Origin: Martelella sp. NC20
GTDB lineage: Bacteria > Pseudomonadota > Alphaproteobacteria > Rhizobiales > Rhizobiaceae
Direction: 5' to 3'
DNA: 64,000 nt
NCBI RefSeq assembly: GCF_013459645.1
Contig: NZ_CP054861.1
Coordinates: 2,592,001 to 2,656,000, forward strand
Numbering within the stretch: the stretch's first letter is position 1; every line of letters begins with the position of its first letter. Shown here one piece after another: positions 1-64,000 of this stretch. Made by a program: the position numbers and the translations under genes. The notes under the pieces are model-generated. The model was given only the letters and a program-made list of their open reading frames with translations. It did no database searches and was not told the origin of the DNA.

Positions 1-1
1 C

Positions 2-1864
2 ATTGCGGCGCTCGGGCTGGCTGCGGGGCTCGCGCTCAGGGTGGCCGGCCTTCCAGGGCCGGCGGACTTTGTATGGGCGGCGGGCGTGGCGCCCGTCCTT
101 GCCGCGCTGCTGATCGAGATCGTGCGCGGCCTTTCCAAGGGCGAGGTCGGGCTCGACATCGTGGCGGTTCTGTCAATGTCGGCCGCCCTGCTTGTCGGCG
201 AGACTCTCGCGGCGGCGGTGGTGGCCGTGATGTATTCGGGCGGCACCTTTCTCGAGAGCTTTGCCGAAGGCCGCGCCCGCCGCGAAATGAGCGATCTTCT
301 GTCCCGCGTTCCACGAACCGCGACGCGGTACAGCAATGGCGCGCTGGATGAGGTGCCATTGAACGCCATCGCGCCGGGCGATCTTCTGTTGATACGTCAG
401 GGCGATGTCGCATCCGTTGACGGCACGGTCGAAAGCGACCGGGCCGTGCTGGATCAGTCGGCGCTGACGGGCGAAGCCATGCCTGTGCGTCTGGACAGGG
501 GCCAGGATGTGATGAGCGGCTCCACCAATGCGGGCGAAGCGTTCGATCTGCGGGCAACGCGGCGGGCCGCCGAAAGCACCTATGCCGGGATCGTCCGGCT
601 GGTCGAGGCGGCGCAGGCGTCGAAGGCTCCGATGGCCCGCATGGCCGACCGCTGGTCGCTGATATTTCTCGCCGTGACCCTTGCCCTTGCATCGGCGGCG
701 TGGTGGTCAACCGGCGACCCGATCCGCGCCGTTGCGGTTCTGGTCGTGGCCACACCCTGCCCGCTGATCCTGGCCGTGCCGGTGGCGCTGGTCGCAGGCA
801 TGTCGCGGGCGGCCCAGTTCGGCGTTCTGATCAAGGGCGCAAAGCCGCTGGAGGCGCTGGCGCGGATCAAGACGCTGATTCTCGACAAGACCGGCACGCT
901 GACCGACGGACGCCCGCAACTCGTATCAATCAAGACGCTTGGCGATATGTCGGAGGACGAGGTCCTGTATTTCGCCGCCGCCCTCGATCAGGCGTCGAAA
1001 CACCCGATTGCTCAGGCCATCGTCTCTGCGGCCCAGCAGCGTGACGCCATCCTGCCGGTTCCGGAAAACGTGGTCGAGATGCCCGGCGAAGGCGTTTCGG
1101 GAACCATCGGGGGCCGGAAGGCGGTGGTCGGGGGCGCGCGTTTCGTCGCCTCTCAGGGCGGGAAGGCTGACGCCGACAGCGCGGTCACGGCGGCGGGTTC
1201 CGTTGTCGTCTCGCTTGCGGTCGACGGAAAGCTCATGGGGCATCTGGTGATGGCGGATGCGTTGCGGTCGGGCACCGCCGGGCTTCTGGCAGGACTGCGC
1301 CGGCAGGGGATCACGCGCATCCTGTTGGCGACCGGGGATCGCCGGGCGGTGGCAGAGGCCGTGACCGACGGTTTGGGGCTTGATGCGGTTCGAGCCGAAT
1401 TGACGCCGGACCAAAAGGTGCTTCTGGTTCTGACCGAGCGCAAGAACGGTCCGGTGATGATGGTCGGCGACGGCGTCAACGACGCGCCAGCGCTGGCCGC
1501 GGCCGATATCGGGGTCGCCATGGGCGCGCGCGGAGCCGCAGCCTCGGCAGAGGCTGCGGACGTGGTTCTGCTGGTCGACAGCCTTGACCACCTGCTGTCG
1601 GGGATCGAGATCGCCCGGCGATCGCGCAGGATCGCGCTTGAAAGTGTCGCGGTCGGTATTGGCCTTTCCGTTGCGGGGATGATTGCCGCTGCCTTCGGGT
1701 ATCTGACGCCCGTCCAGGGCGCGATGCTTCAGGAATTGATAGACGTTGCCGTCATCCTGAACGCGCTCCGTGCGTTGAGGATCATGCCAACTCAGGCGGC
1801 GAAATCCGGAGACCCGAACCAAGTGGGCCACGAGGCGCCGGATTTGAAGACTCATACTGTATGA
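2..1864 (+). CDS. Metal-transporting P-type ATPase, P1B-5-like (5' end outside window)
   Basis: ATP-driven heavy-metal transporter of the inner membrane. The reading frame is open from base 2, so the true start lies upstream; the GTG at 41 is internal. Visible are the actuator loop TGEAMP, the ion-binding motif T251-P-C-P, the phosphorylated Asp in DKTGTLT (D295 counted from base 2), the hinge GDGVNDAPAL and a late-membrane QELID (Q577). TPCP together with QExxD is the pairing described for P1B-5 ATPases such as Sinorhizobium Nia (Ni/Fe). Unlike Nia, no C-terminal hemerythrin domain follows; the protein stops soon after the last membrane helices. Ni or Fe as substrate is inference; the P1B class itself is well supported. 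Confidence 0.88.
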   Translation: MAALGLAAGLALRVAGLPGPADFVWAAGVAPVLAALLIEIVRGLSKGEVGLDIVAVLSMSAALLVGETLAAAVVAVMYSGGTFLESFAEGRARREMSDLLSRVPRTATRYSNGALDEVPLNAIAPGDLLLIRQGDVASVDGTVESDRAVLDQSALTGEAMPVRLDRGQDVMSGSTNAGEAFDLRATRRAAESTYAGIVRLVEAAQASKAPMARMADRWSLIFLAVTLALASAAWWSTGDPIRAVAVLVVATPCPLILAVPVALVAGMSRAAQFGVLIKGAKPLEALARIKTLILDKTGTLTDGRPQLVSIKTLGDMSEDEVLYFAAALDQASKHPIAQAIVSAAQQRDAILPVPENVVEMPGEGVSGTIGGRKAVVGGARFVASQGGKADADSAVTAAGSVVVSLAVDGKLMGHLVMADALRSGTAGLLAGLRRQGITRILLATGDRRAVAEAVTDGLGLDAVRAELTPDQKVLLVLTERKNGPVMMVGDGVNDAPALAAADIGVAMGARGAAASAEAADVVLLVDSLDHLLSGIEIARRSRRIALESVAVGIGLSVAGMIAAAFGYLTPVQGAMLQELIDVAVILNALRALRIMPTQAAKSGDPNQVGHEAPDLKTHTV

Positions 1865-1986
1865 GCCGATCGCCGCATTCCGAAATGCTGATGGCGCAGC
1901 TTGAATAGGCCGGTCGCCAACGGTAGCGGAGGCAATCATGCGAAGCCGCAGAGCGCTTCCCCTTACCGGCTTGCCGAAAGCAACGG

Positions 1987-3084
1987 TCAGTGCGCAACCA
2001 TGAGCCCGCGAGCGTCGGATGCGTGTTGGCCGAGCGCCTCGAGCGGAATGATTTTCGGCGCGGACACCTGCTCCTTCAGCGTGGACAAATCGAACCTTAC
2101 ATATCCCAGGCTGTTATAGGTCCGAACGAAGAAAGCGCCGCGGGCAAGGTCGATCAGCGTGATCCAGGAGGTGTATTCGGTGATGAATTCGGGCGGGGTT
2201 TCGGAGGACTGGCCCGTGAGGTCGCCGGCTGATTTGGTCAGCGCGCTGGCTTTCGCGCTCGAATAGATCGACGCGCCCTTGGGACGATCGAACTTGTTCA
2301 TCACGTGGCCAAGCTGTCTGATGGTCGCTTCCTGGCCGTCCGTCTTCTCGGAGAAATTGGCATAATAGACCGCGCGCACGAAGCGATCGACGGCGGTGTC
2401 GGATGAAGGCAGCGTGACCGTGGCGATGCCTGAATCCGGCTGGATGAAGTCCTGGCCGAGAAACGTCGCGTTCGAATGGTCGACATTGCTCAGATGCGTG
2501 TAGTTGTTGAGGTTCGTCAGGTGCCAGTCGAAGCGCGGGCTGTTGGTCATCACGCCTGTCGGATTGTCAAACACATGGCGCTCGCCGTCGAAGAACTCGA
2601 TCACGATGGATGCGCCGGTCTTGTCGTGAACGGTGTAGTGGAAGGGCGGCACGCCGCCGCCGAGGGCCGCGAGCGGATCGACGAGAACGGGTTGTTCTTC
2701 CAGCGCGGCCTTGACCTCGGCGACGCTTGAAAACCGCGCCAGCATCCAGGCGCCGAGATCGATGGCGGAGAGCACGGGCACGTCGGCAGCGAAGGTGTCA
2801 TCCGGGCCATGGGTTTCGGAAAAGGCGAGCAGGCTGAAGTTGAGGCCGGCTTCGTTCAACCCCTCGACAACCTTGAGGTCTTCCGCGCTGCCGTTGGGCA
2901 CGACGATGCCGAACACATCATATTTGCAGTCGTAATTCAGCGGCGCGTGGTCGCCGGCTTTCGATGAAAGCCGCGTGCCCTTTGGAAGGTACGCGACGAG
3001 ATAGGGCAGTTCCACCGGCAGTTCGAGCGTACGCCCGGCATAAACGGAGCCTGAAAGGTCTTTGAGAAGAAGCGATGTGCACAT
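1987..3084 (-). CDS. Choloylglycine hydrolase / penicillin V acylase family Ntn-hydrolase
   Basis: 365-residue linear-amide hydrolase. The N-terminus MCTS leaves Cys2 as the N-terminal nucleophile once Met is removed. R18 lies in AGRTLE, the position of the conserved substrate-pocket arginine of the family. No signal peptide precedes the Cys, so it is either cytoplasmic or exported by another route. Family members hydrolyse bile salts or penicillin V; some Gram-negative members cleave N-acyl-homoserine lactones. Substrate cannot be told from sequence alone. The ATG has a GAGGA ribosome site. A LuxR-box-like palindrome lies 88 bp upstream at 3172-3189, which makes an acyl-homoserine-lactone-related role worth considering (inference). 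Confidence 0.88.
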   Translation of the reverse strand: MCTSLLLKDLSGSVYAGRTLELPVELPYLVAYLPKGTRLSSKAGDHAPLNYDCKYDVFGIVVPNGSAEDLKVVEGLNEAGLNFSLLAFSETHGPDDTFAADVPVLSAIDLGAWMLARFSSVAEVKAALEEQPVLVDPLAALGGGVPPFHYTVHDKTGASIVIEFFDGERHVFDNPTGVMTNSPRFDWHLTNLNNYTHLSNVDHSNATFLGQDFIQPDSGIATVTLPSSDTAVDRFVRAVYYANFSEKTDGQEATIRQLGHVMNKFDRPKGASIYSSAKASALTKSAGDLTGQSSETPPEFITEYTSWITLIDLARGAFFVRTYNSLGYVRFDLSTLKEQVSAPKIIPLEALGQHASDARGLMVAH

Positions 3085-3171
3085 GGAGTCCTCTTTGGAG
3101 CTTCGCTGGACTGATGGTGTGTGTCGGTTGCGGCTGAAGGTTTAGATTAGCGTGACGGCGTGTTTTGGTGC

Positions 3172-3189
3172 ACTGTCCGATTGAACAGT
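3172..3189 (-). promoter_or_regulatory. LuxR-box-like palindrome upstream of the acylase gene
   Basis: Read toward the gene: ACTGTTCAATCGGACAGT, an imperfect 7-4-7 inverted repeat matching ACTGTCA-N4-TGACAGT at 12 of 14 arm positions. A TAATCT hexamer (minus strand, 3149-3144) begins 23 nt downstream, giving a box near -42 of the predicted promoter. Same box-to--10 geometry as five other boxes in this window. Confidence 0.65.
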
Positions 3190-3311
3190 CGCGCGTGGTC
3201 AAGGCATCGCCCTGCTGCCGGCGCAAAGATTGCGTTTTTGCGGGTTCGGGTGATTTCCGGCATCTGATTTCCCCCTTGTTCGTTTGGTTTCAGCATATCA
3301 GACGCCATTTT

Positions 3312-4184
3312 TCAATGCGCCGCATGGCGTGCCTCGACCATGCTCAGACCGGCCGCGACGAAGAAGCAGAGCGCCCCGAACCAGAGATTGGCGTTGGAGG
3401 CGTCGAGCGCCCATTGCGGGTCCTTGCCGCGGGGCACATAGGCGACCATCGACGCGATCATGAAGGCGATGCAGCCGAGCAGGTTGATCGCGACGATCCA
3501 CCAGGCGATCTCGCGGCGCGGCCGGACATTATGCGCATGGCTGGTCTCGATATAGGCGAGATAGGCCGAGACCAGGAACAGCACCGAGCCGATCATGCCG
3601 GGCAGCCAGATCACGGCGTTCTGCATCAGCCAGCCGGTGGGCGCGTTCAGGGCATCGAAGGTGTTGAAGTTGAAGGCGATCGTGCCGGCGAACTGGGTCG
3701 CCGCGCTGATCCAGCCGGCGCTCTTCGGGTCCCATCCCAGAAGGGAAGGCCTCTTGCTGCCGCTGGTATAGTCGTCATCGGCATTGGCCGCCTGGAAAAG
3801 CTGCAGGTAGGCGGCGGTCGTGAACGGTATCGACCCGGCGAAGAATGTGACATTGGCCGTCCAGTCCGGCAGGCCCCGGGTCAGCGCCGGAAACAGCGAC
3901 AGCACGCTGCCGAGCATGAACAGGAACGAGCCGATGACGAAGACGAGGCCCATGATCCAGTTGTAGCGCGCGGTATGCCATGGCGCGGCGCGGGTGTGCT
4001 CCAGCGCGCGGCGCTCCCGGAACAGGCCCTTGCGGTGGTCGCGGGCAAGCCACAGAACCGGCCGGCCGGCCCTGTGATAGCGGCGCAGGGTAACGAACGG
4101 CCAGGGTCCGCGCGCCTCTTCATGAGGCTTTGTCGCGGCGTTCCGGGTTTTCTGTTTCATGGCTTCGGCTCGCGACGTTTTCAT
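3312..4184 (-). CDS. Polytopic inner-membrane protein, YrhK-like C-terminus
   Basis: 290 residues with a basic N-terminus (about 70 residues) followed by about six hydrophobic helices arranged as two similar halves. The pattern 'short charged loop, NxxWFGALCFFVAAGLSMVEA' near the C-terminus resembles the YrhK-type membrane domain. The function is unknown. Its start codon lies directly after the stop of the upstream aspT-like gene, so it is probably translated as the last gene of the ytcA-mdtNOP-chaA-aspT operon. That context suggests a role in membrane or pH stress, but nothing in the protein itself shows a substrate or catalytic site. Confidence 0.7.
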   Translation of the reverse strand: MKTSRAEAMKQKTRNAATKPHEEARGPWPFVTLRRYHRAGRPVLWLARDHRKGLFRERRALEHTRAAPWHTARYNWIMGLVFVIGSFLFMLGSVLSLFPALTRGLPDWTANVTFFAGSIPFTTAAYLQLFQAANADDDYTSGSKRPSLLGWDPKSAGWISAATQFAGTIAFNFNTFDALNAPTGWLMQNAVIWLPGMIGSVLFLVSAYLAYIETSHAHNVRPRREIAWWIVAINLLGCIAFMIASMVAYVPRGKDPQWALDASNANLWFGALCFFVAAGLSMVEARHAAH

Positions 4185-5873
4185 TTAGCTGATCAGCACG
4201 ATCACGATGCCGAACAGGGTCAGGATCGTACTCGAGGTCGCGTAGGGGACCGAGAAGCCGAGGGAGGGGATCTGGCTTTCCGCCTTGTCGGTGATCATGC
4301 CGAGGGGGGCAGCGGCCGTGCGCGCGCCGGCGCAGCAGCCGAGCAGGATCGCGTCGTCGAAGCGGAAGATGTATTTGCCGATATAGATCGACAGCAGCAT
4401 CGGGAGTGCCGCCGCGAAGATGCTCCACAGCACGAAGATAAAGCCGAGTTCCTTCAGCCCCGCAAGAACGCTCGGCCCCGCTGAAAGCCCAACGACGGCG
4501 ATGAACATGTTGAGCCCGATCGAGTTCATGAACCAGGTCGTTGCCTGCGGCACCCGCCCGAACGCCGGACGGATCGAGCGCAGCCAGCCGAACAGCAGGC
4601 CGACGATCAGCACGCCGCCGGCCGTCGACAGCGTCAGTGGAACGGAGCCGACTCTCAGCGTGAGCGAACCGATCAGCGCGCCGACGATGATCGCGGCCGC
4701 GATGAAGGCGATGTCGGCGCGATTGGTCTCGCGGTCGAGATAGCCGAACTTGCGCGCCACCGCCGAAATATCCGCCGAGCGCCCGACGACGGTGACGACG
4801 TCGCCGCGGTAGAGCCGGGTGTCGGGCAGGATCGGAATGTCGACGGACATGGCGCCGCGCCGGATCCCGGTCAGGAAGATCCCCCGCGTCTCGGGCATGT
4901 GGGCGAGTTCGGCAAGCGACTTGCGGTGGATGTTCTTCGCCGTCACCAGAATGTCCGTGCCCTCGACCTGTACGCCCAGAAGCTCCGCGTCATCGATCTC
5001 GGCCAGCACCCTGCCGATCTCGCCGAGCAGCACGTGGCGCTCGCCCGCGAATGCCAGCACGTCGCCCGGTTCGAGCACCGTGTCGGCGGTCGCCTCGGTG
5101 ATCGCGCCGTTGCGCCGCAGGCGGGCAATGAACAGGCGGTGCCCCTTGAAGAAGTGCTCGGCCGCGAAGATCGTCAGGCCGTTCAGCGGCGACTGCTCGT
5201 CGACGCGGTAGGCGCGCGCGACATACTGGTGCCAGGCCGTGCCCCTGCCGCTGCGGTCGCTTCCTCCGCCCACCCGGCGGACATAGTCGCGGCAGGCGGC
5301 GGCGATGTCGACCCGCATCAGCTTCGGGCCCAGTATGCCGAGTATCACCACCGAGCCGAACGTGCCGATGACGTAGCTGATCGAGAAGGCGGCCGGCAGG
5401 ATGCTGTCCGCGCTGGCCCTGGCCGCGGCGGTGATCGAAGATTGGGAGATCGCGGTCTGGGAGAGGCCGAGGGCGGAAGATGTCGTGGTCGAGCCGGCGT
5501 ATAGCCCGGCGGCGATGCCGACATCATATCCGGCAAGCCGGACGGCAAGGTAGACGGCGCCGAGGCTCATGAGGCAGACGAGGGCTGCGAACGCCGCCTG
5601 CTGCAGGCCGCCGGAAAACAGCCCGCGCACGAATTGCGGCCCGGCGCTGTAGCCGACGGCGAACAGGTAGAACACGAAGAAGATGGTCTTGACGTCGTTG
5701 GAGACGGTGATGCCGATCTGGCCGATCACCAGCGCCGCCAGAAGCGTCGCCGTGACATCGCCGAGCGATATTCCCGCGATCTTGACCCGTCCCAGGGTGT
5801 AACCTGCGAAGAGGGCGAGGAAGAGCGGGATTTCGACGTTGTCGCGCAGTGTGGTTGCCAGCCAGTCAAGCAT
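4185..5873 (-). CDS. AspT-type aspartate:alanine exchanger family transporter, copy 1
   Basis: 562-residue secondary antiporter. It has five N-terminal membrane helices, a central soluble region with two TrkA-C-like (RCK) domains around residues 200-370, then five more helices. The start at MLDWLATTLRDN is chosen because it matches exactly the start and length of the paralogue at 38096-39784; the longer upstream frame adds a low-complexity Ser run. AspT exchanges external aspartate for internal alanine, consuming a cytoplasmic proton when paired with a decarboxylase. Here no aspartate decarboxylase is visible, but a glutamate decarboxylase gene lies 11 kb away. Substrate is therefore open: Asp/Ala, Glu/GABA or another pair. 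Operon partner of chaA and mdtNOP. Confidence 0.85.
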   Translation of the reverse strand: MLDWLATTLRDNVEIPLFLALFAGYTLGRVKIAGISLGDVTATLLAALVIGQIGITVSNDVKTIFFVFYLFAVGYSAGPQFVRGLFSGGLQQAAFAALVCLMSLGAVYLAVRLAGYDVGIAAGLYAGSTTTSSALGLSQTAISQSSITAAARASADSILPAAFSISYVIGTFGSVVILGILGPKLMRVDIAAACRDYVRRVGGGSDRSGRGTAWHQYVARAYRVDEQSPLNGLTIFAAEHFFKGHRLFIARLRRNGAITEATADTVLEPGDVLAFAGERHVLLGEIGRVLAEIDDAELLGVQVEGTDILVTAKNIHRKSLAELAHMPETRGIFLTGIRRGAMSVDIPILPDTRLYRGDVVTVVGRSADISAVARKFGYLDRETNRADIAFIAAAIIVGALIGSLTLRVGSVPLTLSTAGGVLIVGLLFGWLRSIRPAFGRVPQATTWFMNSIGLNMFIAVVGLSAGPSVLAGLKELGFIFVLWSIFAAALPMLLSIYIGKYIFRFDDAILLGCCAGARTAAAPLGMITDKAESQIPSLGFSVPYATSSTILTLFGIVIVLIS

Positions 5874-5904
5874 TGTTGCATGTGCTCCGTTGGTTGTCGC
5901 CCCT

Positions 5905-7026
5905 TCAGGGCACCAGTGCCAGAAGGACGAAGACGACGAAGATGACGAGGTGGACCGCCCCCTGCAGCACCGTCGTCCGTCCCGTGCCAAGCGTGAGCGT
6001 GCTGACAAACAGGGTGAGCAGCAGCATCACCATCTGTTCCGGCTCGAGGCCGAGAGTGATCTGCTGGCCGATGAAGATCGAAACCAGCGCGACGATCGGG
6101 ATCGACATGCCGATGCTGGCGAGCGCTGAGCCCAGAACCAGATTGATGCTCTGCTGGATCCGGTTGCGCGCCGCCGCCTGCACCGAGGAAATCCCTTCCG
6201 GCAACAGGACGAGCGCCGCGATCACGACGCCGACCAGGGCGTGCGGCAGGCCGGCGGAGGAGATGGCGAGGTCGAGCGGGTGTGACAGGGCCTCGGCAAG
6301 CAGGATGACCACCAGCAGTGATACCGGCAGCATCACGGCGCTGATCGCCGTCATCCGCGCGGATGGTTTTTCTGGGTGTTCGGGAAAGAAATCCTCGCCG
6401 TGAGAAGCATCCGTCGCGGCGGCCTCGGGTTCATCGACGAAGTAATTGCGGTGGCGCACGGTCTGGACGAACAGGAACACGCCGTAAAGAACAAGGCAGC
6501 ACAGGCTGATGACCAGAAGCTGTGCCCAGGAATATTGCCGGTCCGCGCCGGAGATCGCGAAATTGGGAAGCACGAAGGCGAGCGTCGAGAGCGTGCCGAG
6601 CACGGCGAGTGCGGCGGAAGCGGCAGGCAGCTTGAAGGTCTGTTCGTGATATATCCTGCCGCCGCGCACGAGGCAGAGGCCGATGATCCCGTTCAGGACG
6701 ATCATCACGGCCGCGAATACCGTGTCGCGGGCGACTTCTTCCGCGCCTTCGATGCCGGAGAGCATGATCGAGATGATCAGCGCGACCTCGATCAGCGTCA
6801 CGCAGCAGGCGAGGATGATCGAGCCCATCGGCTCGCCAAGACGCGCGCCCAGCACCTCGGCATGCAGCACGGAGGCAAACACCGAACCGCCGAGAAGCAG
6901 GACGGCCGGAAGCACGAACAGCATGGCGGTTTCGTGCAGGATGCCCACCATTTCAAGTGCCGCCCACACCAGGGCGGCGATGGGCAGCAACAGGCTCCAC
7001 AAGGGGATCGAACTGCGGGCGTGCAT
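5905..7026 (-). CDS. chaA: ChaA-type cation/proton antiporter (Ca2+:H+ / Na+(K+):H+)
   Basis: 373-residue member of the CaCA superfamily with about eleven hydrophobic helices. The two internal repeats each carry an acidic ion-binding helix: ACCVTLIEVALIIS in the first half and LLPEGISSVQAA in the second. ChaA exports Ca2+, Na+ or K+ in exchange for protons and helps at alkaline pH and high salt in E. coli. It sits 31 bp upstream of the aspT-like gene and 68 bp downstream of mdtP on the same strand, so it very likely belongs to the ytcA-mdtNOP-chaA-aspT transcription unit. This pairs ion homeostasis with drug or acid efflux. Confidence 0.85.
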   Translation of the reverse strand: MHARSSIPLWSLLLPIAALVWAALEMVGILHETAMLFVLPAVLLLGGSVFASVLHAEVLGARLGEPMGSIILACCVTLIEVALIISIMLSGIEGAEEVARDTVFAAVMIVLNGIIGLCLVRGGRIYHEQTFKLPAASAALAVLGTLSTLAFVLPNFAISGADRQYSWAQLLVISLCCLVLYGVFLFVQTVRHRNYFVDEPEAAATDASHGEDFFPEHPEKPSARMTAISAVMLPVSLLVVILLAEALSHPLDLAISSAGLPHALVGVVIAALVLLPEGISSVQAAARNRIQQSINLVLGSALASIGMSIPIVALVSIFIGQQITLGLEPEQMVMLLLTLFVSTLTLGTGRTTVLQGAVHLVIFVVFVLLALVP

Positions 7027-7094
7027 GCGTTTCTCTCTTCCCGGCTCTCAATGCTTCGCTCTGTCCCGGCGTATCGCGAGGAGCGGCTTTTGCG

Positions 7095-8576
7095 TTATCG
7101 TGGCGTCGTCGCTGCGGTCGATGTGCCGAGCACGAAGGCGAGATTGGCGGCGGCGGTGAATGCGGCCTCGCGCGCATCGCCCTCGGCGAGCTGCGCGTCG
7201 AGCAGGCCGTTCTGCGCCGTGGCGAGCGCCGAAACCGTGCCGACGCCGCTCTGGTAGGATTCCAGCGCGGAATCATAGGTCTTGTAGGCCGCCTGCCGGA
7301 GCTTGACGGCGGAATCATTGGCCTGGATCGCCGTGGTTAGCGCATTGGAGGCGACCACGATTTCGCGGGCGGCGGCATCTTTCAACTGGTCGAAACTGCG
7401 CTCGGCGGCCTCGACCCGGCTCTGGGCCTGCTTCAGATTGGCATCGCGCATGCCGGCGTCGTAGAGCGGGATCGTGGCGCCGAACATGATGTTGCCGTTG
7501 AGACCGTTGTTTTCCACGGCCGGCAGGCCGGCGGCGTCGAGCTCGGTCTGGTAGGTGGACAGCGTTCCGAAAACGCCGATCTTCGGCATGAAGTCGGATT
7601 TCGCCTTCCTGACGCCCTGGCGGCTCGCCTCCAGCGCGGCATAGCCGGCGAAGATATCGGGCCGGTTGGCAAGCGCGATCTCGATCATCGTCTGGGTCGG
7701 CATGTTCGCGGCGGCGGGAAGCCGCCGGTCTTTGGTATCCACGATCTTCAGCTTCGTCATCGGCGACACGCCGATGGCGCCGAGCAGCGCCTGATAGGTA
7801 TCCTGTTCGCCGCCGCGCGCCTGGACCACGCGCAGTTCCTCCTGCGCCACGATCTGCTCGGCCTGGGCGAGATCGACCGAGGTCGCGAGCCCGCGCTCGC
7901 GCCGGGCCTTGATCGCGTCGTAAACGGTGCGGCTGTTGGCAAGCGCCTGGCTGGCGGCGCGGCTGTGGGCGCGGGCGGCGTTGTAATCGTGGAAGGCGCT
8001 CGTGACCTCGAAGGTCAGGCGCTGGTGGGTGGCGTTGAACTGGTAGTTCGCGGCAAGCGACAATTGCTTCGCGCCTTCCACGACCGCGCTGCGGCCGCCG
8101 AAGTCGAAGGCAAGCCATTGCAACGCCATGAATGGCACGACGCCGTTAATATTGGAGTTGAAATAGGCGCTGCCGCCGATCGGGATCGGAAGCTCGGCGG
8201 CATTGTCATTGCTGCCGCCGATGACATTGGCGGTGATCACGGGCAGATAGGTCGCGTCAGCCATGCCGACGGCAAGGGCTGCCTGCCGGGCCTGTTCCCA
8301 GGCCACGCGGGTATCGGGATTGGTCCGCTGGGCGAGGTCGATCAGTTGCGGCAGGCTGTAGACCTTGCTCTCGTCCACCGCCGGGGCGGTGAGCGCCAGC
8401 GCTCCGCTCGCCTCGGCCTGCCGGCGCATTTCGCCTGCCTCGCCATCGGCCGGTTGCCATTGCTTATCCGGGGATTGCGGCGCAAGCGCGAGCGTATCGG
8501 CGACGCAGCCGGAGAGCGCCAACATCAAGGCAAGCAACATGCCGCTGCCCAGGGCAGGCATGAGGTGTCGTTTCAT
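7095..8576 (-). CDS. mdtP: Outer-membrane factor lipoprotein of a tripartite efflux pump (TolC/MdtP-like)
   Basis: 493-residue outer-membrane channel lipoprotein. The signal peptide ends in a lipobox LSGC (Cys about residue 24), as in NodT-type factors. The body shows the paired coiled-coil repeats of the TolC family, e.g. LANSRTVYDAIKARRERG and AYKTYDSALESYQSGVG. It overlaps mdtO by 4 bp (ATGA), showing translational coupling. The neighbours (HlyD-type adaptor, FUSC-type inner-membrane protein and a YtcA-like small lipoprotein) reproduce the E. coli order ytcA-mdtN-mdtO-mdtP, so I use those names. The substrate is unknown; the E. coli system is linked to dyes and sulfa drugs. Confidence 0.87.
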   Translation of the reverse strand: MKRHLMPALGSGMLLALMLALSGCVADTLALAPQSPDKQWQPADGEAGEMRRQAEASGALALTAPAVDESKVYSLPQLIDLAQRTNPDTRVAWEQARQAALAVGMADATYLPVITANVIGGSNDNAAELPIPIGGSAYFNSNINGVVPFMALQWLAFDFGGRSAVVEGAKQLSLAANYQFNATHQRLTFEVTSAFHDYNAARAHSRAASQALANSRTVYDAIKARRERGLATSVDLAQAEQIVAQEELRVVQARGGEQDTYQALLGAIGVSPMTKLKIVDTKDRRLPAAANMPTQTMIEIALANRPDIFAGYAALEASRQGVRKAKSDFMPKIGVFGTLSTYQTELDAAGLPAVENNGLNGNIMFGATIPLYDAGMRDANLKQAQSRVEAAERSFDQLKDAAAREIVVASNALTTAIQANDSAVKLRQAAYKTYDSALESYQSGVGTVSALATAQNGLLDAQLAEGDAREAAFTAAANLAFVLGTSTAATTPR

Positions 8577-10420
8577 CGGCTCTCTCCCGTTCCCGCCTCG
8601 TCCATCACGGCCGCTTCTTCTGTTCCGGCGGTTTGCCCGGCGTCCAGTCGTTGTTCCGCGACAGCCAGCGTGGTCCGCGTCTCGTCATCGACCCCGGGCC
8701 TGAAGTAAAGCGCCAGCGACAGGTTCCCCAACAGGGCGGCATCATGGCGATAACCCTCGCGCTCCATTTTGCCCGGACGCATATGTCGCGGTTCATAGGA
8801 GGCCATGTCAACCGCTTCGCGGATGACGCCGAGATCCGACTGGATCGATGCGAGAAGCCCGGTCGAGGCCTGACGCACCGATCCTTCCGCGCCCGCAAGC
8901 GACTTCAGCTTGGCGATGGCCGCCGCCGTGCGCCGCTTGACCTCGTCCTTGACGCTGACCGGCCAGATATTGGTGAATATCACATAGACCACGGCATTGC
9001 CGAGCAGGATGCCGATGATGCGGTCGCTGGCGGCGCTCAGGCTGGTGCCGGGGCCGAAGCCCTGGATCACCGTCAGCAGGAAGGCGAGCGCGATCTGGAC
9101 GCCGCCATAGGAAATGCGCTCATTGCCTGTGGAAACCCAGGCGGCAAGCGAAACCACGGCGAAGATCAGGAAGGCCAGCCCGCCGACCGAATCGAGCTGC
9201 GGTATCACGAACAGGATGGCGATCAGGCCGAAAAACGCGCCGATCAGGCAGCCGGTGATCCGCAGAACCAGCTTGTGGACCGTGTCGCCGGTGGTGCCGA
9301 GCGCCGCGACATAGCAGGTGATCATCGCGGTGTGGATGCCCTGCCAGTCGATCGCGGTGTAGATGAAGAAGCAGGTGACGGCGGCAAGCGTGGTCTTCAG
9401 CGCGAAATGCAGGTGGCGGGGGCTCGAGAAGATATCGGGCGCGACCGGCGGGTCGACCACGGGGGCGCCTTTTTCGAGCGGCGCCACGCGGGCGAGGTCC
9501 GCGAGCGTGCCGGCAACCGCTTCGAGTTCCGCCGGACTGTCCGCCGTCACCGCGGGAAGGTCTTTTCTGGAAAGCACGGCGTCGGCGAGCGCGCGGCAGT
9601 CGGTAGCCAAGCGCTGACGCGCCGCGCCTTCGTCATGGCCGTCCTCCGGCAGGGCCGAGACGGCCAGCATCAGGCGATAGCTGTGGGACTGGGTCCGTTC
9701 CAGAAACGCGTAGGCGGGGCCGCGAAGGATCGAGAGCAGCTTGATCAGCAGAAGCCGCTTTTCCTGCTCGGCGGTACCCTCGCCGATGAGTTCGATCAGC
9801 CTTTCCCGGGCATAGGCGTCTCCCTCCAGTGCAGCCGCGGATATTTCCAGCCGCTCGGCTATGGCCTCGCGCAGCAGTTTCTGCGGCGGGATGCCGAACA
9901 GGAGATTATACACCGCCATCACCGCCATCGGCACGAACACCATCGCCCAGGCATAAAGCACGGCCCGGGTCGCGACCTCTCCGATCGGCACATTGCCGAG
10001 CAGGGTCAGAACGAAGGCGATCACGAGGGCGACGATGCCGGCCTGCTCGCCGGCCTTGGTGGCGGAATCGAGATAGAGGAAGATGAACGAGGCGATCACG
10101 ATCGCGGCGATCTGCGCCGGTGGATGGTCGATCGTGAGGTTGATGATGCCGATCAGCAGAAAGACCACGAAGCTGACAGCGATGATGATGCCGATGCCGG
10201 TGACGACATTCTCTGCGGCATTGGCGCGCATCAGGAAGATCACGAGATAGCAGCCGATGGCGGCTTCCGGGAAATGGTACATCATCGACAGCACGGTCGA
10301 GATCGCGCAGATCGCGCCGATCGACAATGACAGCCGCAGCCGTCCCGGAAACGGCATCAGGTCTTCGATCAGGCGGTGCGACCGCCGCCTGAAGTCGCTG
10401 CGCTCAGCAGTGCTCGCCAT
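8573..10420 (-). CDS. mdtO: FUSC-family inner-membrane efflux component (MdtO/AaeB-like)
   Basis: 615-residue protein made of two blocks of about six transmembrane helices (residues about 25-185 and 345-510), each followed by a cytoplasmic helical domain. This is the layout of the FUSC/AaeB family, which exports aromatic acids and related compounds using the proton gradient. It is a little shorter than E. coli MdtO. The start overlaps the end of mdtN by 17 bp and the end overlaps mdtP by 4 bp. The assignment rests on family layout plus the conserved gene order with its HlyD and TolC partners. Confidence 0.85.
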   Translation of the reverse strand: MASTAERSDFRRRSHRLIEDLMPFPGRLRLSLSIGAICAISTVLSMMYHFPEAAIGCYLVIFLMRANAAENVVTGIGIIIAVSFVVFLLIGIINLTIDHPPAQIAAIVIASFIFLYLDSATKAGEQAGIVALVIAFVLTLLGNVPIGEVATRAVLYAWAMVFVPMAVMAVYNLLFGIPPQKLLREAIAERLEISAAALEGDAYARERLIELIGEGTAEQEKRLLLIKLLSILRGPAYAFLERTQSHSYRLMLAVSALPEDGHDEGAARQRLATDCRALADAVLSRKDLPAVTADSPAELEAVAGTLADLARVAPLEKGAPVVDPPVAPDIFSSPRHLHFALKTTLAAVTCFFIYTAIDWQGIHTAMITCYVAALGTTGDTVHKLVLRITGCLIGAFFGLIAILFVIPQLDSVGGLAFLIFAVVSLAAWVSTGNERISYGGVQIALAFLLTVIQGFGPGTSLSAASDRIIGILLGNAVVYVIFTNIWPVSVKDEVKRRTAAAIAKLKSLAGAEGSVRQASTGLLASIQSDLGVIREAVDMASYEPRHMRPGKMEREGYRHDAALLGNLSLALYFRPGVDDETRTTLAVAEQRLDAGQTAGTEEAAVMDEAGTGESR

Positions 10421-11438
10421 GGCGAACCACTGTCGAGGCGGATGCGCCGATGCGCATCAGGTTTTCCGGGGGGTCTATGAGCTTGATGCGCACCGGGAAG
10501 CGCTGCGCGATCCTGACCCAGTCAAGTTCCTTCGGCACATAGGGAAGGGCGCTCGGAATATCGATCGCGCCGCCCGAGATCACGCCCCATCCGATGCCCT
10601 GGACCACGCCCTTCACCTCGACGGAACGGTCGGCCATGACATAGACCGAGGCGCAGGTGCCAGCTGTCAGGTTTTTCAGCTCCGCTTCCCTATAGAGCGC
10701 CGAAGCGTACCACTCGCCGGTGTTGACAAGCGTGAACAGCGGCGCGCCGGAGGCGACGAACTGGCCGCTCGATGTTGTCAAACCCACGACCCGGCCATCA
10801 TGCGGGGCGTAGATCCTGGTGTTGGCGAGATTGTGCCGGGCGATGTCGAGCGCCGCCCTGCGGCTCTGGATCAGGGCCAGCGTTTCCTCCGGGGACGAGA
10901 CCAGCGCGTCGGCCGCCTTGCTCTGCTGCAACGCCTGTTCGAGAGATACTTCTGCATCGCGCTTGGCCGTGCGCGCATCCTGCACTTCCTGATCGGTGAT
11001 GTAGCCCTTGGGTTGGAGCGGCAGCAGGCGGTCGAGGGTTTCCTGCGCGAGTTCGAGATTGACTCGGGCGCGTTCGATCTGCTGCAGGGCGATCTCCGCA
11101 TTGGCCCCTTCCGCCTCGATATTGCGTTTCTGGGTTTCGTGCATCGCCTCGGCGGCCTTCAGGTCGCCTTCGGCCTGGACCACGAGCAGCCGGTAGGACT
11201 CATCGTCGATCTCGAAAAGCAATTGCCCCTTTTCGACCCTGTCGTTTTCCGAGACAAGGATCTGCGATATCCGGCCGGGCACGGTCGAGGAAATCTGGGT
11301 GATCGGGGCCGTCAGCGTCGCGTCCTGCGACAGGATATCGGCGCCCATGCGCGCCATGTGCTTCCAGCCGAGAAAGGCGGTCGCGCCAATGACGACGATG
11401 GGGATCAGGGCGAGTGCCGCGGTCTTGGGGCTCAGCAT
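10404..11438 (-). CDS. mdtN: HlyD-family periplasmic adaptor of the efflux pump (MdtN-like)
   Basis: Membrane-fusion adaptor bridging MdtO and MdtP. The start at MLSPKTAALAL is preferred over an ATG 12 codons upstream because it places a single N-terminal membrane anchor at residues 5-25. The lipoyl half-motif follows: GRISQILVSENDRVEKGQLL, then a long coiled-coil hairpin (about residues 80-190) and the returning strand APHDGRVVGLTTSSGQFVASG. About 344 residues, matching E. coli MdtN in size. Four bases separate it from the YtcA-like gene upstream, and it overlaps mdtO downstream. Confidence 0.87.
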   Translation of the reverse strand: MLSPKTAALALIPIVVIGATAFLGWKHMARMGADILSQDATLTAPITQISSTVPGRISQILVSENDRVEKGQLLFEIDDESYRLLVVQAEGDLKAAEAMHETQKRNIEAEGANAEIALQQIERARVNLELAQETLDRLLPLQPKGYITDQEVQDARTAKRDAEVSLEQALQQSKAADALVSSPEETLALIQSRRAALDIARHNLANTRIYAPHDGRVVGLTTSSGQFVASGAPLFTLVNTGEWYASALYREAELKNLTAGTCASVYVMADRSVEVKGVVQGIGWGVISGGAIDIPSALPYVPKELDWVRIAQRFPVRIKLIDPPENLMRIGASASTVVRHGEHC

Positions 11439-11442
11439 GGCT

Positions 11443-11715
11443 CTACCGTCCGAACAGGATGAGGGATGAGGCAAGCCCGATGGCGATTGCCAGGAAAAGG
11501 TAGACGATCACCCGAACGGGCATCACATCATCGAGCCCGACCTTGATGAACACGAGCCTGACGATGATCGATCCGAAAATGCCGATAAGGGAACAGGCGA
11601 TCCAGGACGGGAAATAGGCGCCAAAGAAGGGAATCACGGGGCTGCCGTCCGCAGACGCGCAAGACGACAGAAGTAGTCCCGCCATGAGCAGGAGCATTGG
11701 ACCAGTTATACGCAC
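11443..11715 (-). CDS. ytcA: YtcA-like small lipoprotein / membrane protein
   Basis: 90-residue protein with an N-terminal signal ending LLSSC (lipobox-like), a short stretch with FFGAYFPSW, and two C-terminal hydrophobic helices. E. coli ytcA, a protein of nearly the same size and layout, stands at the head of the mdtNOP cluster, so gene order supports the call more than sequence alone. The start is GTG; an ATG six codons downstream is an alternative. Function is unknown, presumably accessory to the efflux pump. It is the first gene after the box-bearing promoter at 11780-11821. Confidence 0.72.
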   Translation of the reverse strand: MRITGPMLLLMAGLLLSSCASADGSPVIPFFGAYFPSWIACSLIGIFGSIIVRLVFIKVGLDDVMPVRVIVYLFLAIAIGLASSLILFGR

Positions 11716-11774
11716 GCAAGCACCCAGCTTGTTTTTATGTCACTTCCGCCGTCGAGGGTTGTGGCGCAACGACG

Positions 11775-11821
11775 AGTATCCTGCATAGCAGGAAAGCCTG
11801 TCAACCGTCAGGGCTGACAGT
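11775..11821 (-). promoter_or_regulatory. LuxR-box-like palindrome (11804-11821) with predicted -35/-10 for ytcA-mdtNOP-chaA-aspT
   Basis: Toward the operon the box reads ACTGTCAGCCCTGACGGT (13 of 14 arm positions match). It runs directly into TTGACA, followed after 18 nt by GATACT (11780-11775). The -35 is consensus, so this is the best conventional promoter among the box sites. The box-to--10 distance is 24 nt. Confidence 0.72.
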
Positions 11822-11823
11822 CT

Positions 11824-11931
11824 CTAGAGCATTTCGCAGTCAGGTGGAGCCACCTGGCGTCCGTGAAAATTCGTCAAAACAAATAGATAGAGCATTTCTG
11901 GTGATCCCGTTTTCACCGGAAATGCTCTAGA
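11824..11931. repeat. Rhizobiales-type dispersed intergenic palindromic repeat
   Basis: Begins CTAGAGCATTTCGCAG and ends GGAAATGCTCTAG. It contains a compact hairpin at 11890-11930: AGAGCATTTC, loop region, GAAATGCTCT. The internal AAAACAAATAGAT resembles AAAACAAATAAATCT in the repeat after gadB. Elements of this look are common in rhizobial genomes. The stop codon of the beta-barrel gene lies at its edge, so it may act as that gene's 3' end structure. Confidence 0.7.
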
Positions 11932-12757
11932 ACCTGAAGCTCAGCCCGAGCGTCGGGCCCTGCAGAACCGTATCGAAAACATGTCCGTCGTCATCATAGT
12001 CGATGGACATGTACCTGTAGCCGAAGGACAGGGCGGTCGCCCTGGTGATTTGGTAATTGACCGTCGCCATCGCCTGCCAGGTCAGGTCCGAGCCCACCGA
12101 GAAACCGCCGACATCGGCCTGGCCCACAAGGCTGACGCGGTCTCCGAAATCATAGGCCATCCTGAAGCCGAGCGCGGGATCGATCCAGCCGAAATCGCTT
12201 TTCGCGCTGTAGCCGAGCGGGACCGACGGGATGACGGCGGAGACCTCCGTGGTGAGACGCTCGAAGCGGATGCCGCCGAGCGCATCGAGGCGGAAGTCAT
12301 CGGTGTCGGCAAGGCGCACCGCGCCGAACAGCGCGCCGGTGAAGATCGTGCTGTCGACGCTGACATCGATACCCGGCACGGTGATGCCGTAGGCGGGAAT
12401 GGTTACCGGGCCGGAGGCCTCGCTCTCGGAGGTGTCGACATACATGAGGTCGGCGTAGAACCCGAACCTTCCATTGGTCCCCCAGGCATTGGCGAAACCG
12501 GCAAGGTTCAGCTCTTCCAGGATATCCGAGAAGCTGCTGTCGATATGAACGGTGGGTGCCCGCCGGAAGGGCGAGACGTTTCCCGACATGCCGGTCATCC
12601 AGACATAGGGCGTGACTTCGAAATGCCAGCCGTCACCCGGCGTTTCGGCGACGGGCGCCGGCGAAGGCGGGGCGGCGGCCAGGTCTGCCGCGCCGGCCGC
12701 CACCGGACCCGCGAATGCCGACAAGGCGAATAGAACGGACGTCAAACATGTGCGCAT
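11927..12757 (-). CDS. Outer-membrane beta-barrel protein
   Basis: 276 residues with a cleavable signal peptide (ALSAFAGPVAAGAADLAA), then alternating amphipathic strands rich in aromatic residues and ending in ...GLSFRF. A C-terminal Phe is the BAM-recognition signal of outer-membrane barrels. The opening motif WHFEVTPYVWMTGMSG is typical of uncharacterised alphaproteobacterial porin-like proteins. It starts 3 bp after the stop of the amidohydrolase gene, so the two are co-transcribed; this may mean that the barrel lets the hydrolase's substrate into the periplasm (inference). Confidence 0.78.
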   Translation of the reverse strand: MRTCLTSVLFALSAFAGPVAAGAADLAAAPPSPAPVAETPGDGWHFEVTPYVWMTGMSGNVSPFRRAPTVHIDSSFSDILEELNLAGFANAWGTNGRFGFYADLMYVDTSESEASGPVTIPAYGITVPGIDVSVDSTIFTGALFGAVRLADTDDFRLDALGGIRFERLTTEVSAVIPSVPLGYSAKSDFGWIDPALGFRMAYDFGDRVSLVGQADVGGFSVGSDLTWQAMATVNYQITRATALSFGYRYMSIDYDDDGHVFDTVLQGPTLGLSFRF

Positions 12758-12760
12758 TGT

Positions 12761-14209
12761 CTAGCCCTGGAGGGAGTTCTTGAAAAAGCGGCCATCCTTC
12801 ATGATCACCGCGAGATTATCCGGATTTGCGATCAGGCCGATATCGTCGAGCGGATTGCCGTCGACGAGAAGCATGTCCGCGAACGCTCCTTTCTCGATCA
12901 CGCCGAGACGTCCATCATAGGGGTTGCGCTCGCCCGAGAGTGCCAGAAGTTCGCCGCTTCGGCTAGTCGCGAGCTTCAGCACCTCGGCCGGCGAGAACCA
13001 TTCGGAAAGCCTTGCGAGCTGGGCGCCCTGCGTCTCTGTCCTGGCCGGATTGAAGAGGATGTCGGTGCCCCAGACCATGCGCTCGAAATTGAACTTCTGC
13101 GCCCATTCGAAACAGCGCACCGTGCCCTCGGCGATCATCTGCTGCTCGCCGCGCTGTTTGTCGGTGCTCATGGGGTTGGCGAACTCGCCGCCGAGAAAGG
13201 GCTGGATGCTCCACCAGATGCCCTTGTCGAGCATCATGCGGACCGTGTCCTCGTCGGCAAGCTGGCCATGCTCGATGCACTGGACGCCGTTGTCGATCGA
13301 CCGGCGGATTCCCTCGGCGGTGTAGACATGGGTGCAGACATAGGTGCCCCAGTCGGTCGCCGCCTGGACCGCGGCGCGGATTTCCTCCGGCGTGAACTGA
13401 AGGCTCGGCACGGGGTCGTAGAGCGAGGAAACGCCGCCGCCGGTCATGATCTTGATCTGGCTTGCCCCCAGCAGCAACTGCTCGCGAACACGATTGAGAA
13501 CCTGCGGCACCCCGTTTGCGATCGAAGAGATGCCCGCTTCCTCGGCATGGCTGAGATTTGACTGGTCGGAGGCCGGTATCTCGTATTGCGCCCGGAAATC
13601 GCCGTGGCCGGAGGTCTGGGAGATCATCGCGCCGGAAGGATAGATTCGCGGCCCGATCGCCTTGCCGCCATCGATGGCGCGCTTCAGCGCAAAGGACGGC
13701 CCGCCGACGTCGCGCACCGTGGTGAAGCCGCGCATCAGCGTCTTTTCCGATTCGTTGGCCGCCACCAGATGGACATAGGGGACCTGCGCGGTCACGGCAG
13801 TCTGCATCGGAATGGCGCAAAGCAGTGAATGCCAGTGCGAATCGATCAGGCCCGGGATCAGCACCCGGTTGCCGCAATCGATGACGTCGGCATCGGCCAC
13901 GTCCTCGCTGACCGGAATCAGCGCCTCGATGCGATTGCCGCGCACGAGAACGTTCCGGCCCTCCACAAGCGCGTTCGAAACGCCGTCGAATATCCTGACA
14001 TTCGAAAACAGGGTGGCGCGATCGCCATCGGCGGCAAAGGATGGGACCGCGCCGAGCGCGCTGGTCGCCGCCGCCGCGAAGATGGCCTTGAGGACCGAGC
14101 GCCGGTTGACGCCTTGCATCAGCCTCTCGTTCAGCCGGATGACCTCAGGCGTGTGGCACGGGCAGCCAGCGTTGTGGACAAGGTGCTGGTATTTGGAGCC
14201 GGCGCGCAT
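12761..14209 (-). CDS. Tat-exported metal-dependent amidohydrolase (imidazolonepropionase-like)
   Basis: 482-residue hydrolase of the amidohydrolase superfamily, predicted periplasmic. A twin-arginine signal NRRSVLKAIFAAAATSALG lies at residues about 35-55, preceded by a conserved-looking GCPCHTPEV segment. The metal ligands appear in order: HWH in LIDSHWHSL (the HxH of strand 1), H in THVYTAEG, H in CIEHGQLAD and Asp in VWGTDILFNP. The substrate is unknown; relatives act on cyclic amides, dipeptides or organophosphates. The start has a GGAGGAAAT ribosome site. Precedes and is probably co-transcribed with the barrel gene. Confidence 0.8.
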   Translation of the reverse strand: MRAGSKYQHLVHNAGCPCHTPEVIRLNERLMQGVNRRSVLKAIFAAAATSALGAVPSFAADGDRATLFSNVRIFDGVSNALVEGRNVLVRGNRIEALIPVSEDVADADVIDCGNRVLIPGLIDSHWHSLLCAIPMQTAVTAQVPYVHLVAANESEKTLMRGFTTVRDVGGPSFALKRAIDGGKAIGPRIYPSGAMISQTSGHGDFRAQYEIPASDQSNLSHAEEAGISSIANGVPQVLNRVREQLLLGASQIKIMTGGGVSSLYDPVPSLQFTPEEIRAAVQAATDWGTYVCTHVYTAEGIRRSIDNGVQCIEHGQLADEDTVRMMLDKGIWWSIQPFLGGEFANPMSTDKQRGEQQMIAEGTVRCFEWAQKFNFERMVWGTDILFNPARTETQGAQLARLSEWFSPAEVLKLATSRSGELLALSGERNPYDGRLGVIEKGAFADMLLVDGNPLDDIGLIANPDNLAVIMKDGRFFKNSLQG

Positions 14210-14363
14210 ATTTCCTCCCCATGCGATTGATTATGTGCGGCCAATTGTTTGTGAAGATCAACGCAATTGCAAGTCGGGGGCATCTCGAAAGTGCCACGTT
14301 TCAAAGCAAGCAGGGCCGGCGGGATGTGAGCCTGCTCTTTGCGATCTTTCCTGGATCGCACGG

Positions 14364-15515
14364 TCAGGGCGATGGCTTTTCGGCGGCCGGCACGGGCGTG
14401 AAGAAGCGCCCGCCCGCCCGGCGAAATCCGCCGCCGAGCAGGTCGTCATCGTCTTCCAGCTCGTAGTATATCGCCGCCATGGCGGTGTAGCGGCTGTGGC
14501 GCAGGGCATCGCTGGAGGAAATCGATGAAATGTCGAGCAGCAGGATATTCATCTCCTCGGCGGCTTCCACGACCTCCGGATCGGTGATGTCGAATTGCCC
14601 GGCGCGCTGGCGGTTGCCCTGCAGCAGGCGGGAAACGCGCAATGCATAGTCATCACCCGAAACCAGCACCATCAGCGGCGGATCGAGCGGTCCGATGGCG
14701 TTGACCTGGGTCGCGAATACGTCTTCGTCGATATCGGGCGCCGCCAGGATGACATTGAGTTTCCCGAGCGCCTTGGCGTCGCCCTCAAGGCTGAGCTGCC
14801 TGAGCGCTTCCATGGTCAGCCAGCCCCCCATGCTGTGGCCGAACAGCAGAACCGAGCGCACGGCCGACTGAGAGGTGACCTGACGAAGCACGTCGGTCAG
14901 GCCGTCGCGGGAAAAGGTCGCGGATTCCCTGTCGGTCGCATAGTCGAGGACGCGGGCCTGCGAGGGCCAGGAAAACAGGATCGGCACGCCGGAGATGTTG
15001 GAATCGGTCGAGAGCTGCGCGAGCCGGAACAGCGCTTCCTGGAAACTGACATTGAAGCCGTGGACAAACATCGCCGCATTGCCGTTCGGGCGGGCGGCCC
15101 TTCCGATCCGGCTGTCGAAAGCGGCCCTGGACAGCGCCGTATGGCGGATCACGGTGAAATCCTCGTCCGGACGGGCCTTGCGGGAAATGGGCCATTCGAT
15201 TTCGCCGGATACATGGCCCGGCGGGATCGAGATCACGAATTCGGCGTAGCTCAACTCGTCCTCGCGCTCCCGGGTGAAGCCGTCGACGCGATTTTCGGCG
15301 GGCTCCCGCGTCGTCGCGACGTAGATGGTGACGCTCCGCGCCGCGACGGCATCCGGATGGGGGTAGAGGACTTCGGTTCCGGGGCGCTTTCCGCAGCCGG
15401 CGATGGCCACCAGCAGGAGGCAAAGCGAGATCGCGCGCAGGGCGCCGGCGAGCATGCGGGGCGGATTTGCGGTCCCCTGGCGTGGGAACATATTCCCTGG
15501 AATAGCGATCCGCAT
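14364..15515 (-). CDS. Alpha/beta-hydrolase lipoprotein (DUF900 family)
   Basis: 383 residues. The hydrophobic N-terminus ends in a lipobox AIAGC, so the protein is probably anchored in the envelope. The hydrolase core shows the oxyanion region HGFNVSFQEA, the strand VPILFSWPSQ and the nucleophile elbow GHSMGGW, all hallmarks of the DUF900 esterase-like family. The catalytic Asp and His would lie in the last third. Substrate unknown. An imperfect inverted repeat similar to the one before gadB lies at 15555-15573, 40 bp upstream. Confidence 0.8.
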   Translation of the reverse strand: MRIAIPGNMFPRQGTANPPRMLAGALRAISLCLLLVAIAGCGKRPGTEVLYPHPDAVAARSVTIYVATTREPAENRVDGFTREREDELSYAEFVISIPPGHVSGEIEWPISRKARPDEDFTVIRHTALSRAAFDSRIGRAARPNGNAAMFVHGFNVSFQEALFRLAQLSTDSNISGVPILFSWPSQARVLDYATDRESATFSRDGLTDVLRQVTSQSAVRSVLLFGHSMGGWLTMEALRQLSLEGDAKALGKLNVILAAPDIDEDVFATQVNAIGPLDPPLMVLVSGDDYALRVSRLLQGNRQRAGQFDITDPEVVEAAEEMNILLLDISSISSSDALRHSRYTAMAAIYYELEDDDDLLGGGFRRAGGRFFTPVPAAEKPSP

Positions 15516-15554
15516 TGTACCTGCCCTCGGTAGATCGAAATTTGAGACTTACGG

Positions 15555-15573
15555 AATGTCACTGCCTGACCCC
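15555..15573 (-). promoter_or_regulatory. Weak box-like inverted repeat upstream of the hydrolase gene
   Basis: AATGTCACTGCCTGACCCC matches the site before gadB at 16 of 19 positions and keeps the GTCA/TGAC core, but with 5 rather than 4 bases between arms. Could be a variant of the LuxR-box-like sites, or simply a -35 region. Low confidence. Confidence 0.3.
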
Positions 15574-15645
15574 ATGATTTTTAGTAGGGGTGAACCCGCC
15601 GAAAATCAATGGCGGGCATGCCGTGTAGCGGCAAATGGGGTTCCG

Positions 15646-16677
15646 CTACGGTGCGGCCAGCCCGAGCATGGAGGCGGTGATGGTGAAGTAGAGCAGCAGC
15701 CCCGTCAGGTCGACGATCGTGGTCAGGGCCGGGCCGGACACGACCGCCGGGTCCTGCCTGACGGCGATGGCAGCGAGCGGCAGAACGGCGCCGATCAGGG
15801 TCGCGGAAATGACCTGGGCGGCGAGCGCGATGGCGATCGCAAGGCCGATTGCCTCCAGCGTCATGGTGTCGGGCACGTCGGCGGCGTTCGAGATCAGCAG
15901 CACCTTCAGGAAGGCGAACAGGAACAATGTGCCCGCCATCAGCAGGGAGACGCGCATTTCCCGCCACAATATCCACAGCGCCTCGCGGGCCTTGACGTCG
16001 CCGGTCGTGAGCGCGCGCGTCACCAGGCTCGCCGACTGGGTGCCGACATTGCCGCCGGTATCGGCCACCATCGGCATGTAGAGCGCGAGGATCACGAGCG
16101 CATCGAGCGCGTCCTCGTAGATATGAACGACATAACCCGCGGCGAGGCCGGCCACGGCGAGCGCGAGCACCCAGGGAACGCGTCGGCGGAAGTCGGTCCA
16201 GACGGTATGATCGAAATAATCGTCCTTCATGCCGCCCGCGATGCCGACCCAGCGGTCGGCATCCTCATGCAGTTCCTCGACCAGAAAGGCCTTGGCCTTT
16301 TCGGCATGCACCACGCCGGCCACGCGGCCATCCTTTTCGAGCACGGGCATGAGATCGATGTCGCGGTCGATCATGTCATAGGATGTGCGCTCCGCCTCGG
16401 CTTCGCCGCGCCGCACTGTCGGCGCCTTTCTCGTCATGACCTGCTCGACGGGGCTGTCTACGCTCCCGTTGAGGCAGTCACGCAGGCTGACGATGCCGAG
16501 AAAATGCCCGTTGCCGTCAACCACGCAGGCACTGGTGTGGAAAAAACCGCTTCGTCCGGCAAAACGTTTTGTCGCCTCCGAGCACGTCAGGTCAGGGGAG
16601 AGAAGCAGCGGATCGGCATCCCAGATCGTTTCCACCGGTCTTTCCGGCGCAAGCATGGAACTGGCAATATCGGTCAT
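15646..16677 (-). CDS. Short MgtE-type magnesium/divalent-cation transporter
   Basis: 343 residues: a CBS pair (residues about 30-140) followed by five membrane helices of the MgtE channel domain, with the pore signature PMVADTGGNVGTQSASLVTR. The N-terminal MgtE_N superhelical domain of full-length MgtE (about 450 residues) is absent, so Mg2+ gating should differ from the canonical protein. Substrate is probably Mg2+, less surely Co2+. The gene is divergent from gadB with about 220 bp between the starts. It has its own ribosome site GGGAGAC. Confidence 0.85.
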   Translation of the reverse strand: MTDIASSMLAPERPVETIWDADPLLLSPDLTCSEATKRFAGRSGFFHTSACVVDGNGHFLGIVSLRDCLNGSVDSPVEQVMTRKAPTVRRGEAEAERTSYDMIDRDIDLMPVLEKDGRVAGVVHAEKAKAFLVEELHEDADRWVGIAGGMKDDYFDHTVWTDFRRRVPWVLALAVAGLAAGYVVHIYEDALDALVILALYMPMVADTGGNVGTQSASLVTRALTTGDVKAREALWILWREMRVSLLMAGTLFLFAFLKVLLISNAADVPDTMTLEAIGLAIAIALAAQVISATLIGAVLPLAAIAVRQDPAVVSGPALTTIVDLTGLLLYFTITASMLGLAAP

Positions 16678-16829
16678 CCTGTCGTCTCCCGTTTCCGTCG
16701 GCGCGGCTGGCTGCGCCCTCTCTGTCGTCGGCTGTTTGCGCCTCTGGCCCGCAGCTATAGCGGGTCAGGATTAAAGTTTTTCGAAGGTCGCCACGGCGAC
16801 GAACGCTGCGCATGAGATAGTATCAACTT

Positions 16830-16878
16830 ACTGTCACTCCTTGACCCCGAGTCAACGGGTCGGTACTTCTTTTATCGA
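16830..16878 (+). promoter_or_regulatory. Degenerate LuxR-box-like site and predicted promoter of gadB
   Basis: The left arm ACTGTCA (16830-16836) is perfect, but the right half is TTGACCC, which itself looks like a -35 hexamer. A TTGAC-N5-GTCAA inverted repeat (16842-16856) overlaps. TATCGA at 16873 is the same hexamer proposed as the nikA -10. Binding by the same regulator is possible but not shown by the sequence. Confidence 0.4.
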
Positions 16879-16900
16879 AGTTCTGATTAGGGAGAGACCT

Positions 16901-18295
16901 GTGGCCGACAAACCTGCCGAAGACGACCTGTTCGATCCGAATGACGAAACCTACGGTTCAGCGGATTTCCTGACCGTCCTGCCCAAGTCGGAATTCCCGC
17001 AGAAAGTCCGCTCCCCGCGTTCGGCCTATGCCGCGGTCAAGGACGAGTTGATGATGGACGGCAATGCCCGCCAGAACCTCGCGACCTTCTGCCAGACCTG
17101 GGAAGAGCCCGAAGTCCATCAGTTGATGGATGACTGCATCGACAAGAACATGGTCGACAAGGACGAGTATCCGCAGACCGCCGAGATCGAGGCGCGATGC
17201 GTGAGCATGCTCGCCAACCTCTGGAACGCGCCGTCGGGGCCTGCGACCGGGGCCTCGACCACGGGGTCCTCCGAAGCCGCGATGCTGGGCGGGCTGGCGA
17301 TGAAGCGGCGCTGGGAAGCGCGGCGCAAGGCCGCGGGCAAGCCCACCGACAAGCCCAACCTGATCACCGGGCCGGTGCAGATCTGCTGGCACAAGTTCAC
17401 GCGCTACTGGGATATCGAGCATCGCGAGATCCCGATGGAAAACGGCCGGCTTCTGATGACGCCCGAGGAAGTGCTGAAGCTCTGCGACGAGAACACGATC
17501 GGTGTGGTGCCGACCCTCGGCGTCACCTTCACGGGCGAGTACGAGCCGGTGAAGGCCGTCGCGGACGCGCTGGATGACCTTCAGGTGCGCACCGGGCTCG
17601 ATATCCCGATCCATGTGGATGGCGCCAGCGGCGGCTTCCTGGCGCCGTTCTGCGCGCCGGAACTCGAGTGGGATTTCCGCATTCCGCGGGTGAAGTCGAT
17701 CAATGCTTCCGGCCACAAGTTCGGTCTGGCGCCGCTTGGCGTGGGCTGGGTCGTGTGGCGCGAGGAGCAGGACCTTCCCGAGGAAATGATTTTCTGGGTC
17801 AATTACCTCGGCGGCAATATGCGGGACATCACGCTGAACTTCTCGCGACCGGGTGGCCAGGTCGTCTGCCAGTACTACAATTTCCTTCGTCTCGGTCGGG
17901 ACGGTTATCGCAAGGTGCATGAGGCCTGCTATCGCAGCGCGGCCTATCTTGCCGCCGAGCTGGAAAAGTCCGGCCTTGTCGATATCGTGTTCGACGGCGA
18001 CATGAAACGCGGCATCCCGGCGGTGTCATGGAAGCTCAAGGAAGGGCTGAAGACCGATTACACGCTGTTCGACCTTGCCGACCGGCTGCGCTCGCGCGGC
18101 TGGCAGGTTCCGGCCTACACGCTTCCCGCCAATTGCGAGAACCAGGCGGTCCAGCGCATTCTGGTGCGCAACGGTGTCAGCATCGACCTCTGCTCGCTTC
18201 TGATTCGCGACATTGCGGCGTCGGTGGAATACTTCAAGGCGCATCCGATCGTCAGGTCGGTTTCCAGTGAAGAGGCCTCCGGCTTCCACCACTAG
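16901..18295 (+). CDS. gadB: Glutamate decarboxylase
   Basis: PLP enzyme converting glutamate to GABA and CO2 while consuming a cytoplasmic proton. From the GTG at 16901 (ribosome site GGGAGAG) it is 464 residues, against 466 for E. coli GadB; the longer open frame from 16841 is rejected because it lacks a ribosome site and adds unrelated residues. Motifs match GadB closely: [29 protein letters not shown], and [11 protein letters not shown] with the PLP lysine K273. The C-terminus ends GFHH; the penultimate-region His corresponds to the pH-dependent C-terminal plug (H465) of E. coli. No gadC antiporter gene is adjacent. Confidence 0.96.
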
Positions 18296-18296
18296 A

Positions 18297-18360
18297 GTTT
18301 GTCAGGGAAAAGTGGAATCCGGTTTTTCCGAAAAGACAAACGAAAACAAATAAATCTAAC
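18297..18360. repeat. Rhizobiales-type palindromic repeat between gadB and luxR (possible bidirectional terminator)
   Basis: GTTTGTC ... GACAAAC (18298-18341) encloses GGAAAA/TTTTCC, followed by GAAAACAAATAAATCT. It lies directly after the gadB stop, between two convergent genes. The stem with T- and A-rich flanks could end transcription from both sides. A second GC-rich stem CCGTCGCG/CGCGACGG follows at about 18373-18397, on the luxR side. Confidence 0.6.
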
Positions 18361-18408
18361 GTCGGAAAGCGACCGTCGCGTCTTCCGGGCGCGACGGCGG
18401 CGGTCCCG

Positions 18409-19128
18409 TCAATCGCTGAACCCCATCGCGGCATAGAAGGCGGCGGCCTGGGCCCGCGAGGTGACATCGAGCTTGGCGAGAATCTCACTCACGTGGTAGG
18501 CGATCGCGCGTTCCGAGCGGCCGACGATGCTCGAAATTTCGTTGTTCGTCTTGCCCTTGGCCATCCAGTTCAGGATCTCGACCTGAAGGTCCGACAGCAG
18601 CTTGAAACGGCGGATATCGTATTCGGAGAACTGGCCTTCCTTGAAAGCCGCCATACGCGCCACCGCGACGCTCGACAGGATCGTGACCGCATCGATGACG
18701 TGGGGGCATTGTGGGATTTTGTCGATCGACAGCAGGGTGATCGCGCTGGATTTTCCGTCGAGCGCCGGCAGCGGCAGCGTCAGGCCGCCGGTGATCCCCT
18801 GGAAGCGCACATAGTCATAATATTCCTGATGGTCGGACGTGTCCCAGTTTTTCTGGTGCCACAGGAGCGGGGTCTTGTTGAGCTCCAGGTGCATCATCAG
18901 CGGATCGCGTCCGGACCATTTGTCGTTGACGTAAGTGTCCAGCTCTTTCGTCGTCCAGGTCGTGAGTGTCGGTTTTTCCATGAACTCTGAGGGTGATGAC
19001 CTGTTGACGCTGATGTTGTAGCTGATGAAGCCCAGCCTGTTCAGACCCAGGGTGAAGGCGGTCTTGAGCTCAGGAAGGTTCCGGGCGAAAGCTATCCTGC
19101 TCACGTCTTCGGATAGTGGTCGCAGCAT
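18409..19128 (-). CDS. LuxR-family quorum-sensing-type transcriptional regulator (no adjacent luxI)
   Basis: 239 residues: N-terminal autoinducer-binding domain (about 15-165) and C-terminal GerE helix-turn-helix (about 175-235, VEILNWMAKGKTNNEIS). By eye, ligand-pocket residues Y66, D75, P76, W90 and G115 correspond to TraR Y61, D70, P71, W85 and G113. The position equivalent to TraR W57 appears to be E62, not Trp. No acyl-homoserine-lactone synthase gene is in the window, so it is a candidate LuxR solo. It is convergent with gadB and divergent from nikA; the LuxR-box-like palindrome at 19180-19197 lies in its own promoter region, suggesting autoregulation. Confidence 0.92.
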   Translation of the reverse strand: MLRPLSEDVSRIAFARNLPELKTAFTLGLNRLGFISYNISVNRSSPSEFMEKPTLTTWTTKELDTYVNDKWSGRDPLMMHLELNKTPLLWHQKNWDTSDHQEYYDYVRFQGITGGLTLPLPALDGKSSAITLLSIDKIPQCPHVIDAVTILSSVAVARMAAFKEGQFSEYDIRRFKLLSDLQVEILNWMAKGKTNNEISSIVGRSERAIAYHVSEILAKLDVTSRAQAAAFYAAMGFSD

Positions 19129-19179
19129 TTCTTCCCCCTAACTACCTGTTTTAGAACATACTAATATTGTTAAATGATG

Positions 19180-19225
19180 ACTGTCAATTCTGACAGTTTC
19201 GCTTTGGCAAGGGATCGACTATCGA
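19180..19225 (+). promoter_or_regulatory. Perfect LuxR-box-like palindrome (19180-19197) and predicted nikA promoter
   Basis: ACTGTCAATTCTGACAGT is a perfect 7-4-7 palindrome. On the nikA side TATCGA (19220-19225) starts 23 nt downstream. On the luxR side a TATGTT hexamer (19160-19155) lies 20 nt away. The box is shared by the divergent luxR and nikA promoters. Confidence 0.72.
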
Positions 19226-19235
19226 TCATGAATGA

Positions 19236-19263
19236 GTATGATGTTTCGTCATTGATGTCATAC
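19236..19263 (+). promoter_or_regulatory. NikR operator upstream of nikA
   Basis: GTATGA-N16-TCATAC, an exact match in both half-sites and spacing to the E. coli NikR operator. It lies just downstream of the predicted -10 and 39 bp before the nikA ATG, so Ni-bound NikR would block initiation or early elongation. A nikR gene closes the same operon. Confidence 0.9.
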
Positions 19264-19302
19264 TTGTGCTGATTGGCTGTCACTCTCGAACCGGGGCTTT
19301 TC

Positions 19303-20865
19303 ATGACAGGATTGGGTTTCAGGGCAAGCGTATTTCTCGTGTCGGGCCTGCTCGTTGCCGCGCCGCCGGCCTTTGCCAAAACTGACCTCATCCTTGCCAT
19401 CGGCGGCGAGCCGGACACTGGCTATGATCCGTTGCTGGGCTGGGGGCGCTACGGCCATCCGCTGTTTCAGTCGACGCTGCTGAAGCGCGACGCCGCCCTC
19501 GACACCGTTCCCGACCTCGCCAGCGGGTGGTCGCTCTCCGATGACAGGCTGGTCTGGACCATCACGTTGCGGCCCGGCGTGACCTTCAGCGATGGCACGC
19601 CGCTTTCGGCCGAAGACGTGGCCTTCACCTACAACGAGGCGGCGAAAGCCGGCGGCGCGCTCGATCTGACGGTGATGGAAAGCGCCGAGGCGATCGACGA
19701 TCTGACGGTGGCAATCCGCCTGAAGCACCCCTGGGTGACGTTTTCCGAGAATTTCTATTCGCTGGGCATCGTGCCATCGCACAGTTACGGCCCCGGCTAT
19801 GCCCGCAACCCGATCGGCTCCGGTCCCTTCAGGCTGGTTTCGTGGGTGGAGGGGGAGCAGCTCATCGTCGAGGCCAATCCCGGTTATTATGGTCAAAAGC
19901 CCGCCTTCGACCGGGTGACCTTCGTGTTTTCCGGCGAGGATACCAGCCTTGCGGCTGCCCGCACTGGCCAGGTCGACATGGTCTCGGTTCCGGCCCTGAT
20001 GGCAGACGACAGCATCGACGGGTTCCGCAAGCTCGTCGTGCCGTCCGTCGACAATCGCGGTCTCTCGTTTCCGATGACCGCTCCCGGCGTCATCAACGGC
20101 GAGGCGGTGGGCAGTGAAGTGACCTCCGACATCGCCATCCGCCGCGCCATCAATCTCGGCGTCGACAGAAAGCAACTCGTCGAGGTGGCGCTGAACGGAT
20201 ACGGCCGTCCGGCCTACGGGCCCGCCGACGGACTGCCATGGTCCAATCCCGAGGCCGCCGTCGCCCATGACCCGGATGGCGCGCGCGCATTGCTGGACAA
20301 GGCGGGCTGGGTCGTCGGCGATGACGGCGTCCGCGTCCGCGATGGCGTGCGCGCCACCTTCGATATCTATTTTCCGGCCTCCGATTCCGTCCGCCAGGCT
20401 CTCGCGATCGTCACTGCCGAACAGCTGAAGTCGCTCGGGATCGCCGCCCGGCCGATGGGCGCGACCTGGGAGCAGATCGGGCGCGTCGACCATCGCCAAC
20501 CGGTGATGTTCGGCTGGGGCAGCCACAGTCCGCTCGAGGTCTACAGCCTCTATAATTCGGCCTGGGGCGGCATCGAATTCTACAATCCCGGCTATTTTTC
20601 CGACGAAACCGTCGATACCCATTTCGCCGATGCCCAGCACTCGGCGAGCCTGGAGGCGTCCTACCCCGACTGGCAGGCGGCGGAATGGGACGGGGAAACG
20701 GGATTTTCCGCGAAGGGCCTTGCCGGCTGGGCCTGGCTCGTCAATCTCGATCATGTCTATTTCGTCAATGACTGCCTTGATCCCGGCGATACCCAGATCG
20801 AGCCGCACGGCCATGGATGGCCGATGACCGCGATGATCGAACAATGGAAATGGACGTGTGAGTAA
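19303..20865 (+). CDS. nikA: Nickel ABC transporter, periplasmic substrate-binding protein
   Basis: SBP_bac_5 family binding protein that captures nickel (probably as a chelate) in the periplasm. The ATG at 19303 is preferred to the in-frame TTG at 19273 because it begins the signal peptide MTGLGFRASVFLVSGLLVAA, with cleavage near PAFA-K. The mature protein opens with LILAIGGEPDTGYDPLLGWG, as in NikA. Ends 8 bp inside nikB. Its nickel assignment rests on the NikR operator upstream, nikR at the end of the operon and the adjacent urease cluster; family alone would also allow peptides. Confidence 0.9.
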   Translation: MTGLGFRASVFLVSGLLVAAPPAFAKTDLILAIGGEPDTGYDPLLGWGRYGHPLFQSTLLKRDAALDTVPDLASGWSLSDDRLVWTITLRPGVTFSDGTPLSAEDVAFTYNEAAKAGGALDLTVMESAEAIDDLTVAIRLKHPWVTFSENFYSLGIVPSHSYGPGYARNPIGSGPFRLVSWVEGEQLIVEANPGYYGQKPAFDRVTFVFSGEDTSLAAARTGQVDMVSVPALMADDSIDGFRKLVVPSVDNRGLSFPMTAPGVINGEAVGSEVTSDIAIRRAINLGVDRKQLVEVALNGYGRPAYGPADGLPWSNPEAAVAHDPDGARALLDKAGWVVGDDGVRVRDGVRATFDIYFPASDSVRQALAIVTAEQLKSLGIAARPMGATWEQIGRVDHRQPVMFGWGSHSPLEVYSLYNSAWGGIEFYNPGYFSDETVDTHFADAQHSASLEASYPDWQAAEWDGETGFSAKGLAGWAWLVNLDHVYFVNDCLDPGDTQIEPHGHGWPMTAMIEQWKWTCE

Positions 20866-21877
20866 CCCTGCCTTCCGCCCCGTCTTCAGGTTCCTTGCCA
20901 CGCGCATCGCGCGGCTCGCGGCCGTGCTGCTGCTGGTTGCCGTCGTGGCCTTCACGCTCGCCAAGGTCTCCCCGGTCGACCCGGTCAATGCCTATCTCGG
21001 CATCGACATCGCACGAGTCGGCCCGGAACAGCGCAACCTGATCGCGGCGCGCTGGGGGCTCGATCAGCCGCCATTGGCGCAGTTTGTGCTCTGGGCCGGG
21101 AACCTGCTTCACGGCGATCTCGGCTTTTCGATGATCTACAATGCGCCGGTTGCCGAGGTGATCGCCGCGCGTTTCTGGACGTCGCTGCCGCTCGTCGGGC
21201 TCGCATGGCTGTTCTCCGGCATTTTCGGTTTTGTGCTCGGGGTCGTTGCCGGCGCGAATGCGGGGTCGTGGCTCGATCGGGTGATCCGGCTCTATGCCTA
21301 TTTTCTCTCCGCTGCGCCGACTTTCTGGATCGCGATCCTGCTGCTGATCGTGTTTGCCGTCGCGCTTGGCTGGTCGCCTGTCTGTTGCGCCGGGCCGCTC
21401 GGCGTCGTGCCGGCCGACGTCACGTTCGCCGAGCGGCTGCAGCATCTCGCCCTTCCGCTTGCGGCTCTCACCCTGCTCGGCGTCGCGCAGGTCGCGCTGC
21501 ACACGCGGGCGAAGATCGCCGAGATCCTGCAGCTCGATGCCGCCCTTTACGCCCGCGCGCAAGGGGCGGGGAAATGGGACGTCGTGCTCCGGCACGGGGT
21601 GCGCAATGCGGCGCTGCCGGCGATCACAATCCTGTTTGCCTCGCTCGGCGAACTGTTCGGCGGTTCGATCCTTGCGGAGCAGGTCTTCGCCTATCCGGGC
21701 CTTGGCCAGGCCGCCGTTGCCGCCGGCGTCCGTGGCGACGTGCCGCTGCTGCTTGCAATCACCCTGTTCCTCACTTTGTTCGTCTCGGTCGGCAACATGA
21801 TCGCGGACATGCTCTATCATCTGGTCGATCCTCGGATCCGGGAGGCGGAATTCGCAGCGGGAGGCGTGCATGGCTGA
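20858..21877 (+). CDS. nikB: Nickel ABC transporter permease
   Basis: 339-residue inner-membrane permease of the DppB/NikB family with six helices. The N-terminal helix and extracytoplasmic segment contain YLGIDIARVGPEQRNLIAARWGLDQP, split here as the typical 'GLDQP' element, and the EAA-like loop is ARAQGAGKWDVVLRHGVRNA. GTG start overlaps the nikA end by 8 bp; the end overlaps nikC by 8 bp. Works as heterodimer with NikC. Confidence 0.9.
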   Translation: MSNPAFRPVFRFLATRIARLAAVLLLVAVVAFTLAKVSPVDPVNAYLGIDIARVGPEQRNLIAARWGLDQPPLAQFVLWAGNLLHGDLGFSMIYNAPVAEVIAARFWTSLPLVGLAWLFSGIFGFVLGVVAGANAGSWLDRVIRLYAYFLSAAPTFWIAILLLIVFAVALGWSPVCCAGPLGVVPADVTFAERLQHLALPLAALTLLGVAQVALHTRAKIAEILQLDAALYARAQGAGKWDVVLRHGVRNAALPAITILFASLGELFGGSILAEQVFAYPGLGQAAVAAGVRGDVPLLLAITLFLTLFVSVGNMIADMLYHLVDPRIREAEFAAGGVHG

Positions 21878-22736
21878 AACCTGCCAGACGCCCGCGCCGG
21901 AACCGATGATCCTGCCGCGCATGGGCAACAGGGTCTGGACGCTCTCGGTCGCCGCGATCGGGCTGGCGCTGATCCTGTTCGTTCCCGTTGCCGCGCTGAT
22001 GGCGGGGTCGGCCGGAATCGCCCCCGATTTCGCCGCGCGGCTGGCTTCGCCGGACTGGCAGCACTGGTTCGGAACCGACCAGATGGGGCACGACATGATG
22101 GCGCGTACGGTGAAGGGCCTCAACACCAGTCTCTGGGTGGGGCTTGTGGCCTCGGCCTGTTCGGTGGTGATCGCCACGGTTCTGGCGATCGTCTCCATCG
22201 TCGGAGGCAAATGGGTCGACGGGCTGGTGTCGCTACTGGTGGATGCCGCGATCGGTCTGCCGCATCTGGTGCTGCTGATCCTGATCTGCTTTGCCCTTGG
22301 CGGCGGGCCGGTTGCGGTGACGCTTGCCGTCGCGCTCACCCACTGGCCGCGCCTGACGCGGATATTGCGGGCGGAAGTGCTGCAGATCCGGCAGGCGCCC
22401 TATGTCGTGTCGGCCCGGCATTTCGGCCGGTCCTGGGCCGCGATCGGCATCGGCCACATCCTGCCGCATCTGCTGCCGCAGATGCTGGTCGGCCTCGTCC
22501 TGATGTTTCCGCATGCGATCCTGCACGAGGCGAGCCTGACCTTCCTGGGGTTCGGCCTCGACCCGACGCGGCCGGCGATCGGGGTCATGCTGGCGGATTC
22601 GATGCGCTACCTGACCGCCGGGAAATGGTGGCTCGGCCTGTTTCCCGGCCTCTGCCTGCTCGCGCTCGTCCTCTGCTTCGATGCGGTCGGCAACGGCCTT
22701 CGTCTCATCCTCGATCCAAGGACGGCCGAAACATGA
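21870..22736 (+). CDS. nikC: Nickel ABC transporter permease
   Basis: 288-residue permease of the DppC/NikC family. The motif HWFGTDQMGHDMMARTVKG near residues 65-85 is the usual GTDxxGRD-type element (here GTDQMGHD). The coupling loop toward the ATPase is ARHFGRSWAAIGIGHILPH. It overlaps nikB by 8 bp and nikD by 4 bp (ATGA), so nikABCDE is translationally coupled throughout. Confidence 0.9.
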   Translation: MAETCQTPAPEPMILPRMGNRVWTLSVAAIGLALILFVPVAALMAGSAGIAPDFAARLASPDWQHWFGTDQMGHDMMARTVKGLNTSLWVGLVASACSVVIATVLAIVSIVGGKWVDGLVSLLVDAAIGLPHLVLLILICFALGGGPVAVTLAVALTHWPRLTRILRAEVLQIRQAPYVVSARHFGRSWAAIGIGHILPHLLPQMLVGLVLMFPHAILHEASLTFLGFGLDPTRPAIGVMLADSMRYLTAGKWWLGLFPGLCLLALVLCFDAVGNGLRLILDPRTAET

Positions 22737-23530
22737 CGCTCCTTTCCTTCCACGATTTTGGCATCGGCTTCCGCCGCTACAGCGGCCTGCTTTCGACGCG
22801 GGAGATACCGGTCGTCAGCGGTATCGGTTTTTCCGTACGGCGCGGCGAGGTGGTGGCCCTGATCGGCGCCTCTGGCGGCGGCAAGAGCCTGATCGCCCAT
22901 GCGCTGTTCGGCGTCCTTCCCCCGAATGCGTTGACCTCAGGCGCGATCCGCTTCGAGGGCCGGATCGTCGACCGGGACAGCCGCCCCTCGCTGCTCGGGC
23001 GGCGCATGGCGCTGATGCCGCAATCGATCAGCCATCTCGATCCGATGGCGCGCTGCATCAGCCAGCTTCGCTGGGCGGCGCGGCGGGCGGGTGCTACGGC
23101 GGATGATGCCCGCCTTGCCGCAACCCTCGCGCGGTTCGGGCTCGGGGAGGAAGCGGGCAATGCCTTTCCCCACCAGCTTTCCGGCGGCATGGCGCGGCGC
23201 ATGCTGATGGCGATCGCGACCATCGGCGATCCGGATCTGATCGTCGCCGACGAGCCGACGAGCGGGCTCGATGACGACAATGCCGATGTCGTGCTGGCGC
23301 GGCTTCGCCGGCTTGCGAACGATGGCAAGGGCGTTCTGCTGGTTACGCACTCGCTTGCCTCGGCGCTTTCCTATGCCGACCGGGTTTGCCTGATCCGCGA
23401 TGGCCGGCTCGAAGGCGAGGAAGACGCCGCCGGTTTTTCGGGCGGCGGCGGCGGGCTGCGCACGGCCTATGCGCGCGTCTTGTGGCGGGCCTTGCCGCAG
23501 AACGAATTTCGGGGTGGCGATCATGCTTGA
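22733..23530 (+). CDS. nikD: Nickel ABC transporter ATP-binding protein
   Basis: 265 residues from the ATG that overlaps the nikC stop; a longer upstream frame exists only as a shadow of nikC. Walker A GASGGGKS, signature LSGGM, Walker B LIVADEPTSGLDDD and switch His in VTHSLAS are all present. Energises nickel import together with NikE. Overlaps nikE by 8 bp. Confidence 0.92.
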   Translation: MTLLSFHDFGIGFRRYSGLLSTREIPVVSGIGFSVRRGEVVALIGASGGGKSLIAHALFGVLPPNALTSGAIRFEGRIVDRDSRPSLLGRRMALMPQSISHLDPMARCISQLRWAARRAGATADDARLAATLARFGLGEEAGNAFPHQLSGGMARRMLMAIATIGDPDLIVADEPTSGLDDDNADVVLARLRRLANDGKGVLLVTHSLASALSYADRVCLIRDGRLEGEEDAAGFSGGGGGLRTAYARVLWRALPQNEFRGGDHA

Positions 23531-24110
23531 GGCAAGACGCGTCCGGTTCGGTTACGGCGCGCGCGCGCCGGTGGTCGACGGGTTCGATATTTTTATCCGC
23601 CCGGGCGAGATCGTCGGCCTCACGGGCCGGTCGGGCGCCGGCAAATCGACGCTGGGACGTCTTCTCGCCGGATATCACAGGCCGGCCTCCGGCCAGGTTC
23701 TGGTCGATGGCAAGGCCCATGCAAAGGGCTACAACACGGTGCAGTACCTCCACCAGTCGCCGATCTTCGCCGTCGATCCGCGCTGGACGGTGGGTCGGAT
23801 CATCGCGGAGGGCTGGTCGCCCGACGAGGAGACGCGGCAGGCGCTCGGCGTTTCGAAGAACTGGTACGACCGTTTCCCGCACGAGATTTCGGGCGGGGAA
23901 CTGCAGCGGATCGCGGTGCTGCGCGCGCTCGGCCCGCGCACCCGATACCTCGTTGCCGACGAGATCTCGGCGCCGCTCGATCCGCTGACCCAGGCCCAAA
24001 TCTGGGACGCTCTCATTGGCGCGGTGCGCAAACGCAATCTCGGCATGCTCGTCATCAGCCATGACCGTCCCCTGCTCGCCCGCCTGTCCGGGCGCGTCGT
24101 CACGCTCTGA
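23523..24110 (+). CDS. nikE: Nickel ABC transporter ATP-binding protein
   Basis: 195 residues, shorter than E. coli NikE (about 268) and lacking the usual C-terminal oligopeptide-binding-like extension. Walker A GRSGAGKS, signature ISGGE, Walker B YLVADEISAPLD and switch His ISHDRPL are intact, so catalysis should be retained. Note the substitution of the common DEPTS by DEISA after the Walker B acidic pair. Start chosen at the ATG overlapping the nikD end. Confidence 0.88.
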   Translation: MLEARRVRFGYGARAPVVDGFDIFIRPGEIVGLTGRSGAGKSTLGRLLAGYHRPASGQVLVDGKAHAKGYNTVQYLHQSPIFAVDPRWTVGRIIAEGWSPDEETRQALGVSKNWYDRFPHEISGGELQRIAVLRALGPRTRYLVADEISAPLDPLTQAQIWDALIGAVRKRNLGMLVISHDRPLLARLSGRVVTL

Positions 24111-24200
24111 TCGTCTTTGTCCGGTCGGCCGATCGGCGGTTGGCGAATAGCGGGAAGGCGGTTATCAAGGGGCTGGCCGAGCAATGAAGGAAACCGAGCG

Positions 24201-24629
24201 ATGCAGCGTGTCACCGTGACCCTCGACGACGATCTGATGGACGAGCTGGACAAGGTCGTCCGGGAGCGCGGCTACCAGAACCGCTCCGAGGCGATCCGCG
24301 ACCTGACGCGGGCCGGCATGCAGCAGACCCTCGTCGACAGCGGCGCGGTCGGAGACTGCATCGGCGTGTTGAGCTATGTCTATGATCACGAGGCGCGCGA
24401 TCTGGCGCGCCGGCTGACCAACACCTTCCATCACGACCACGACCTCTCGGTCGTCAGCACCCATGTCCATCTCGACCATGACCGCTGCCTCGAAGTCTCG
24501 ATCCTCAGGGGCGAGCCGGGCGTGGTGAAACACCTCGCCGATCACGTGATCACGGAGCGTCATGTGCTCCATGGCAAGCTGGTCCTGATCCCGGTGGACG
24601 ACAGCGAGCCGGGCGGCGAGGGCGCCTGA
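24201..24629 (+). CDS. nikR: Nickel-responsive transcriptional repressor
   Basis: 142-residue regulator. The ribbon-helix-helix DNA-binding domain is MQRVTVTLDDDLMDELDKVV. The ACT-type nickel domain carries HHDHD followed by STHVHLDHDRCLE, containing the His, His and Cys ligands of the square-planar nickel site. The start at MQRVTV is preferred over an upstream in-frame ATG because it matches the family N-terminus. It follows nikE and should repress nikABCDE-nikR through the operator at 19236-19263. It lies 91 bp after nikE; convergent with the FUSC gene. Confidence 0.93.
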   Translation: MQRVTVTLDDDLMDELDKVVRERGYQNRSEAIRDLTRAGMQQTLVDSGAVGDCIGVLSYVYDHEARDLARRLTNTFHHDHDLSVVSTHVHLDHDRCLEVSILRGEPGVVKHLADHVITERHVLHGKLVLIPVDDSEPGGEGA

Positions 24630-24647
24630 TCACTTCTGTCCGTCCGC

Positions 24648-25619
24648 TCAGGCTTTTCTGGCGGAAGCCGCAGTGCCGGCCAGTAGCGGCAGTATCAGCG
24701 CGGCGAGCGCGATCCCGCCGATCGTCAGCAGCACCCGGTTCGCCGTGATCGCGAGAACGCTGCCATCCGCCTGCAGGTTGAAAGCAAGCGCGATCGCGGT
24801 CAGGCAGAACGACCACGGCGCGTATTTCTTCGCGCCGATCATCAGCATGGCGAACACGAGGGACCCAACAAGGGCGGCATGGAGCCACGGGACGGGGGAA
24901 AGGCCGAGGATCAGGCCGCCGGCTGCGGCGCCAAGCGTGGTGCCGAGCCCCCTTGCCCTCATCCGGTAGAGCGTCTGCTGCCGCGTCGGCTTCATCACCC
25001 TGAGCCCGGCTGCCGGAAGCCAGCACGGATGCGTGCCGGGTATCAGGGAGGCGAGGCCGCTTCCCGCGAGGGAGACCGCGACCATGCCCGCCGCAAAGCG
25101 ACGCTGGCCGGGATCTGCCGCAAGTGCGAGCCTACCGCTTTCGGGCGGCGACGTGGCGGTCGGAATGGCAAGGCTGACGAAAATGCCTGCCCAGAGCGTT
25201 CCGGCAAGAAAGCTCAGGCCGTAGGCGGTAATCCCTCCGGCAGGCACCTGACCGACCGAAAGAAAATAGGCGAGCGCGCCAAGGGCGATCGGCAGGCGAA
25301 GATAGCCGCCTTTCAATTCGCCGAGGCATTGCGCCAGCGCCGCGATCACCGCGCCGGCGAAAAACAGGCCGGACCCCAGCGAAACGGAAGCGCCCAGCGT
25401 AGCGAAGAGACTGATGGCGATGGCCGAGGCGAACAGCAGCGGAGCCCGGCCGGAGGGCGGAAGGCGGGGAAACGACACGCCCAGCAGATAGGCCCCGAAC
25501 GAGGCCACCATGCCATGGGAAGTCGCGCCCGCGGCGATGCCCGCGACCCAGGGCGCGATGATGGCGAGCGCCATCACGCCCGCGCTTCGACCTCTTCCGC
25601 CAAAATCGATGAAGCGCAT
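24648..25619 (-). CDS. Small FUSC-family inner-membrane protein
   Basis: About 323 residues from the ATG at MRFIDFGG; longer in-frame starts up to 25733 would add an Arg/Cys-rich stretch and are less likely. About ten hydrophobic helices in two blocks, separated by the segment MKPTRQQTLYRMRARGLGTTLGAAAGG, which matches the RxxGTxxG element of FUSC transporters. It lacks the large cytoplasmic domains of the MdtO paralogue. Function unknown, possibly export of an organic acid. Divergent from ureA, with a LuxR-box-like site between. Confidence 0.78.
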   Translation of the reverse strand: MRFIDFGGRGRSAGVMALAIIAPWVAGIAAGATSHGMVASFGAYLLGVSFPRLPPSGRAPLLFASAIAISLFATLGASVSLGSGLFFAGAVIAALAQCLGELKGGYLRLPIALGALAYFLSVGQVPAGGITAYGLSFLAGTLWAGIFVSLAIPTATSPPESGRLALAADPGQRRFAAGMVAVSLAGSGLASLIPGTHPCWLPAAGLRVMKPTRQQTLYRMRARGLGTTLGAAAGGLILGLSPVPWLHAALVGSLVFAMLMIGAKKYAPWSFCLTAIALAFNLQADGSVLAITANRVLLTIGGIALAALILPLLAGTAASARKA

Positions 25620-25742
25620 TTCCGGTCGAGAACCTGCTTTAACGCGTGGAAAGGTCGGTCGCCGACAGCGCCGCCCGGAGATGCCGGTCTGGGCGCGCCG
25701 ACCACAAGCAATGCATGATGCGCCGGTCCGCAAAACCTGACA

Positions 25743-25789
25743 ACTGTCATATCTGACAGTTTATCGCAGAACATGTTTGGCCATATCCT
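25743..25789 (+). promoter_or_regulatory. Perfect LuxR-box-like palindrome (25743-25760) and predicted urease promoter
   Basis: ACTGTCATATCTGACAGT, the same 7-4-7 palindrome as at nikA, differing only in the 4-base spacer. TATCCT (25784-25789) starts 24 nt downstream. The transcript would have a leader of about 190 nt before ureA (25790-25987), in which I see no gene and no clear riboswitch. Confidence 0.75.
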
Positions 25790-25987
25790 TGCCCTCACAA
25801 AGCGGGACTTCAGATCAAAGCGGTTCCTCTTCGGCCCCCTGCATTCCGGTAGATGTTTCCGGCGCAGGGCGAAAGAGAGAAAATCGTAATTCTTCAAGTG
25901 TTTACCCGGCGCGAATCGCCAGAAAACACGCTTGTTGCTGAAGGCCACGCGGGTGCGCATCCAGCCATTGTGACAGGGGAGACTTAT

Positions 25988-26290
25988 ATGCATTTCACGC
26001 CTCGAGAGATCGACAAGCTGATGATCTACACGCTCGCGCAGGTCGCGCAGCAGCGCAAGGATCAGGGTCTGAAGCTCAACCACCCCGAAACCGTCTCGCT
26101 CATTTCCGTGGCCGCGCTGAACGGCGCCCGCGCGGGCAAGACCGTCGAGGAGGTCATGGAAATCGCGCGCAAGGAAATCACGCGCGACGATGTGATGGAA
26201 GGGGTCGTCGACATGATCCCCTACGTGCAGGTGGAGGCCGTCTTCACCGATGGCAGCCGTCTCGTCACCATCCATGATCCCATTCAGTGA
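25988..26290 (+). CDS. ureA: Urease gamma subunit
   Basis: 100-residue small structural subunit of nickel urease, which hydrolyses urea to ammonia and carbon dioxide. Start [11 protein letters not shown] with ribosome site GGGGAGA is the family N-terminus; the open frame runs further upstream without support. Motifs [12 protein letters not shown] and [16 protein letters not shown] are characteristic. First gene of ureABCEFGD-ureT. A ureB start lies 10 bp after its stop. Confidence 0.97.
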
Positions 26291-26300
26291 GGGCTTCGAC

Positions 26301-26708
26301 ATGACGAATGACAAGAAAACGCCGGTCGGTGGGCTGGTTCTCGGCAAGGGCGATATCGAGATCAACGCCGGCTATCCGACGACCACGCTCAAGGTGCGCA
26401 ATACCGGCGACAGGCCGATCCAGGTCGGTTCGCACTTTCATTTCTTCGAGGTCAATGCCGCGCTGGAATTCGACCGCGAGCAGGCCTTCGGCAAGCGCCT
26501 GAACATTCCTGCAACGACCGCCCTGCGCTTCGAGCCGGGCGATGAGAAAGAGGTCACCCTTGTTCCCTACCAGGGCAAGCAGCGGGTGCTTGGCTTCAAC
26601 GGTCTGGTGAACGGCTGGGTTGGCGACGAGAGCTACAATGATTCCCGTCCTCGGCTGGCCGATGCGATGGAGCGCGTTGAAAAATACGGCTTCAAGTCCG
26701 CCAAGTAA
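26301..26708 (+). CDS. ureB: Urease beta subunit
   Basis: 135 residues with the standard beta-subunit core: [30 protein letters not shown] and [18 protein letters not shown]. The start at MTNDKK is preferred over an earlier ATG overlapping ureA because the family core begins about ten residues later. Forms the (UreABC)3 heterotrimer with the gamma and alpha subunits. Confidence 0.97.
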
Positions 26709-26744
26709 CCGCCCGGTACAACCTCATTCGACAGGATTTTTGAA

Positions 26745-28463
26745 ATGGCCAAGATTTCAAGACAGCAGTATTCCGACCTCTACGGCCCGACGACGGGCGA
26801 CAAGATCCGTCTCGGCGACACCGACCTCTACATCGAGATCGAGAAGGACCTCCGTGTCTATGGCGAGGAAGCCGTCTATGGCGGCGGCAAGACGCTGCGC
26901 GACGGCATGGGCTACGACAACGAGCTCACCAGTGCCGCGGGCGCCCCCGATCTCGTCATCACCAACGTCACCATCCTCGACCCCGTGCAGGGCGTCATCA
27001 AGGCCGATGTCGGCGTCAAGAACGGCAATATCTGCGCGATCGGCAAGGCCGGAAACCCGTCCACCATGTCGGGCGTCACGCCGGGCCTGGCGCTCGGGCC
27101 GGGCACGGACGCGATCTCCGGCGAGCACCTGATCCTGACGGCCGGCGGCATCGACGCCCACGTCCACTTCATCTCGCCCCAGCAGGCGGAAGCGGCGCTT
27201 TCCAACGGCGTCACCACGCTGTTCGGCGGCGGCATCGGCCCGACCGACGGCACCAACGGCACCACCATCACCCCCGGCACCTGGAATGTCGAGATGATGC
27301 TGCGGTCCTTCGACGGCTGGCCGGTCAATGCCGGCGTTCTCGGCAAGGGCAACTGCTCGGCGCGCCTGCCGATGGAAGAGCAGCTTCGCGCCGGTGTCAT
27401 GGGGCTCAAGATCCACGAGGACTGGGGCAGCACGCCGGAGGCGATCCGCACGGCGCTTCGGACCGCCGATGACTTCGACGTCCAGGTCTGCATCCACACC
27501 GACACGCTGAACGAGGCCGGCTTCGTCGAAAACACGATCGCCGCCTTCGAAGGCCGGACGATCCACACCTACCACACGGAAGGCGCCGGCGGCGGTCATG
27601 CTCCGGACATCATCCGCGTCGCCGGCCAGTCCAACGTCATTCCGAGCTCGACCAACCCGACGCTGCCCTATGGCATCAATTCGCAGGCCGAATTGTTCGA
27701 CATGACGATGATCTGCCACAATCTCAGCCCGAAGATCCCGACCGACGTCGCCTTCGCCGAAAGCCGCGTCCGCCCGGAAACCATCGCGGCGGAAAACGTG
27801 CTGCATGATCTCGGCGCGATCTCGATCCTGTCCAGCGACAGCCAGGCCATGGGCCGCGTCGGCGAGAACTGGGCGCGCACCATCCAGACCGCGCATCTGA
27901 TGAAGGACCGGATGGGCGCCTATGACGGTGACAGCTCCGGCAATGACAACGAGCGCGTCCTGCGCTTCGTTGCCAAGGTCACGATCAACCCGGCAATCGC
28001 GCAGGGCGTCAGCCATGTGATCGGCTCGGTCGAAGTCGGCAAGATGGCCGACCTCGTGCTCTGGGAGCCGGCCTTCTTCGGCGCAAAGCCGAAAATGGTG
28101 ATCAAGGGCGGCCTGATCTCCTGGGCGCTGATGGGCGATCCGAACGCCTCGCTGCCGACGCCGCAGCCGGTTCTCTACCGTCCGATGTTTGGCGCATATG
28201 GCTCGGCGCTGCCGAAGACCCGCGTCACGTTCACATCGCTGGCGGGCTATGAGGACGGTATCGTTGACCGCTACCAGCTCCGGTCGCAGGTCGTCCCGGT
28301 TTATGGCACCCGCACGATCAGCAAGAGCTCGATGGTGCGCAACAGCGCCCTGCCGGAGATCGAGGTCAATCCGGAAACCTTCGCGGTCACCGTGGACGGC
28401 AAGCACGCGACCGTCGAGCCGGCGACGACCATTCCGTTGAACCAGCTCCACTTCTTCAGCTAG
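26745..28463 (+). CDS. ureC: Urease alpha (catalytic) subunit
   Basis: 572-residue nickel metalloenzyme subunit. The HxH ligands are in [11 protein letters not shown], the carbamylated bridging lysine is K222 in GLKIHEDWG, further His ligands sit in CIHTDTLNE and GAGGGHAPD, the mobile-flap Cys-His pair is CHN (Cys and catalytic His kept, next residue Asn) and the Asp ligand is in SSDSQAMGR. All catalytic residues are therefore present and the enzyme should be active once nickel is loaded by UreEFGD. Length is normal. Confidence 0.98.
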
Positions 28464-28574
28464 TTTCGATGGCCGGGCGGAGCATGTCTTCGCCCGGTAC
28501 GTCCACCAACAACGACGCCGGAAAGTTCAGCCGGAAGGCTGTCCTTTCCAGGCGCAGAGAATGCGGCGAACACC

Positions 28575-29150
28575 ATGATCCTTGTCGAAAAAATCCTTGG
28601 CAACCTGAAGGATGCCGACTGGCACAAGCGCTCCCACGAGGCGACGGTCGACTACCTCGCGCTCGAACAGTGGGAAGCGCCCAAGAACCGCCTGCGCAAG
28701 GCGAGCGAGGGCGGAACCGAGCTGGCGATCTCGCTGCCGCGCTCGGAGCATCTCCACAATGGCGACGTCCTTTATTACGACGAGGCCAGCAACACCATCA
28801 TCGCCGCGCAGATCGCGCTGAAAGAGGTCATGGTGATCGAGCTCGAAGGGCTCGAAACGCTCGCGCCGCAGGAAATCCTGCGGGTGTGCTTCGAACTGGG
28901 CCACGGGCTCGGCAACCAGCATTGGCCGGCGGTGATCAAGGGCAGCACGGTCTATGTGCCGCTCTCGGTCGATCAGAAGGTCATGGCCTCGGTGATGAAG
29001 ACCCATGCCTTCGAAGGCGTGACGAGCCGCTTCGCGCCGGGCGAGGAGATCGCCGCCAAGCTCGACGCGCGCGAGGTGCGAATGCTGTTTGCCGGCGCCG
29101 ATGCGACGCCGCACCATCATCATCACGAGCACGGCGATCACCATCACTGA
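28575..29150 (+). CDS. ureE: Urease nickel metallochaperone
   Basis: 191-residue protein delivering nickel to UreG and the apo-urease complex. Two-domain layout, with the metal-binding His in LGHGLGNQHWPA and a His-rich tail (HHHHHEHGDHHH) at the C-terminus, which increases nickel capacity. About 110 bp separates it from ureC. The tail is longer than in many alphaproteobacterial UreE proteins and may buffer nickel. Confidence 0.95.
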   Translation: MILVEKILGNLKDADWHKRSHEATVDYLALEQWEAPKNRLRKASEGGTELAISLPRSEHLHNGDVLYYDEASNTIIAAQIALKEVMVIELEGLETLAPQEILRVCFELGHGLGNQHWPAVIKGSTVYVPLSVDQKVMASVMKTHAFEGVTSRFAPGEEIAAKLDAREVRMLFAGADATPHHHHHEHGDHHH

Positions 29151-29171
29151 GCGCAAGGCACGGGGCAGGGA

Positions 29172-29894
29172 ATGTCAGACAAGAATAACGGCCGGGCCCA
29201 CTGCGAACACGAGATGATCCTGCTTGCGCGTCTTCTGCAGTTTTCCGATTCGACGCTTCCCGTGGGAGCGTTCGCGTTTTCCAACGGACTGGAATCCGCG
29301 ATCCAGACCGGCGTCGTCAGCGATGCGAAAAGCCTTGAGCGGTTCGTCGAAACGGTCGTCCGTCAGGCCTCGAACATGGATGGCATCGCCTTCCTGCATG
29401 CCCATCGGTCAGCCATGAGCGGCGTTTATGACGCGGTGCTTGAGGCCGACCGGGAATTGTGGAACCGCCGCGTTGGCGAGGAACAGCAGATGATGCTGGC
29501 GCGCATGGGGCGCAAATTCGCCGAGCTTTCACTCAAGATCAGCAGTTTTCCTGATCTTGAGCGCTGGCTGGCCGACATCAAGGCGGGCAATACGCCCGGC
29601 TGTTTTCCCATCGGCCAGGCCATGGCGCTTGCCCATATGGGCGCGGATGAGAAACAGGCCTTCGTGGTCCATCAATATGGCGTTTCGGCCATGATCATGA
29701 GTGCTGCGGTGCGGCTGATGCGGATCGATCATCTCGATACCCAGCGCATCCTGTTTTCCGTGCAGGGCCGCGTCGGGGACGATTACGAGCGCGTCAGCGG
29801 TCTGGAACTCGATGAAATGTCCGGCTTCGCGCCGGTCTTCGATGTCCTGGTGGCCCATCACACCAAAACCCATGTCCGGCTGTTCATGAACTGA
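29172..29894 (+). CDS. ureF: Urease accessory protein UreF
   Basis: 240 residues. Typical UreF motifs are LLQFSDSTLPVGAFAFSNGLES near the N-terminus and the C-terminal hydrophobic helices. UreF acts with UreG and UreD to activate urease and guards the GTPase step. Starts 21 bp after ureE. Followed by an unusual triplicated 13-bp sequence before ureG. Confidence 0.93.
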   Translation: MSDKNNGRAHCEHEMILLARLLQFSDSTLPVGAFAFSNGLESAIQTGVVSDAKSLERFVETVVRQASNMDGIAFLHAHRSAMSGVYDAVLEADRELWNRRVGEEQQMMLARMGRKFAELSLKISSFPDLERWLADIKAGNTPGCFPIGQAMALAHMGADEKQAFVVHQYGVSAMIMSAAVRLMRIDHLDTQRILFSVQGRVGDDYERVSGLELDEMSGFAPVFDVLVAHHTKTHVRLFMN

Positions 29895-29932
29895 CCGGCG
29901 AAAAAGGCCGGTGAAAAAGGCCGGCGAAAAGG
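29895..29932 (+). repeat. Three tandem 13-bp units between ureF and ureG
   Basis: CCGGCGAAAAAGG, CCGGTGAAAAAGG and CCGGCGAAAAGG in direct succession; each contains an AAGG Shine-Dalgarno-like core, the last lying 9 bp before the ureG ATG. Likely slippage-derived; copy number could tune ureG translation (inference). Confidence 0.75.
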
Positions 29933-29941
29933 ATTGGCACA

Positions 29942-30586
29942 ATGAAGAAAATCACGCGTATCGGCATTGGCGGCCCGGTCGGATCGGGCAAGACGGCCGT
30001 GATCGAAACCATCACGCCGCGTCTGATCGAGCTTGGCGTCAAGCCGCTGATCATCACCAACGACGTCGTCACCACCGAGGACGCCAAGCAGGTGCGGCGC
30101 ACGCTCAAGGGCGTATTGGTCGAGGAAAAGATCGTCGGCGTTGAAACAGGGGCATGCCCGCACACCGCCGTGCGCGAGGACCCGTCGATGAACATCGCCG
30201 CGGTCGAGGAACTGGAGGAGAAATACCCCGACAGCGACGTCATCCTGATCGAATCGGGCGGCGACAACCTGACGCTGACCTTCAGCCCGGCGCTCGCCGA
30301 TTTCTACATCTACGTCATCGACGTTGCCGCCGGCGACAAGATCCCGCGCAAGAACGGCGCCGGCGTCTGCCAGTCGGATATTCTCGTCATCAACAAGACC
30401 GATCTCGCCCCTTACGTCGGCGCGGACCTCGGCGTCATGGACCGCGATTCCAGGCTGATGCGCGGCAAGAAGCCGTTCGTGTTCACCAATTGCAAGACCG
30501 GCGAGGGCGTCGACGAACTGATGAAGCTGATCATGGACATGGCGCTGTTCGACGTGACGCCCGCAGCCGGCGAAGCCGCAGAGTGA
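29942..30586 (+). CDS. ureG: Urease accessory GTPase
   Basis: 214-residue SIMIBI-class GTPase that drives nickel insertion. P-loop [13 protein letters not shown], the Ni-binding CPH in [16 protein letters not shown] and the base-recognition NKTD are all visible. Length is typical. Four bases separate it from ureD. Partner of UreE, UreF and UreD. Confidence 0.97.
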
Positions 30587-30590
30587 TTTC

Positions 30591-31526
30591 ATGAGCCTCC
30601 ACGAACGCCTGCGCCGGATCGACGAATACCGGGAACTGAGCGGTTACAAGACCGAGCCCGCGCAGATGCGGGCCGCCGGCCCCGGAAAGATCGGGGCGCT
30701 GCGCCTCGGCTTTTCGGTCCGAGGCGGCCGTTCGGTGCTGTCCGATCTCTACCGGATGACGCCGCTTCTGGTGCAGCAGGCGCTCTACTGGGATGAGGCT
30801 ATGCCGGAACTGCCGATCTGCTCGATCATCTCGATCGGCGGCGGCATCCTGCAGGGCGATCGCTACACGATCGACATTTCGGTGGGCGAGGGAGCGTGCG
30901 CCCAGGTGACCTCGCAGGGCGCCAACCGCATTCACCAGATGGACGCCAACTACGCCTCGCAGCACCAGACGGTGACGCTTGAGAAGGACGCCTATCTCGA
31001 ATTCCTGCCGGACTTCACCATTCCCTATCGCGGCTCGCGCTTCATCAACGACACCGATCTCGTGGTCCACGAGGAGGCGACGCTGCTCTATGGCGAGATG
31101 ATGATGACCGGCCGCAAGCACCATCATGAAAGCGAACGTTTCGGCTTCGACCTGCTGTCGATGACCGTCAATGCCCGCCGGCCCGACGGACGCAAGCTGT
31201 TCACCGAAAAGGTGCTGATCGAGAAGGGCAACGAGACCATCGATTTTGCCGCGGTGATGGGCGGTTACGATGCCTTTGCCAACATCCTCTGCATCACGCC
31301 GCCGGCCGTCGCCGAGCGCATCCGCGAGCGGGTCGGCGTCAGTTTCGGCGATGAGCGGCCGCGCGCCGTCTCCGGCGTCTCGACGCTTCCCAACGGCGCC
31401 GGACTGATGCTGCGTGTCGTCGGCATCGAGAGTTACGACGTGCGCGCGGAAGTCAGGAATTTCTGGAAGGTCGTCAGGGAAGAAGCCCGCGGCAGAACGC
31501 TGCCGGAGGAATTTCTCTGGCGTTGA
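30591..31526 (+). CDS. ureD: Urease accessory protein UreD
   Basis: 311-residue scaffold that forms the UreDFG activation complex on apo-urease. Characteristic segments are LYRMTPLLVQQALYWDE, SIGGGILQGDRYTIDI and TSQGANRIHQM. In Brucella urease locus 2 ureD likewise follows ureG and precedes ureT, whereas other rhizobial clusters often begin with ureD. The gene-order match supports vertical or shared acquisition of this cluster type. Confidence 0.93.
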   Translation: MSLHERLRRIDEYRELSGYKTEPAQMRAAGPGKIGALRLGFSVRGGRSVLSDLYRMTPLLVQQALYWDEAMPELPICSIISIGGGILQGDRYTIDISVGEGACAQVTSQGANRIHQMDANYASQHQTVTLEKDAYLEFLPDFTIPYRGSRFINDTDLVVHEEATLLYGEMMMTGRKHHHESERFGFDLLSMTVNARRPDGRKLFTEKVLIEKGNETIDFAAVMGGYDAFANILCITPPAVAERIRERVGVSFGDERPRAVSGVSTLPNGAGLMLRVVGIESYDVRAEVRNFWKVVREEARGRTLPEEFLWR

Positions 31527-31552
31527 TCAACAACCAAGAAGGGGGTGCGGAT

Positions 31553-32539
31553 ATGGCGGAGAAACGGAAAGATTTTGCGACCCAGTGCCTGCGCGGGGCG
31601 GGACAGGTGTTCTTCATGGAGAACGCGCTCACGGGCGCGCTTTTCATCGTCGCGATCGCCTATGCGAGCTATGCCGGGGGCAACTGGGCGACCACGATCG
31701 GCGCCATTGTCGGTCTCGTCGTCGCCACGCTCACCGCGCGGCTTCTGGATTGCGATGGCGATTCGATCACCTCAGGCCTTTTCGGCTTCAACGGCATCCT
31801 CGTCGGCGTCGCGATCCCCACCTTCATCAGCGTTTCGCCGCAGCTCTGGTTCTATGTCGTCATCGGCGCGGCCATGAGCACGGTGGTGACGGCGGCGCTC
31901 GGGGCGATGATCACCAAAAGCTGGGGCATTCCGGGGTCTACCGGCCCGTTCGTGCTGACCGGCTGGCTGCTGGTGGCGGGGGCCTATACCTTCGGCGCGC
32001 TCGATGTCTCCGGCGACCATCCCGAACTGGTGTCGGACTATATCAACGGCGTGACGATGGTCCCGTCCCATATCGAACTCGTCCAGATATTCTTCCGCAA
32101 TATCGGCCAGGTCTATCTTCTCGGCAACGAGATCAGCGGCGCGATCATCCTTGTCGGCATCCTGATCGCCTCGCGGGTGGCCGGTATCGCCGCCATTTGC
32201 GGCTCGTTGATCGCCATGGCGACGGCGATCGCGCTGCGGGCGGAGCCGCATTCGGTGGTCCAGGGGCTCTATGGCTTCAGCGCGGTGCTGACGGCGATGG
32301 CGGTCGGCGTCGTGTTCCTGAAGCCGTCGCCGCGTGTTGTCGTCTATGCGTTGCTCGCCACCATCGTCACGGTTTTCCTGCAGGGCGCCTATGACGCGCT
32401 GACCGAGCCGCTCGGCCTGCCGTCCTTCACCGCGCCCTACGTGCTGACAATGTACCTGTTCATCGCGCCGAAGAAGCTGCTTGCGCCGCATCCGCACAGC
32501 GCGGTCGGAGAGCATCTCGTTTCCGATACCGATACCTGA
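31553..32539 (+). CDS. ureT: Urea channel/transporter (UT family)
   Basis: 328 residues from the ATG at 31553 with ribosome site AAGGGGG; a TTG overlapping the ureD stop is less likely. About ten membrane helices in two homologous halves. Repeated motifs include DGDSITSGLFGFNGILVGVAIP and the second-half counterpart VVQGLYGFSAVLTAMAVG, split from a longer match. This family forms urea-selective pores. It allows urea entry to feed the cytoplasmic urease at low external concentration. Confidence 0.92.
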   Translation: MAEKRKDFATQCLRGAGQVFFMENALTGALFIVAIAYASYAGGNWATTIGAIVGLVVATLTARLLDCDGDSITSGLFGFNGILVGVAIPTFISVSPQLWFYVVIGAAMSTVVTAALGAMITKSWGIPGSTGPFVLTGWLLVAGAYTFGALDVSGDHPELVSDYINGVTMVPSHIELVQIFFRNIGQVYLLGNEISGAIILVGILIASRVAGIAAICGSLIAMATAIALRAEPHSVVQGLYGFSAVLTAMAVGVVFLKPSPRVVVYALLATIVTVFLQGAYDALTEPLGLPSFTAPYVLTMYLFIAPKKLLAPHPHSAVGEHLVSDTDT

Positions 32540-32601
32540 AACACGGCGCGACCGGGGCGGTCGCGTCAATTCCAAAACACGCGCTTTCAAAGGAGAAAGC
32601 T

Positions 32602-33843
32602 ATGCACGCGATCAATGCGGGGGATACCGCGTTTGTTTTGATCTGCACGGCGCTGGTCTGCATGATGACACCGGCACTGGCATTGTTCTACGGCGGTCTG
32701 GTGAAGCAGCGCGATGTGCTGTCGATCATGATCCAGAACTTCGTCTGCATCGGGATCGTCAGCATCATCTGGGTGTTCGGCGGTTTCAGCCTGGCCTTCG
32801 GTCCGTCGATCGGCGGCATTATCGGCGATATCCGCCCCTATTTCGGCATGTATCATGTCGGCATCTCGCCGAATGACGCCTATGCGCCGAATGTGCCGTT
32901 CATCATGGTGTTCGCCTATCAGATGATGTTCGCCATCATCACGCCGGCGCTGATGACCGGGGCGTTCGTCGGCCGCTTCAAGTTCGGCGCCTATCTGATC
33001 TTCGTGGCGGCCTGGACGATCCTGATCTACCTGCCGGCGGCGCACTGGATCTGGGGCGGCGGTTTCCTGGCCAAGATGGGCGTCGTCGATTTCGCCGGCG
33101 GCATCGTGATCCACACCTCCGCCGGTTTCTCGGCGCTCGCCGCCGCCCGCTTCCTCGGCAAGCGCAAGGTCGCCGTCGGCGATCCGGAAAGCCAGCCGGC
33201 GAGCCTGCCGCTGGTGGCGCTCGGCGCGGGTCTGTTGTGGTTCGGCTGGTTCGGCTTCAATGCCGGCGGCGCCTATGCGGCGGATGCGCTCGCGGCCTAC
33301 GCCTTCACCAACACCATGCTCGCCGGGGCAATTGCCATGCTGGTCTGGATGTTCTGGGAATGGCGTGAGAGCAAGCGGGTTTCCTTCTCCGGCGTTCTCG
33401 TCGGCGCGGTCACCGGTCTTGCCACGATCACGCCCGCCGCCGGCTATGTCGAACCGATGGCGGCGCTGCTGATCGGGGCGATCGGCGCAACCGTCTGCTA
33501 CAATGCCAAATACGTCCAGGAATGGCTTAAGATCGACGATACGCTGGAAGTCTGGCGCGCCCATGGCGTCGGCGGCCTCACCGGCGCGGTCCTGATCGGG
33601 TTCATGGCCAGCTCGCATATCAATGCGGTTTCGGCGAGCGCCCATCAGCTCTTCGTGCAGGTTCTCGCCGTCGTTATCGTCGCTGCCTATTCGTGGGTCA
33701 TCACGACGATCCTTCTGAAGATCCTCGCAGGCTTCGGCCATTTGCGGGTGGCTGACGATATTCAGGAGGAAGGTGTCGATGAAGACATGGTTGGCGAACG
33801 CGCCTTCAATCTCTGGAACATGAAGAACGACATCAACAAGTAG
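32602..33843 (+). CDS. amt: Ammonium transporter (Amt family)
   Basis: 413 residues, eleven membrane helices, no cleavable signal. The twin histidines of the pore are in GIVIHTSAGFSAL and WRAHGVGG, and the Phe/Trp-lined vestibule elements are visible (AWTILIYLPAAHWIWGGG). The usual glnK partner is missing, so this copy is probably not simply the nitrogen-starvation transporter; following ureT it may handle the ammonia released by urease. Ribosome site AAAGGAGAAAG. 62 bp after ureT. Confidence 0.92.
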   Translation: MHAINAGDTAFVLICTALVCMMTPALALFYGGLVKQRDVLSIMIQNFVCIGIVSIIWVFGGFSLAFGPSIGGIIGDIRPYFGMYHVGISPNDAYAPNVPFIMVFAYQMMFAIITPALMTGAFVGRFKFGAYLIFVAAWTILIYLPAAHWIWGGGFLAKMGVVDFAGGIVIHTSAGFSALAAARFLGKRKVAVGDPESQPASLPLVALGAGLLWFGWFGFNAGGAYAADALAAYAFTNTMLAGAIAMLVWMFWEWRESKRVSFSGVLVGAVTGLATITPAAGYVEPMAALLIGAIGATVCYNAKYVQEWLKIDDTLEVWRAHGVGGLTGAVLIGFMASSHINAVSASAHQLFVQVLAVVIVAAYSWVITTILLKILAGFGHLRVADDIQEEGVDEDMVGERAFNLWNMKNDINK

Positions 33844-33921
33844 GCTATCATCGCGGCAGCCGGGTGGCTTCATGGCCATCCGGCTGCCGTTTTGGGTTTC
33901 ATGACAATCGCCGGAGCCGCC

Positions 33922-35163
33922 ATGGATATCGCCGTCATCATCTTTCTCCTGGTCTATCTGGCGCTGGCGCTCGGTTATCTGCCCGGCTTTCGCGTCGATC
34001 GAACGGGAGCGGCGGTGGTCGGCGCGCTGGCGATGATCGGCTTCGGTCGGATCACCGACAAGCAGGCCTGGGACGCGATCGATTACCAGACCGTCGGACT
34101 GCTGTTCGGCTTGATGATCGTTTCCGGAGCCTTCACCGTTTCCGGTTTCTATCAGTGGCTGGCGGGGCGGGTGGCTTCGCTCAAGGTCTCGCCGCCGGCG
34201 CTGCTTGCGTTTCTGGTGGTCACCGGCGGTGGGCTTTCCGCCGTGCTGACCAATGACGTCGTGGTGGTCGCCATGACGCCGCTTCTGGTCTCGATCACCA
34301 TGTCGCGCGGCCTCAACCCCATCCCCTTCCTGCTTGGCTTCTGCTTCGCCACCAACACGGGCTCGGTGGCGACGATCATCGGCAGCCCGCAGAACATGAT
34401 CGCCGCACAGACGCTCGGCCTTTCATTCACCGGTTTCATGAAGGTGGCGCTGGTGCCGGCGCTGGTCTCGCTGCCGATCGTCTGGGGCGCGGTATGCCTG
34501 ATCTATCGCGGGCGCTGGAGCCTTGGCGCGGTGGAAGATCAGACCCCGTCCGCCGCGATCGCCGCGTCCGCTCAGGCCCTGGATATCGGCGAGACCATCA
34601 AGGCCGCGATCGTCACTGCCGCCGTCGTTGCCGCCTTCGTTCTTACAGACTGGCCGCGCGAAATGGTCGCCCTTTCGGCCGCCGCCGTCATGCTGGTCAA
34701 CCGGCAGGTGTCCTCGAAAGAGGTCATCGGAACGGTCGATGGCAATCTCCTTCTGCTGCTGGCCGGCCTGTTTGTCGTAAACGCGGCGTTGGCCCAGACC
34801 GGCATGCCGCAAAAGGTGGTTCATGATCTCCAGTCGGCCGGCGTCGACTTCGCCAATCCCTCGACCCTGTTCCTCGTTGCCTCCGCGCTCAGCAATATCG
34901 TCGGCAACAATCCTGCGGTCATGCTGCTCGCGCCTTTCCTGCCGCATGCGGCGGACAACGATGCGCTGGGGGCGGCCCTTGCGCTCGGCACGGGCTTTTC
35001 CAGCAACCTGATCATCTTTGGAAGCCTCGCCGGCATCATCGTGGTCGAGCAGGCGAAGGACCGGGGCGTGAAGATCGGCATGGGCGAATTCTGCCGCGCC
35101 GGCGTTCCCGTCACGCTCTTGTGCATGGTTCTCGCGCTTGCATGGATCGCGCTGCTCGCCTGA
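33922..35163 (+). CDS. SLC13/ArsB-like anion permease
   Basis: 413-residue membrane protein of the ion-transporter superfamily. Two signature regions, TNDVVVVAMTPLLVSI and NTGSVATIIGSPQNMIAA in the first half and LSNIVGNNPAVMLLAPFL in the second, resemble the SLC13/NhaD/ArsB pore hairpins. Start taken at MDIAVIIFLL (GGAG site 7 bp upstream); an ATG at 33901 is possible. Substrate may be dicarboxylate, arsenite or Na+/H+. Last gene of the presumed ure-amt unit. Confidence 0.82.
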   Translation: MDIAVIIFLLVYLALALGYLPGFRVDRTGAAVVGALAMIGFGRITDKQAWDAIDYQTVGLLFGLMIVSGAFTVSGFYQWLAGRVASLKVSPPALLAFLVVTGGGLSAVLTNDVVVVAMTPLLVSITMSRGLNPIPFLLGFCFATNTGSVATIIGSPQNMIAAQTLGLSFTGFMKVALVPALVSLPIVWGAVCLIYRGRWSLGAVEDQTPSAAIAASAQALDIGETIKAAIVTAAVVAAFVLTDWPREMVALSAAAVMLVNRQVSSKEVIGTVDGNLLLLLAGLFVVNAALAQTGMPQKVVHDLQSAGVDFANPSTLFLVASALSNIVGNNPAVMLLAPFLPHAADNDALGAALALGTGFSSNLIIFGSLAGIIVVEQAKDRGVKIGMGEFCRAGVPVTLLCMVLALAWIALLA

Positions 35164-35182
35164 GAAACACGGGACGCGTTTA

Positions 35183-36409
35183 TCAGCGGCTCGCTTCCAC
35201 AAGCGTTTCGGTCCCCGACGTCAGCACAAGCGCGCCATCCGGACCAAACCCGAAGCCCTCGCTCGCGCCCAGCGCCTCAAGGAAGGACCGTTCTTGTTTC
35301 ATCGCCGCGTCGCCGCAGGCCATCCGCGTCGTTGCCAGCGGTCCGATGGCGATGCCGCCCTCGCCGTTGACCGAGAACGCGCCGGTGAAGCGATTGCAGC
35401 CGGTGGCGCCGAAGATCTGTCCCTCGTCGCTGATCGCGAAGGAAGGGCGGTCGGCCGCATCGTCAAGCGCGCTGCCGTCGATCGCGTCCACGCTCCATTC
35501 GGGGCCGGTCAGGAGATCGAACGTATCGCCGCCGCAGCCCGTGAGCGTCCCGGTTGCCGTCTTCAGTTCGACGCTCTGCGGAAACAACCGTCCACTCATG
35601 TCATCCTGGCACATACCGGCCCGCACGCTGAAGGCGAGGGCGTACTGGTCGAAGCCGTAGCGATAGGCCCCGTCGACGACCTCCGGCTCCGGCAGGCGGA
35701 GGTCGAGGCGGTCTTCGCCGTAATTCATGTCGAGCGTGATGCGGTCACCGGCGATGACGGCGCGCCAGCCGGGTTCGTTGCCCTGCGCTGTCCATTGCTT
35801 GTCAGCCCCTGCCGGTACGCCGATGCACTCCGGCAACGCCTTGCCATCAAGTGTCACCAGCGCATTGTCGCCCTTGCTCCAGAACATGTTGTCGCCGTCG
35901 TCGGACTGGTATTTGGCGCCATCCGCGGAGATTGCCGGCGCGAGGCGGTAGATCCGGTCATCGGTTTCGATCACCGCTTCCTCACCCTGAAAGCCCGCTT
36001 CCAGACGGGTATCGCCACACCTATAGACGCTCTTGAAGGCTGCGGGCGTATCGGCCGTCAGCATGATCTCTCCGAGATCGATGTCATCGCTTCCGGCGGC
36101 AATCGCGGCGGGCGCGCTCACCCACCGGTTGGCCCCATCAATCCGGATCGCGGCGGAAAGGTTCGCCTCCACGCCGGCAGGGATGGCGAGTGTGAACGGC
36201 CACGGCACCTGCTGGCCGTTCGCCTCGGCGCTCTCCGTCGCCAGCAGGGCGTTCCGGAAACCTCTGGCTTCGACCACGAGTTCGGCATCGTCCGGCAGAG
36301 CCATGCGTTCGCGTATAAGGGCCTCGCCGGAAATCGAGCGCATGTCCTGCGCATGCGCGGTCGTTGCCGCAAGAAGGCTTGCCAGAAGGGTCAGAACGGA
36401 ACGGGACAT
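35183..36409 (-). CDS. Exported multidomain protein: YbaY-like, MliC-like and META/HslJ domains
   Basis: 408 residues with signal peptide MSRSVLTLLASLLAATTAHA. Domains in order: a YbaY-like beta domain (about 20-130), a lysozyme-inhibitor MliC-like domain with the Cys pair flanking YRCGDTRLEAGF...PEC (about 130-195), a COG3650-like segment NEPGWRAVIAGDRITLDMNY (about 200-290) and a C-terminal META/HslJ domain containing GATGCNRFTGAF and TRMACGDAAMKQE. Such proteins protect the periplasm; lysozyme inhibition is inference. Divergent from clcA, and the LuxR-box-like site between them has a TAAAAA hexamer 24 nt away on this side. Confidence 0.82.
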   Translation of the reverse strand: MSRSVLTLLASLLAATTAHAQDMRSISGEALIRERMALPDDAELVVEARGFRNALLATESAEANGQQVPWPFTLAIPAGVEANLSAAIRIDGANRWVSAPAAIAAGSDDIDLGEIMLTADTPAAFKSVYRCGDTRLEAGFQGEEAVIETDDRIYRLAPAISADGAKYQSDDGDNMFWSKGDNALVTLDGKALPECIGVPAGADKQWTAQGNEPGWRAVIAGDRITLDMNYGEDRLDLRLPEPEVVDGAYRYGFDQYALAFSVRAGMCQDDMSGRLFPQSVELKTATGTLTGCGGDTFDLLTGPEWSVDAIDGSALDDAADRPSFAISDEGQIFGATGCNRFTGAFSVNGEGGIAIGPLATTRMACGDAAMKQERSFLEALGASEGFGFGPDGALVLTSGTETLVEASR

Positions 36410-36576
36410 GGTCTTTCCTTTGTCGTCTTCACGGGTGGGATGGTATGCCGCGCCGGAGACGGCTCTGCGCTTCGTCACGGAGCAGGCCGGACCACCGGCG
36501 AGGGCCGCGCTTATCCTCGCACGAATAATGAGGGGACGCCGTCGCGGCTGCACGGCCTTGTCAATGTAACACATCA

Positions 36577-36652
36577 TTTTTAGGTCACCGCAACCGCCTG
36601 AACAACATGTCAGACCGGACAGTTGACCGTGTGCAACCGCCCTGACTATCAG
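36577..36652. promoter_or_regulatory. LuxR-box-like palindrome (36606-36623) between the META gene and clcA
   Basis: CATGTCAGACCGGACAGT (11 of 14 arm positions). Toward clcA: overlapping TTGACC (-35) and TATCAG (36647-36652), 24 nt downstream. Toward the META gene: TTGTTC-N17-TAAAAA, also 24 nt away (36582-36577). It may serve both divergent genes. The rest of the 36410-36740 intergenic region shows no gene. Confidence 0.68.
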
Positions 36653-36740
36653 CAGGTTCGGTTGGCTCCGCGCCGATCCGGTGATGGCGGCCCCGCCGCC
36701 CGCTCTTCTTTCAACCTCCCTTTCCGGACGATGAGGCGCC

Positions 36741-38084
36741 ATGGAAAATTCCGCAGAAGAACTCGAGCAGCCCGGCAGCCGGAACGCGCAGATCCGCTAC
36801 GTTATGCTTGCGGCGCTTGCGGGAATCCTGACCGGGTCCGTCGGGTCCGTGTTCCACCTTCTGATCGACTGGCTTCAGGCCTGGCCGCGCGTCCTCGCCG
36901 CACACGTCGACGGCATCGTGCTGGTGGCGGCCGCGGCGCTGATCACCATGTGCGCGACGCTTCTGTCGGTCTACTGCGTCCGCCGCTTCGCGCCCGAGGC
37001 CGGCGGCAGCGGCGTGCAGGAAATCGAAGGCGCCATGCTTGGGCTGCGCCCCGTCCGGTGGCAAAGGGTGCTGCCCGTCAAGTTCCTGACCGGCATCGTC
37101 TCGATCGCGTCGGGGCTGGTGCTTGGCCGCGAAGGCCCGACGATCCATATCGGCGCCTCGTTTTCGGCGGCGATCACCGATTTCTTCAAGGTCAGCGAAA
37201 CCGAGCGGCGCGGCATGCTGGGGGCTGGCGCCGCCGCCGGTCTCGCCTGCGCCTTCAACGCGCCGCTGGCCGCCATCCTGTTCATCGTCGAGGAGACCCA
37301 CCGGCAGTTTCCCTACACCTTCCGGACCTATATGGGCGTGATCATCGCCGCGGTGCTGGCGACGGTCATGACCCAGATCATCGGCGGCACGGCGCCGGAT
37401 TTCTCGATGGCGGTGGCAAGCCCGGAACTCTACCTGCTTCCCGCCTTTGTCGTCCTCGGCGTGCTGCTCGGCTTTCTGGGCGTCAGCCTTAACGCCGCGC
37501 TGATGTGGACGGGATCGTTCGCCGCCCGCGTCAATCGGCGCGTGCCCTATCTCTATCCGGCGGTGGTCGGCCTTGTCGTTGGCGGATTGTTCGTGGTGAT
37601 GCCGCTTTCGGTGACCGGGGGCGAGCATGTCGTGACCGCGCTTGCAGCCCACAGCGCCAGCCTTCAGGTTCTGCTGGCGCTCGCCGTGATCCGCTACGTC
37701 ACGATGGCGGCGAGCTATTCGGCGGGCACGCCGGGCGGCATCTTCGCGCCGATCCTGGCGCTTTCGATGTGCGTCGGCCTTGCCTTTGGCGGCATCGTCG
37801 AACTGGTGGCACCGCATGGCGTGCCGCTCGCCTTCGGCATGGCGGCCATGGGCGGACTGTTTTCAGCATCGGTGCGCGCGCCGATCGTCGGCGTGGTGCT
37901 GTCGCTGGAACTGACCGGGGCCTACACCATGGTGATGCCGCTGATCGTCACCTGCATGACGGCCAACATGGTCGCCGAGTGGATAGGCGGACGTCCGATC
38001 TACGACCAGTTGCTGGAGCGTACGTTGAAACAGGCGGGCATCAAACCGGACGCAAGGGGCGAGGACAAGATCGGCTTGGCGTGA
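36741..38084 (+). CDS. clcA: ClC-family Cl-/H+ exchanger
   Basis: 447 residues. Chloride-path motifs are GSGVQEIEGAM (the Ser of GSGIP), GREGPTIHIG with gating glutamate E131 and GGIFAP, and the pore Tyr is Y421 in GRPIYDQLL. The internal proton glutamate of exchangers is present as E185 in IVEETHRQF, so a coupled antiporter rather than a channel is predicted. In E. coli such exchangers carry away the charge created by decarboxylase-dependent acid resistance, so a partnership with GadB is plausible. Convergent with the second AspT. Confidence 0.92.
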   Translation: MENSAEELEQPGSRNAQIRYVMLAALAGILTGSVGSVFHLLIDWLQAWPRVLAAHVDGIVLVAAAALITMCATLLSVYCVRRFAPEAGGSGVQEIEGAMLGLRPVRWQRVLPVKFLTGIVSIASGLVLGREGPTIHIGASFSAAITDFFKVSETERRGMLGAGAAAGLACAFNAPLAAILFIVEETHRQFPYTFRTYMGVIIAAVLATVMTQIIGGTAPDFSMAVASPELYLLPAFVVLGVLLGFLGVSLNAALMWTGSFAARVNRRVPYLYPAVVGLVVGGLFVVMPLSVTGGEHVVTALAAHSASLQVLLALAVIRYVTMAASYSAGTPGGIFAPILALSMCVGLAFGGIVELVAPHGVPLAFGMAAMGGLFSASVRAPIVGVVLSLELTGAYTMVMPLIVTCMTANMVAEWIGGRPIYDQLLERTLKQAGIKPDARGEDKIGLA

Positions 38085-38095
38085 GCCGTCCCGGC

Positions 38096-39784
38096 TCACA
38101 TCATCATCACGATCACCAGGCCGAACAGGATCAGCAGCGTGGTCGAGACCGCATATCCGACCGAAAAGCCGATCGCCGGGATCTGGCTTTCGGCCTTTTC
38201 CGTCAGCATCGCCAGCGCCGGAGAGGACTTCCTGGCCCCCGCGCAGCATCCAAACAGGATGGCGTCATCGAAGCGGAAGACGTATTTGCCGAGATACATG
38301 GCCAGCAGCGACGGGACAACGGAGGCGATCAGGCTCCAGAGCAGGAAGATGAAGCCCAGTTCCTTCAGGCCGCCGACAAGCGCTGGGGCGGCGGCAAGGC
38401 CAAGTGCGGCGATGAACAGGTTGAGGCCGATCGAATTCATGAACCACAGAGTGGCGCCGGGAACGCGGCCGAAGACGGGATGCACCGAGCGCAGCCAGCC
38501 GAAGAACAGGCCGATCAGCAGAATGCCGCCGGCCGTCGACAGCGTCAGCGGCACGTCTCCTACCCTGAAGCTCAGCGCCCCGATCACGGCGCCGGCGACG
38601 ATGGCGGCGCTGATGAAGGCGATGTCGGCCCGCTCGGTCTCCCGGTCGAGATAGCCGAATTTTCTTGCGAAATCGGCAATGTCGGTGGGACGGCCGATGA
38701 TCCGGATGACGTCGCCGCGATAGAGCACGGTATCGTCGAGCACAGGGATCGATACCGACAGGGCGCCGCGATGGATCGCGGTGATGAACACGCCCCGCGT
38801 CTCGGGAAGGTCCGCGAGCGCCTGCAGCGGCTTTTGGGAGAACTGGCGCGCGGTGATCAGCACGTCGGTGCCTTCGACCTCGACGCCGAGCAGTTCGGCG
38901 TCATCGACTTCCTCGAGCACCTTGCTGACCTCGCTCAAAAGCACGTGTCGCGACCCGGCAAGGGCGATGATGTCGCCGGCCGCGATCTCGACCGAGGCGG
39001 TCGCCTCCATGATCTGGCCGTTCCGCCGCAGCCGCGCCAGGAACAGCCTGTGATTGTCGAAGAAATGCTCGGCGCTGGCGACGCTGAGGCCGACCAGCGG
39101 CGAGGCCGGATCGACGCGGTAGGCCCGCGCGACATATTGGTGCCAGGCGGTGCCGCGCCGCGTTCTCCCGCCATCGCCTCCCATCCCGGCGGCATAGGCG
39201 CGGCAGGCAGCGGCGAGGTCGACCTTCAACAGCCGCGGCCCGATGATTGCCAGCATCAGGACCGAAGTGAGGGTGCCGATGATGAAGCTGATCGAAAACG
39301 CCGCAGGCATGATGTCGAGCGCGTGGGCCTTGGCCGCGGCCGTCATGGTCGATTTCGCGATGGCGGTTTCCGAAAGCGGCAGGGATGGCGAGGTTGTCGC
39401 GGAGCCGGCGAAGAAACCCGCCGCCGCCCCGACGTCGAGGCCGGCAAGCCGGGCGACGGCATAGACGCTGAGCAGGCTGATGACGCAGATGACGACCGCA
39501 AATCCCGCCTGTTTGAGGCCGCCTTCGAACAGGGCGCGCACGAATTGCGGGCCCGCGCTGTAGCCGACGGCGAACAGATAGAGCGCGAAAAACACGAATT
39601 TCATCTTCGGCGAGATTTCGATGCCGATCTGGCCGATGGCGAGCGCCGCAAGCAGCGTCGCCGTCACTTCGCCCAGCGATATGCCTTTGACCTGAATCCG
39701 TCCGACGGTGAAACCGACAACGAGGCAGAGAAAGAGCGGTATTTCCACGTTTTCCCGCAACGTGGTGACGAGCCATTCGGTCAT
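38096..39784 (-). CDS. AspT-type aspartate:alanine exchanger family transporter, copy 2
   Basis: 562 residues, the same length and layout as copy 1 (4185-5873): TM5, two RCK/TrkA-C-like domains, TM5. The two copies share long near-identical stretches, e.g. FGYLDRETxRADIAFI and KAESQIP, so they look like a duplication. The differences lie mainly in the first helices and in the soluble domains. Has its own predicted promoter with a LuxR-box-like site upstream (39892-39909), unlike copy 1, which is distal in an operon. Substrate not proven. Confidence 0.86.
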   Translation of the reverse strand: MTEWLVTTLRENVEIPLFLCLVVGFTVGRIQVKGISLGEVTATLLAALAIGQIGIEISPKMKFVFFALYLFAVGYSAGPQFVRALFEGGLKQAGFAVVICVISLLSVYAVARLAGLDVGAAAGFFAGSATTSPSLPLSETAIAKSTMTAAAKAHALDIMPAAFSISFIIGTLTSVLMLAIIGPRLLKVDLAAACRAYAAGMGGDGGRTRRGTAWHQYVARAYRVDPASPLVGLSVASAEHFFDNHRLFLARLRRNGQIMEATASVEIAAGDIIALAGSRHVLLSEVSKVLEEVDDAELLGVEVEGTDVLITARQFSQKPLQALADLPETRGVFITAIHRGALSVSIPVLDDTVLYRGDVIRIIGRPTDIADFARKFGYLDRETERADIAFISAAIVAGAVIGALSFRVGDVPLTLSTAGGILLIGLFFGWLRSVHPVFGRVPGATLWFMNSIGLNLFIAALGLAAAPALVGGLKELGFIFLLWSLIASVVPSLLAMYLGKYVFRFDDAILFGCCAGARKSSPALAMLTEKAESQIPAIGFSVGYAVSTTLLILFGLVIVMMM

Positions 39785-39863
39785 TCAGGACATTCTTTCA
39801 TCATGCTTTGCAGTTTTCCTCGAGCCGATGCGCAAATCCGCGCCGCCGGCCGATCAGCGGCCG

Positions 39864-39909
39864 AGAATAGGAGCAAAGGCCACTCCGGAAAACTGTAAGG
39901 CCTGACAAC
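39864..39909 (-). promoter_or_regulatory. LuxR-box-like palindrome (39892-39909) and predicted aspT-2 promoter
   Basis: Toward the gene: GTTGTCAGGCCTTACAGT (11 of 14 arm positions), with TATTCT (39869-39864) 23 nt downstream and a TTTTCC -35-like hexamer between (spacing 17). The gene starts 108 bp downstream of the box. Confidence 0.6.
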
Positions 39910-40102
39910 CGGAACGGATGTTCTGCGGCGCCCTGGTCATCTGATCCGCAGGAGTGCAGGTTTTCGGGCGCTGCTTTCGTGATGTGCTTCACGTCAATCC
40001 AGGGTTGATCGCTCGCTTTTCCTTGCCTTTTCCAAAGATGCGGAAAAAAATTCGCCTTCTCTTGTCGGCGATCATGCGTCACAATGTTTGATGTTGAGGA
40101 TG

Positions 40103-40179
40103 TCGGCCTGTCGTGCGCGACAAGGCCGATCGTCTTCCGGAGATAGTCCGGAAGACTGGAGCCGCCTCCGTTTCCGGAG
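40103..40179 (+). other. Three tandem hairpins in the leader of the GMC operon
   Basis: Stems: TCGGCC TGTCG / CGACA A GGCCGA (40103-40129), perfect GTCTTCCGGA / TCCGGAAGAC (40132-40156), and CTCCG / CGGAG (40166-40179). They lie 65-140 bp before the first gene of the operon and are followed by no T-run, so a terminator is unlikely. RNA regulation or an upstream terminator remnant are possible. The remainder of 39910-40243 shows no gene. Confidence 0.55.
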
Positions 40180-40243
40180 AGAAATCCGGACCATTCGCAG
40201 GCGGGGAGAGCAGACCGGCCTTGGCCGGCGAAAGGAAATGATC

Positions 40244-40951
40244 ATGCGTGACATGCCAGGACGTCCGTCTCGGCGCGGTTTCCTCAAGGGAACTGCTGCC
40301 GGGGTGGCGATTGCTTCGCTTGCCGGCTCAGCCAATGCGCAAGCGCCCGAAAAGGAAACCCCGCCGCCGCTGGATCAGGTCAAGCGGGTCTATCTCAATG
40401 ACGCGGAATGGGCTTTTGTGATGGCCGCCTGCGCCCGCCTCATTCCCTCCGGCGGCGACGGGCCCGGCGCGATCGACTGTCGGGTGCCGGTCTTCATCGA
40501 CCGGCAGCTCGCAGGCGATTTCGGCAAGGCTTCGACCTGGTACATGCAGGGACCGTTCGACCCTTCGGCGCCGCCCACGCTCGGCTTCCAGAGCCCGCTC
40601 ACGCCGGCGGAGATCTACCGCCAGGCGATCCCGGTCTTTCAGGACTGGTGCAACGAGACCCATGGCGACAATTTCGAAAACCTTGAGGCCGCCAAGCAGG
40701 ATGCCGCGCTGACCGCGCTGCAGAAGGGGGAGGTGCCGCTTGCCCCGGAGCTGCGCGATTTCTTCCAGTTTCTTCTCGCCAACACCAAGGAGGGCTATTT
40801 CGCCGATCCGAGCCATGGCGGCAATCACGACATGCAGGCCTGGGTCTATATCGGTTTCCCGGGCGCGCGCGGCGCCTTCACCTCCTGGCCGGGTCGCGAG
40901 AATGCGAAATACCCTCTGGGGCCTGTCGCGATCAACGGGGACAGGGCGTAA
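40244..40951 (+). CDS. Gluconate 2-dehydrogenase subunit 3 family protein (Tat-exported)
   Basis: 235 residues. Start taken at the second of two close ATGs, because AAAGGAA then sits 6 bp upstream. The twin-arginine signal is SRRGFLKGTAAGVAIASLAG; the mature part has the subunit-3 core LIPSGGDGPGAIDCRVPVFIDRQL and the C-terminal GGNHDMQAWVYIGFPG. This subunit accompanies the flavoprotein during Tat export. It is followed by the GMC gene after 3 bp. Confidence 0.87.
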   Translation: MRDMPGRPSRRGFLKGTAAGVAIASLAGSANAQAPEKETPPPLDQVKRVYLNDAEWAFVMAACARLIPSGGDGPGAIDCRVPVFIDRQLAGDFGKASTWYMQGPFDPSAPPTLGFQSPLTPAEIYRQAIPVFQDWCNETHGDNFENLEAAKQDAALTALQKGEVPLAPELRDFFQFLLANTKEGYFADPSHGGNHDMQAWVYIGFPGARGAFTSWPGRENAKYPLGPVAINGDRA

Positions 40952-40954
40952 ACC

Positions 40955-42727
40955 ATGGCAACGAGAACAGATCCCAAAAAAGACGTGGTCATCATCGGGC
41001 TCGGCTGGACCGGGGCGATCATGGGCATGGAACTGGCCGGAGAAGGGCTCGATATCCTCGCGCTCGAGCGCGGCGAGGACCGCAGCACGGTTCCCGACTT
41101 CCAGTATCCCGATATTTTCGATGAACTGAAATACGGCGTCCGTTACGGGCTGATGCAGAAGCCGGTCAACTCCACGCTGACCGTGCGCCACAATACCCAG
41201 GAGACAGCGCTTCCCTATCGCCATCTCGGCTCGTTTCTGCCGGGCGACGGCGTCGGTGGCGCCGGCGTCCACTGGAACGGCCAGACCTGGCGTCCGCAGG
41301 CGGTCGAATACCGGTTGCGCTCCTATGTCGAGGAAACCTTCGGCGCCGATATCATTCCCGACGACATGCAGCTTCAGGATTGGGGCGTTACGGCTGAGGA
41401 AATGGAGCCGTTCCTGACCAAGTTCGAGAGCGTCGCGGGCATTGCCGGCAAGGCGGGCAATATCAACGGCGAAATCCAGGAGGGCGGCAATCCGTTCGAG
41501 GCGCCGCGCTCGGCCGACTATCCGATGCCGCCGCTGAAGAACACCTGGGATTCGGAACTGTTCGCCGATGCCGCCCGCAAGATGGGCTATCATCCGTTCC
41601 CGCGTCCCGCGGCCAATGCCTCGATCCAGTATGTCAACGACTACGGCATGCAGCTCGGGCCTTGCAATTACTGCGGCTTCTGCGAGCGGTTCGGCTGCAA
41701 CAACTACTCGAAGTCATCGCCGCAGGTCTGCGTTCTCGATGCGCTGAAACGCAAGCCGAACTTCAGCTACAAGACCAAATGCGAAGTGCTGAAGATCGAA
41801 AAGGCCGCCGACGGCAAGACCGCCACGGGCGTGACCTATTTCGACGACAATACCGGCGAGGAAGTGTTCCAGCCGGCCGATCTCGTGCTGGTGTGCGCCT
41901 ATTCGCTGCACAATGTCCATCTTCTGCTGCTTTCCGAAATCGGTCAGCCCTACAATCCGGATACCGGCGAAGGCGTGGTCGGGCGGAACTATTCCTACCA
42001 GATGACCGGCGGAACCAGTCTCTGGTTCAAGGACAAGGTGTTCAATCCGTTCGTCGGCACCGGCTCCGGCGGGATGACAATCGACGATTTCTCGATGTCG
42101 CAGATCGATTTCGGCAGCGAGGGCTTCATCGGCGGCAGCTATATCACCTGCGGCCATACCGGCGGCCGCCCGATCCAGCAGATGTCGCTGCCGCCCGGCA
42201 CGCCGTCCTGGGGCGCTGGCTGGAAGGAAGCCGTCGGCGAATGGTATGGTCACAATCTCTCGATCGGCTCGCATGGCTCGAACATGGCCTATCGCGACAC
42301 CTGTCTCGATCTCGATCCGACCTACAAGGACCGCCACGGCCGTCCGCTGATGCGCATGACCTTCAACTGGAAGGACAACGACATCAGGATGACCCAGTTC
42401 ATGAAGGAGAAGATCGAGGAAATCGCAAAGAGCATGAACCCGGATTCGATGGCCTCCGGCTACAAGGGCGACGGCGCGCAATACGATGTGCGCCCCTACC
42501 AGTCGACCCACAATGTCGGCGGCGCGATCATGGGCATTGACCCGAAGACCTCGGCGATCAACCGCCATCTGCAGAGCTGGGACTGTCACAATGTCTGGGT
42601 CATGGGCGCCTCCGCCTTCCCGCAGAACCTGCAGTATAACCCCACGGGCGCGGTCGGCGGTCTGGCCTACTGGGCGCTGGATGCGTTGCGCAAGGATTAC
42701 CTGCCCAACCCAAGACCGTTGATGTGA
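40955..42727 (+). CDS. GMC-family FAD dehydrogenase, large subunit (gluconate/aldose dehydrogenase type)
   Basis: 590 residues. Rossmann FAD motif IIGLGWTGAIMGMELAGEG at residues about 12-30. An iron-sulfur-type cluster C237-x2-C240-x2-C243-x4-C248 (CNYCGFCERFGC) matches the 3Fe-4S site described for membrane-bound fructose/sugar dehydrogenases of this family. Catalytic His likely lies in STHNVGGAIMG. Periplasmic oxidation of gluconate or another sugar acid feeding electrons to the cytochrome subunit; the precise sugar is not determined. No own signal peptide, consistent with hitch-hiking on the Tat subunit 3. Confidence 0.9.
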   Translation: MATRTDPKKDVVIIGLGWTGAIMGMELAGEGLDILALERGEDRSTVPDFQYPDIFDELKYGVRYGLMQKPVNSTLTVRHNTQETALPYRHLGSFLPGDGVGGAGVHWNGQTWRPQAVEYRLRSYVEETFGADIIPDDMQLQDWGVTAEEMEPFLTKFESVAGIAGKAGNINGEIQEGGNPFEAPRSADYPMPPLKNTWDSELFADAARKMGYHPFPRPAANASIQYVNDYGMQLGPCNYCGFCERFGCNNYSKSSPQVCVLDALKRKPNFSYKTKCEVLKIEKAADGKTATGVTYFDDNTGEEVFQPADLVLVCAYSLHNVHLLLLSEIGQPYNPDTGEGVVGRNYSYQMTGGTSLWFKDKVFNPFVGTGSGGMTIDDFSMSQIDFGSEGFIGGSYITCGHTGGRPIQQMSLPPGTPSWGAGWKEAVGEWYGHNLSIGSHGSNMAYRDTCLDLDPTYKDRHGRPLMRMTFNWKDNDIRMTQFMKEKIEEIAKSMNPDSMASGYKGDGAQYDVRPYQSTHNVGGAIMGIDPKTSAINRHLQSWDCHNVWVMGASAFPQNLQYNPTGAVGGLAYWALDALRKDYLPNPRPLM

Positions 42728-42739
42728 GGAGTCCGGACC

Positions 42740-44068
42740 ATGAAAACCTTTCTTCGCATCATTCTCGCGCTCATCGTCATCGGGCTTGTCGCGCTGGCGG
42801 CGATCATATTCGTGCCGCCATTCGTCACCGGGCCGGATGACAAGCTCGCGGCCGACTGGAAGCCGGCTCCGGGCGAAGGCCAGTACGTCGCGCAGATGGC
42901 CGACTGTCAGGCCTGTCACACCGCCGAGGGCGGCGAGCCGTTCGCCGGCGGGCGGGCGATCGAAAGCCCGATGGGCACGATCTGGTCGAGCAACATCACC
43001 CCTGACGCAAACACCGGCATCGGCGGCTGGACATATGACCAGTTCCACGCCGCGCTGGTCGACGGCATCGCGCCCGGCGGCCGGCATCTCTATCCGGCGA
43101 TGCCCTACGAGAACTACCGCCACCTGAAGGAGGAGGATATCCGGGCGATCTGGGCCTACATCCACAATGACGTCGCGGCGGTCGACAATCCGGTCAGGGA
43201 AACCGAACTCGCCTTTCCGTTCAACCAGCGCTGGGGCATCCGGGTCTGGAACTGGCTGGCGCTCGGCAAGCCGGGCTTCCATCCGGATGAGATCGCGGGC
43301 GAAAGCGACGCGCTTGCCCGCGGTGCCTATCTGGTACAGGCGCTAGGCCATTGCGCGGCCTGCCACAGCCCGCGCAACCTGATCATGGCCGAGGACGGGA
43401 CCGATGCCGGCAATCCCGCCTTCCTGACGGGCGGTGAAATCGGCGGCTGGACGGCGCCCGATCTCCGCACGGCCCAGTCCGCTCTCCAGACCTGGACCGA
43501 TCAGGACCTGAAGGATTATCTGACCACCGGCCGCAACGCCCACTCCGCAGTCGTTGGGGAGATGCAGCTTGTGGTCGGCGAATCCCTTCAATACATGAAG
43601 GACGAGGACGCCGATGCGATGGTCGCCTATCTGCGGGCGATCTCGGACGTCAGGCCCGACCCGCGGCCGGTGCCGGACCAGCGGACCACCGACCGCCTCG
43701 ATGCCGCCGACGATCCGACGACGGCCAGGCTCAAGGCGGCGGCAGACCTCACAGATGGAGAACTGCTCTATCTCAACAACTGCAACGCCTGCCACATGCC
43801 GGACGGAAGGGGCGCCCCCGGCGTGTTCCCGGCCCTTTCCGGAAACTCGCTGGTCACGGCGGACACGACCAGGGGCATGACCGAGGTCATTCTCCACGGC
43901 GCGGCGATGCCGTCGACGGCCAAGCGCCCGGAACGGCTGCAGATGCCGGCCTTCGCCGACCGCTTGTCGGATGCCGACATCGCCACGCTGGAAACATTCC
44001 TGCGCGGCGCCTGGGGCAATTCCGCGCCGGCCGTGACCGAGGATGATGTCAAGGCCGTGCGGCAGTAA
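42740..44068 (+). CDS. Triheme cytochrome c subunit of the membrane dehydrogenase
   Basis: 442 residues. An uncleaved-looking N-terminal membrane helix (residues 5-30) is followed by three CxxCH heme sites: CQACH (56-60), CAACH (205-209) and CNACH (348-352). This is the membrane-anchored electron acceptor of the three-subunit gluconate/alcohol dehydrogenase family; it passes electrons to ubiquinone or an oxidase. Twelve bases after the GMC gene. Complete and in the usual subunit order 3-large-cytochrome. Confidence 0.9.
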   Translation: MKTFLRIILALIVIGLVALAAIIFVPPFVTGPDDKLAADWKPAPGEGQYVAQMADCQACHTAEGGEPFAGGRAIESPMGTIWSSNITPDANTGIGGWTYDQFHAALVDGIAPGGRHLYPAMPYENYRHLKEEDIRAIWAYIHNDVAAVDNPVRETELAFPFNQRWGIRVWNWLALGKPGFHPDEIAGESDALARGAYLVQALGHCAACHSPRNLIMAEDGTDAGNPAFLTGGEIGGWTAPDLRTAQSALQTWTDQDLKDYLTTGRNAHSAVVGEMQLVVGESLQYMKDEDADAMVAYLRAISDVRPDPRPVPDQRTTDRLDAADDPTTARLKAAADLTDGELLYLNNCNACHMPDGRGAPGVFPALSGNSLVTADTTRGMTEVILHGAAMPSTAKRPERLQMPAFADRLSDADIATLETFLRGAWGNSAPAVTEDDVKAVRQ

Positions 44069-44340
44069 CACCAAAGGACCCGCTGCGTTGATGACGCGGC
44101 GGGCTCCTGCAAGATCGGGCTGAACCTTTTGCAGTAACGGATGTGATTTCTCCTTGTCTTCGCATGAGATGCCTGCCGGACTGCCCGTTCCGGCGCGGGC
44201 AACGCGGCACTCGACATTGCCTTCCGTTTGGCCTATATGGGCGCCAGCATTGAAATAGATGCGCATGAATGGCCCCTGCTGGACGACATCCCGGCCCGGG
44301 CGACTTGAAACACCCTCATTTCTCAAAGAAAGGATGACCG

Positions 44341-44610
44341 ATGTCGATTACTGCTGAACGCAAGGCAGAGCTGATCAAGGAATACGCAATCAAGGAAGGC
44401 GACACCGGTTCGCCCGAAGTTCAGGTTGCGATCCTCACCGAGCGGATCACCAACCTGACCGAGCACTTCAAGGACCACAAGAAGGACAACCATTCCCGCC
44501 GTGGTCTGCTGACGCTGGTTTCGACCCGCCGTTCGCTGCTTGATTATGTAAAGCGCATCGATGAAAGCCGTTATACGAGCCTTATCGGCCGTCTCGGCAT
44601 TCGCCGCTAA
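44341..44610 (+). CDS. rpsO: 30S ribosomal protein S15
   Basis: 89 residues, exactly the family length, with the hallmark [27 protein letters not shown] and [12 protein letters not shown]. Binds 16S rRNA in the platform. It precedes pnp as in most Proteobacteria. Ribosome site AAAGGA 7 bp before the ATG. The preceding 44069-44340 region holds no gene that I can support. Confidence 0.98.
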
Positions 44611-44618
44611 GTTTTATC

Positions 44619-44645
44619 CGGCGGGCGTTTGCGTCCGCCGTTTCC
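44619..44645 (+). terminator. Stem-loop after rpsO (attenuator between rpsO and pnp)
   Basis: CGGCGGGCG-TTTG-CGTCCGCCG followed by TTTCC. The stem has one mismatch pairing. Matches the position of the partial terminator between rpsO and pnp known in E. coli. Confidence 0.65.
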
Positions 44646-44737
44646 ATTTGCGCTGAAGAGCGCCGGTTTTGTGCCGTGGCGGGCACAGGATCAGAAAGCG
44701 CAGCCCCGGAACGTCCGGCGCTGCATGCCGAAACGGA

Positions 44738-44806
44738 CCTGTCATGGGGCAGGATTGCAGGCTGCTTCGCTTACCGGAAGCAGCACGTTGTCTTGCCCGT
44801 GACGTG
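44738..44806 (+). promoter_or_regulatory. Long interrupted stem-loop in the pnp leader
   Basis: Outer stem GTCATGGGGCAGG / CTTGCCCGTGAC flanks an inner hairpin GCTGCTTC (44761-44768) / GAAGCAGC (44777-44784). An RNase III-cleaved stem in the same place autoregulates pnp in E. coli; a similar role here is inference. Confidence 0.55.
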
Positions 44807-44885
44807 TCGAATGAAACGTGACGCCGCGGCATCGCCTTCCGTTCTGTGGAAGGGCGGGGTCGCAGCATTTGTTAAAGGACAAGAC

Positions 44886-47024
<2,139 letters not shown>

Positions 47025-47054
47025 GGGCGGCGGACGGTCGGTTTCTGATCCGTC

Positions 47055-47072
47055 GGAGCATTGATGCTCCTT
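47055..47072 (+). terminator. Short hairpin after pnp
   Basis: GGAGCA-TTGA-TGCTCC followed by TTCC. Weak terminator; a larger palindromic repeat follows directly. Confidence 0.4.
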
Positions 47073-47073
47073 C

Positions 47074-47212
47074 CAATCTCCCCCCTTGAGGGGGGAGATG
47101 TCGCGAAAGCGACAGAGAGGGGTGAACCCTCTCTGCTTTCTCAGAATATGCGGTTTGCGCTGCACCCCTCTCTGCCCCTGTCGGGGCATCTCTCCCTCAA
47201 GGGGAGAGATTG
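47074..47212. repeat. 139-bp palindromic (MITE-like) intergenic element
   Basis: Terminal inverted repeats of about 50 bp: the left arm starts CAATCTCCCCCCTTGAGG and the right arm, inverted, CAATCTCTCCCCTTGAGG. Both contain internal sub-palindromes (e.g. GTCGCGAAAGCGAC) and end in CAGAGAGGGGTG. No ORF inside. Elements with this 'CTCCCCCTTGAGGGGGAGA...CAGAGAGGGGTG' look are frequent in Rhizobiales intergenic regions. Confidence 0.8.
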
Positions 47213-47288
47213 CAAGAGGCGCGGCCTGGCAGACCGACAATTCCAGGCGTGAGCTGAAATCGCTCGCGCCTTTTTCACAGGTGACATC

Positions 47289-48296
47289 ATGGCTCGCGAG
47301 ACGCTGAAAACCATCTTCCATCCCTTCGAAAGCGGCACGATCGCCATGCCGGAGGCGGGACGCTGCCTGTTTCTGGGGGCCGAGCCCGGCTACCGGGCGC
47401 CGGAAGGCTTTGCCGCGGAAATCGAGGCGGTGCAGCCGTTTCGTCCGCCGTATACGGGGCTTGAGCGCGCCGGCGTCGCCGTAACGCCTGAGGCGGGCGA
47501 GGGGCCTTACGACCTGGCGCTCATTCTGCTCACCAAGCATCGCGGCGAAAACGAGAACCGGATCGCGGAAGCGCTCGAGAAGACCGTGCCCGGCGGTTTC
47601 ATCGTGATCGCGGGCACCAAGGAGGAAGGCATCCAGTCGCTGAGGAAGCGGCTCGGCCATCTGTTTTCCGACCTCGATTCGATGCCGAAATATCATGGCG
47701 TCGCGGTCTGGTTCACCCGGCCGGACGATGCCTCGGAGGCGATCGGAAAACTGACCCATCCGACCGTCGAGATCGACGGCCGGTTCACCACCGTGCCGGG
47801 CCTGTTCTCGCATGACCGGGTCGACGAGGGATCGCGTATTCTGGGCGAACGCCTGCCGGAGGATTTCTCCGGCATGGCGGCTGATTTCGGCGCCGGCTGG
47901 GGCTATCTGTCGGCGATGCTTGCCGAACGCGCGCCACGCGCGGAGACGATCGATCTCTACGAGGCGGACTATCGCGCGCTGGAGCGGGCGAAGGTCAATC
48001 TCGCCGGCCAACAGGGCGCGTTCCGCTATTTCTGGCAGGATCTTGCGGGCGAAAAGGTCAGGACGCGCTACGACCTGATTGTCATGAACCCGCCCTTCCA
48101 TGCCGGCAAGGCTGCGGAGCCCTCGCTCGGCAAGGCGCTGATCAAGGCAGCCAGCGATGCCCTGAAGCCCGGCGGCCGGCTGCTTCTGGTCGCCAATCGC
48201 GGTCTGCCCTACGAGCCGGTGCTTGCGGAAAACTTCAAGGCGAGCGGCGAGGAGTATCGCAACGCCCGCTTCAAGATCCTCTGGGGCCGGAAGTGA
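47289..48296 (+). CDS. rsmC: Class I SAM-dependent RNA methyltransferase, RsmC-like
   Basis: 335 residues. N-terminal pseudo-methyltransferase half, then the SAM fold ADFGAGWGYLSAMLAERAP and the catalytic NPPFHAG (residues about 255-265). NPPF followed by H is the RsmC/RlmG signature of guanine-N2 methyltransferases; RsmC modifies G1207 of 16S rRNA. Start just after the palindromic repeat. Overlaps the VOC gene by 4 bp (GTGA). Confidence 0.85.
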   Translation: MARETLKTIFHPFESGTIAMPEAGRCLFLGAEPGYRAPEGFAAEIEAVQPFRPPYTGLERAGVAVTPEAGEGPYDLALILLTKHRGENENRIAEALEKTVPGGFIVIAGTKEEGIQSLRKRLGHLFSDLDSMPKYHGVAVWFTRPDDASEAIGKLTHPTVEIDGRFTTVPGLFSHDRVDEGSRILGERLPEDFSGMAADFGAGWGYLSAMLAERAPRAETIDLYEADYRALERAKVNLAGQQGAFRYFWQDLAGEKVRTRYDLIVMNPPFHAGKAAEPSLGKALIKAASDALKPGGRLLLVANRGLPYEPVLAENFKASGEEYRNARFKILWGRK

Positions 48297-48691
48297 AGTT
48301 CAACGCCCTCATTCCCGAACTCGGCGTGAGGGACCTGGCCGCAAGCCTCGATTTTTATGTCGGCCTGATCGGCTTTTCGGTAGCCTATGATCGGCCGGAG
48401 GAGGGCTTTGCCTTTCTGGAGCTTGGCGCGGCGCAGCTTATGCTGGACACGATCGGCATGGGACGAAGCTTCGGCGAAGCTGCGTCAACGCCCCTCGGCG
48501 GCGGCATCAATTTCCAGCTCGAAGTGGACGATCTCGACGGGATCGTGAGCCGCCTTGCGGCAGCGGACTGGCCTGTCGTGCTTGGCCCCGAGGAGCGCCG
48601 GTATCGAACGCCGGATGGCGAAAGGGGCCAGCGCCAACTCTGGGTCCGCGACCCGGACGGCTATCTTCTCAGGCCGTTTCAGCCGATCTGA
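48293..48691 (+). CDS. VOC-superfamily protein (bleomycin-resistance/glyoxalase-like)
   Basis: 132 residues of a single vicinal-oxygen-chelate domain. The pattern LGVRDLAASLDFYVGLIGFSV at the start, INFQLEVDDLDGIVSRL in the middle and WVRDPDGYLLR near the end is typical. Metal residues are not certain, and resistance proteins of this type may lack metal altogether. GTG start overlaps rsmC. Function unassigned. Confidence 0.8.
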   Translation: MKFNALIPELGVRDLAASLDFYVGLIGFSVAYDRPEEGFAFLELGAAQLMLDTIGMGRSFGEAASTPLGGGINFQLEVDDLDGIVSRLAAADWPVVLGPEERRYRTPDGERGQRQLWVRDPDGYLLRPFQPI

Positions 48692-48715
48692 GCGCCGTCC
48701 GGCCCTGACTGGCGT

Positions 48716-48922
48716 CTACTGCTCGCCGAGCTTCATCGACGGATCGTAATCCTTGCCCTCGACTTCCTTGGTGACGGCCTGGCCGCAATAGGTCTTGCCG
48801 AGCTGCGGGTCGAAGGTCAGCGACGGCGAGCCGTGGAGTTGCCAGCCCTTGTTGAGCGCGTCGGTGACGCGATGGCAGAAGGATGATTCATCCGGGCCGG
48901 TGAGAAAGCGATAGAGTTTCAT
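48716..48922 (-). CDS. DUF1737 small protein
   Basis: 68-residue cytoplasmic protein with the DUF1737 pattern LYRFLTGPDESSFCHRV, LNKGWQLHGSPSLTFD and QAVTKEV. No function known. ATG overlaps the stop of the CitE-like gene by 4 bp, so it is co-translated with it. Confidence 0.82.
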   Translation of the reverse strand: MKLYRFLTGPDESSFCHRVTDALNKGWQLHGSPSLTFDPQLGKTYCGQAVTKEVEGKDYDPSMKLGEQ

Positions 48923-49812
48923 TGTGTCTCCTTGGTTGTTTGAATGGCGACCATGCCGGCAAGCAGCGCTTCGGCCTGCTCCAGATGCAGGCGTTCGACC
49001 ATGCGGCCGTCAAGATCGATGACGTTTAACGCCGCAGCGCCCGGTTTTGCAAATGCGGCGATGATCGCGCGCGCTTCGGCCACAGCGTCTTCCGACGGGC
49101 TGAAATGGCGGTTGGCGGCGTCGATCTGGCTCGGGTGGATCAGCATCTTGCCGTCAAACCCCATGGCGGCGCCTTCAGCGCATTCGGCCGCGTAACCTTC
49201 ATGATCGGCGAAATCATTATAGACGCCGTCGACGACATGGAGGCCGTAGGCGCGGGCGGCAAGCACCGTCTGCATCAGCCATGGCACGAGATAGGCGCGG
49301 CCGGGCGATGGCGCCACGCCGGTCTCAGCGCGCAGGTCGTTGACGCCGACGATCAGCGCCGCAAGCCGCCCGCCGGTCCGAACATCGGAGCAGGCGCCTG
49401 CAATGGCCGCGGCATTGACCACGCCTTCCGGGGTTTCGATCATCGCCCAGAGCTTCATGCGCGTGGCCGCGCCGTTTTGCTCCAGCAGCGCGCCCGCTGC
49501 CTCCATCGTCGCCACATTGCCGACCTTGGGCAGCAGGACGGCATCCGGCCGGCAGGCGAGCACGGTCTTCAGGTCTTCGTTTCCCGCTTCTGTGTCGAGC
49601 GGGTTCACCCGGATCGCGGTCACGCCTTGGGGCCGGGTCTCGCCGTAGAGCCGCTTCAGGTTTTCGCGCGCCTCGGCCTTTTTCTCCGGCGCGACGGCAT
49701 CCTCCAGATCGTAGATGATCGCGTCGGCGGCAAGCGTTTTCGACTTTTGCAGCGCGCGCTGATTGATGGCGGGAACGCTTAGCAGTGAACGCCACAGTTT
49801 GATGGACGTCAT
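48919..49812 (-). CDS. CitE-like CoA-ester lyase (HpcH/HpaI aldolase family)
   Basis: 297 residues. TIM-barrel Mg2+ enzyme of the malyl-CoA / citramalyl-CoA / citrate lyase beta family. Conserved elements are LRSLLSVPAINQRALQK-like N-terminus, IIYDLEDAVAPEKK, IRVNPLD (substrate Arg), LWAMIETPEGVVNA and GFDGKMLIHPSQID. The start is placed at the second ATG, 8 bp after AGGA; an ATG two codons earlier is possible. Substrate is unclear. Followed by the DUF1737 gene. Confidence 0.85.
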   Translation of the reverse strand: MTSIKLWRSLLSVPAINQRALQKSKTLAADAIIYDLEDAVAPEKKAEARENLKRLYGETRPQGVTAIRVNPLDTEAGNEDLKTVLACRPDAVLLPKVGNVATMEAAGALLEQNGAATRMKLWAMIETPEGVVNAAAIAGACSDVRTGGRLAALIVGVNDLRAETGVAPSPGRAYLVPWLMQTVLAARAYGLHVVDGVYNDFADHEGYAAECAEGAAMGFDGKMLIHPSQIDAANRHFSPSEDAVAEARAIIAAFAKPGAAALNVIDLDGRMVERLHLEQAEALLAGMVAIQTTKETQ

Positions 49813-49973
49813 GGTCATATTCCTGACAATTTCCGGACTCACTAGTTTTACCAGTGCTTGAAAATAATGCCTTGCAGAGTTTTCGCCAGCATTCAGTGAG
49901 ACAAAATGGCCTGCACCTCTTGCGCAACGGCCCCCGACGCGCCAGATTACAAAGTGTGAAAGGAAAACTGACA

Positions 49974-50213
49974 ATGGAAAATTTCCGCTCCGTAGTGATG
50001 GCAATTGTCGGGCTGGCCGCCGTGGCCTTCGTGACTGTTTTTGCTGCTTCCGTTGGACTGGCGCTTCTCGGCCTACTCGCCGTGCTGACCGTCGCGCGCA
50101 TGGTGGCGTTCAAGCTCAGCCGTGTGCCCGTTCCGGTTCGCACCCGCGACTGCCGCCGCAAGGATGGCATGCGCGTGTGGGATGACGGCAAGGGCAAGAT
50201 CATCGACCTCTGA
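49974..50213 (+). CDS. Small membrane protein, function unknown
   Basis: 79 residues: an N-terminal hydrophobic stretch of about 35 residues (two short helices, AIVGLAAVAFVTVFAASVG and ALLGLLAVLTVARM) and a basic C-terminal tail with RTRDCRRKDGMRVWDDGKGK. Start chosen by the AAAGGA ribosome site; a longer upstream frame has none. I do not recognise the family. Divergent from the CitE-like gene. Confidence 0.65.
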   Translation: MENFRSVVMAIVGLAAVAFVTVFAASVGLALLGLLAVLTVARMVAFKLSRVPVPVRTRDCRRKDGMRVWDDGKGKIIDL

Positions 50214-50245
50214 GAGGTTCGATATCGCCGGTCGATCGCTTTTTG

Positions 50246-50275
50246 GGCAGCCCTTGCGGCTGCCTCTGTTTTTTT
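50246..50275 (+). terminator. Rho-independent terminator
   Basis: GGCAGCC-CTTGC-GGCTGCC followed by TCTGTTTTTTT, between the small membrane protein gene and leuD. A textbook stem plus T-run. Confidence 0.88.
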
Positions 50276-50368
50276 CGCGCGTACCAAAAGGTACAGTTTT
50301 CCGTTGAAAGCGGCGTAAAACCGCTATAGAGCGATGGCGAGCTCAATAAACGCGCCGAGGATGTCCTT

Positions 50369-50974
50369 ATGGAAAAATTTGTCAAGCTGACGGGCGTTGC
50401 CGCGCCCCTTCCGGTGGTCAATGTCGATACCGATATGATCATTCCTAAGGATTATCTGAAGACGATCAAGCGCACCGGTCTCGGTACCGGCCTTTTCGCC
50501 GAAGCGCGGTATCATCAGGATGGCTCTGAAAATCCCGACTTCGTTTTGAACAAGCCCGCCTATCGCGATGCCAAGATCCTCGTTGCCGGCGATAATTTCG
50601 GCTGCGGCTCCTCGCGCGAGCATGCGCCGTGGGCGCTTGCCGATTTCGGCATTCGCTGCGTGATCTCGACCAGCTTCGCCGACATTTTCTACAATAACTG
50701 CTTCAAGAACGGCATTCTGCCGATCATCGTCTCGCCCGAAGAGCTGGAGAAGCTGATGGACGATGCCGAGCGCGGGTCGAACGCGGTGGTGACGGTCGAT
50801 CTTGAAAGCTGCGAAATCTCCGGTCCCGACGGCGGCTCGATCAAGTTCGAACTCGACGCGTTCAGGCGCCACTGCCTGTTGAACGGTCTCGACGACATCT
50901 CACTGACGCTTGCCAAGAGCGACAATATCGCCAGCTACGAAACAAAGCTCGCCGCCGAACGCCCCTGGGCCTGA
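50369..50974 (+). CDS. leuD: 3-isopropylmalate dehydratase small subunit
   Basis: 201 residues, usual length. Swivelling-domain subunit of the leucine-biosynthetic isomerase that works with LeuC. Motifs: [37 protein letters not shown] and [17 protein letters not shown]. leuC is not in the window, as is common in Rhizobiales where leuC, leuD and leuB are separated. Confidence 0.96.
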
Positions 50975-51177
50975 GAGCGGCGGTCTTCTGCCGAACAGTC
51001 GAAATTGCGGAGAATGAATGGCTTCGCAATTTTCTGCGAACGTAGCCATCAAGGAACCGCCGGTGTTTTGGGGCCCGGTTGCCGGCGGAACTCTGTTGAT
51101 CTGTCGGTAGTGCGGGCATGATATTCTCCCTGCGTCGTGGCTGGGCAGGACCCGGTTTTCCCGTGTATGGGAAAAGC

Positions 51178-51828
51178 ATGAAAAACCCCAGGCGCTTCAT
51201 CCTCGACAATACCGTGATCATGGTCCCGCCGCATGTGCCGGAAATCCGCCTCCGGCTGGCGAGCGAGGTGCATGAACTGTGGCTGAAGACCGAGGGCGAG
51301 CTTGAGGACATCGGCGTGCCGCCGCCGTTCTGGGCCTTTGCCTGGGCCGGCGGGCAGGGGCTGGCGCGCTATGTGCTCGATCATCCGACGAGCGTGGCGG
51401 GCAAGCGGGTCGTCGACTTCGCCAGCGGATCCGGGCTGGTGGCGATCGCGGCGGCAAAGGCGGGCGCGATCGCAGTGCTTGCGGCGGATATCGATCCGTT
51501 TTCGGCCATTGCCGTCCAACTCAATTCGGAACTGAATGGCGTTTCAGTCGGGTTCACCGGGCTCGACCTGATGGCGACGATCCCCGATTGCGATGTGCTG
51601 CTTGCCGGTGACGTGTTTTACGATGCCGAATGGGCGGCGGCGCTGCTGCCCTGGTTTGAGCGGCTCGATGCGGCAGGGATCACCATTCTCGTCGGCGATC
51701 CGGGGCGGGCCTATTGCCCGAAGGAGCGGCTGGAGCGGCTTGCCGAATACCACGTGCCGGTCACCCGCGTTCTGGAGGACAGCGAGGTGAAGCGGACCAC
51801 GGTCTGGCGTTTCGTCGGGAGCAACTGA
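51178..51828 (+). CDS. SAM-dependent methyltransferase (Nnt1/ETFB-lysine methyltransferase-like)
   Basis: 216 residues from the ATG before KNPRRFILDN (longer frame starts at 51118). Motif I VVDFASGSGLVAIAAAKAG, post-motif DIDPF, and AGDVFYDAEWA in the position of the family's (D/N)xFY motif. COG3897-like members methylate protein lysines or nicotinamide; the substrate here is unknown. Stem-loop AACATGAG/CTCATGTT follows the stop. Confidence 0.75.
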   Translation: MKNPRRFILDNTVIMVPPHVPEIRLRLASEVHELWLKTEGELEDIGVPPPFWAFAWAGGQGLARYVLDHPTSVAGKRVVDFASGSGLVAIAAAKAGAIAVLAADIDPFSAIAVQLNSELNGVSVGFTGLDLMATIPDCDVLLAGDVFYDAEWAAALLPWFERLDAAGITILVGDPGRAYCPKERLERLAEYHVPVTRVLEDSEVKRTTVWRFVGSN

Positions 51829-51835
51829 GTCGTCA

Positions 51836-51858
51836 AACATGAGTTTCTGGCTCATGTT
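51836..51858 (+). terminator. Hairpin after the methyltransferase gene
   Basis: AACATGAG-TTTCTGG-CTCATGTT, 8-bp perfect stem 7 bp past the stop codon, without a T-run. Possible terminator. The rest of 51859-52108 holds no gene; it should contain the sdhC promoter. Confidence 0.4.
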
Positions 51859-52108
51859 AACTGCTTGAATTTCCACGCCCCGGATGGACTTGATGACAAA
51901 AGCATGCGATTTTCCGGGCCCGACAAACGGTCTTTTTCAATCCGCCGCGTGTCAAACCGATTAAATCGGCGCGGGCGGATCGAATGGGCTTGTCGCGGTC
52001 GTTTGCGGTGGCTACACCACCGGGGAACATCGGTTCCGCCCGACATTGGTTGCCGGGTGAGGCCGAATGCACAAATGCCGCGTCCTATTGAACGCCTGCG
52101 AGGTTCTG

Positions 52109-52501
52109 ATGGCCAACCCGACCAGCAACCGGCCCCTGTCGCCGCATCTCCAAGTCTACCGGTTCATTCCGACCATGGCGATGTCGATCATCCACCGCAT
52201 TACCGGCGGCGCGATGTATTTCGGTACGATCCTGCTTGCCGCCTGGCTGGTTTCGGCGGCCATGGGCAAGGGGGCCTTCGATTGCGTGAGCTGGTTCTTC
52301 GGCTCCTGGCTCGGCGTTCTGATCCTGTTCGGCTACACTTGGGCGCTGGTGCATCACATGCTTGGCGGTCTTCGCCATTTTGCCTGGGATCTCGGTCACG
52401 GCATCGGCAAGGAATTCACCACGAAGATGGCGATCGCGCTGCCCTTCGTCTCGGTCGCGGTCACAGTCCTTCTGTGGATCGTCGGGCTTCTGGTTTGGTA
52501 G
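52109..52501 (+). CDS. sdhC: Succinate dehydrogenase cytochrome b556 subunit
   Basis: 130 residues, three membrane helices. SIIHRITGGAMYFG is the SdhC signature and the heme-ligand His lies in HHMLGGLRHFAWD. The start at MANPTSNRP is preferred (GAGG site); an ATG 14 codons earlier is unlikely. With SdhD it anchors complex II and binds ubiquinone. Confidence 0.95.
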   Translation: MANPTSNRPLSPHLQVYRFIPTMAMSIIHRITGGAMYFGTILLAAWLVSAAMGKGAFDCVSWFFGSWLGVLILFGYTWALVHHMLGGLRHFAWDLGHGIGKEFTTKMAIALPFVSVAVTVLLWIVGLLVW

Positions 52502-52511
52502 GGAGAGCACC

Positions 52512-52892
52512 ATGGATATGCGTACACCGCTAAAAAAGGTTCGCGGCCTCGGCTCCGCCCGGGAAGGCACCCATCATTTCTGGGTGCAGCGGATGACGGC
52601 CGTCGCCCTCGTGCCGCTGTTCGTTCTGTTCATCATCTTCATCATCGCCCATATCGGCGCGCCTTATGAAGAGGTGGTGGCAAGCCTCGGCAATCCCTTC
52701 ATCGCCGTGCTGATGGGGCTGATGGTGATTGCCGGCCTCATTCACATGCGCATCGGCATGCAGGAAATCATCGACGATTACATCCACAACGAACTGGCGA
52801 GGCTGTGCGCCGTGATGGCGAACACGTTCTTTACCGTTCTGATCGGCGGGCTCTGTCTGTTCGCCATCCTGAAAATCGCGTTTGTAGGATAA
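52512..52892 (+). CDS. sdhD: Succinate dehydrogenase membrane anchor subunit
   Basis: 126 residues with three helices. N-terminal [21 protein letters not shown] and the heme/quinone region [17 protein letters not shown] match SdhD. Ribosome site GGGAGAG; 10 bp after sdhC and 7 bp before sdhA. Confidence 0.95.
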
Positions 52893-52899
52893 TATTCAC

Positions 52900-54741
52900 A
52901 TGGCAACACCGTCTTCTCCCGCCGCCAATGGCAAGGCCTATGAATATGTCGACCACGCCTATGACGTGATCGTCGTCGGCGCCGGCGGTTCCGGCCTTCG
53001 CGCGACCCTCGGCATGGCCGAGCAGGGCTTCAAGACCGCCTGCATCACCAAGGTCTTCCCGACCCGTTCGCACACCGTTGCCGCCCAGGGCGGCATTGCC
53101 GCCTCGTTGCAGAACATGACGCCCGACAGCTGGCAGTGGCACCTCTACGACACCGTCAAGGGCTCCGACTGGCTCGGCGACGTCGATGCCATGCAGTATC
53201 TCGCCATGGAGGCGCCGCAGGCGGTCTATGAGCTCGAGCATTACGGCGTGCCGTTCTCCCGCAATGAAGAGGGCAAGATCTACCAGCGCCCGTTCGGCGG
53301 CCACATGCAGAACTACGGCGAAGGCCCGCCGGTGCAGCGTACCTGTGCCGCCGCCGACCGTACCGGCCACGCCATCCTGCACACGCTTTACGGCCAGTCG
53401 CTGAGGAACAACGCGGAATTCTTCATCGAATATTTCGCGCTCGACCTGATCATGAGCGATGACGGGGTCTGCACCGGCGTCGTCGCCTGGAACCTCGACG
53501 ACGGCACGATCCATCGCTTTTCCGCCAAGATGGTGGTGCTGGCGACCGGCGGCTACGGCCGCACCTATTTCTCCGCCACCTCGGCCCATACCTGCACCGG
53601 CGACGGCGCCGGTATGATCGCCCGTGCCGGCCTGCCGCTGCAGGACATGGAATTCGTGCAGTTCCACCCGACCGGCATCTACGGCGCCGGCTGCCTGATC
53701 ACCGAGGGCGCGCGCGGCGAGGGCGGCTATCTGGTCAATTCCGAGGGCGAGCGCTTCATGGAGCGCTATGCGCCGTCGGCCAAGGATCTGGCCTCGCGCG
53801 ACGTGGTGTCGCGCTGCATGACCATGGAAATCCGTGAAGGCCGCGGCGTCGGCAAGAACAAGGACCACATCTTTCTGCATCTCGACCACCTCGATCCGGC
53901 CGTGCTGCATGAGCGTCTTCCGGGCATTTCCGAGAGCGCCAAGATCTTCGCCGGCGTCGATGTCACCCGCGAGCCGATCCCGGTGCTGCCGACCGTCCAC
54001 TACAATATGGGCGGCATCCCGACCAACTATTTCGGCGAGGTGCTGAATGCGGACAGCGAAAACCCCGAGCGCCTGTCGCCCGGCCTGATGGCGGTCGGCG
54101 AGGCCGGCTGCGCCTCGGTGCACGGCGCCAACCGCCTCGGCTCCAACTCGCTGATCGACCTCGTGGTCTTCGGCCGCGCCGCCGCGATCCGCGCCGGCCA
54201 GGTGATCGACCGCGAAAGCCCGATCCCGGCGCTGAACATCGCCGCCTGCGACAGGATCATGGAGCGCTTCGACAAGACCCGCCACGCCTCCGGCTCGCAG
54301 CCGACGGCGGTGCTGCGCGACAAGATGCAGCGCGCCATGCAGGAAGAGGCCGCCGTGTTCCGCACCCAGGAAACGCTGGAGGAAGGCTGCCGCCGGATTT
54401 CGGAAATCTGGAAGGAACTGCCGGACGTCAAGGTCACCGACCGCTCGATGATCTGGAACTCCGACCTGGTAGAGACGCTGGAGCTGCAGAACCTGATGGC
54501 CTGCGCGATCACCACCGTCTATGGCGCCGAGGCCCGCAAGGAAAGCCGTGGCGCCCATGCCCGCGAGGACTATGCCGACGGTCCGTTCTCCGGCCGCGAC
54601 GACGAGAACTGGCGCAAGCACACGCTCGCCTGGGTGAACGAGGCCGGCGACGTCAGGCTCGACTACCGCCCGGTCCACACCGACCTGATCGCCGACGGCA
54701 TCGACATCAAGAAGATCGCCCCCAAGGCGCGGGTGTACTGA
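52900..54741 (+). CDS. sdhA: Succinate dehydrogenase flavoprotein subunit
   Basis: 613 residues, normal length. FAD-binding [19 protein letters not shown]; the covalently flavinylated His is in [11 protein letters not shown]; substrate-site elements [10 protein letters not shown] and the catalytic Arg region [11 protein letters not shown] are in place. Oxidises succinate to fumarate in the TCA cycle. Unusually, it is followed by a toxin-antitoxin pair and not by sdhB. Confidence 0.98.
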
Positions 54742-54755
54742 TCGAGGAGAGTGCG

Positions 54756-54992
54756 ATGGGTGAGATAACGATAAAGGTCGTGGACGAGGCGCTGGTCCGG
54801 CGCCTGACCGAACTGGCCGACACCCATCAAATCTCGCCGGAAGCCGAGGCGACCGAGATTCTCCGCCGTGCCACCGGCGTTTCGCGCGATCGGGGGCGCA
54901 GAGTGGAGACGGCGAGGCGGATTGCCGCCCTGACGCCGCAGCGGCGGCAGACGGATGCGACAGAAATGTTGCGTCAGGATCGGGCGCGATGA
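54756..54992 (+). CDS. vapB: FitA/VapB-like antitoxin
   Basis: 78 residues. N-terminal ribbon-helix-helix-like segment ITIKVVDEALVRRLTELAD with an Arg/Lys-rich C-terminal tail of the type that threads into PIN toxins. Starts 14 bp after sdhA with GAGGAGAG, and overlaps the toxin gene by 4 bp. Together with the toxin it forms a type II system embedded in the sdh operon. Confidence 0.78.
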   Translation: MGEITIKVVDEALVRRLTELADTHQISPEAEATEILRRATGVSRDRGRRVETARRIAALTPQRRQTDATEMLRQDRAR

Positions 54993-55426
54993 CATTGGTC
55001 ATCGATTCCTCGGTGATCGTGAAGTGGTTCGTGCAGGAAGAAGGGCACGCGGAGGCGCTGGGACTGTTGGAGACGACGGAACGAATTTGTTGCCCGGACT
55101 TTGCCTTGGTCGAGGCCGCCAATGTGCTTTGGCGGAAAGTGCGCCTGAGCGAGATCGGGCCCGCGCAGGCAAGCGAGGCCGTTGGTCAGCTGGCGGGCTT
55201 CTTCGATGCGGTCGTACCGTCTTTTGAATTGCTGGAGGCGGCTTTTGAACTTGCCGGACGGCTTCAGCACAGTGTTTACGACTGCATGTTTCTCGCCTGT
55301 GCACTGAGGAGTGAGGATGATGTCCTGGTGTCGGCTGACGAGAGATTTTTGACGAAGGCATCGGAAAACGGCTTTGCGATGGCGGTCCGACCGCTGTCCG
55401 GACAGCCGCCGGCATTGAACGTCTGA
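54989..55426 (+). CDS. vapC: PIN-domain ribonuclease toxin (VapC)
   Basis: 145 residues, a complete PIN domain. Acidic metal ligands: D6 in VIDSSVIVKWF, Glu in ALVEAANVLWR, Asp in SVYDCMFLACAL and Asp in VSADERFLTKA. VapC toxins cleave tRNA or rRNA. The pair separates sdhA from sdhB by about 720 bp but is on the same strand, so polar expression of sdhB through it is likely. Confidence 0.85.
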   Translation: MTLVIDSSVIVKWFVQEEGHAEALGLLETTERICCPDFALVEAANVLWRKVRLSEIGPAQASEAVGQLAGFFDAVVPSFELLEAAFELAGRLQHSVYDCMFLACALRSEDDVLVSADERFLTKASENGFAMAVRPLSGQPPALNV

Positions 55427-55464
55427 AGCAAGACGGTATATTGTAGGAACACAGGGTAACCGCC

Positions 55465-56244
55465 ATGGTTGAATTCACGCTTCCCAAGAACTCGAAGATC
55501 AAGACCGGCAAGACCTGGCCGAAGCCGGAAGGCGCTTCCAATCTTCGCGAGTTCAAGATCTACCGCTGGAACCCGGATGCCGGCGAAAATCCCTCGATCG
55601 ATACGTACTTCGTCGACCTCGATGATTGCGGGCCGATGGTTCTCGATGCGCTGTTGTACATCAAGAACAATATCGATCCCACGCTGACGCTGCGCCGTTC
55701 CTGTCGCGAGGGCATTTGCGGGTCGTGCGCGATGAACATCGACGGCACCAATACGCTGGCCTGCACCAAGGGCATGGACGACATCAAGGGCGCGGTGAAG
55801 ATCTATCCGCTGCCGCACATGCCGGTGGTCAAGGACCTGGTGCCGGACCTCAACAATTTCTACGCCCAGCACCGCTCGATCGAACCGTGGCTGAAGACCG
55901 TTTCTCCGCCGCCGGCCAAGGAATGGAAGCAGAGCCACGAGGATCGGGTCAAGCTCGACGGGCTTTACGAATGCATTCTGTGCGCCTGCTGCTCGACCTC
56001 CTGTCCCTCCTATTGGTGGAACGGCGACCGCTATCTCGGCCCGGCCGTGCTGCTGCAGGCCTATCGCTGGCTGATCGACTCCAGAGACGAGGCCACCGGC
56101 GAGCGGCTCGACAATCTGGAAGATCCTTTCCGGCTCTATCGCTGCCACACGATCATGAACTGCACCCAGGCCTGTCCGAAGGGCCTGAACCCGGCCAAGG
56201 CGATCGCGGGCATCAAGCAGATGATGGTCGAGCGGTCGGTCTGA
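55465..56244 (+). CDS. sdhB: Succinate dehydrogenase iron-sulfur subunit
   Basis: 259 residues. [2Fe-2S] ligands in [20 protein letters not shown], split [4Fe-4S] ligands [17 protein letters not shown] and the [3Fe-4S] region [17 protein letters not shown] are all present. Transfers electrons from FAD to ubiquinone. Displaced from sdhA by vapBC. Confidence 0.97.
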
Positions 56245-56499
56245 GGCCTGCCGGGCTCCGCGGCTCGCTTCGCCGGCTTACGCAATTGTGAAGCGGGTTG
56301 GCCTTCTGCTGGTTGCGCTTTCAGATGAATGTGGTGTAGCCCTTGCCGGACTGGACTTGCGCACGATATGATTGTTGCCGGGTCCGGTCGTCTTCTCGCC
56401 CTATCGGTGTGGCGGGCGGGCAGGCACTTTGAAGCTGTGCATTGCGGTCGGCCGGGAATGGCTGTCGCAATTGCGCCAGAGGAGCAGGAGTTCGGGTTG

Positions 56500-57087
56500 A
56501 TGGTTCACAAGGTTTTGGTGGTCGCGGCAGTGACCGGGGTTCTCGCCCTCAGCGCGTGTCAGCGGACAACCTATGATTATTCCCCGCCGGCGCCACCGCC
56601 GCCGCAGCCGCTGACCCCGGCGCCTGCCGGTCAGGTGCAGAGTGGATCGCTGCCGCCGCCTGCTGGCGCGACGGCCTATCCCACGGGAACCTACGGCACC
56701 ACCCAGCCGGGCGCGACCGATATGACGACCGGGCAGTATCCCGCAGCCCCTGGCGCGACCGAAACGGCCGGCGGCATGGGCAATGTTGCAGCCCCCGCCG
56801 GCGCGGTCGCGGTTTCCAACGCGGCGCTGGTGGGAAGCTGGAAGGTGAACGAGGGCGGCGTTACCTGCGACATGTTCCTCACCCTCACCAATCTCGGCGA
56901 AGGCTTGCGCGGCGGTACGCGCGGCTGCACCGGCGGGCTTTCGACGATGAAGTCCTGGGGCATCAACGGCGATCAGGTCGTGCTCAACGATGCCAATGGC
57001 TATGCCATTGCAAGGCTTTACAAAACCGCCGACACCCGTATTGAAGGCACCAGCAGCTCCGGCCAGCAGGTCGTGTTGAGCCGCTGA
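56500..57087 (+). CDS. Lipoprotein with AprI/Inh metalloprotease-inhibitor domain
   Basis: 195 residues. The lipoprotein signal ends in LSACQ. A Pro/Gly/Thr-rich linker (about 30-110) is followed by an Inh-type beta-barrel: LVGSWKVNEGGVTCDMFLTL, a disulfide Cys pair (C in GVTCD and GCTGG) and the C-terminal IEGTSSSGQQVVLSR. Family members inhibit secreted metalloproteases; similar lipoproteins are common in Rhizobiales outer membranes. The region 56245-56499 holds no other gene. Confidence 0.8.
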   Translation: MVHKVLVVAAVTGVLALSACQRTTYDYSPPAPPPPQPLTPAPAGQVQSGSLPPPAGATAYPTGTYGTTQPGATDMTTGQYPAAPGATETAGGMGNVAAPAGAVAVSNAALVGSWKVNEGGVTCDMFLTLTNLGEGLRGGTRGCTGGLSTMKSWGINGDQVVLNDANGYAIARLYKTADTRIEGTSSSGQQVVLSR

Positions 57088-57090
57088 TGA

Positions 57091-57115
57091 AAAGGGCCCG
57101 TCCGGGCCCTTTTTT
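57091..57115 (+). terminator. Rho-independent terminator after the Inh-domain lipoprotein gene
   Basis: AAAGGGCCCG-TC-CGGGCCCTTTTTT: perfect stem starting 3 bp past the stop codon with A- and T-tracts on both sides. Confidence 0.9.
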
Positions 57116-57179
57116 CTGCCGCCCCGGAGGGGCTTCGCAGGCGATCCTACAAACATATCCCGAAAAATCGGAAATATAC

Positions 57180-58334
57180 ATGGCTGCGACCGTGACCGAG
57201 CGCCTGCTGGCGCTGACTGACGACAAGAAGCTGAGCCCGGACGAAGCGCAGCGCGCCGTGGCGGCTGAACTCGACTCGGTGCTGGAAGGGCTCAAGGCAG
57301 CGCCTTCGCGGCGGAAAGGAAAGCTGCTGTCGCGGCTGCTGAACGGCAAGAACAGCAGCGGACCGCTGACCCGGGGGCTTTATATTCATGGTAGCGTCGG
57401 CCGTGGCAAGACCATGCTGATGGACATGTTCTTCGATCTCGCGCCGGTTGCGGACAAACGCCGCGCCCATTTCCTCGCCTTCATGGTCGATGTGCAGGAC
57501 CGGCTGAACGCCTATCGCCGCAAGCTCAAGGCGGGCGAGGTGAAGGAGGCCGACCCGATCGGCCCGGTGGCCGACGATATCATCGCCGAGAACCGGCTTT
57601 TGTGCTTCGACGAATTCACCGTGACCGATATCGCCGACGCGATGATCCTGTCGCGGCTGTTCTCGGCGCTTTTCGCCCGTGGCTGCGTGCTGGTGGCAAC
57701 CTCCAACGTCGCGCCGGACGATCTCTACAAGGACGGCCTCAACCGCGGCCTGTTCCTGCCCTTCATCGATGTGCTGAAGGACAATGTCACGGTAACGACA
57801 CTCGATTCTGCTACCGACTACCGCATGGAGAAGTTCGAGGGCCGTCCGGTCTACCTGACCCCGCTTGACGAAAAAGCGGCGGCGCGGATGGACGAGAACT
57901 GGAGCCTGCTGACCGGCGGCAAGGAGGGGGAGGCCGAGGAGATCGAAATGCGCGGCCGCGTGCTGCATGTGCCAAGGGCCTGTGGCGGGGTCGCCCGGTT
58001 CAGCTTCGACGATCTGTGCAAAAAGCCGCTCGGGGCATCGGACTATATGGCGATCGCGCGGCGCTACCGCACGGTGTTCATCGAGGGGGTGCCGGTGCTC
58101 GGCAGCGATAGCCGCAATGAAATCAAGCGCTTCATCATGCTGATCGATACGCTCTACGACCAGACGATCCGCACGGTGATCTCGGCTGCGGCCATGCCGG
58201 AGGATCTGCTCCCGGAGCGTAAGGGCCGCGAGGGTTTCGAATTCGAACGCACGGCATCGCGGCTTTTCGAGATGCGCAGCAGCGATTATCTCGCGGCGCA
58301 CAAGGAAAAATGGGCTGGGAATGAGGCTGAATAA
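57180..58334 (+). CDS. zapE: Cell division protein ZapE (AFG1-like ATPase)
   Basis: 384 residues. Walker A GSVGRGKTMLMDMFFDL, Walker B LLCFDEFTVTDIADAMIL and arginine-finger region ATSNVAPDDLYKDGLNR are typical of AFG1/ZapE. In E. coli it modulates the Z-ring under stress. The start MAATVTERLLAL is preferred over the longer frame from 57087, which overlaps the terminator. Confidence 0.92.
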   Translation: MAATVTERLLALTDDKKLSPDEAQRAVAAELDSVLEGLKAAPSRRKGKLLSRLLNGKNSSGPLTRGLYIHGSVGRGKTMLMDMFFDLAPVADKRRAHFLAFMVDVQDRLNAYRRKLKAGEVKEADPIGPVADDIIAENRLLCFDEFTVTDIADAMILSRLFSALFARGCVLVATSNVAPDDLYKDGLNRGLFLPFIDVLKDNVTVTTLDSATDYRMEKFEGRPVYLTPLDEKAAARMDENWSLLTGGKEGEAEEIEMRGRVLHVPRACGGVARFSFDDLCKKPLGASDYMAIARRYRTVFIEGVPVLGSDSRNEIKRFIMLIDTLYDQTIRTVISAAAMPEDLLPERKGREGFEFERTASRLFEMRSSDYLAAHKEKWAGNEAE

Positions 58335-58505
58335 AGGTGCCGCCTTTTGGAATTCTTACCTTTACGTCAATAGAAATATATATAACCGATTGAAAATATT
58401 AGCGTTGGAAAAACCGGTTGAAAATCGGCCGGATTGACGATATCCCAGCTTGCGACATGGGCAGGCGTTGAGGTGTGCTCAGAAATGGATTTTCAGAGGA
58501 TATAA

Positions 58506-59471
<966 letters not shown>

Positions 59472-59500
59472 GCCGCTTTCTCTAAAAGGACGGATATCGA

Positions 59501-60697
59501 ATGAATATTCATGAATACCAGGCCAAGGCCCTGCTGAAGGGCTATGGCGCGCCGGTTGCCGATGGTGTCGCCATCCTGACCAAGGATGAGGTCGACGCGG
59601 CCGTGGCCAAGCTTCCCGGCCCGCTTTACGTGGTCAAGAGCCAGATCCATGCCGGCGGCCGCGGCAAGGGCAAGTTCAAGGAACTCGGCCCCGATGCCAA
59701 GGGCGGCGTTCGTCTGGCGAAGTCCGCTGATGAGGTGAAGGCGTTCGTGGACGAAATGCTCGGCAACACGCTGGTGACCAAGCAGACCGGCCCCGCCGGC
59801 AAGCAGGTCAACCGCCTCTATATCGAGGACGGCGCCGATATCGACCGCGAGCTTTACTGCTCGCTGCTGGTCGACCGCACGGTTGGTCAGGTCGCTTTCG
59901 TGGTTTCGACCGAGGGCGGCATGGACATCGAAGCGGTGGCCGAGGAAACGCCCGACAGAATTATCACCGTAGCCATCGATCCGGAAACCGGCGTGACCGC
60001 CTCGAACGTCAGGGCGCTCTGTGAAGCCCTGAAGCTTGACGGCGATGCCGCCCAGGACGCCGAGCGTCTGTTCCCGATCCTCTACAAGGCCTTTGTCGAA
60101 AAGGACATGAGCCTGTTGGAGATCAACCCGCTGATCGTCATGGAAAACGGCCATCTGCGCGTTCTCGACGCCAAATGCTCCTTCGACGGCAATGCGCTGT
60201 TCCGCCACGACGACGTGCGCGCGCTGCGCGACACGACCGAGGAAGACGCCAAGGAAATCGAGGCCTCGAAGTATGACCTCGCCTATGTCGCGCTCGACGG
60301 CAATATCGGCTGCATGGTCAATGGCGCGGGTCTTGCCATGGCGACCATGGACATCATCAAGCTCTACGGCGCGGAGCCCGCGAACTTCCTCGATGTCGGC
60401 GGCGGCGCCTCCAAGGAAAAGGTCACGGCGGCGTTCAAGATCATCACCGCCGATCCGGCTGTCAAGGGCATCCTCGTCAACATCTTCGGCGGCATCATGC
60501 GCTGCGACGTCATCGCTGAAGGCGTGATCGCGGCTGTCAAGGAAGTCGGTCTCAAGGTGCCGCTGGTCGTCCGTCTCGAAGGCACCAATGTCGAACTCGG
60601 CAAGAAGATCATCAATGAGAGTGGCCTCAACGTCATCTCCGCCGATGATCTCGACGACGCGGCCCAGAAAATCGTTTCGGCCGTTAAGGAGGGCTGA
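59501..60697 (+). CDS. sucC: Succinyl-CoA ligase beta subunit
   Basis: 398 residues. ATP-grasp domain with [15 protein letters not shown], the [12 protein letters not shown] element and the CoA-side [16 protein letters not shown]. Forms the ATP/GTP-generating ligase with SucD. Followed by sucD after 6 bp. Confidence 0.98.
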
Positions 60698-60703
60698 GTA
60701 ACC

Positions 60704-61609
60704 ATGTCCATTCTGGTCAACAAAGACACCAAGGTTCTGGTTCAGGGCCTCACCGGCAAAACCGGTACGTTTCATACCGAGCAGGCGCTGGCCTATTACG
60801 GCACCAAGATGGTCGGCGGTATCCACCCGAAGAAGGGCGGCGAGCAGTGGAGTTCGGGCGTGGACGGTACGTCGCTGCCGATCTTCTCCTCGGTTGCCGA
60901 GGGCAAGGAGCGCACCGGCGCGGATGCGTCCGTGATCTACGTGCCGCCGGCCGGCGCTGGCGCTGCGATCCTCGAAGCGATCGAGGCTGAAATCCCGCTG
61001 ATCGTCTGCATCACCGAAGGCATTCCGGTGGCTGACATGGTCAAGGTCAAGGCCCGTCTCGACAAGTCCAAGTCGCGCCTGATCGGGCCGAACTGCCCGG
61101 GCGTGCTGACCCCTGAAGAATGCAAGATCGGCATCATGCCGGGCTCGATCTTCAAGAAGGGCTCGGTCGGCGTACTGTCGCGTTCCGGTACGCTCACCTA
61201 TGAGGCCGTGTTCCAGACCACCAATGAGGGCCTCGGTCAGACCACGGCTGTCGGCATTGGCGGCGACCCGGTCAAGGGCACCGAGTTCATCGACATGCTG
61301 GAAATGTTCCTCGCCGACGACGCCACGAAATCGATTATCATGATCGGTGAAATCGGCGGCTCGGCCGAGGAAGAAGCAGCCCAGTTCCTGAAGGACGAGG
61401 CGAAGAAGGGCCGCAAGAAGCCGATGGTCGGCTTCATCGCGGGCCGCACCGCCCCTCCCGGCCGCACCATGGGCCATGCCGGCGCCGTGATCTCCGGCGG
61501 CAAGGGCGGCGCGGAAGACAAGATCGAGGCAATGGAAGCGGCCGGCATCACGGTTTCGCCATCTCCGGCCCGTCTCGGCAAGACGCTGGTTGAAGTCCTG
61601 AAGGGCTGA
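60704..61609 (+). CDS. sucD: Succinyl-CoA ligase alpha subunit
   Basis: 301 residues. CoA-binding [17 protein letters not shown], power helix [20 protein letters not shown] and the phosphohistidine region [17 protein letters not shown] (His in MGHAGAVI). Standard partner of SucC in the mdh-sucCDAB block. Confidence 0.98.
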
Positions 61610-61627
61610 TCCAGTTAGGATTGATGT

Positions 61628-61651
61628 CGTGGCGGCTTTCGCGCCGCCACG
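61628..61651 (+). terminator. Stem-loop between sucD and sucA
   Basis: CGTGGCGGC-TTTCGC-GCCGCCACG, perfect 9-bp stem, then GAAAATACCGTTTTCC. Possible attenuator separating sucCD from sucA. Confidence 0.5.
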
Positions 61652-61769
61652 AAAATACCGTTTTCCTCGTGATCTCACGGCGGCTGAACGGAATTTTAGA
61701 GGGTGGACCGGCGTGAGGCCGGTTTCACCGTTTCAAGCGGGAGGCGGGCGAATTCGTCCGCGCGTGCAC

Positions 61770-64000
61770 ATGTCCAGGCAAGAAGCCAACGAACAATTTC
61801 TCCTGACCTCGTTTCTCGATGGGGCCAATGCGACCTATATCGAGCATCTTTACGCGGCCTATGAGGATGATCCGAACGCGGTTTCGCAAGAGTGGCGCGA
61901 TTTCTTCAAGGCGCTCGGCGATGATCCGGAAGCGGTGAGGAAGGCTGCCGAAGGCGCGTCCTGGAAAAAGGACAACTGGCCGGTAAAGCCCGCGGACGAA
62001 CTGACGGCCGCCCTTGATGGCAATTGGGGCGATGTCGAGCGCGTGGTAGAAAAGAAGCTCACCGCCAAGGCCGCCGCTGAAGGTTCCGCGCTTTCCGGCG
62101 AGGAAGTGCTGCGCGCCACCCGCGATTCCGTGCGCGCGCTGATGATGATCCGCGCCTTCCGCATGCGCGGCCACCTGCATGCCAAGCTCGATCCGCTGGG
62201 GCTCGCCGGCATGGCCGACGACGATTACAACGAATTGTCGCCCCAGGCCTATGGTTTCACCGAAGCCGATTTCGACCGGCCGATCTTCATCGACAATGTT
62301 CTGGGGCTGGAATACGCCAAGATCCCGGAAATGATCGATATCCTGACCCGCACCTATTGCTCGACGCTCGGCGTCGAGTTCATGCACATCTCCAATCCGG
62401 AGGAAAAGTCCTGGATCCAGGAGCGGATCGAAGGCCCTGAAAAGAGCATTACCTTCACTGAAAACGGCAAGAAGGCGATCCTGCAGAAGCTGATCGAGGC
62501 CGAGGGCTTCGAGAAGTTTCTCGATACCAAGTACAAGGGCACCAAGCGCTTCGGTCTCGACGGCGGTGAATCGCTGATCCCGGCGATGGAGCAGATCATC
62601 AAGCGCGGCGGTTCGCTCGGCCTGCAGGAAGTCGTGCTCGGCATGCCGCATCGCGGCCGCCTCAACGTGCTGTCCCAGGTCATGGCAAAACCGCACCGCG
62701 CGATCTTCCACGAGTTCAAGGGCGGCTCTTCCAAGCCGGACGATGTCGAGGGTTCCGGCGATGTGAAGTACCATCTGGGCGCCTCCTCCGACCGCGAGTT
62801 CGACGGCAACAATGTGCACCTGTCGCTGACGGCGAACCCCTCGCATCTGGAAATCGTCGATCCGGTGGTCATGGGCAAGGCCCGCGCCAAGCAGGATATC
62901 ATCGCCACCCAGCGCGACGGCGAGATCGTGCCGCTTTCCGAGCGCGCCAAGGTGATGCCGCTGTTGCTGCACGGCGATGCCGCCTTTGCCGGACAGGGCG
63001 TGGTTGCCGAGGTGCTCGGCCTTTCCGGCCTGCGCGGCCACCGCGTCGCCGGCACGGTGCATTTCATCGTCAACAACCAGATCGGCTTCACCACCAATCC
63101 GGCGTTCTCGCGCTCCTCGCCCTATCCGTCCGATGTGGCGAAGATGATCGAGGCGCCGATCTTCCACGTCAACGGCGACGACCCGGAAGCGGTGGTCTAT
63201 GCCGCCAAGATCGCGACCGAGTTCCGGATGAAGTTCCACAAGCCGGTCGTCATCGACATGTTCTGCTACCGCCGCTTCGGCCATAATGAGGGCGATGAGC
63301 CTTCGTTCACCCAGCCGAAGATGTACAAGGCGATCCGCTCCCATCAGACCGTGACCCGGCTTTATGCCGACCGGCTGGTCAAGGAAGGCCTGATTTCCGA
63401 GGGTGAATTCGAGCAGATGCTCGCCGACTGGAAGGATTTTCTCGAACAGGAATTCGAGGCCGGATCCTCCTACAAGCCGAACAAGGCCGACTGGCTGGAT
63501 GGCGAATGGTCGGGTCTGCGCGCTGCCGACAATGCCGACGAACTGCGCCGCGGCAAGACCTCGGTTCCGATGAAGACGCTCAAGGAAATCGGCAAGAAGC
63601 TGACCGAGGTTCCCGAAGGCTTCAACGTGCACCGCACCGTGCAGCGCTTCCTGGACAACCGTGCCAAGATGATCGAGACTGGCGAAGGGATCGACTGGGC
63701 CATGGGCGAGGCGCTGGCCTTCGGCGCGCTCTGCCATGAAGGCTTCAAGGTCCGTCTGTCCGGCCAGGACGTCGAGCGCGGCACCTTCTCGCAGCGCCAT
63801 TCGGTGCTCTACGATCAGGAAACCGAGGAGCGCTATATCCCGCTCCAGCACATTCATCAGGCCCAGGGCCGCTACGAAGTCGTCAACTCGATGCTGTCGG
63901 AAGAAGCGGTGCTCGGCTTCGAATACGGCTATTCGCTGGCGCGTCCGAACGCGCTGACGCTCTGGGAAGCCCAGTTCGGCGACTTTGCCAATGGCGCGCA
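61770..64000 (+). CDS. sucA: 2-oxoglutarate dehydrogenase E1 component (3' end outside window)
   Basis: About 743 codons visible, open to the window end. N-terminal E2-binding LTSFLDGANATYIEHLYAAY; thiamine-diphosphate domain with GMPHRGRLNVLSQVM, GDAAFAGQGVVAEVLGL and IVNNQIGFTTNP; transketolase-like second domain beginning GQDVERGTFSQRHSVLYDQ. TCA-cycle decarboxylase. Start ATG preceded by the weak CGCGTGCACA; no interruption seen. Confidence 0.96.
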   Translation, partial: MSRQEANEQFLLTSFLDGANATYIEHLYAAYEDDPNAVSQEWRDFFKALGDDPEAVRKAAEGASWKKDNWPVKPADELTAALDGNWGDVERVVEKKLTAKAAAEGSALSGEEVLRATRDSVRALMMIRAFRMRGHLHAKLDPLGLAGMADDDYNELSPQAYGFTEADFDRPIFIDNVLGLEYAKIPEMIDILTRTYCSTLGVEFMHISNPEEKSWIQERIEGPEKSITFTENGKKAILQKLIEAEGFEKFLDTKYKGTKRFGLDGGESLIPAMEQIIKRGGSLGLQEVVLGMPHRGRLNVLSQVMAKPHRAIFHEFKGGSSKPDDVEGSGDVKYHLGASSDREFDGNNVHLSLTANPSHLEIVDPVVMGKARAKQDIIATQRDGEIVPLSERAKVMPLLLHGDAAFAGQGVVAEVLGLSGLRGHRVAGTVHFIVNNQIGFTTNPAFSRSSPYPSDVAKMIEAPIFHVNGDDPEAVVYAAKIATEFRMKFHKPVVIDMFCYRRFGHNEGDEPSFTQPKMYKAIRSHQTVTRLYADRLVKEGLISEGEFEQMLADWKDFLEQEFEAGSSYKPNKADWLDGEWSGLRAADNADELRRGKTSVPMKTLKEIGKKLTEVPEGFNVHRTVQRFLDNRAKMIETGEGIDWAMGEALAFGALCHEGFKVRLSGQDVERGTFSQRHSVLYDQETEERYIPLQHIHQAQGRYEVVNSMLSEEAVLGFEYGYSLARPNALTLWEAQFGDFANGA

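Follow-up and report, generated by a model that had tools for sequence, protein, structure and literature searches.

To our knowledge, neither the targets nor the ligands of most LuxR solos are known. SdiA of Escherichia coli is a LuxR-family regulator without a cognate synthase, and sdiA is located outside the acid fitness island. It up-regulates the acid-resistance genes grouped in that island, an effect that depends only partly on AHL; that study uses neither the term ‘binding site’ nor ‘sdiA box’ (PMC2812512). LuxR solos are very common, with 4,276 clusters (PMC10134790). Those of the PipR/OryR type have an inverted-repeat binding site and are encoded next to peptidases and an ABC importer (PMC4981722); relative to TraR, they have M in place of W57 and W in place of Y61 (PMC10134790). 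The island of Martelella sp. NC20 analysed here shares the general plan of these systems, that is, a LuxR-family regulator and grouped, putative acid-resistance genes in the first case, and a LuxR solo beside an importer and peptidases, with an inverted-repeat site, in the second. It differs from the SdiA island in that luxR lies inside it, in that the same box is found at many promoters, and in its urease, nickel uptake, antiporter and efflux genes; it differs from the PipR/OryR-type systems in that its importer is tied to NikR, and in that its LuxR has E, Q or D at the W57 place and keeps Y61. GadE, also from E. coli, has a LuxR-type helix-turn-helix, lacks an autoinducer-binding domain, and has an operator that differs from the box described here. 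As at the present locus, this acid-resistance regulator is associated with efflux genes, being in one operon with mdtEF (PMC3708157). Finally, NikR-controlled nikABCDE genes have the operator GTATGA-N16-TCATAC (PMC7055735). The same exact operator, with nikR in the same cluster, is present here; what is different is a lux-box-like site upstream of it, which makes a putative double-input promoter. Literature searches found nothing on this regulon.

The window (the whole stretch of Martelella sp. NC20 DNA analysed, 64 kb in length) contained six lux-box-like palindromes, starting at positions 3172, 11804, 19180, 25743, 36606 and 39892. A sequence-only reading had placed near-identical inverted repeats at these six sites; all six were found there and, according to our own gene list, all are intergenic. 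The term ‘near-identical’ holds for 11804 (one mismatch in 14 to ACTGTCA-N4-TGACAGT), 19180 and 25743 (no mismatches); it is too strong for 3172, 36606 and 39892, since these have three mismatches each, and as candidate operators these three rest on their conservation. With up to three mismatches, the 18-mer matched seven times in the window versus 0.85 expected, a number reached in none of 100 shuffles. A position weight matrix (PWM) trained on the sites of other genomes gave its top six scores in the window to exactly the six boxes; a better form of the motif is ACTGTCAG-NN-CTGACAGT. The housekeeping half (44–64 kb), in which that reading had seen no boxes, had no 18-mer match with up to three mismatches. 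The seventh match in the window, at 42903, was rejected as a further operator because it lies within a coding gene for a cytochrome-c-domain protein (42740–44068). Site 42903 is also present in the sister genome G300. A Pho box is a direct repeat and the sites described here are inverted repeats, for which reason they were rejected as Pho boxes; they were also rejected as NikR sites, since the exact NikR operator stands separately, 38 bp further on. In our estimate there is a probability of about 0.8 that a single transcription factor, the LuxR solo whose gene lies mid-island, uses all six palindromes as its operators and activates the whole set.

As that reading had noted, each box precedes a different gene set. 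The putative operator at 3172..3189 (reverse strand; fourth-best PWM score in the window) lies upstream of a gene for a CBAH-family linear-amide hydrolase (1987..3084, reverse strand; Pfam PF02275), which scored 146 bits against the NCBIfam choloylglycine hydrolase model, under its cut-off of 350. A −10-like hexamer, TAATCT (3144..3149, reverse strand), starts 23 nt past this box and is identical in three of three genomes. The putative operator at 11804..11821 (reverse strand) precedes ytcA, mdtN, mdtO, mdtP, a chaA-like exchanger gene and aspT copy 1 (4185..11715, reverse strand; NCBIfam and Pfam), with GATACT (11775..11780, reverse strand) 24 nt past the box and GATAGT in its place in both sister genomes, G300 and G301. 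The mdtN and aspT products scored over their NCBIfam cut-offs and those of mdtO, mdtP and chaA under theirs, while YtcA and FUSC were recognised by Pfam. The perfect box at 19180..19197 is located between luxR (51 bp away; 18409..19128, reverse strand) and nikA (75 bp away), a finding that agrees with the earlier description of a LuxR-type regulator in mid-island with a box in its own promoter. The hexamer TATCGA of nikA (19220..19225, forward strand) starts 23 nt past the box; it is weak and is not kept at the same place in the sister genomes. The nikABCDE-type importer (19273..24110, forward strand; PF00496) scored under the cut-offs of all the NCBIfam Nik and Opp models, and is read as a nickel importer because of the NikR operator in the nikA promoter (19236..19263, forward strand) and of nikR (24117..24629, forward strand; TIGR02793, 194.5 bits, cut-off 175.45).

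The second perfect box, at 25743..25760, lies between a FUSC_2 gene (24648..25733, reverse strand; start codon uncertain) and the divergent urease operon (25988..32539, forward strand), which comprises ureABC, ureE, ureF, ureG, ureD and a urea transporter gene, with ureE, ureF and ureD assigned by position only. The hexamer TATCCT of ureA (25784..25789, forward strand) starts 24 nt past the box, and one base nearer in the two sister genomes. A putative weak operator (36606..36623) separates a META-domain gene from clcA, which encodes a chloride channel/antiporter (36741..38084, forward strand; PF00654); TATCAG (36647..36652, forward strand) starts 24 nt past it and is identical in three of three genomes. 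The last putative operator, also weak (39892..39909, reverse strand), is upstream of aspT copy 2, which codes for an AspT-type antiporter (38096..39784, reverse strand; PF06826, PF02080). Its hexamer, TATTCT (39864..39869, reverse strand), is 23 nt past the box, is the same in G300, and is TAGTGT in G301. The promoter of GAD, the classic acid-resistance gene adjoining luxR, was without a box in Martelella sp. NC20; in M. limonii it has one.

The sequence-only reading had described a −10-like hexamer 23–24 nt past the box in all six promoters, in the geometry of class II LuxR-type activation. The best hexamer at offsets 22–25 does start at these distances, and in five of the six promoters (the exception being nikA) it is also the best at offsets 1–50. 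The summed −10 score of the six promoters was 12.5, versus 2.7 or less in the eleven other 4-nt bins; none of 20,000 six-sets drawn at random from the window, and two of 20,000 drawn from intergenic DNA, matched this value, a comparison to be read bearing in mind that the weak sites may have been chosen with the −10 already in view. The same bin held the peak (15.4; next bin, 6.2) for 14 additional promoter/direction cases, of which 11 came from other genomes and three from the other sides of window boxes. A better −10-like hexamer was found elsewhere within the first 50 nt in 11 of these 14 cases, and several promoters outside the window have weak −10 elements. The last base of the box is also the first of a −35-like hexamer (a one-base overlap), which the sequence-only reading had not described; it stands 17–18 nt from the −10 and reads TTGACA at ytcA and TTGACC at clcA. 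At position 0 the −35 score was 12.3 for the six promoters (−1.6 or less over positions 1–29) and 28.3 for the 14 further cases (−6.8 or less), a match that was looked for post hoc and whose first T is supplied by the box. The predicted −10 and −35 spacing would put the dyad centre near −42.5, and so fits class II activation, in which the centre of the lux box lies 42.5 nt ahead of the start (PMC7585371).

In the 6.1-Mb genome, three sites with at most one mismatch were found, all three in the island, and none with the reversed-pattern control; this count did not bear out the refuting condition set by the sequence-only reading, a motif equally common elsewhere. Genome-wide counts of the 18-mer cover sites with up to two mismatches, and at that threshold nine sites were detected (three in the island) versus eight in the control. 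The short core CTGTCA-N4-TGACAG, with up to two mismatches, gave 168 sites versus 123 in the control, an excess that counts against the regulon reading. Five of the six two-mismatch sites outside the island lie within open frames 100 codons or more in length, which in GC-rich DNA is weak evidence of coding, and one (L116) does not.

All six box positions of the window align in G300 and G301, although the clcA box is degraded in both (PWM score 8.2 versus 16.0). Across 13 Martelella genomes, strong boxes numbered 3, 2, 4, 3, 2, 4 and 4 in the seven that carry luxR, and 0, 0, 0, 1, 0 and 0 in the six that do not. Twenty-two of the 23 lie beside regulon genes, within the seven luxR genomes (two of which have damaged luxR copies). 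The lone strong box in the luxR-less genome G222 was rejected as an operator and taken as chance, as it is inside a 995-codon frame, which we take to encode an NAD-glutamate dehydrogenase. The association of luxR with at least two strong boxes gave a Fisher p of 0.0006, or of 0.016 when only the five intact luxR genes are counted, with genomes treated in both cases as independent of ancestry. At the cut-offs used, neither the island urease nor nikA was found in the six luxR-less genomes, so that the co-occurrence partly reflects genes that are missing together; all 13 genomes did have mdtN, GAD and a clcA homologue. Boxes with at most one mismatch were found upstream of six of six nikA genes, and perfect ones upstream of all five island ureases. 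Second ureases numbered 13; the closest match to the box within 1.5 kb of any of them was a three-mismatch site, present at one (in G081).

The strong boxes keep company with the same genes through rearrangements. A perfect box lies 51–54 bp from luxR in Martelella sp. NC20 (G000), G300, G301, G303 and G299. In G303 and G299, luxR faces ureA across a single box, with separate boxes for nikA, for the CBAH gene (perfect in both) and for crcB-FUSC. In G081, one box is upstream of nikA, and another, on a separate contig, precedes a row of DUF1275, bicupin, MFS and CBAH genes that adjoins clcA. In M. limonii, two boxes lie between GAD and a gene for an Xaa-Pro-dipeptidase-like protein; no box with up to four mismatches was found around luxR, and none at ytcA. 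The G299 luxR copy is split over two frames and that of G081 lacks its 5′ part, with boxes kept in both; the damage may be recent, the sequence may be in error, or a different protein may bind the boxes. That strong boxes precede genes only in relatives with luxR or its remains points to a single sensor that would control the set. Confinement of the boxes, co-occurrence with luxR and box conservation together support the earlier proposal that one LuxR may coordinate an island-wide regulon.

The predicted LuxR protein scored over the gathering thresholds of PF03472 (Autoind_bind) and PF00196 (GerE), the domains of LuxR-type quorum-sensing regulators. Its predicted structure (mean pLDDT 85.5, pTM 0.65) has a LuxR-type fold, with Foldseek matches to QscR, TraR, RhlR, LasR and SdiA at a TM of about 0.5. 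No luxI (PF00765) was detected in any of the seven luxR-carrying genomes, and the regulator is therefore considered a LuxR solo. The search did find PF00765 in G161 and G304, both without this luxR, which shows its sensitivity; it was found in no others, and 14 named control genomes, also without a match, add nothing on that point. The WYDPWG pocket residues are W57, Y61, D70, P71, W85 and G113 in TraR (PMC10134790). Five of the six are kept here, with Y66, D75, P76 and W90 invariant and G115 near-invariant; at the place of TraR Trp57 (position 62, in the register of a LasR alignment), all 11 aligned proteins have E, Q or D. Membership of the plant-responsive (PAB) solos, defined by W57M plus Y61W, was rejected given these residues and the Tyr kept at the Y61 place. 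Homologues at E ≤1e-20 were present in 10 of 297 genomes of the family, and a word-based search of 5.8 billion proteins found a narrow subfamily of 14 at E ≤1e-10. Upstream of four distant LuxR relatives there was one perfect palindrome (ACTGTTCAGGCGAACAGT, 87 bp upstream of the matched start in G051, whose protein is 39% identical), one three-mismatch site and, in two cases, nothing of such form. The partly surveyed luxR neighbourhoods of G040 and G051 (Pfam) gave weak matches to island genes, with 23–38% identity.

The boxes might be true operators of another regulator encoded elsewhere, with luxR merely one target. Their persistence beside the damaged luxR copies of G299 and G081, and the M. 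limonii luxR without its own box, would agree with this; against it, strong boxes are limited to genomes with luxR or its remains, bar the coding-frame site of G222, and NikR, the sole other transcription factor recognised in the island, has a distinct operator. Moreover, lux boxes have the form CTG-N10-CAG, as do the boxes here. Such a regulator is unlikely. Equally unlikely is that LuxR binds the boxes but represses. Box position alone leaves the sign open, and the promoters of ytcA and clcA each contain good −35 and −10 elements, which could be blocked by a repressor in contact with the −35; the box position nevertheless fits the class II activator place (PMC7585371).

Somewhat less improbable, though still doubtful, is that only the boxes at 11804, 19180 and 25743 are functional and the other three are chance look-alikes, as their three mismatches and the low PWM score of the clcA box in the sister genomes would allow. 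It has to be set against the alignment of all three positions in both sisters, the −10 kept in three of three genomes for CBAH and clcA and in two of three for aspT copy 2, and the perfect CBAH boxes of G303 and G299. Some boxes do lie at junctions of differing gene order between species, as mobile or recombination repeats might; since the loci share little past the 18 bp, and the distance from the box to the −35 and −10 elements is fixed, it is very improbable that they are such repeats rather than operators.

Under the favoured reading, activation by the island LuxR, a LuxR dimer, probably switched by a small ligand, would bind the 18-bp box, the centre of which would lie about 42 nt before the start of transcription. 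With the end of the box overlapping the −35 region by one base, bound LuxR would recruit RNA polymerase and turn on jointly its own gene, nickel uptake and urease, together with the ytcA-mdtNOP-chaA-aspT efflux/antiport operon, clcA, the second aspT and the amidase gene. The NikR operator was exact in six of six nikA promoters, and in Martelella sp. NC20 it would lie just downstream of the predicted nikA start; it is therefore proposed that nikA is transcribed only if active LuxR coincides with nickel shortage. We infer LuxR binding, activation, the ligand and a function of the regulon in pH stress or acid resistance from these data, and the label of acid-resistance island from gene content alone. 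A more speculative scheme, offered tentatively and with low expectation, is that the ligand of the LuxR solo is a non-lactone N-acyl amide and that the regulator, on sensing it, arms the complete proton-defence set ahead of acid, the cue coming from other organisms and not from pH, with the CBAH amidase destroying the signal and NikR gating one arm at nickel shortage. The basis for a non-lactone ligand is the pocket, in which the lactone-contacting Trp is lost and the other five conserved residues are retained.

Genome comparison alone thus yields a compact predicted target set for a LuxR solo, along with its putative operator, the geometry of the promoters and NikR as a candidate second input. 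The question of its ligand becomes directly testable through a reporter of ureA or ytcA. The predicted regulon would link a receptor of the cell-signalling type to urease, nickel supply and antiport in marine Martelella.

The sequence-only reading of the window had proposed six near-identical 18-bp lux-box-like palindromes (ACTGTCA-N4-TGACAGT) at positions 3172, 11804, 19180, 25743, 36606 and 39892. A window scan compared with the gene list showed all six to be present at these coordinates and to be intergenic. Two are perfect and one has a single mismatch; the other three, however, differ at 3 of the 14 defined positions, so that "near-identical" describes only half of the set. At ≤3 mismatches the window contains seven sites, against 0.85 expected in 64 kb, a number reached in none of 100 shuffles. 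The seventh site (42903) falls inside a coding gene and was rejected as an operator. A weight matrix trained on eleven sites from other genomes, one of which has the same sequence as the 19180 box, ranked the same six highest (29.3, 28.0, 24.7, 18.7, 16.0 and 12.9), followed by 42903 (12.3) and then a site at 8.8; in simulated sequence, 0.375 sites scoring ≥12 were expected. The three weak boxes are indistinguishable from background by sequence alone, their support coming from conservation and promoter elements.

The complete 6.11 Mb Martelella genome, in which the window spans bases 2,592,001–2,656,000 of contig 1, was searched with the reversed pattern as a control. At ≤1 mismatch the motif is not equally common elsewhere: three sites were found, all inside the island (the acid-, nickel- and efflux-related gene cluster of the window), and none for the reversed pattern. 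At ≤2 mismatches, however, there were nine sites against eight for the control, and the 16-base core gave 168 against 123, a surplus that may reflect composition or weak sites.

The island gene for a LuxR solo (18409..19128, minus strand) has a match in 7 of the 13 Martelella genomes searched. The genus contains 23 strong boxes (≤1 mismatch), 22 of them in these seven genomes, where they adjoin luxR, nikA, ureA, ytcA, the CBAH amidase gene, crcB-FUSC, GAD/Xaa-Pro dipeptidase genes or a DUF1275/bicupin row. The single strong box among the six other genomes falls within a coding frame of G222, and the reversed pattern occurred three times in the 13 genomes at the same stringency (two in G161, one in G081). 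Since the genomes are related, p-values for this co-occurrence are only a guide. Boxes persist where luxR is damaged, namely in G299, where it is split over two frames (locus L080, near 9217-9990), and in G081, where the 5′ part is missing (locus L085, near 10001) and the adjacent piece reads like a fragment of an ABC-ATPase gene.

A strong box was present at all six nikA genes found in the genus and a perfect one at all five island ureases. Twelve of the 13 second ureases had no site at ≤3 mismatches in the scanned 1.5-kb flanks; in that of G081, a site with three mismatches lies upstream of ureC, 336 bp away. The mdtN gene is present in all 13 genomes, and the ytcA box scored 24.7 in both the window genome and G301, 19.5 in G300, 11.3 in G299 and G303, and 7.8 in G081, with none detected by the matrix in M. 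limonii. At the matching place in the luxR-less genomes (places located by our own reading), G302 and G298 scored 6.2 and the other four gave no site by the matrix; in G304, a site scoring 9.3 lies upstream of the mdtN match, at a distance of about 530 bp.

All six box positions align in the sister genomes G300 and G301, the clcA box being degraded in both, and luxR and nikA have separate boxes there. Both lack about 97 bp of the stretch that separates the ytcA box from the OMP gene (window about 11825-11930); this segment contains an inverted GAGCATTTC/GAAATGCTC repeat and resembles a small repeat element of the intergenic kind. Gene order is altered in G303 and G299, where one perfect box is common to luxR and ureA, with perfect boxes at CBAH and crcB-FUSC and a single-mismatch box at nikA. 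M. limonii has two boxes between GAD and a dipeptidase-like gene. G081 has, on separate contigs, one box before nikA and a perfect one before a row of DUF1275, bicupin and MFS genes that has CBAH as its last member and lies beside clcA (locus L109, 9069-13510). By recognition rather than family assignment, we take the bicupin to be perhaps an oxalate decarboxylase; the regulon may thus include a further proton-consuming gene in G081. Most proteins of the island urease cassette (window 25988-35163; loci L078 and L080) are 93–99% identical between the window genome and G303, whereas their LuxR proteins share only 62% identity, which hints that the cassette moved recently between members of the genus.

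The -10-like hexamer that the sequence-only reading had placed 23–24 nt beyond each box was found at 23 or 24 nt in all six cases. In G300 and G301 it is retained at CBAH, ureA and clcA, and differs by one letter at ytcA; that of aspT2 is retained in G300 but not in G301, and that of nikA in neither. A further 14 promoter/direction combinations, 11 of them in other genomes and three on the luxR, FUSC and META sides of window boxes, peak in the same -10 bin, with a better hexamer found elsewhere in most of them. A -35-like hexamer, sought post hoc, takes the final box base as its first and lies 17–18 nt from the -10. It reads TTGACA at ytcA and TTGACC at clcA; the form TTGNCA occurs at FUSC, ahead of DUF1275, at the nikA genes of G303 and G081 and at the G303 luxR. 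In the window genome, CBAH, nikA and luxR have a poor version of it. A box ending at this putative -35 is in the class II position, for which PMC7585371 places the lux box 42.5 nt ahead of the start.

Just downstream of its LuxR box, the window nikA promoter contains an exact GTATGA-N16-TCATAC (19236-19263), given in PMC7055735 as the E. coli NikR operator. All six nikA promoters of the genus contain it exactly, 35–38 bp beyond the box in four genomes; in G300 and G301 it follows the nearer box at 133–134 bp. Sequence families alone leave the importer substrate open; the putative operator, together with a nikR gene, supports nickel.

The LuxR protein carries autoinducer-binding and GerE domains, and its predicted fold resembles those of QscR, TraR, RhlR, LasR and SdiA. 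None of the seven luxR-carrying genomes yielded a luxI gene; LuxI-type synthase genes occur in only two of the 13 genomes, G161 and G304 (loci L101-L104), both lacking this luxR. The subfamily looks narrow: a search needing shared five-residue words retrieved 14 proteins, the query included. With the LuxR protein as query, four loci were found among named genomes: M. mediterranea IOP_24 (81%), M. limonii (64%), a strain listed as M. mediterranea 175.2 (61%) and a distant Erythrobacter MAG (27%). In an alignment of 11 proteins (nine of the 14, plus two distant ones), the place of the pocket Trp that contacts the lactone is taken by Glu, Gln or Asp in every sequence; the other pocket residues are retained, one glycine in 10 of 11. 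The plant-responsive type, whose first two pocket residues are M and W according to PMC10134790, was rejected because both are absent. Upstream of the gene for a distant LuxR relative from another genus (39%) stands a perfect ACTGTTCAGGCGAACAGT palindrome (locus L106, 9979-9996), and a row of FecCD-type ABC transporter genes follows that gene.

Most likely, one LuxR solo activates the box-bearing set of operons. These would cover nickel and urea import, ammonia production, aspartate/alanine exchange, movement of chloride, calcium and protons, pumping of organic compounds and amide cleavage. Such a putative regulon would suit a cell that has to withstand acid. The nearest precedent is SdiA of E. 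coli, reported in PMC2812512 to raise acid-fitness-island genes in an only partly AHL-dependent manner.
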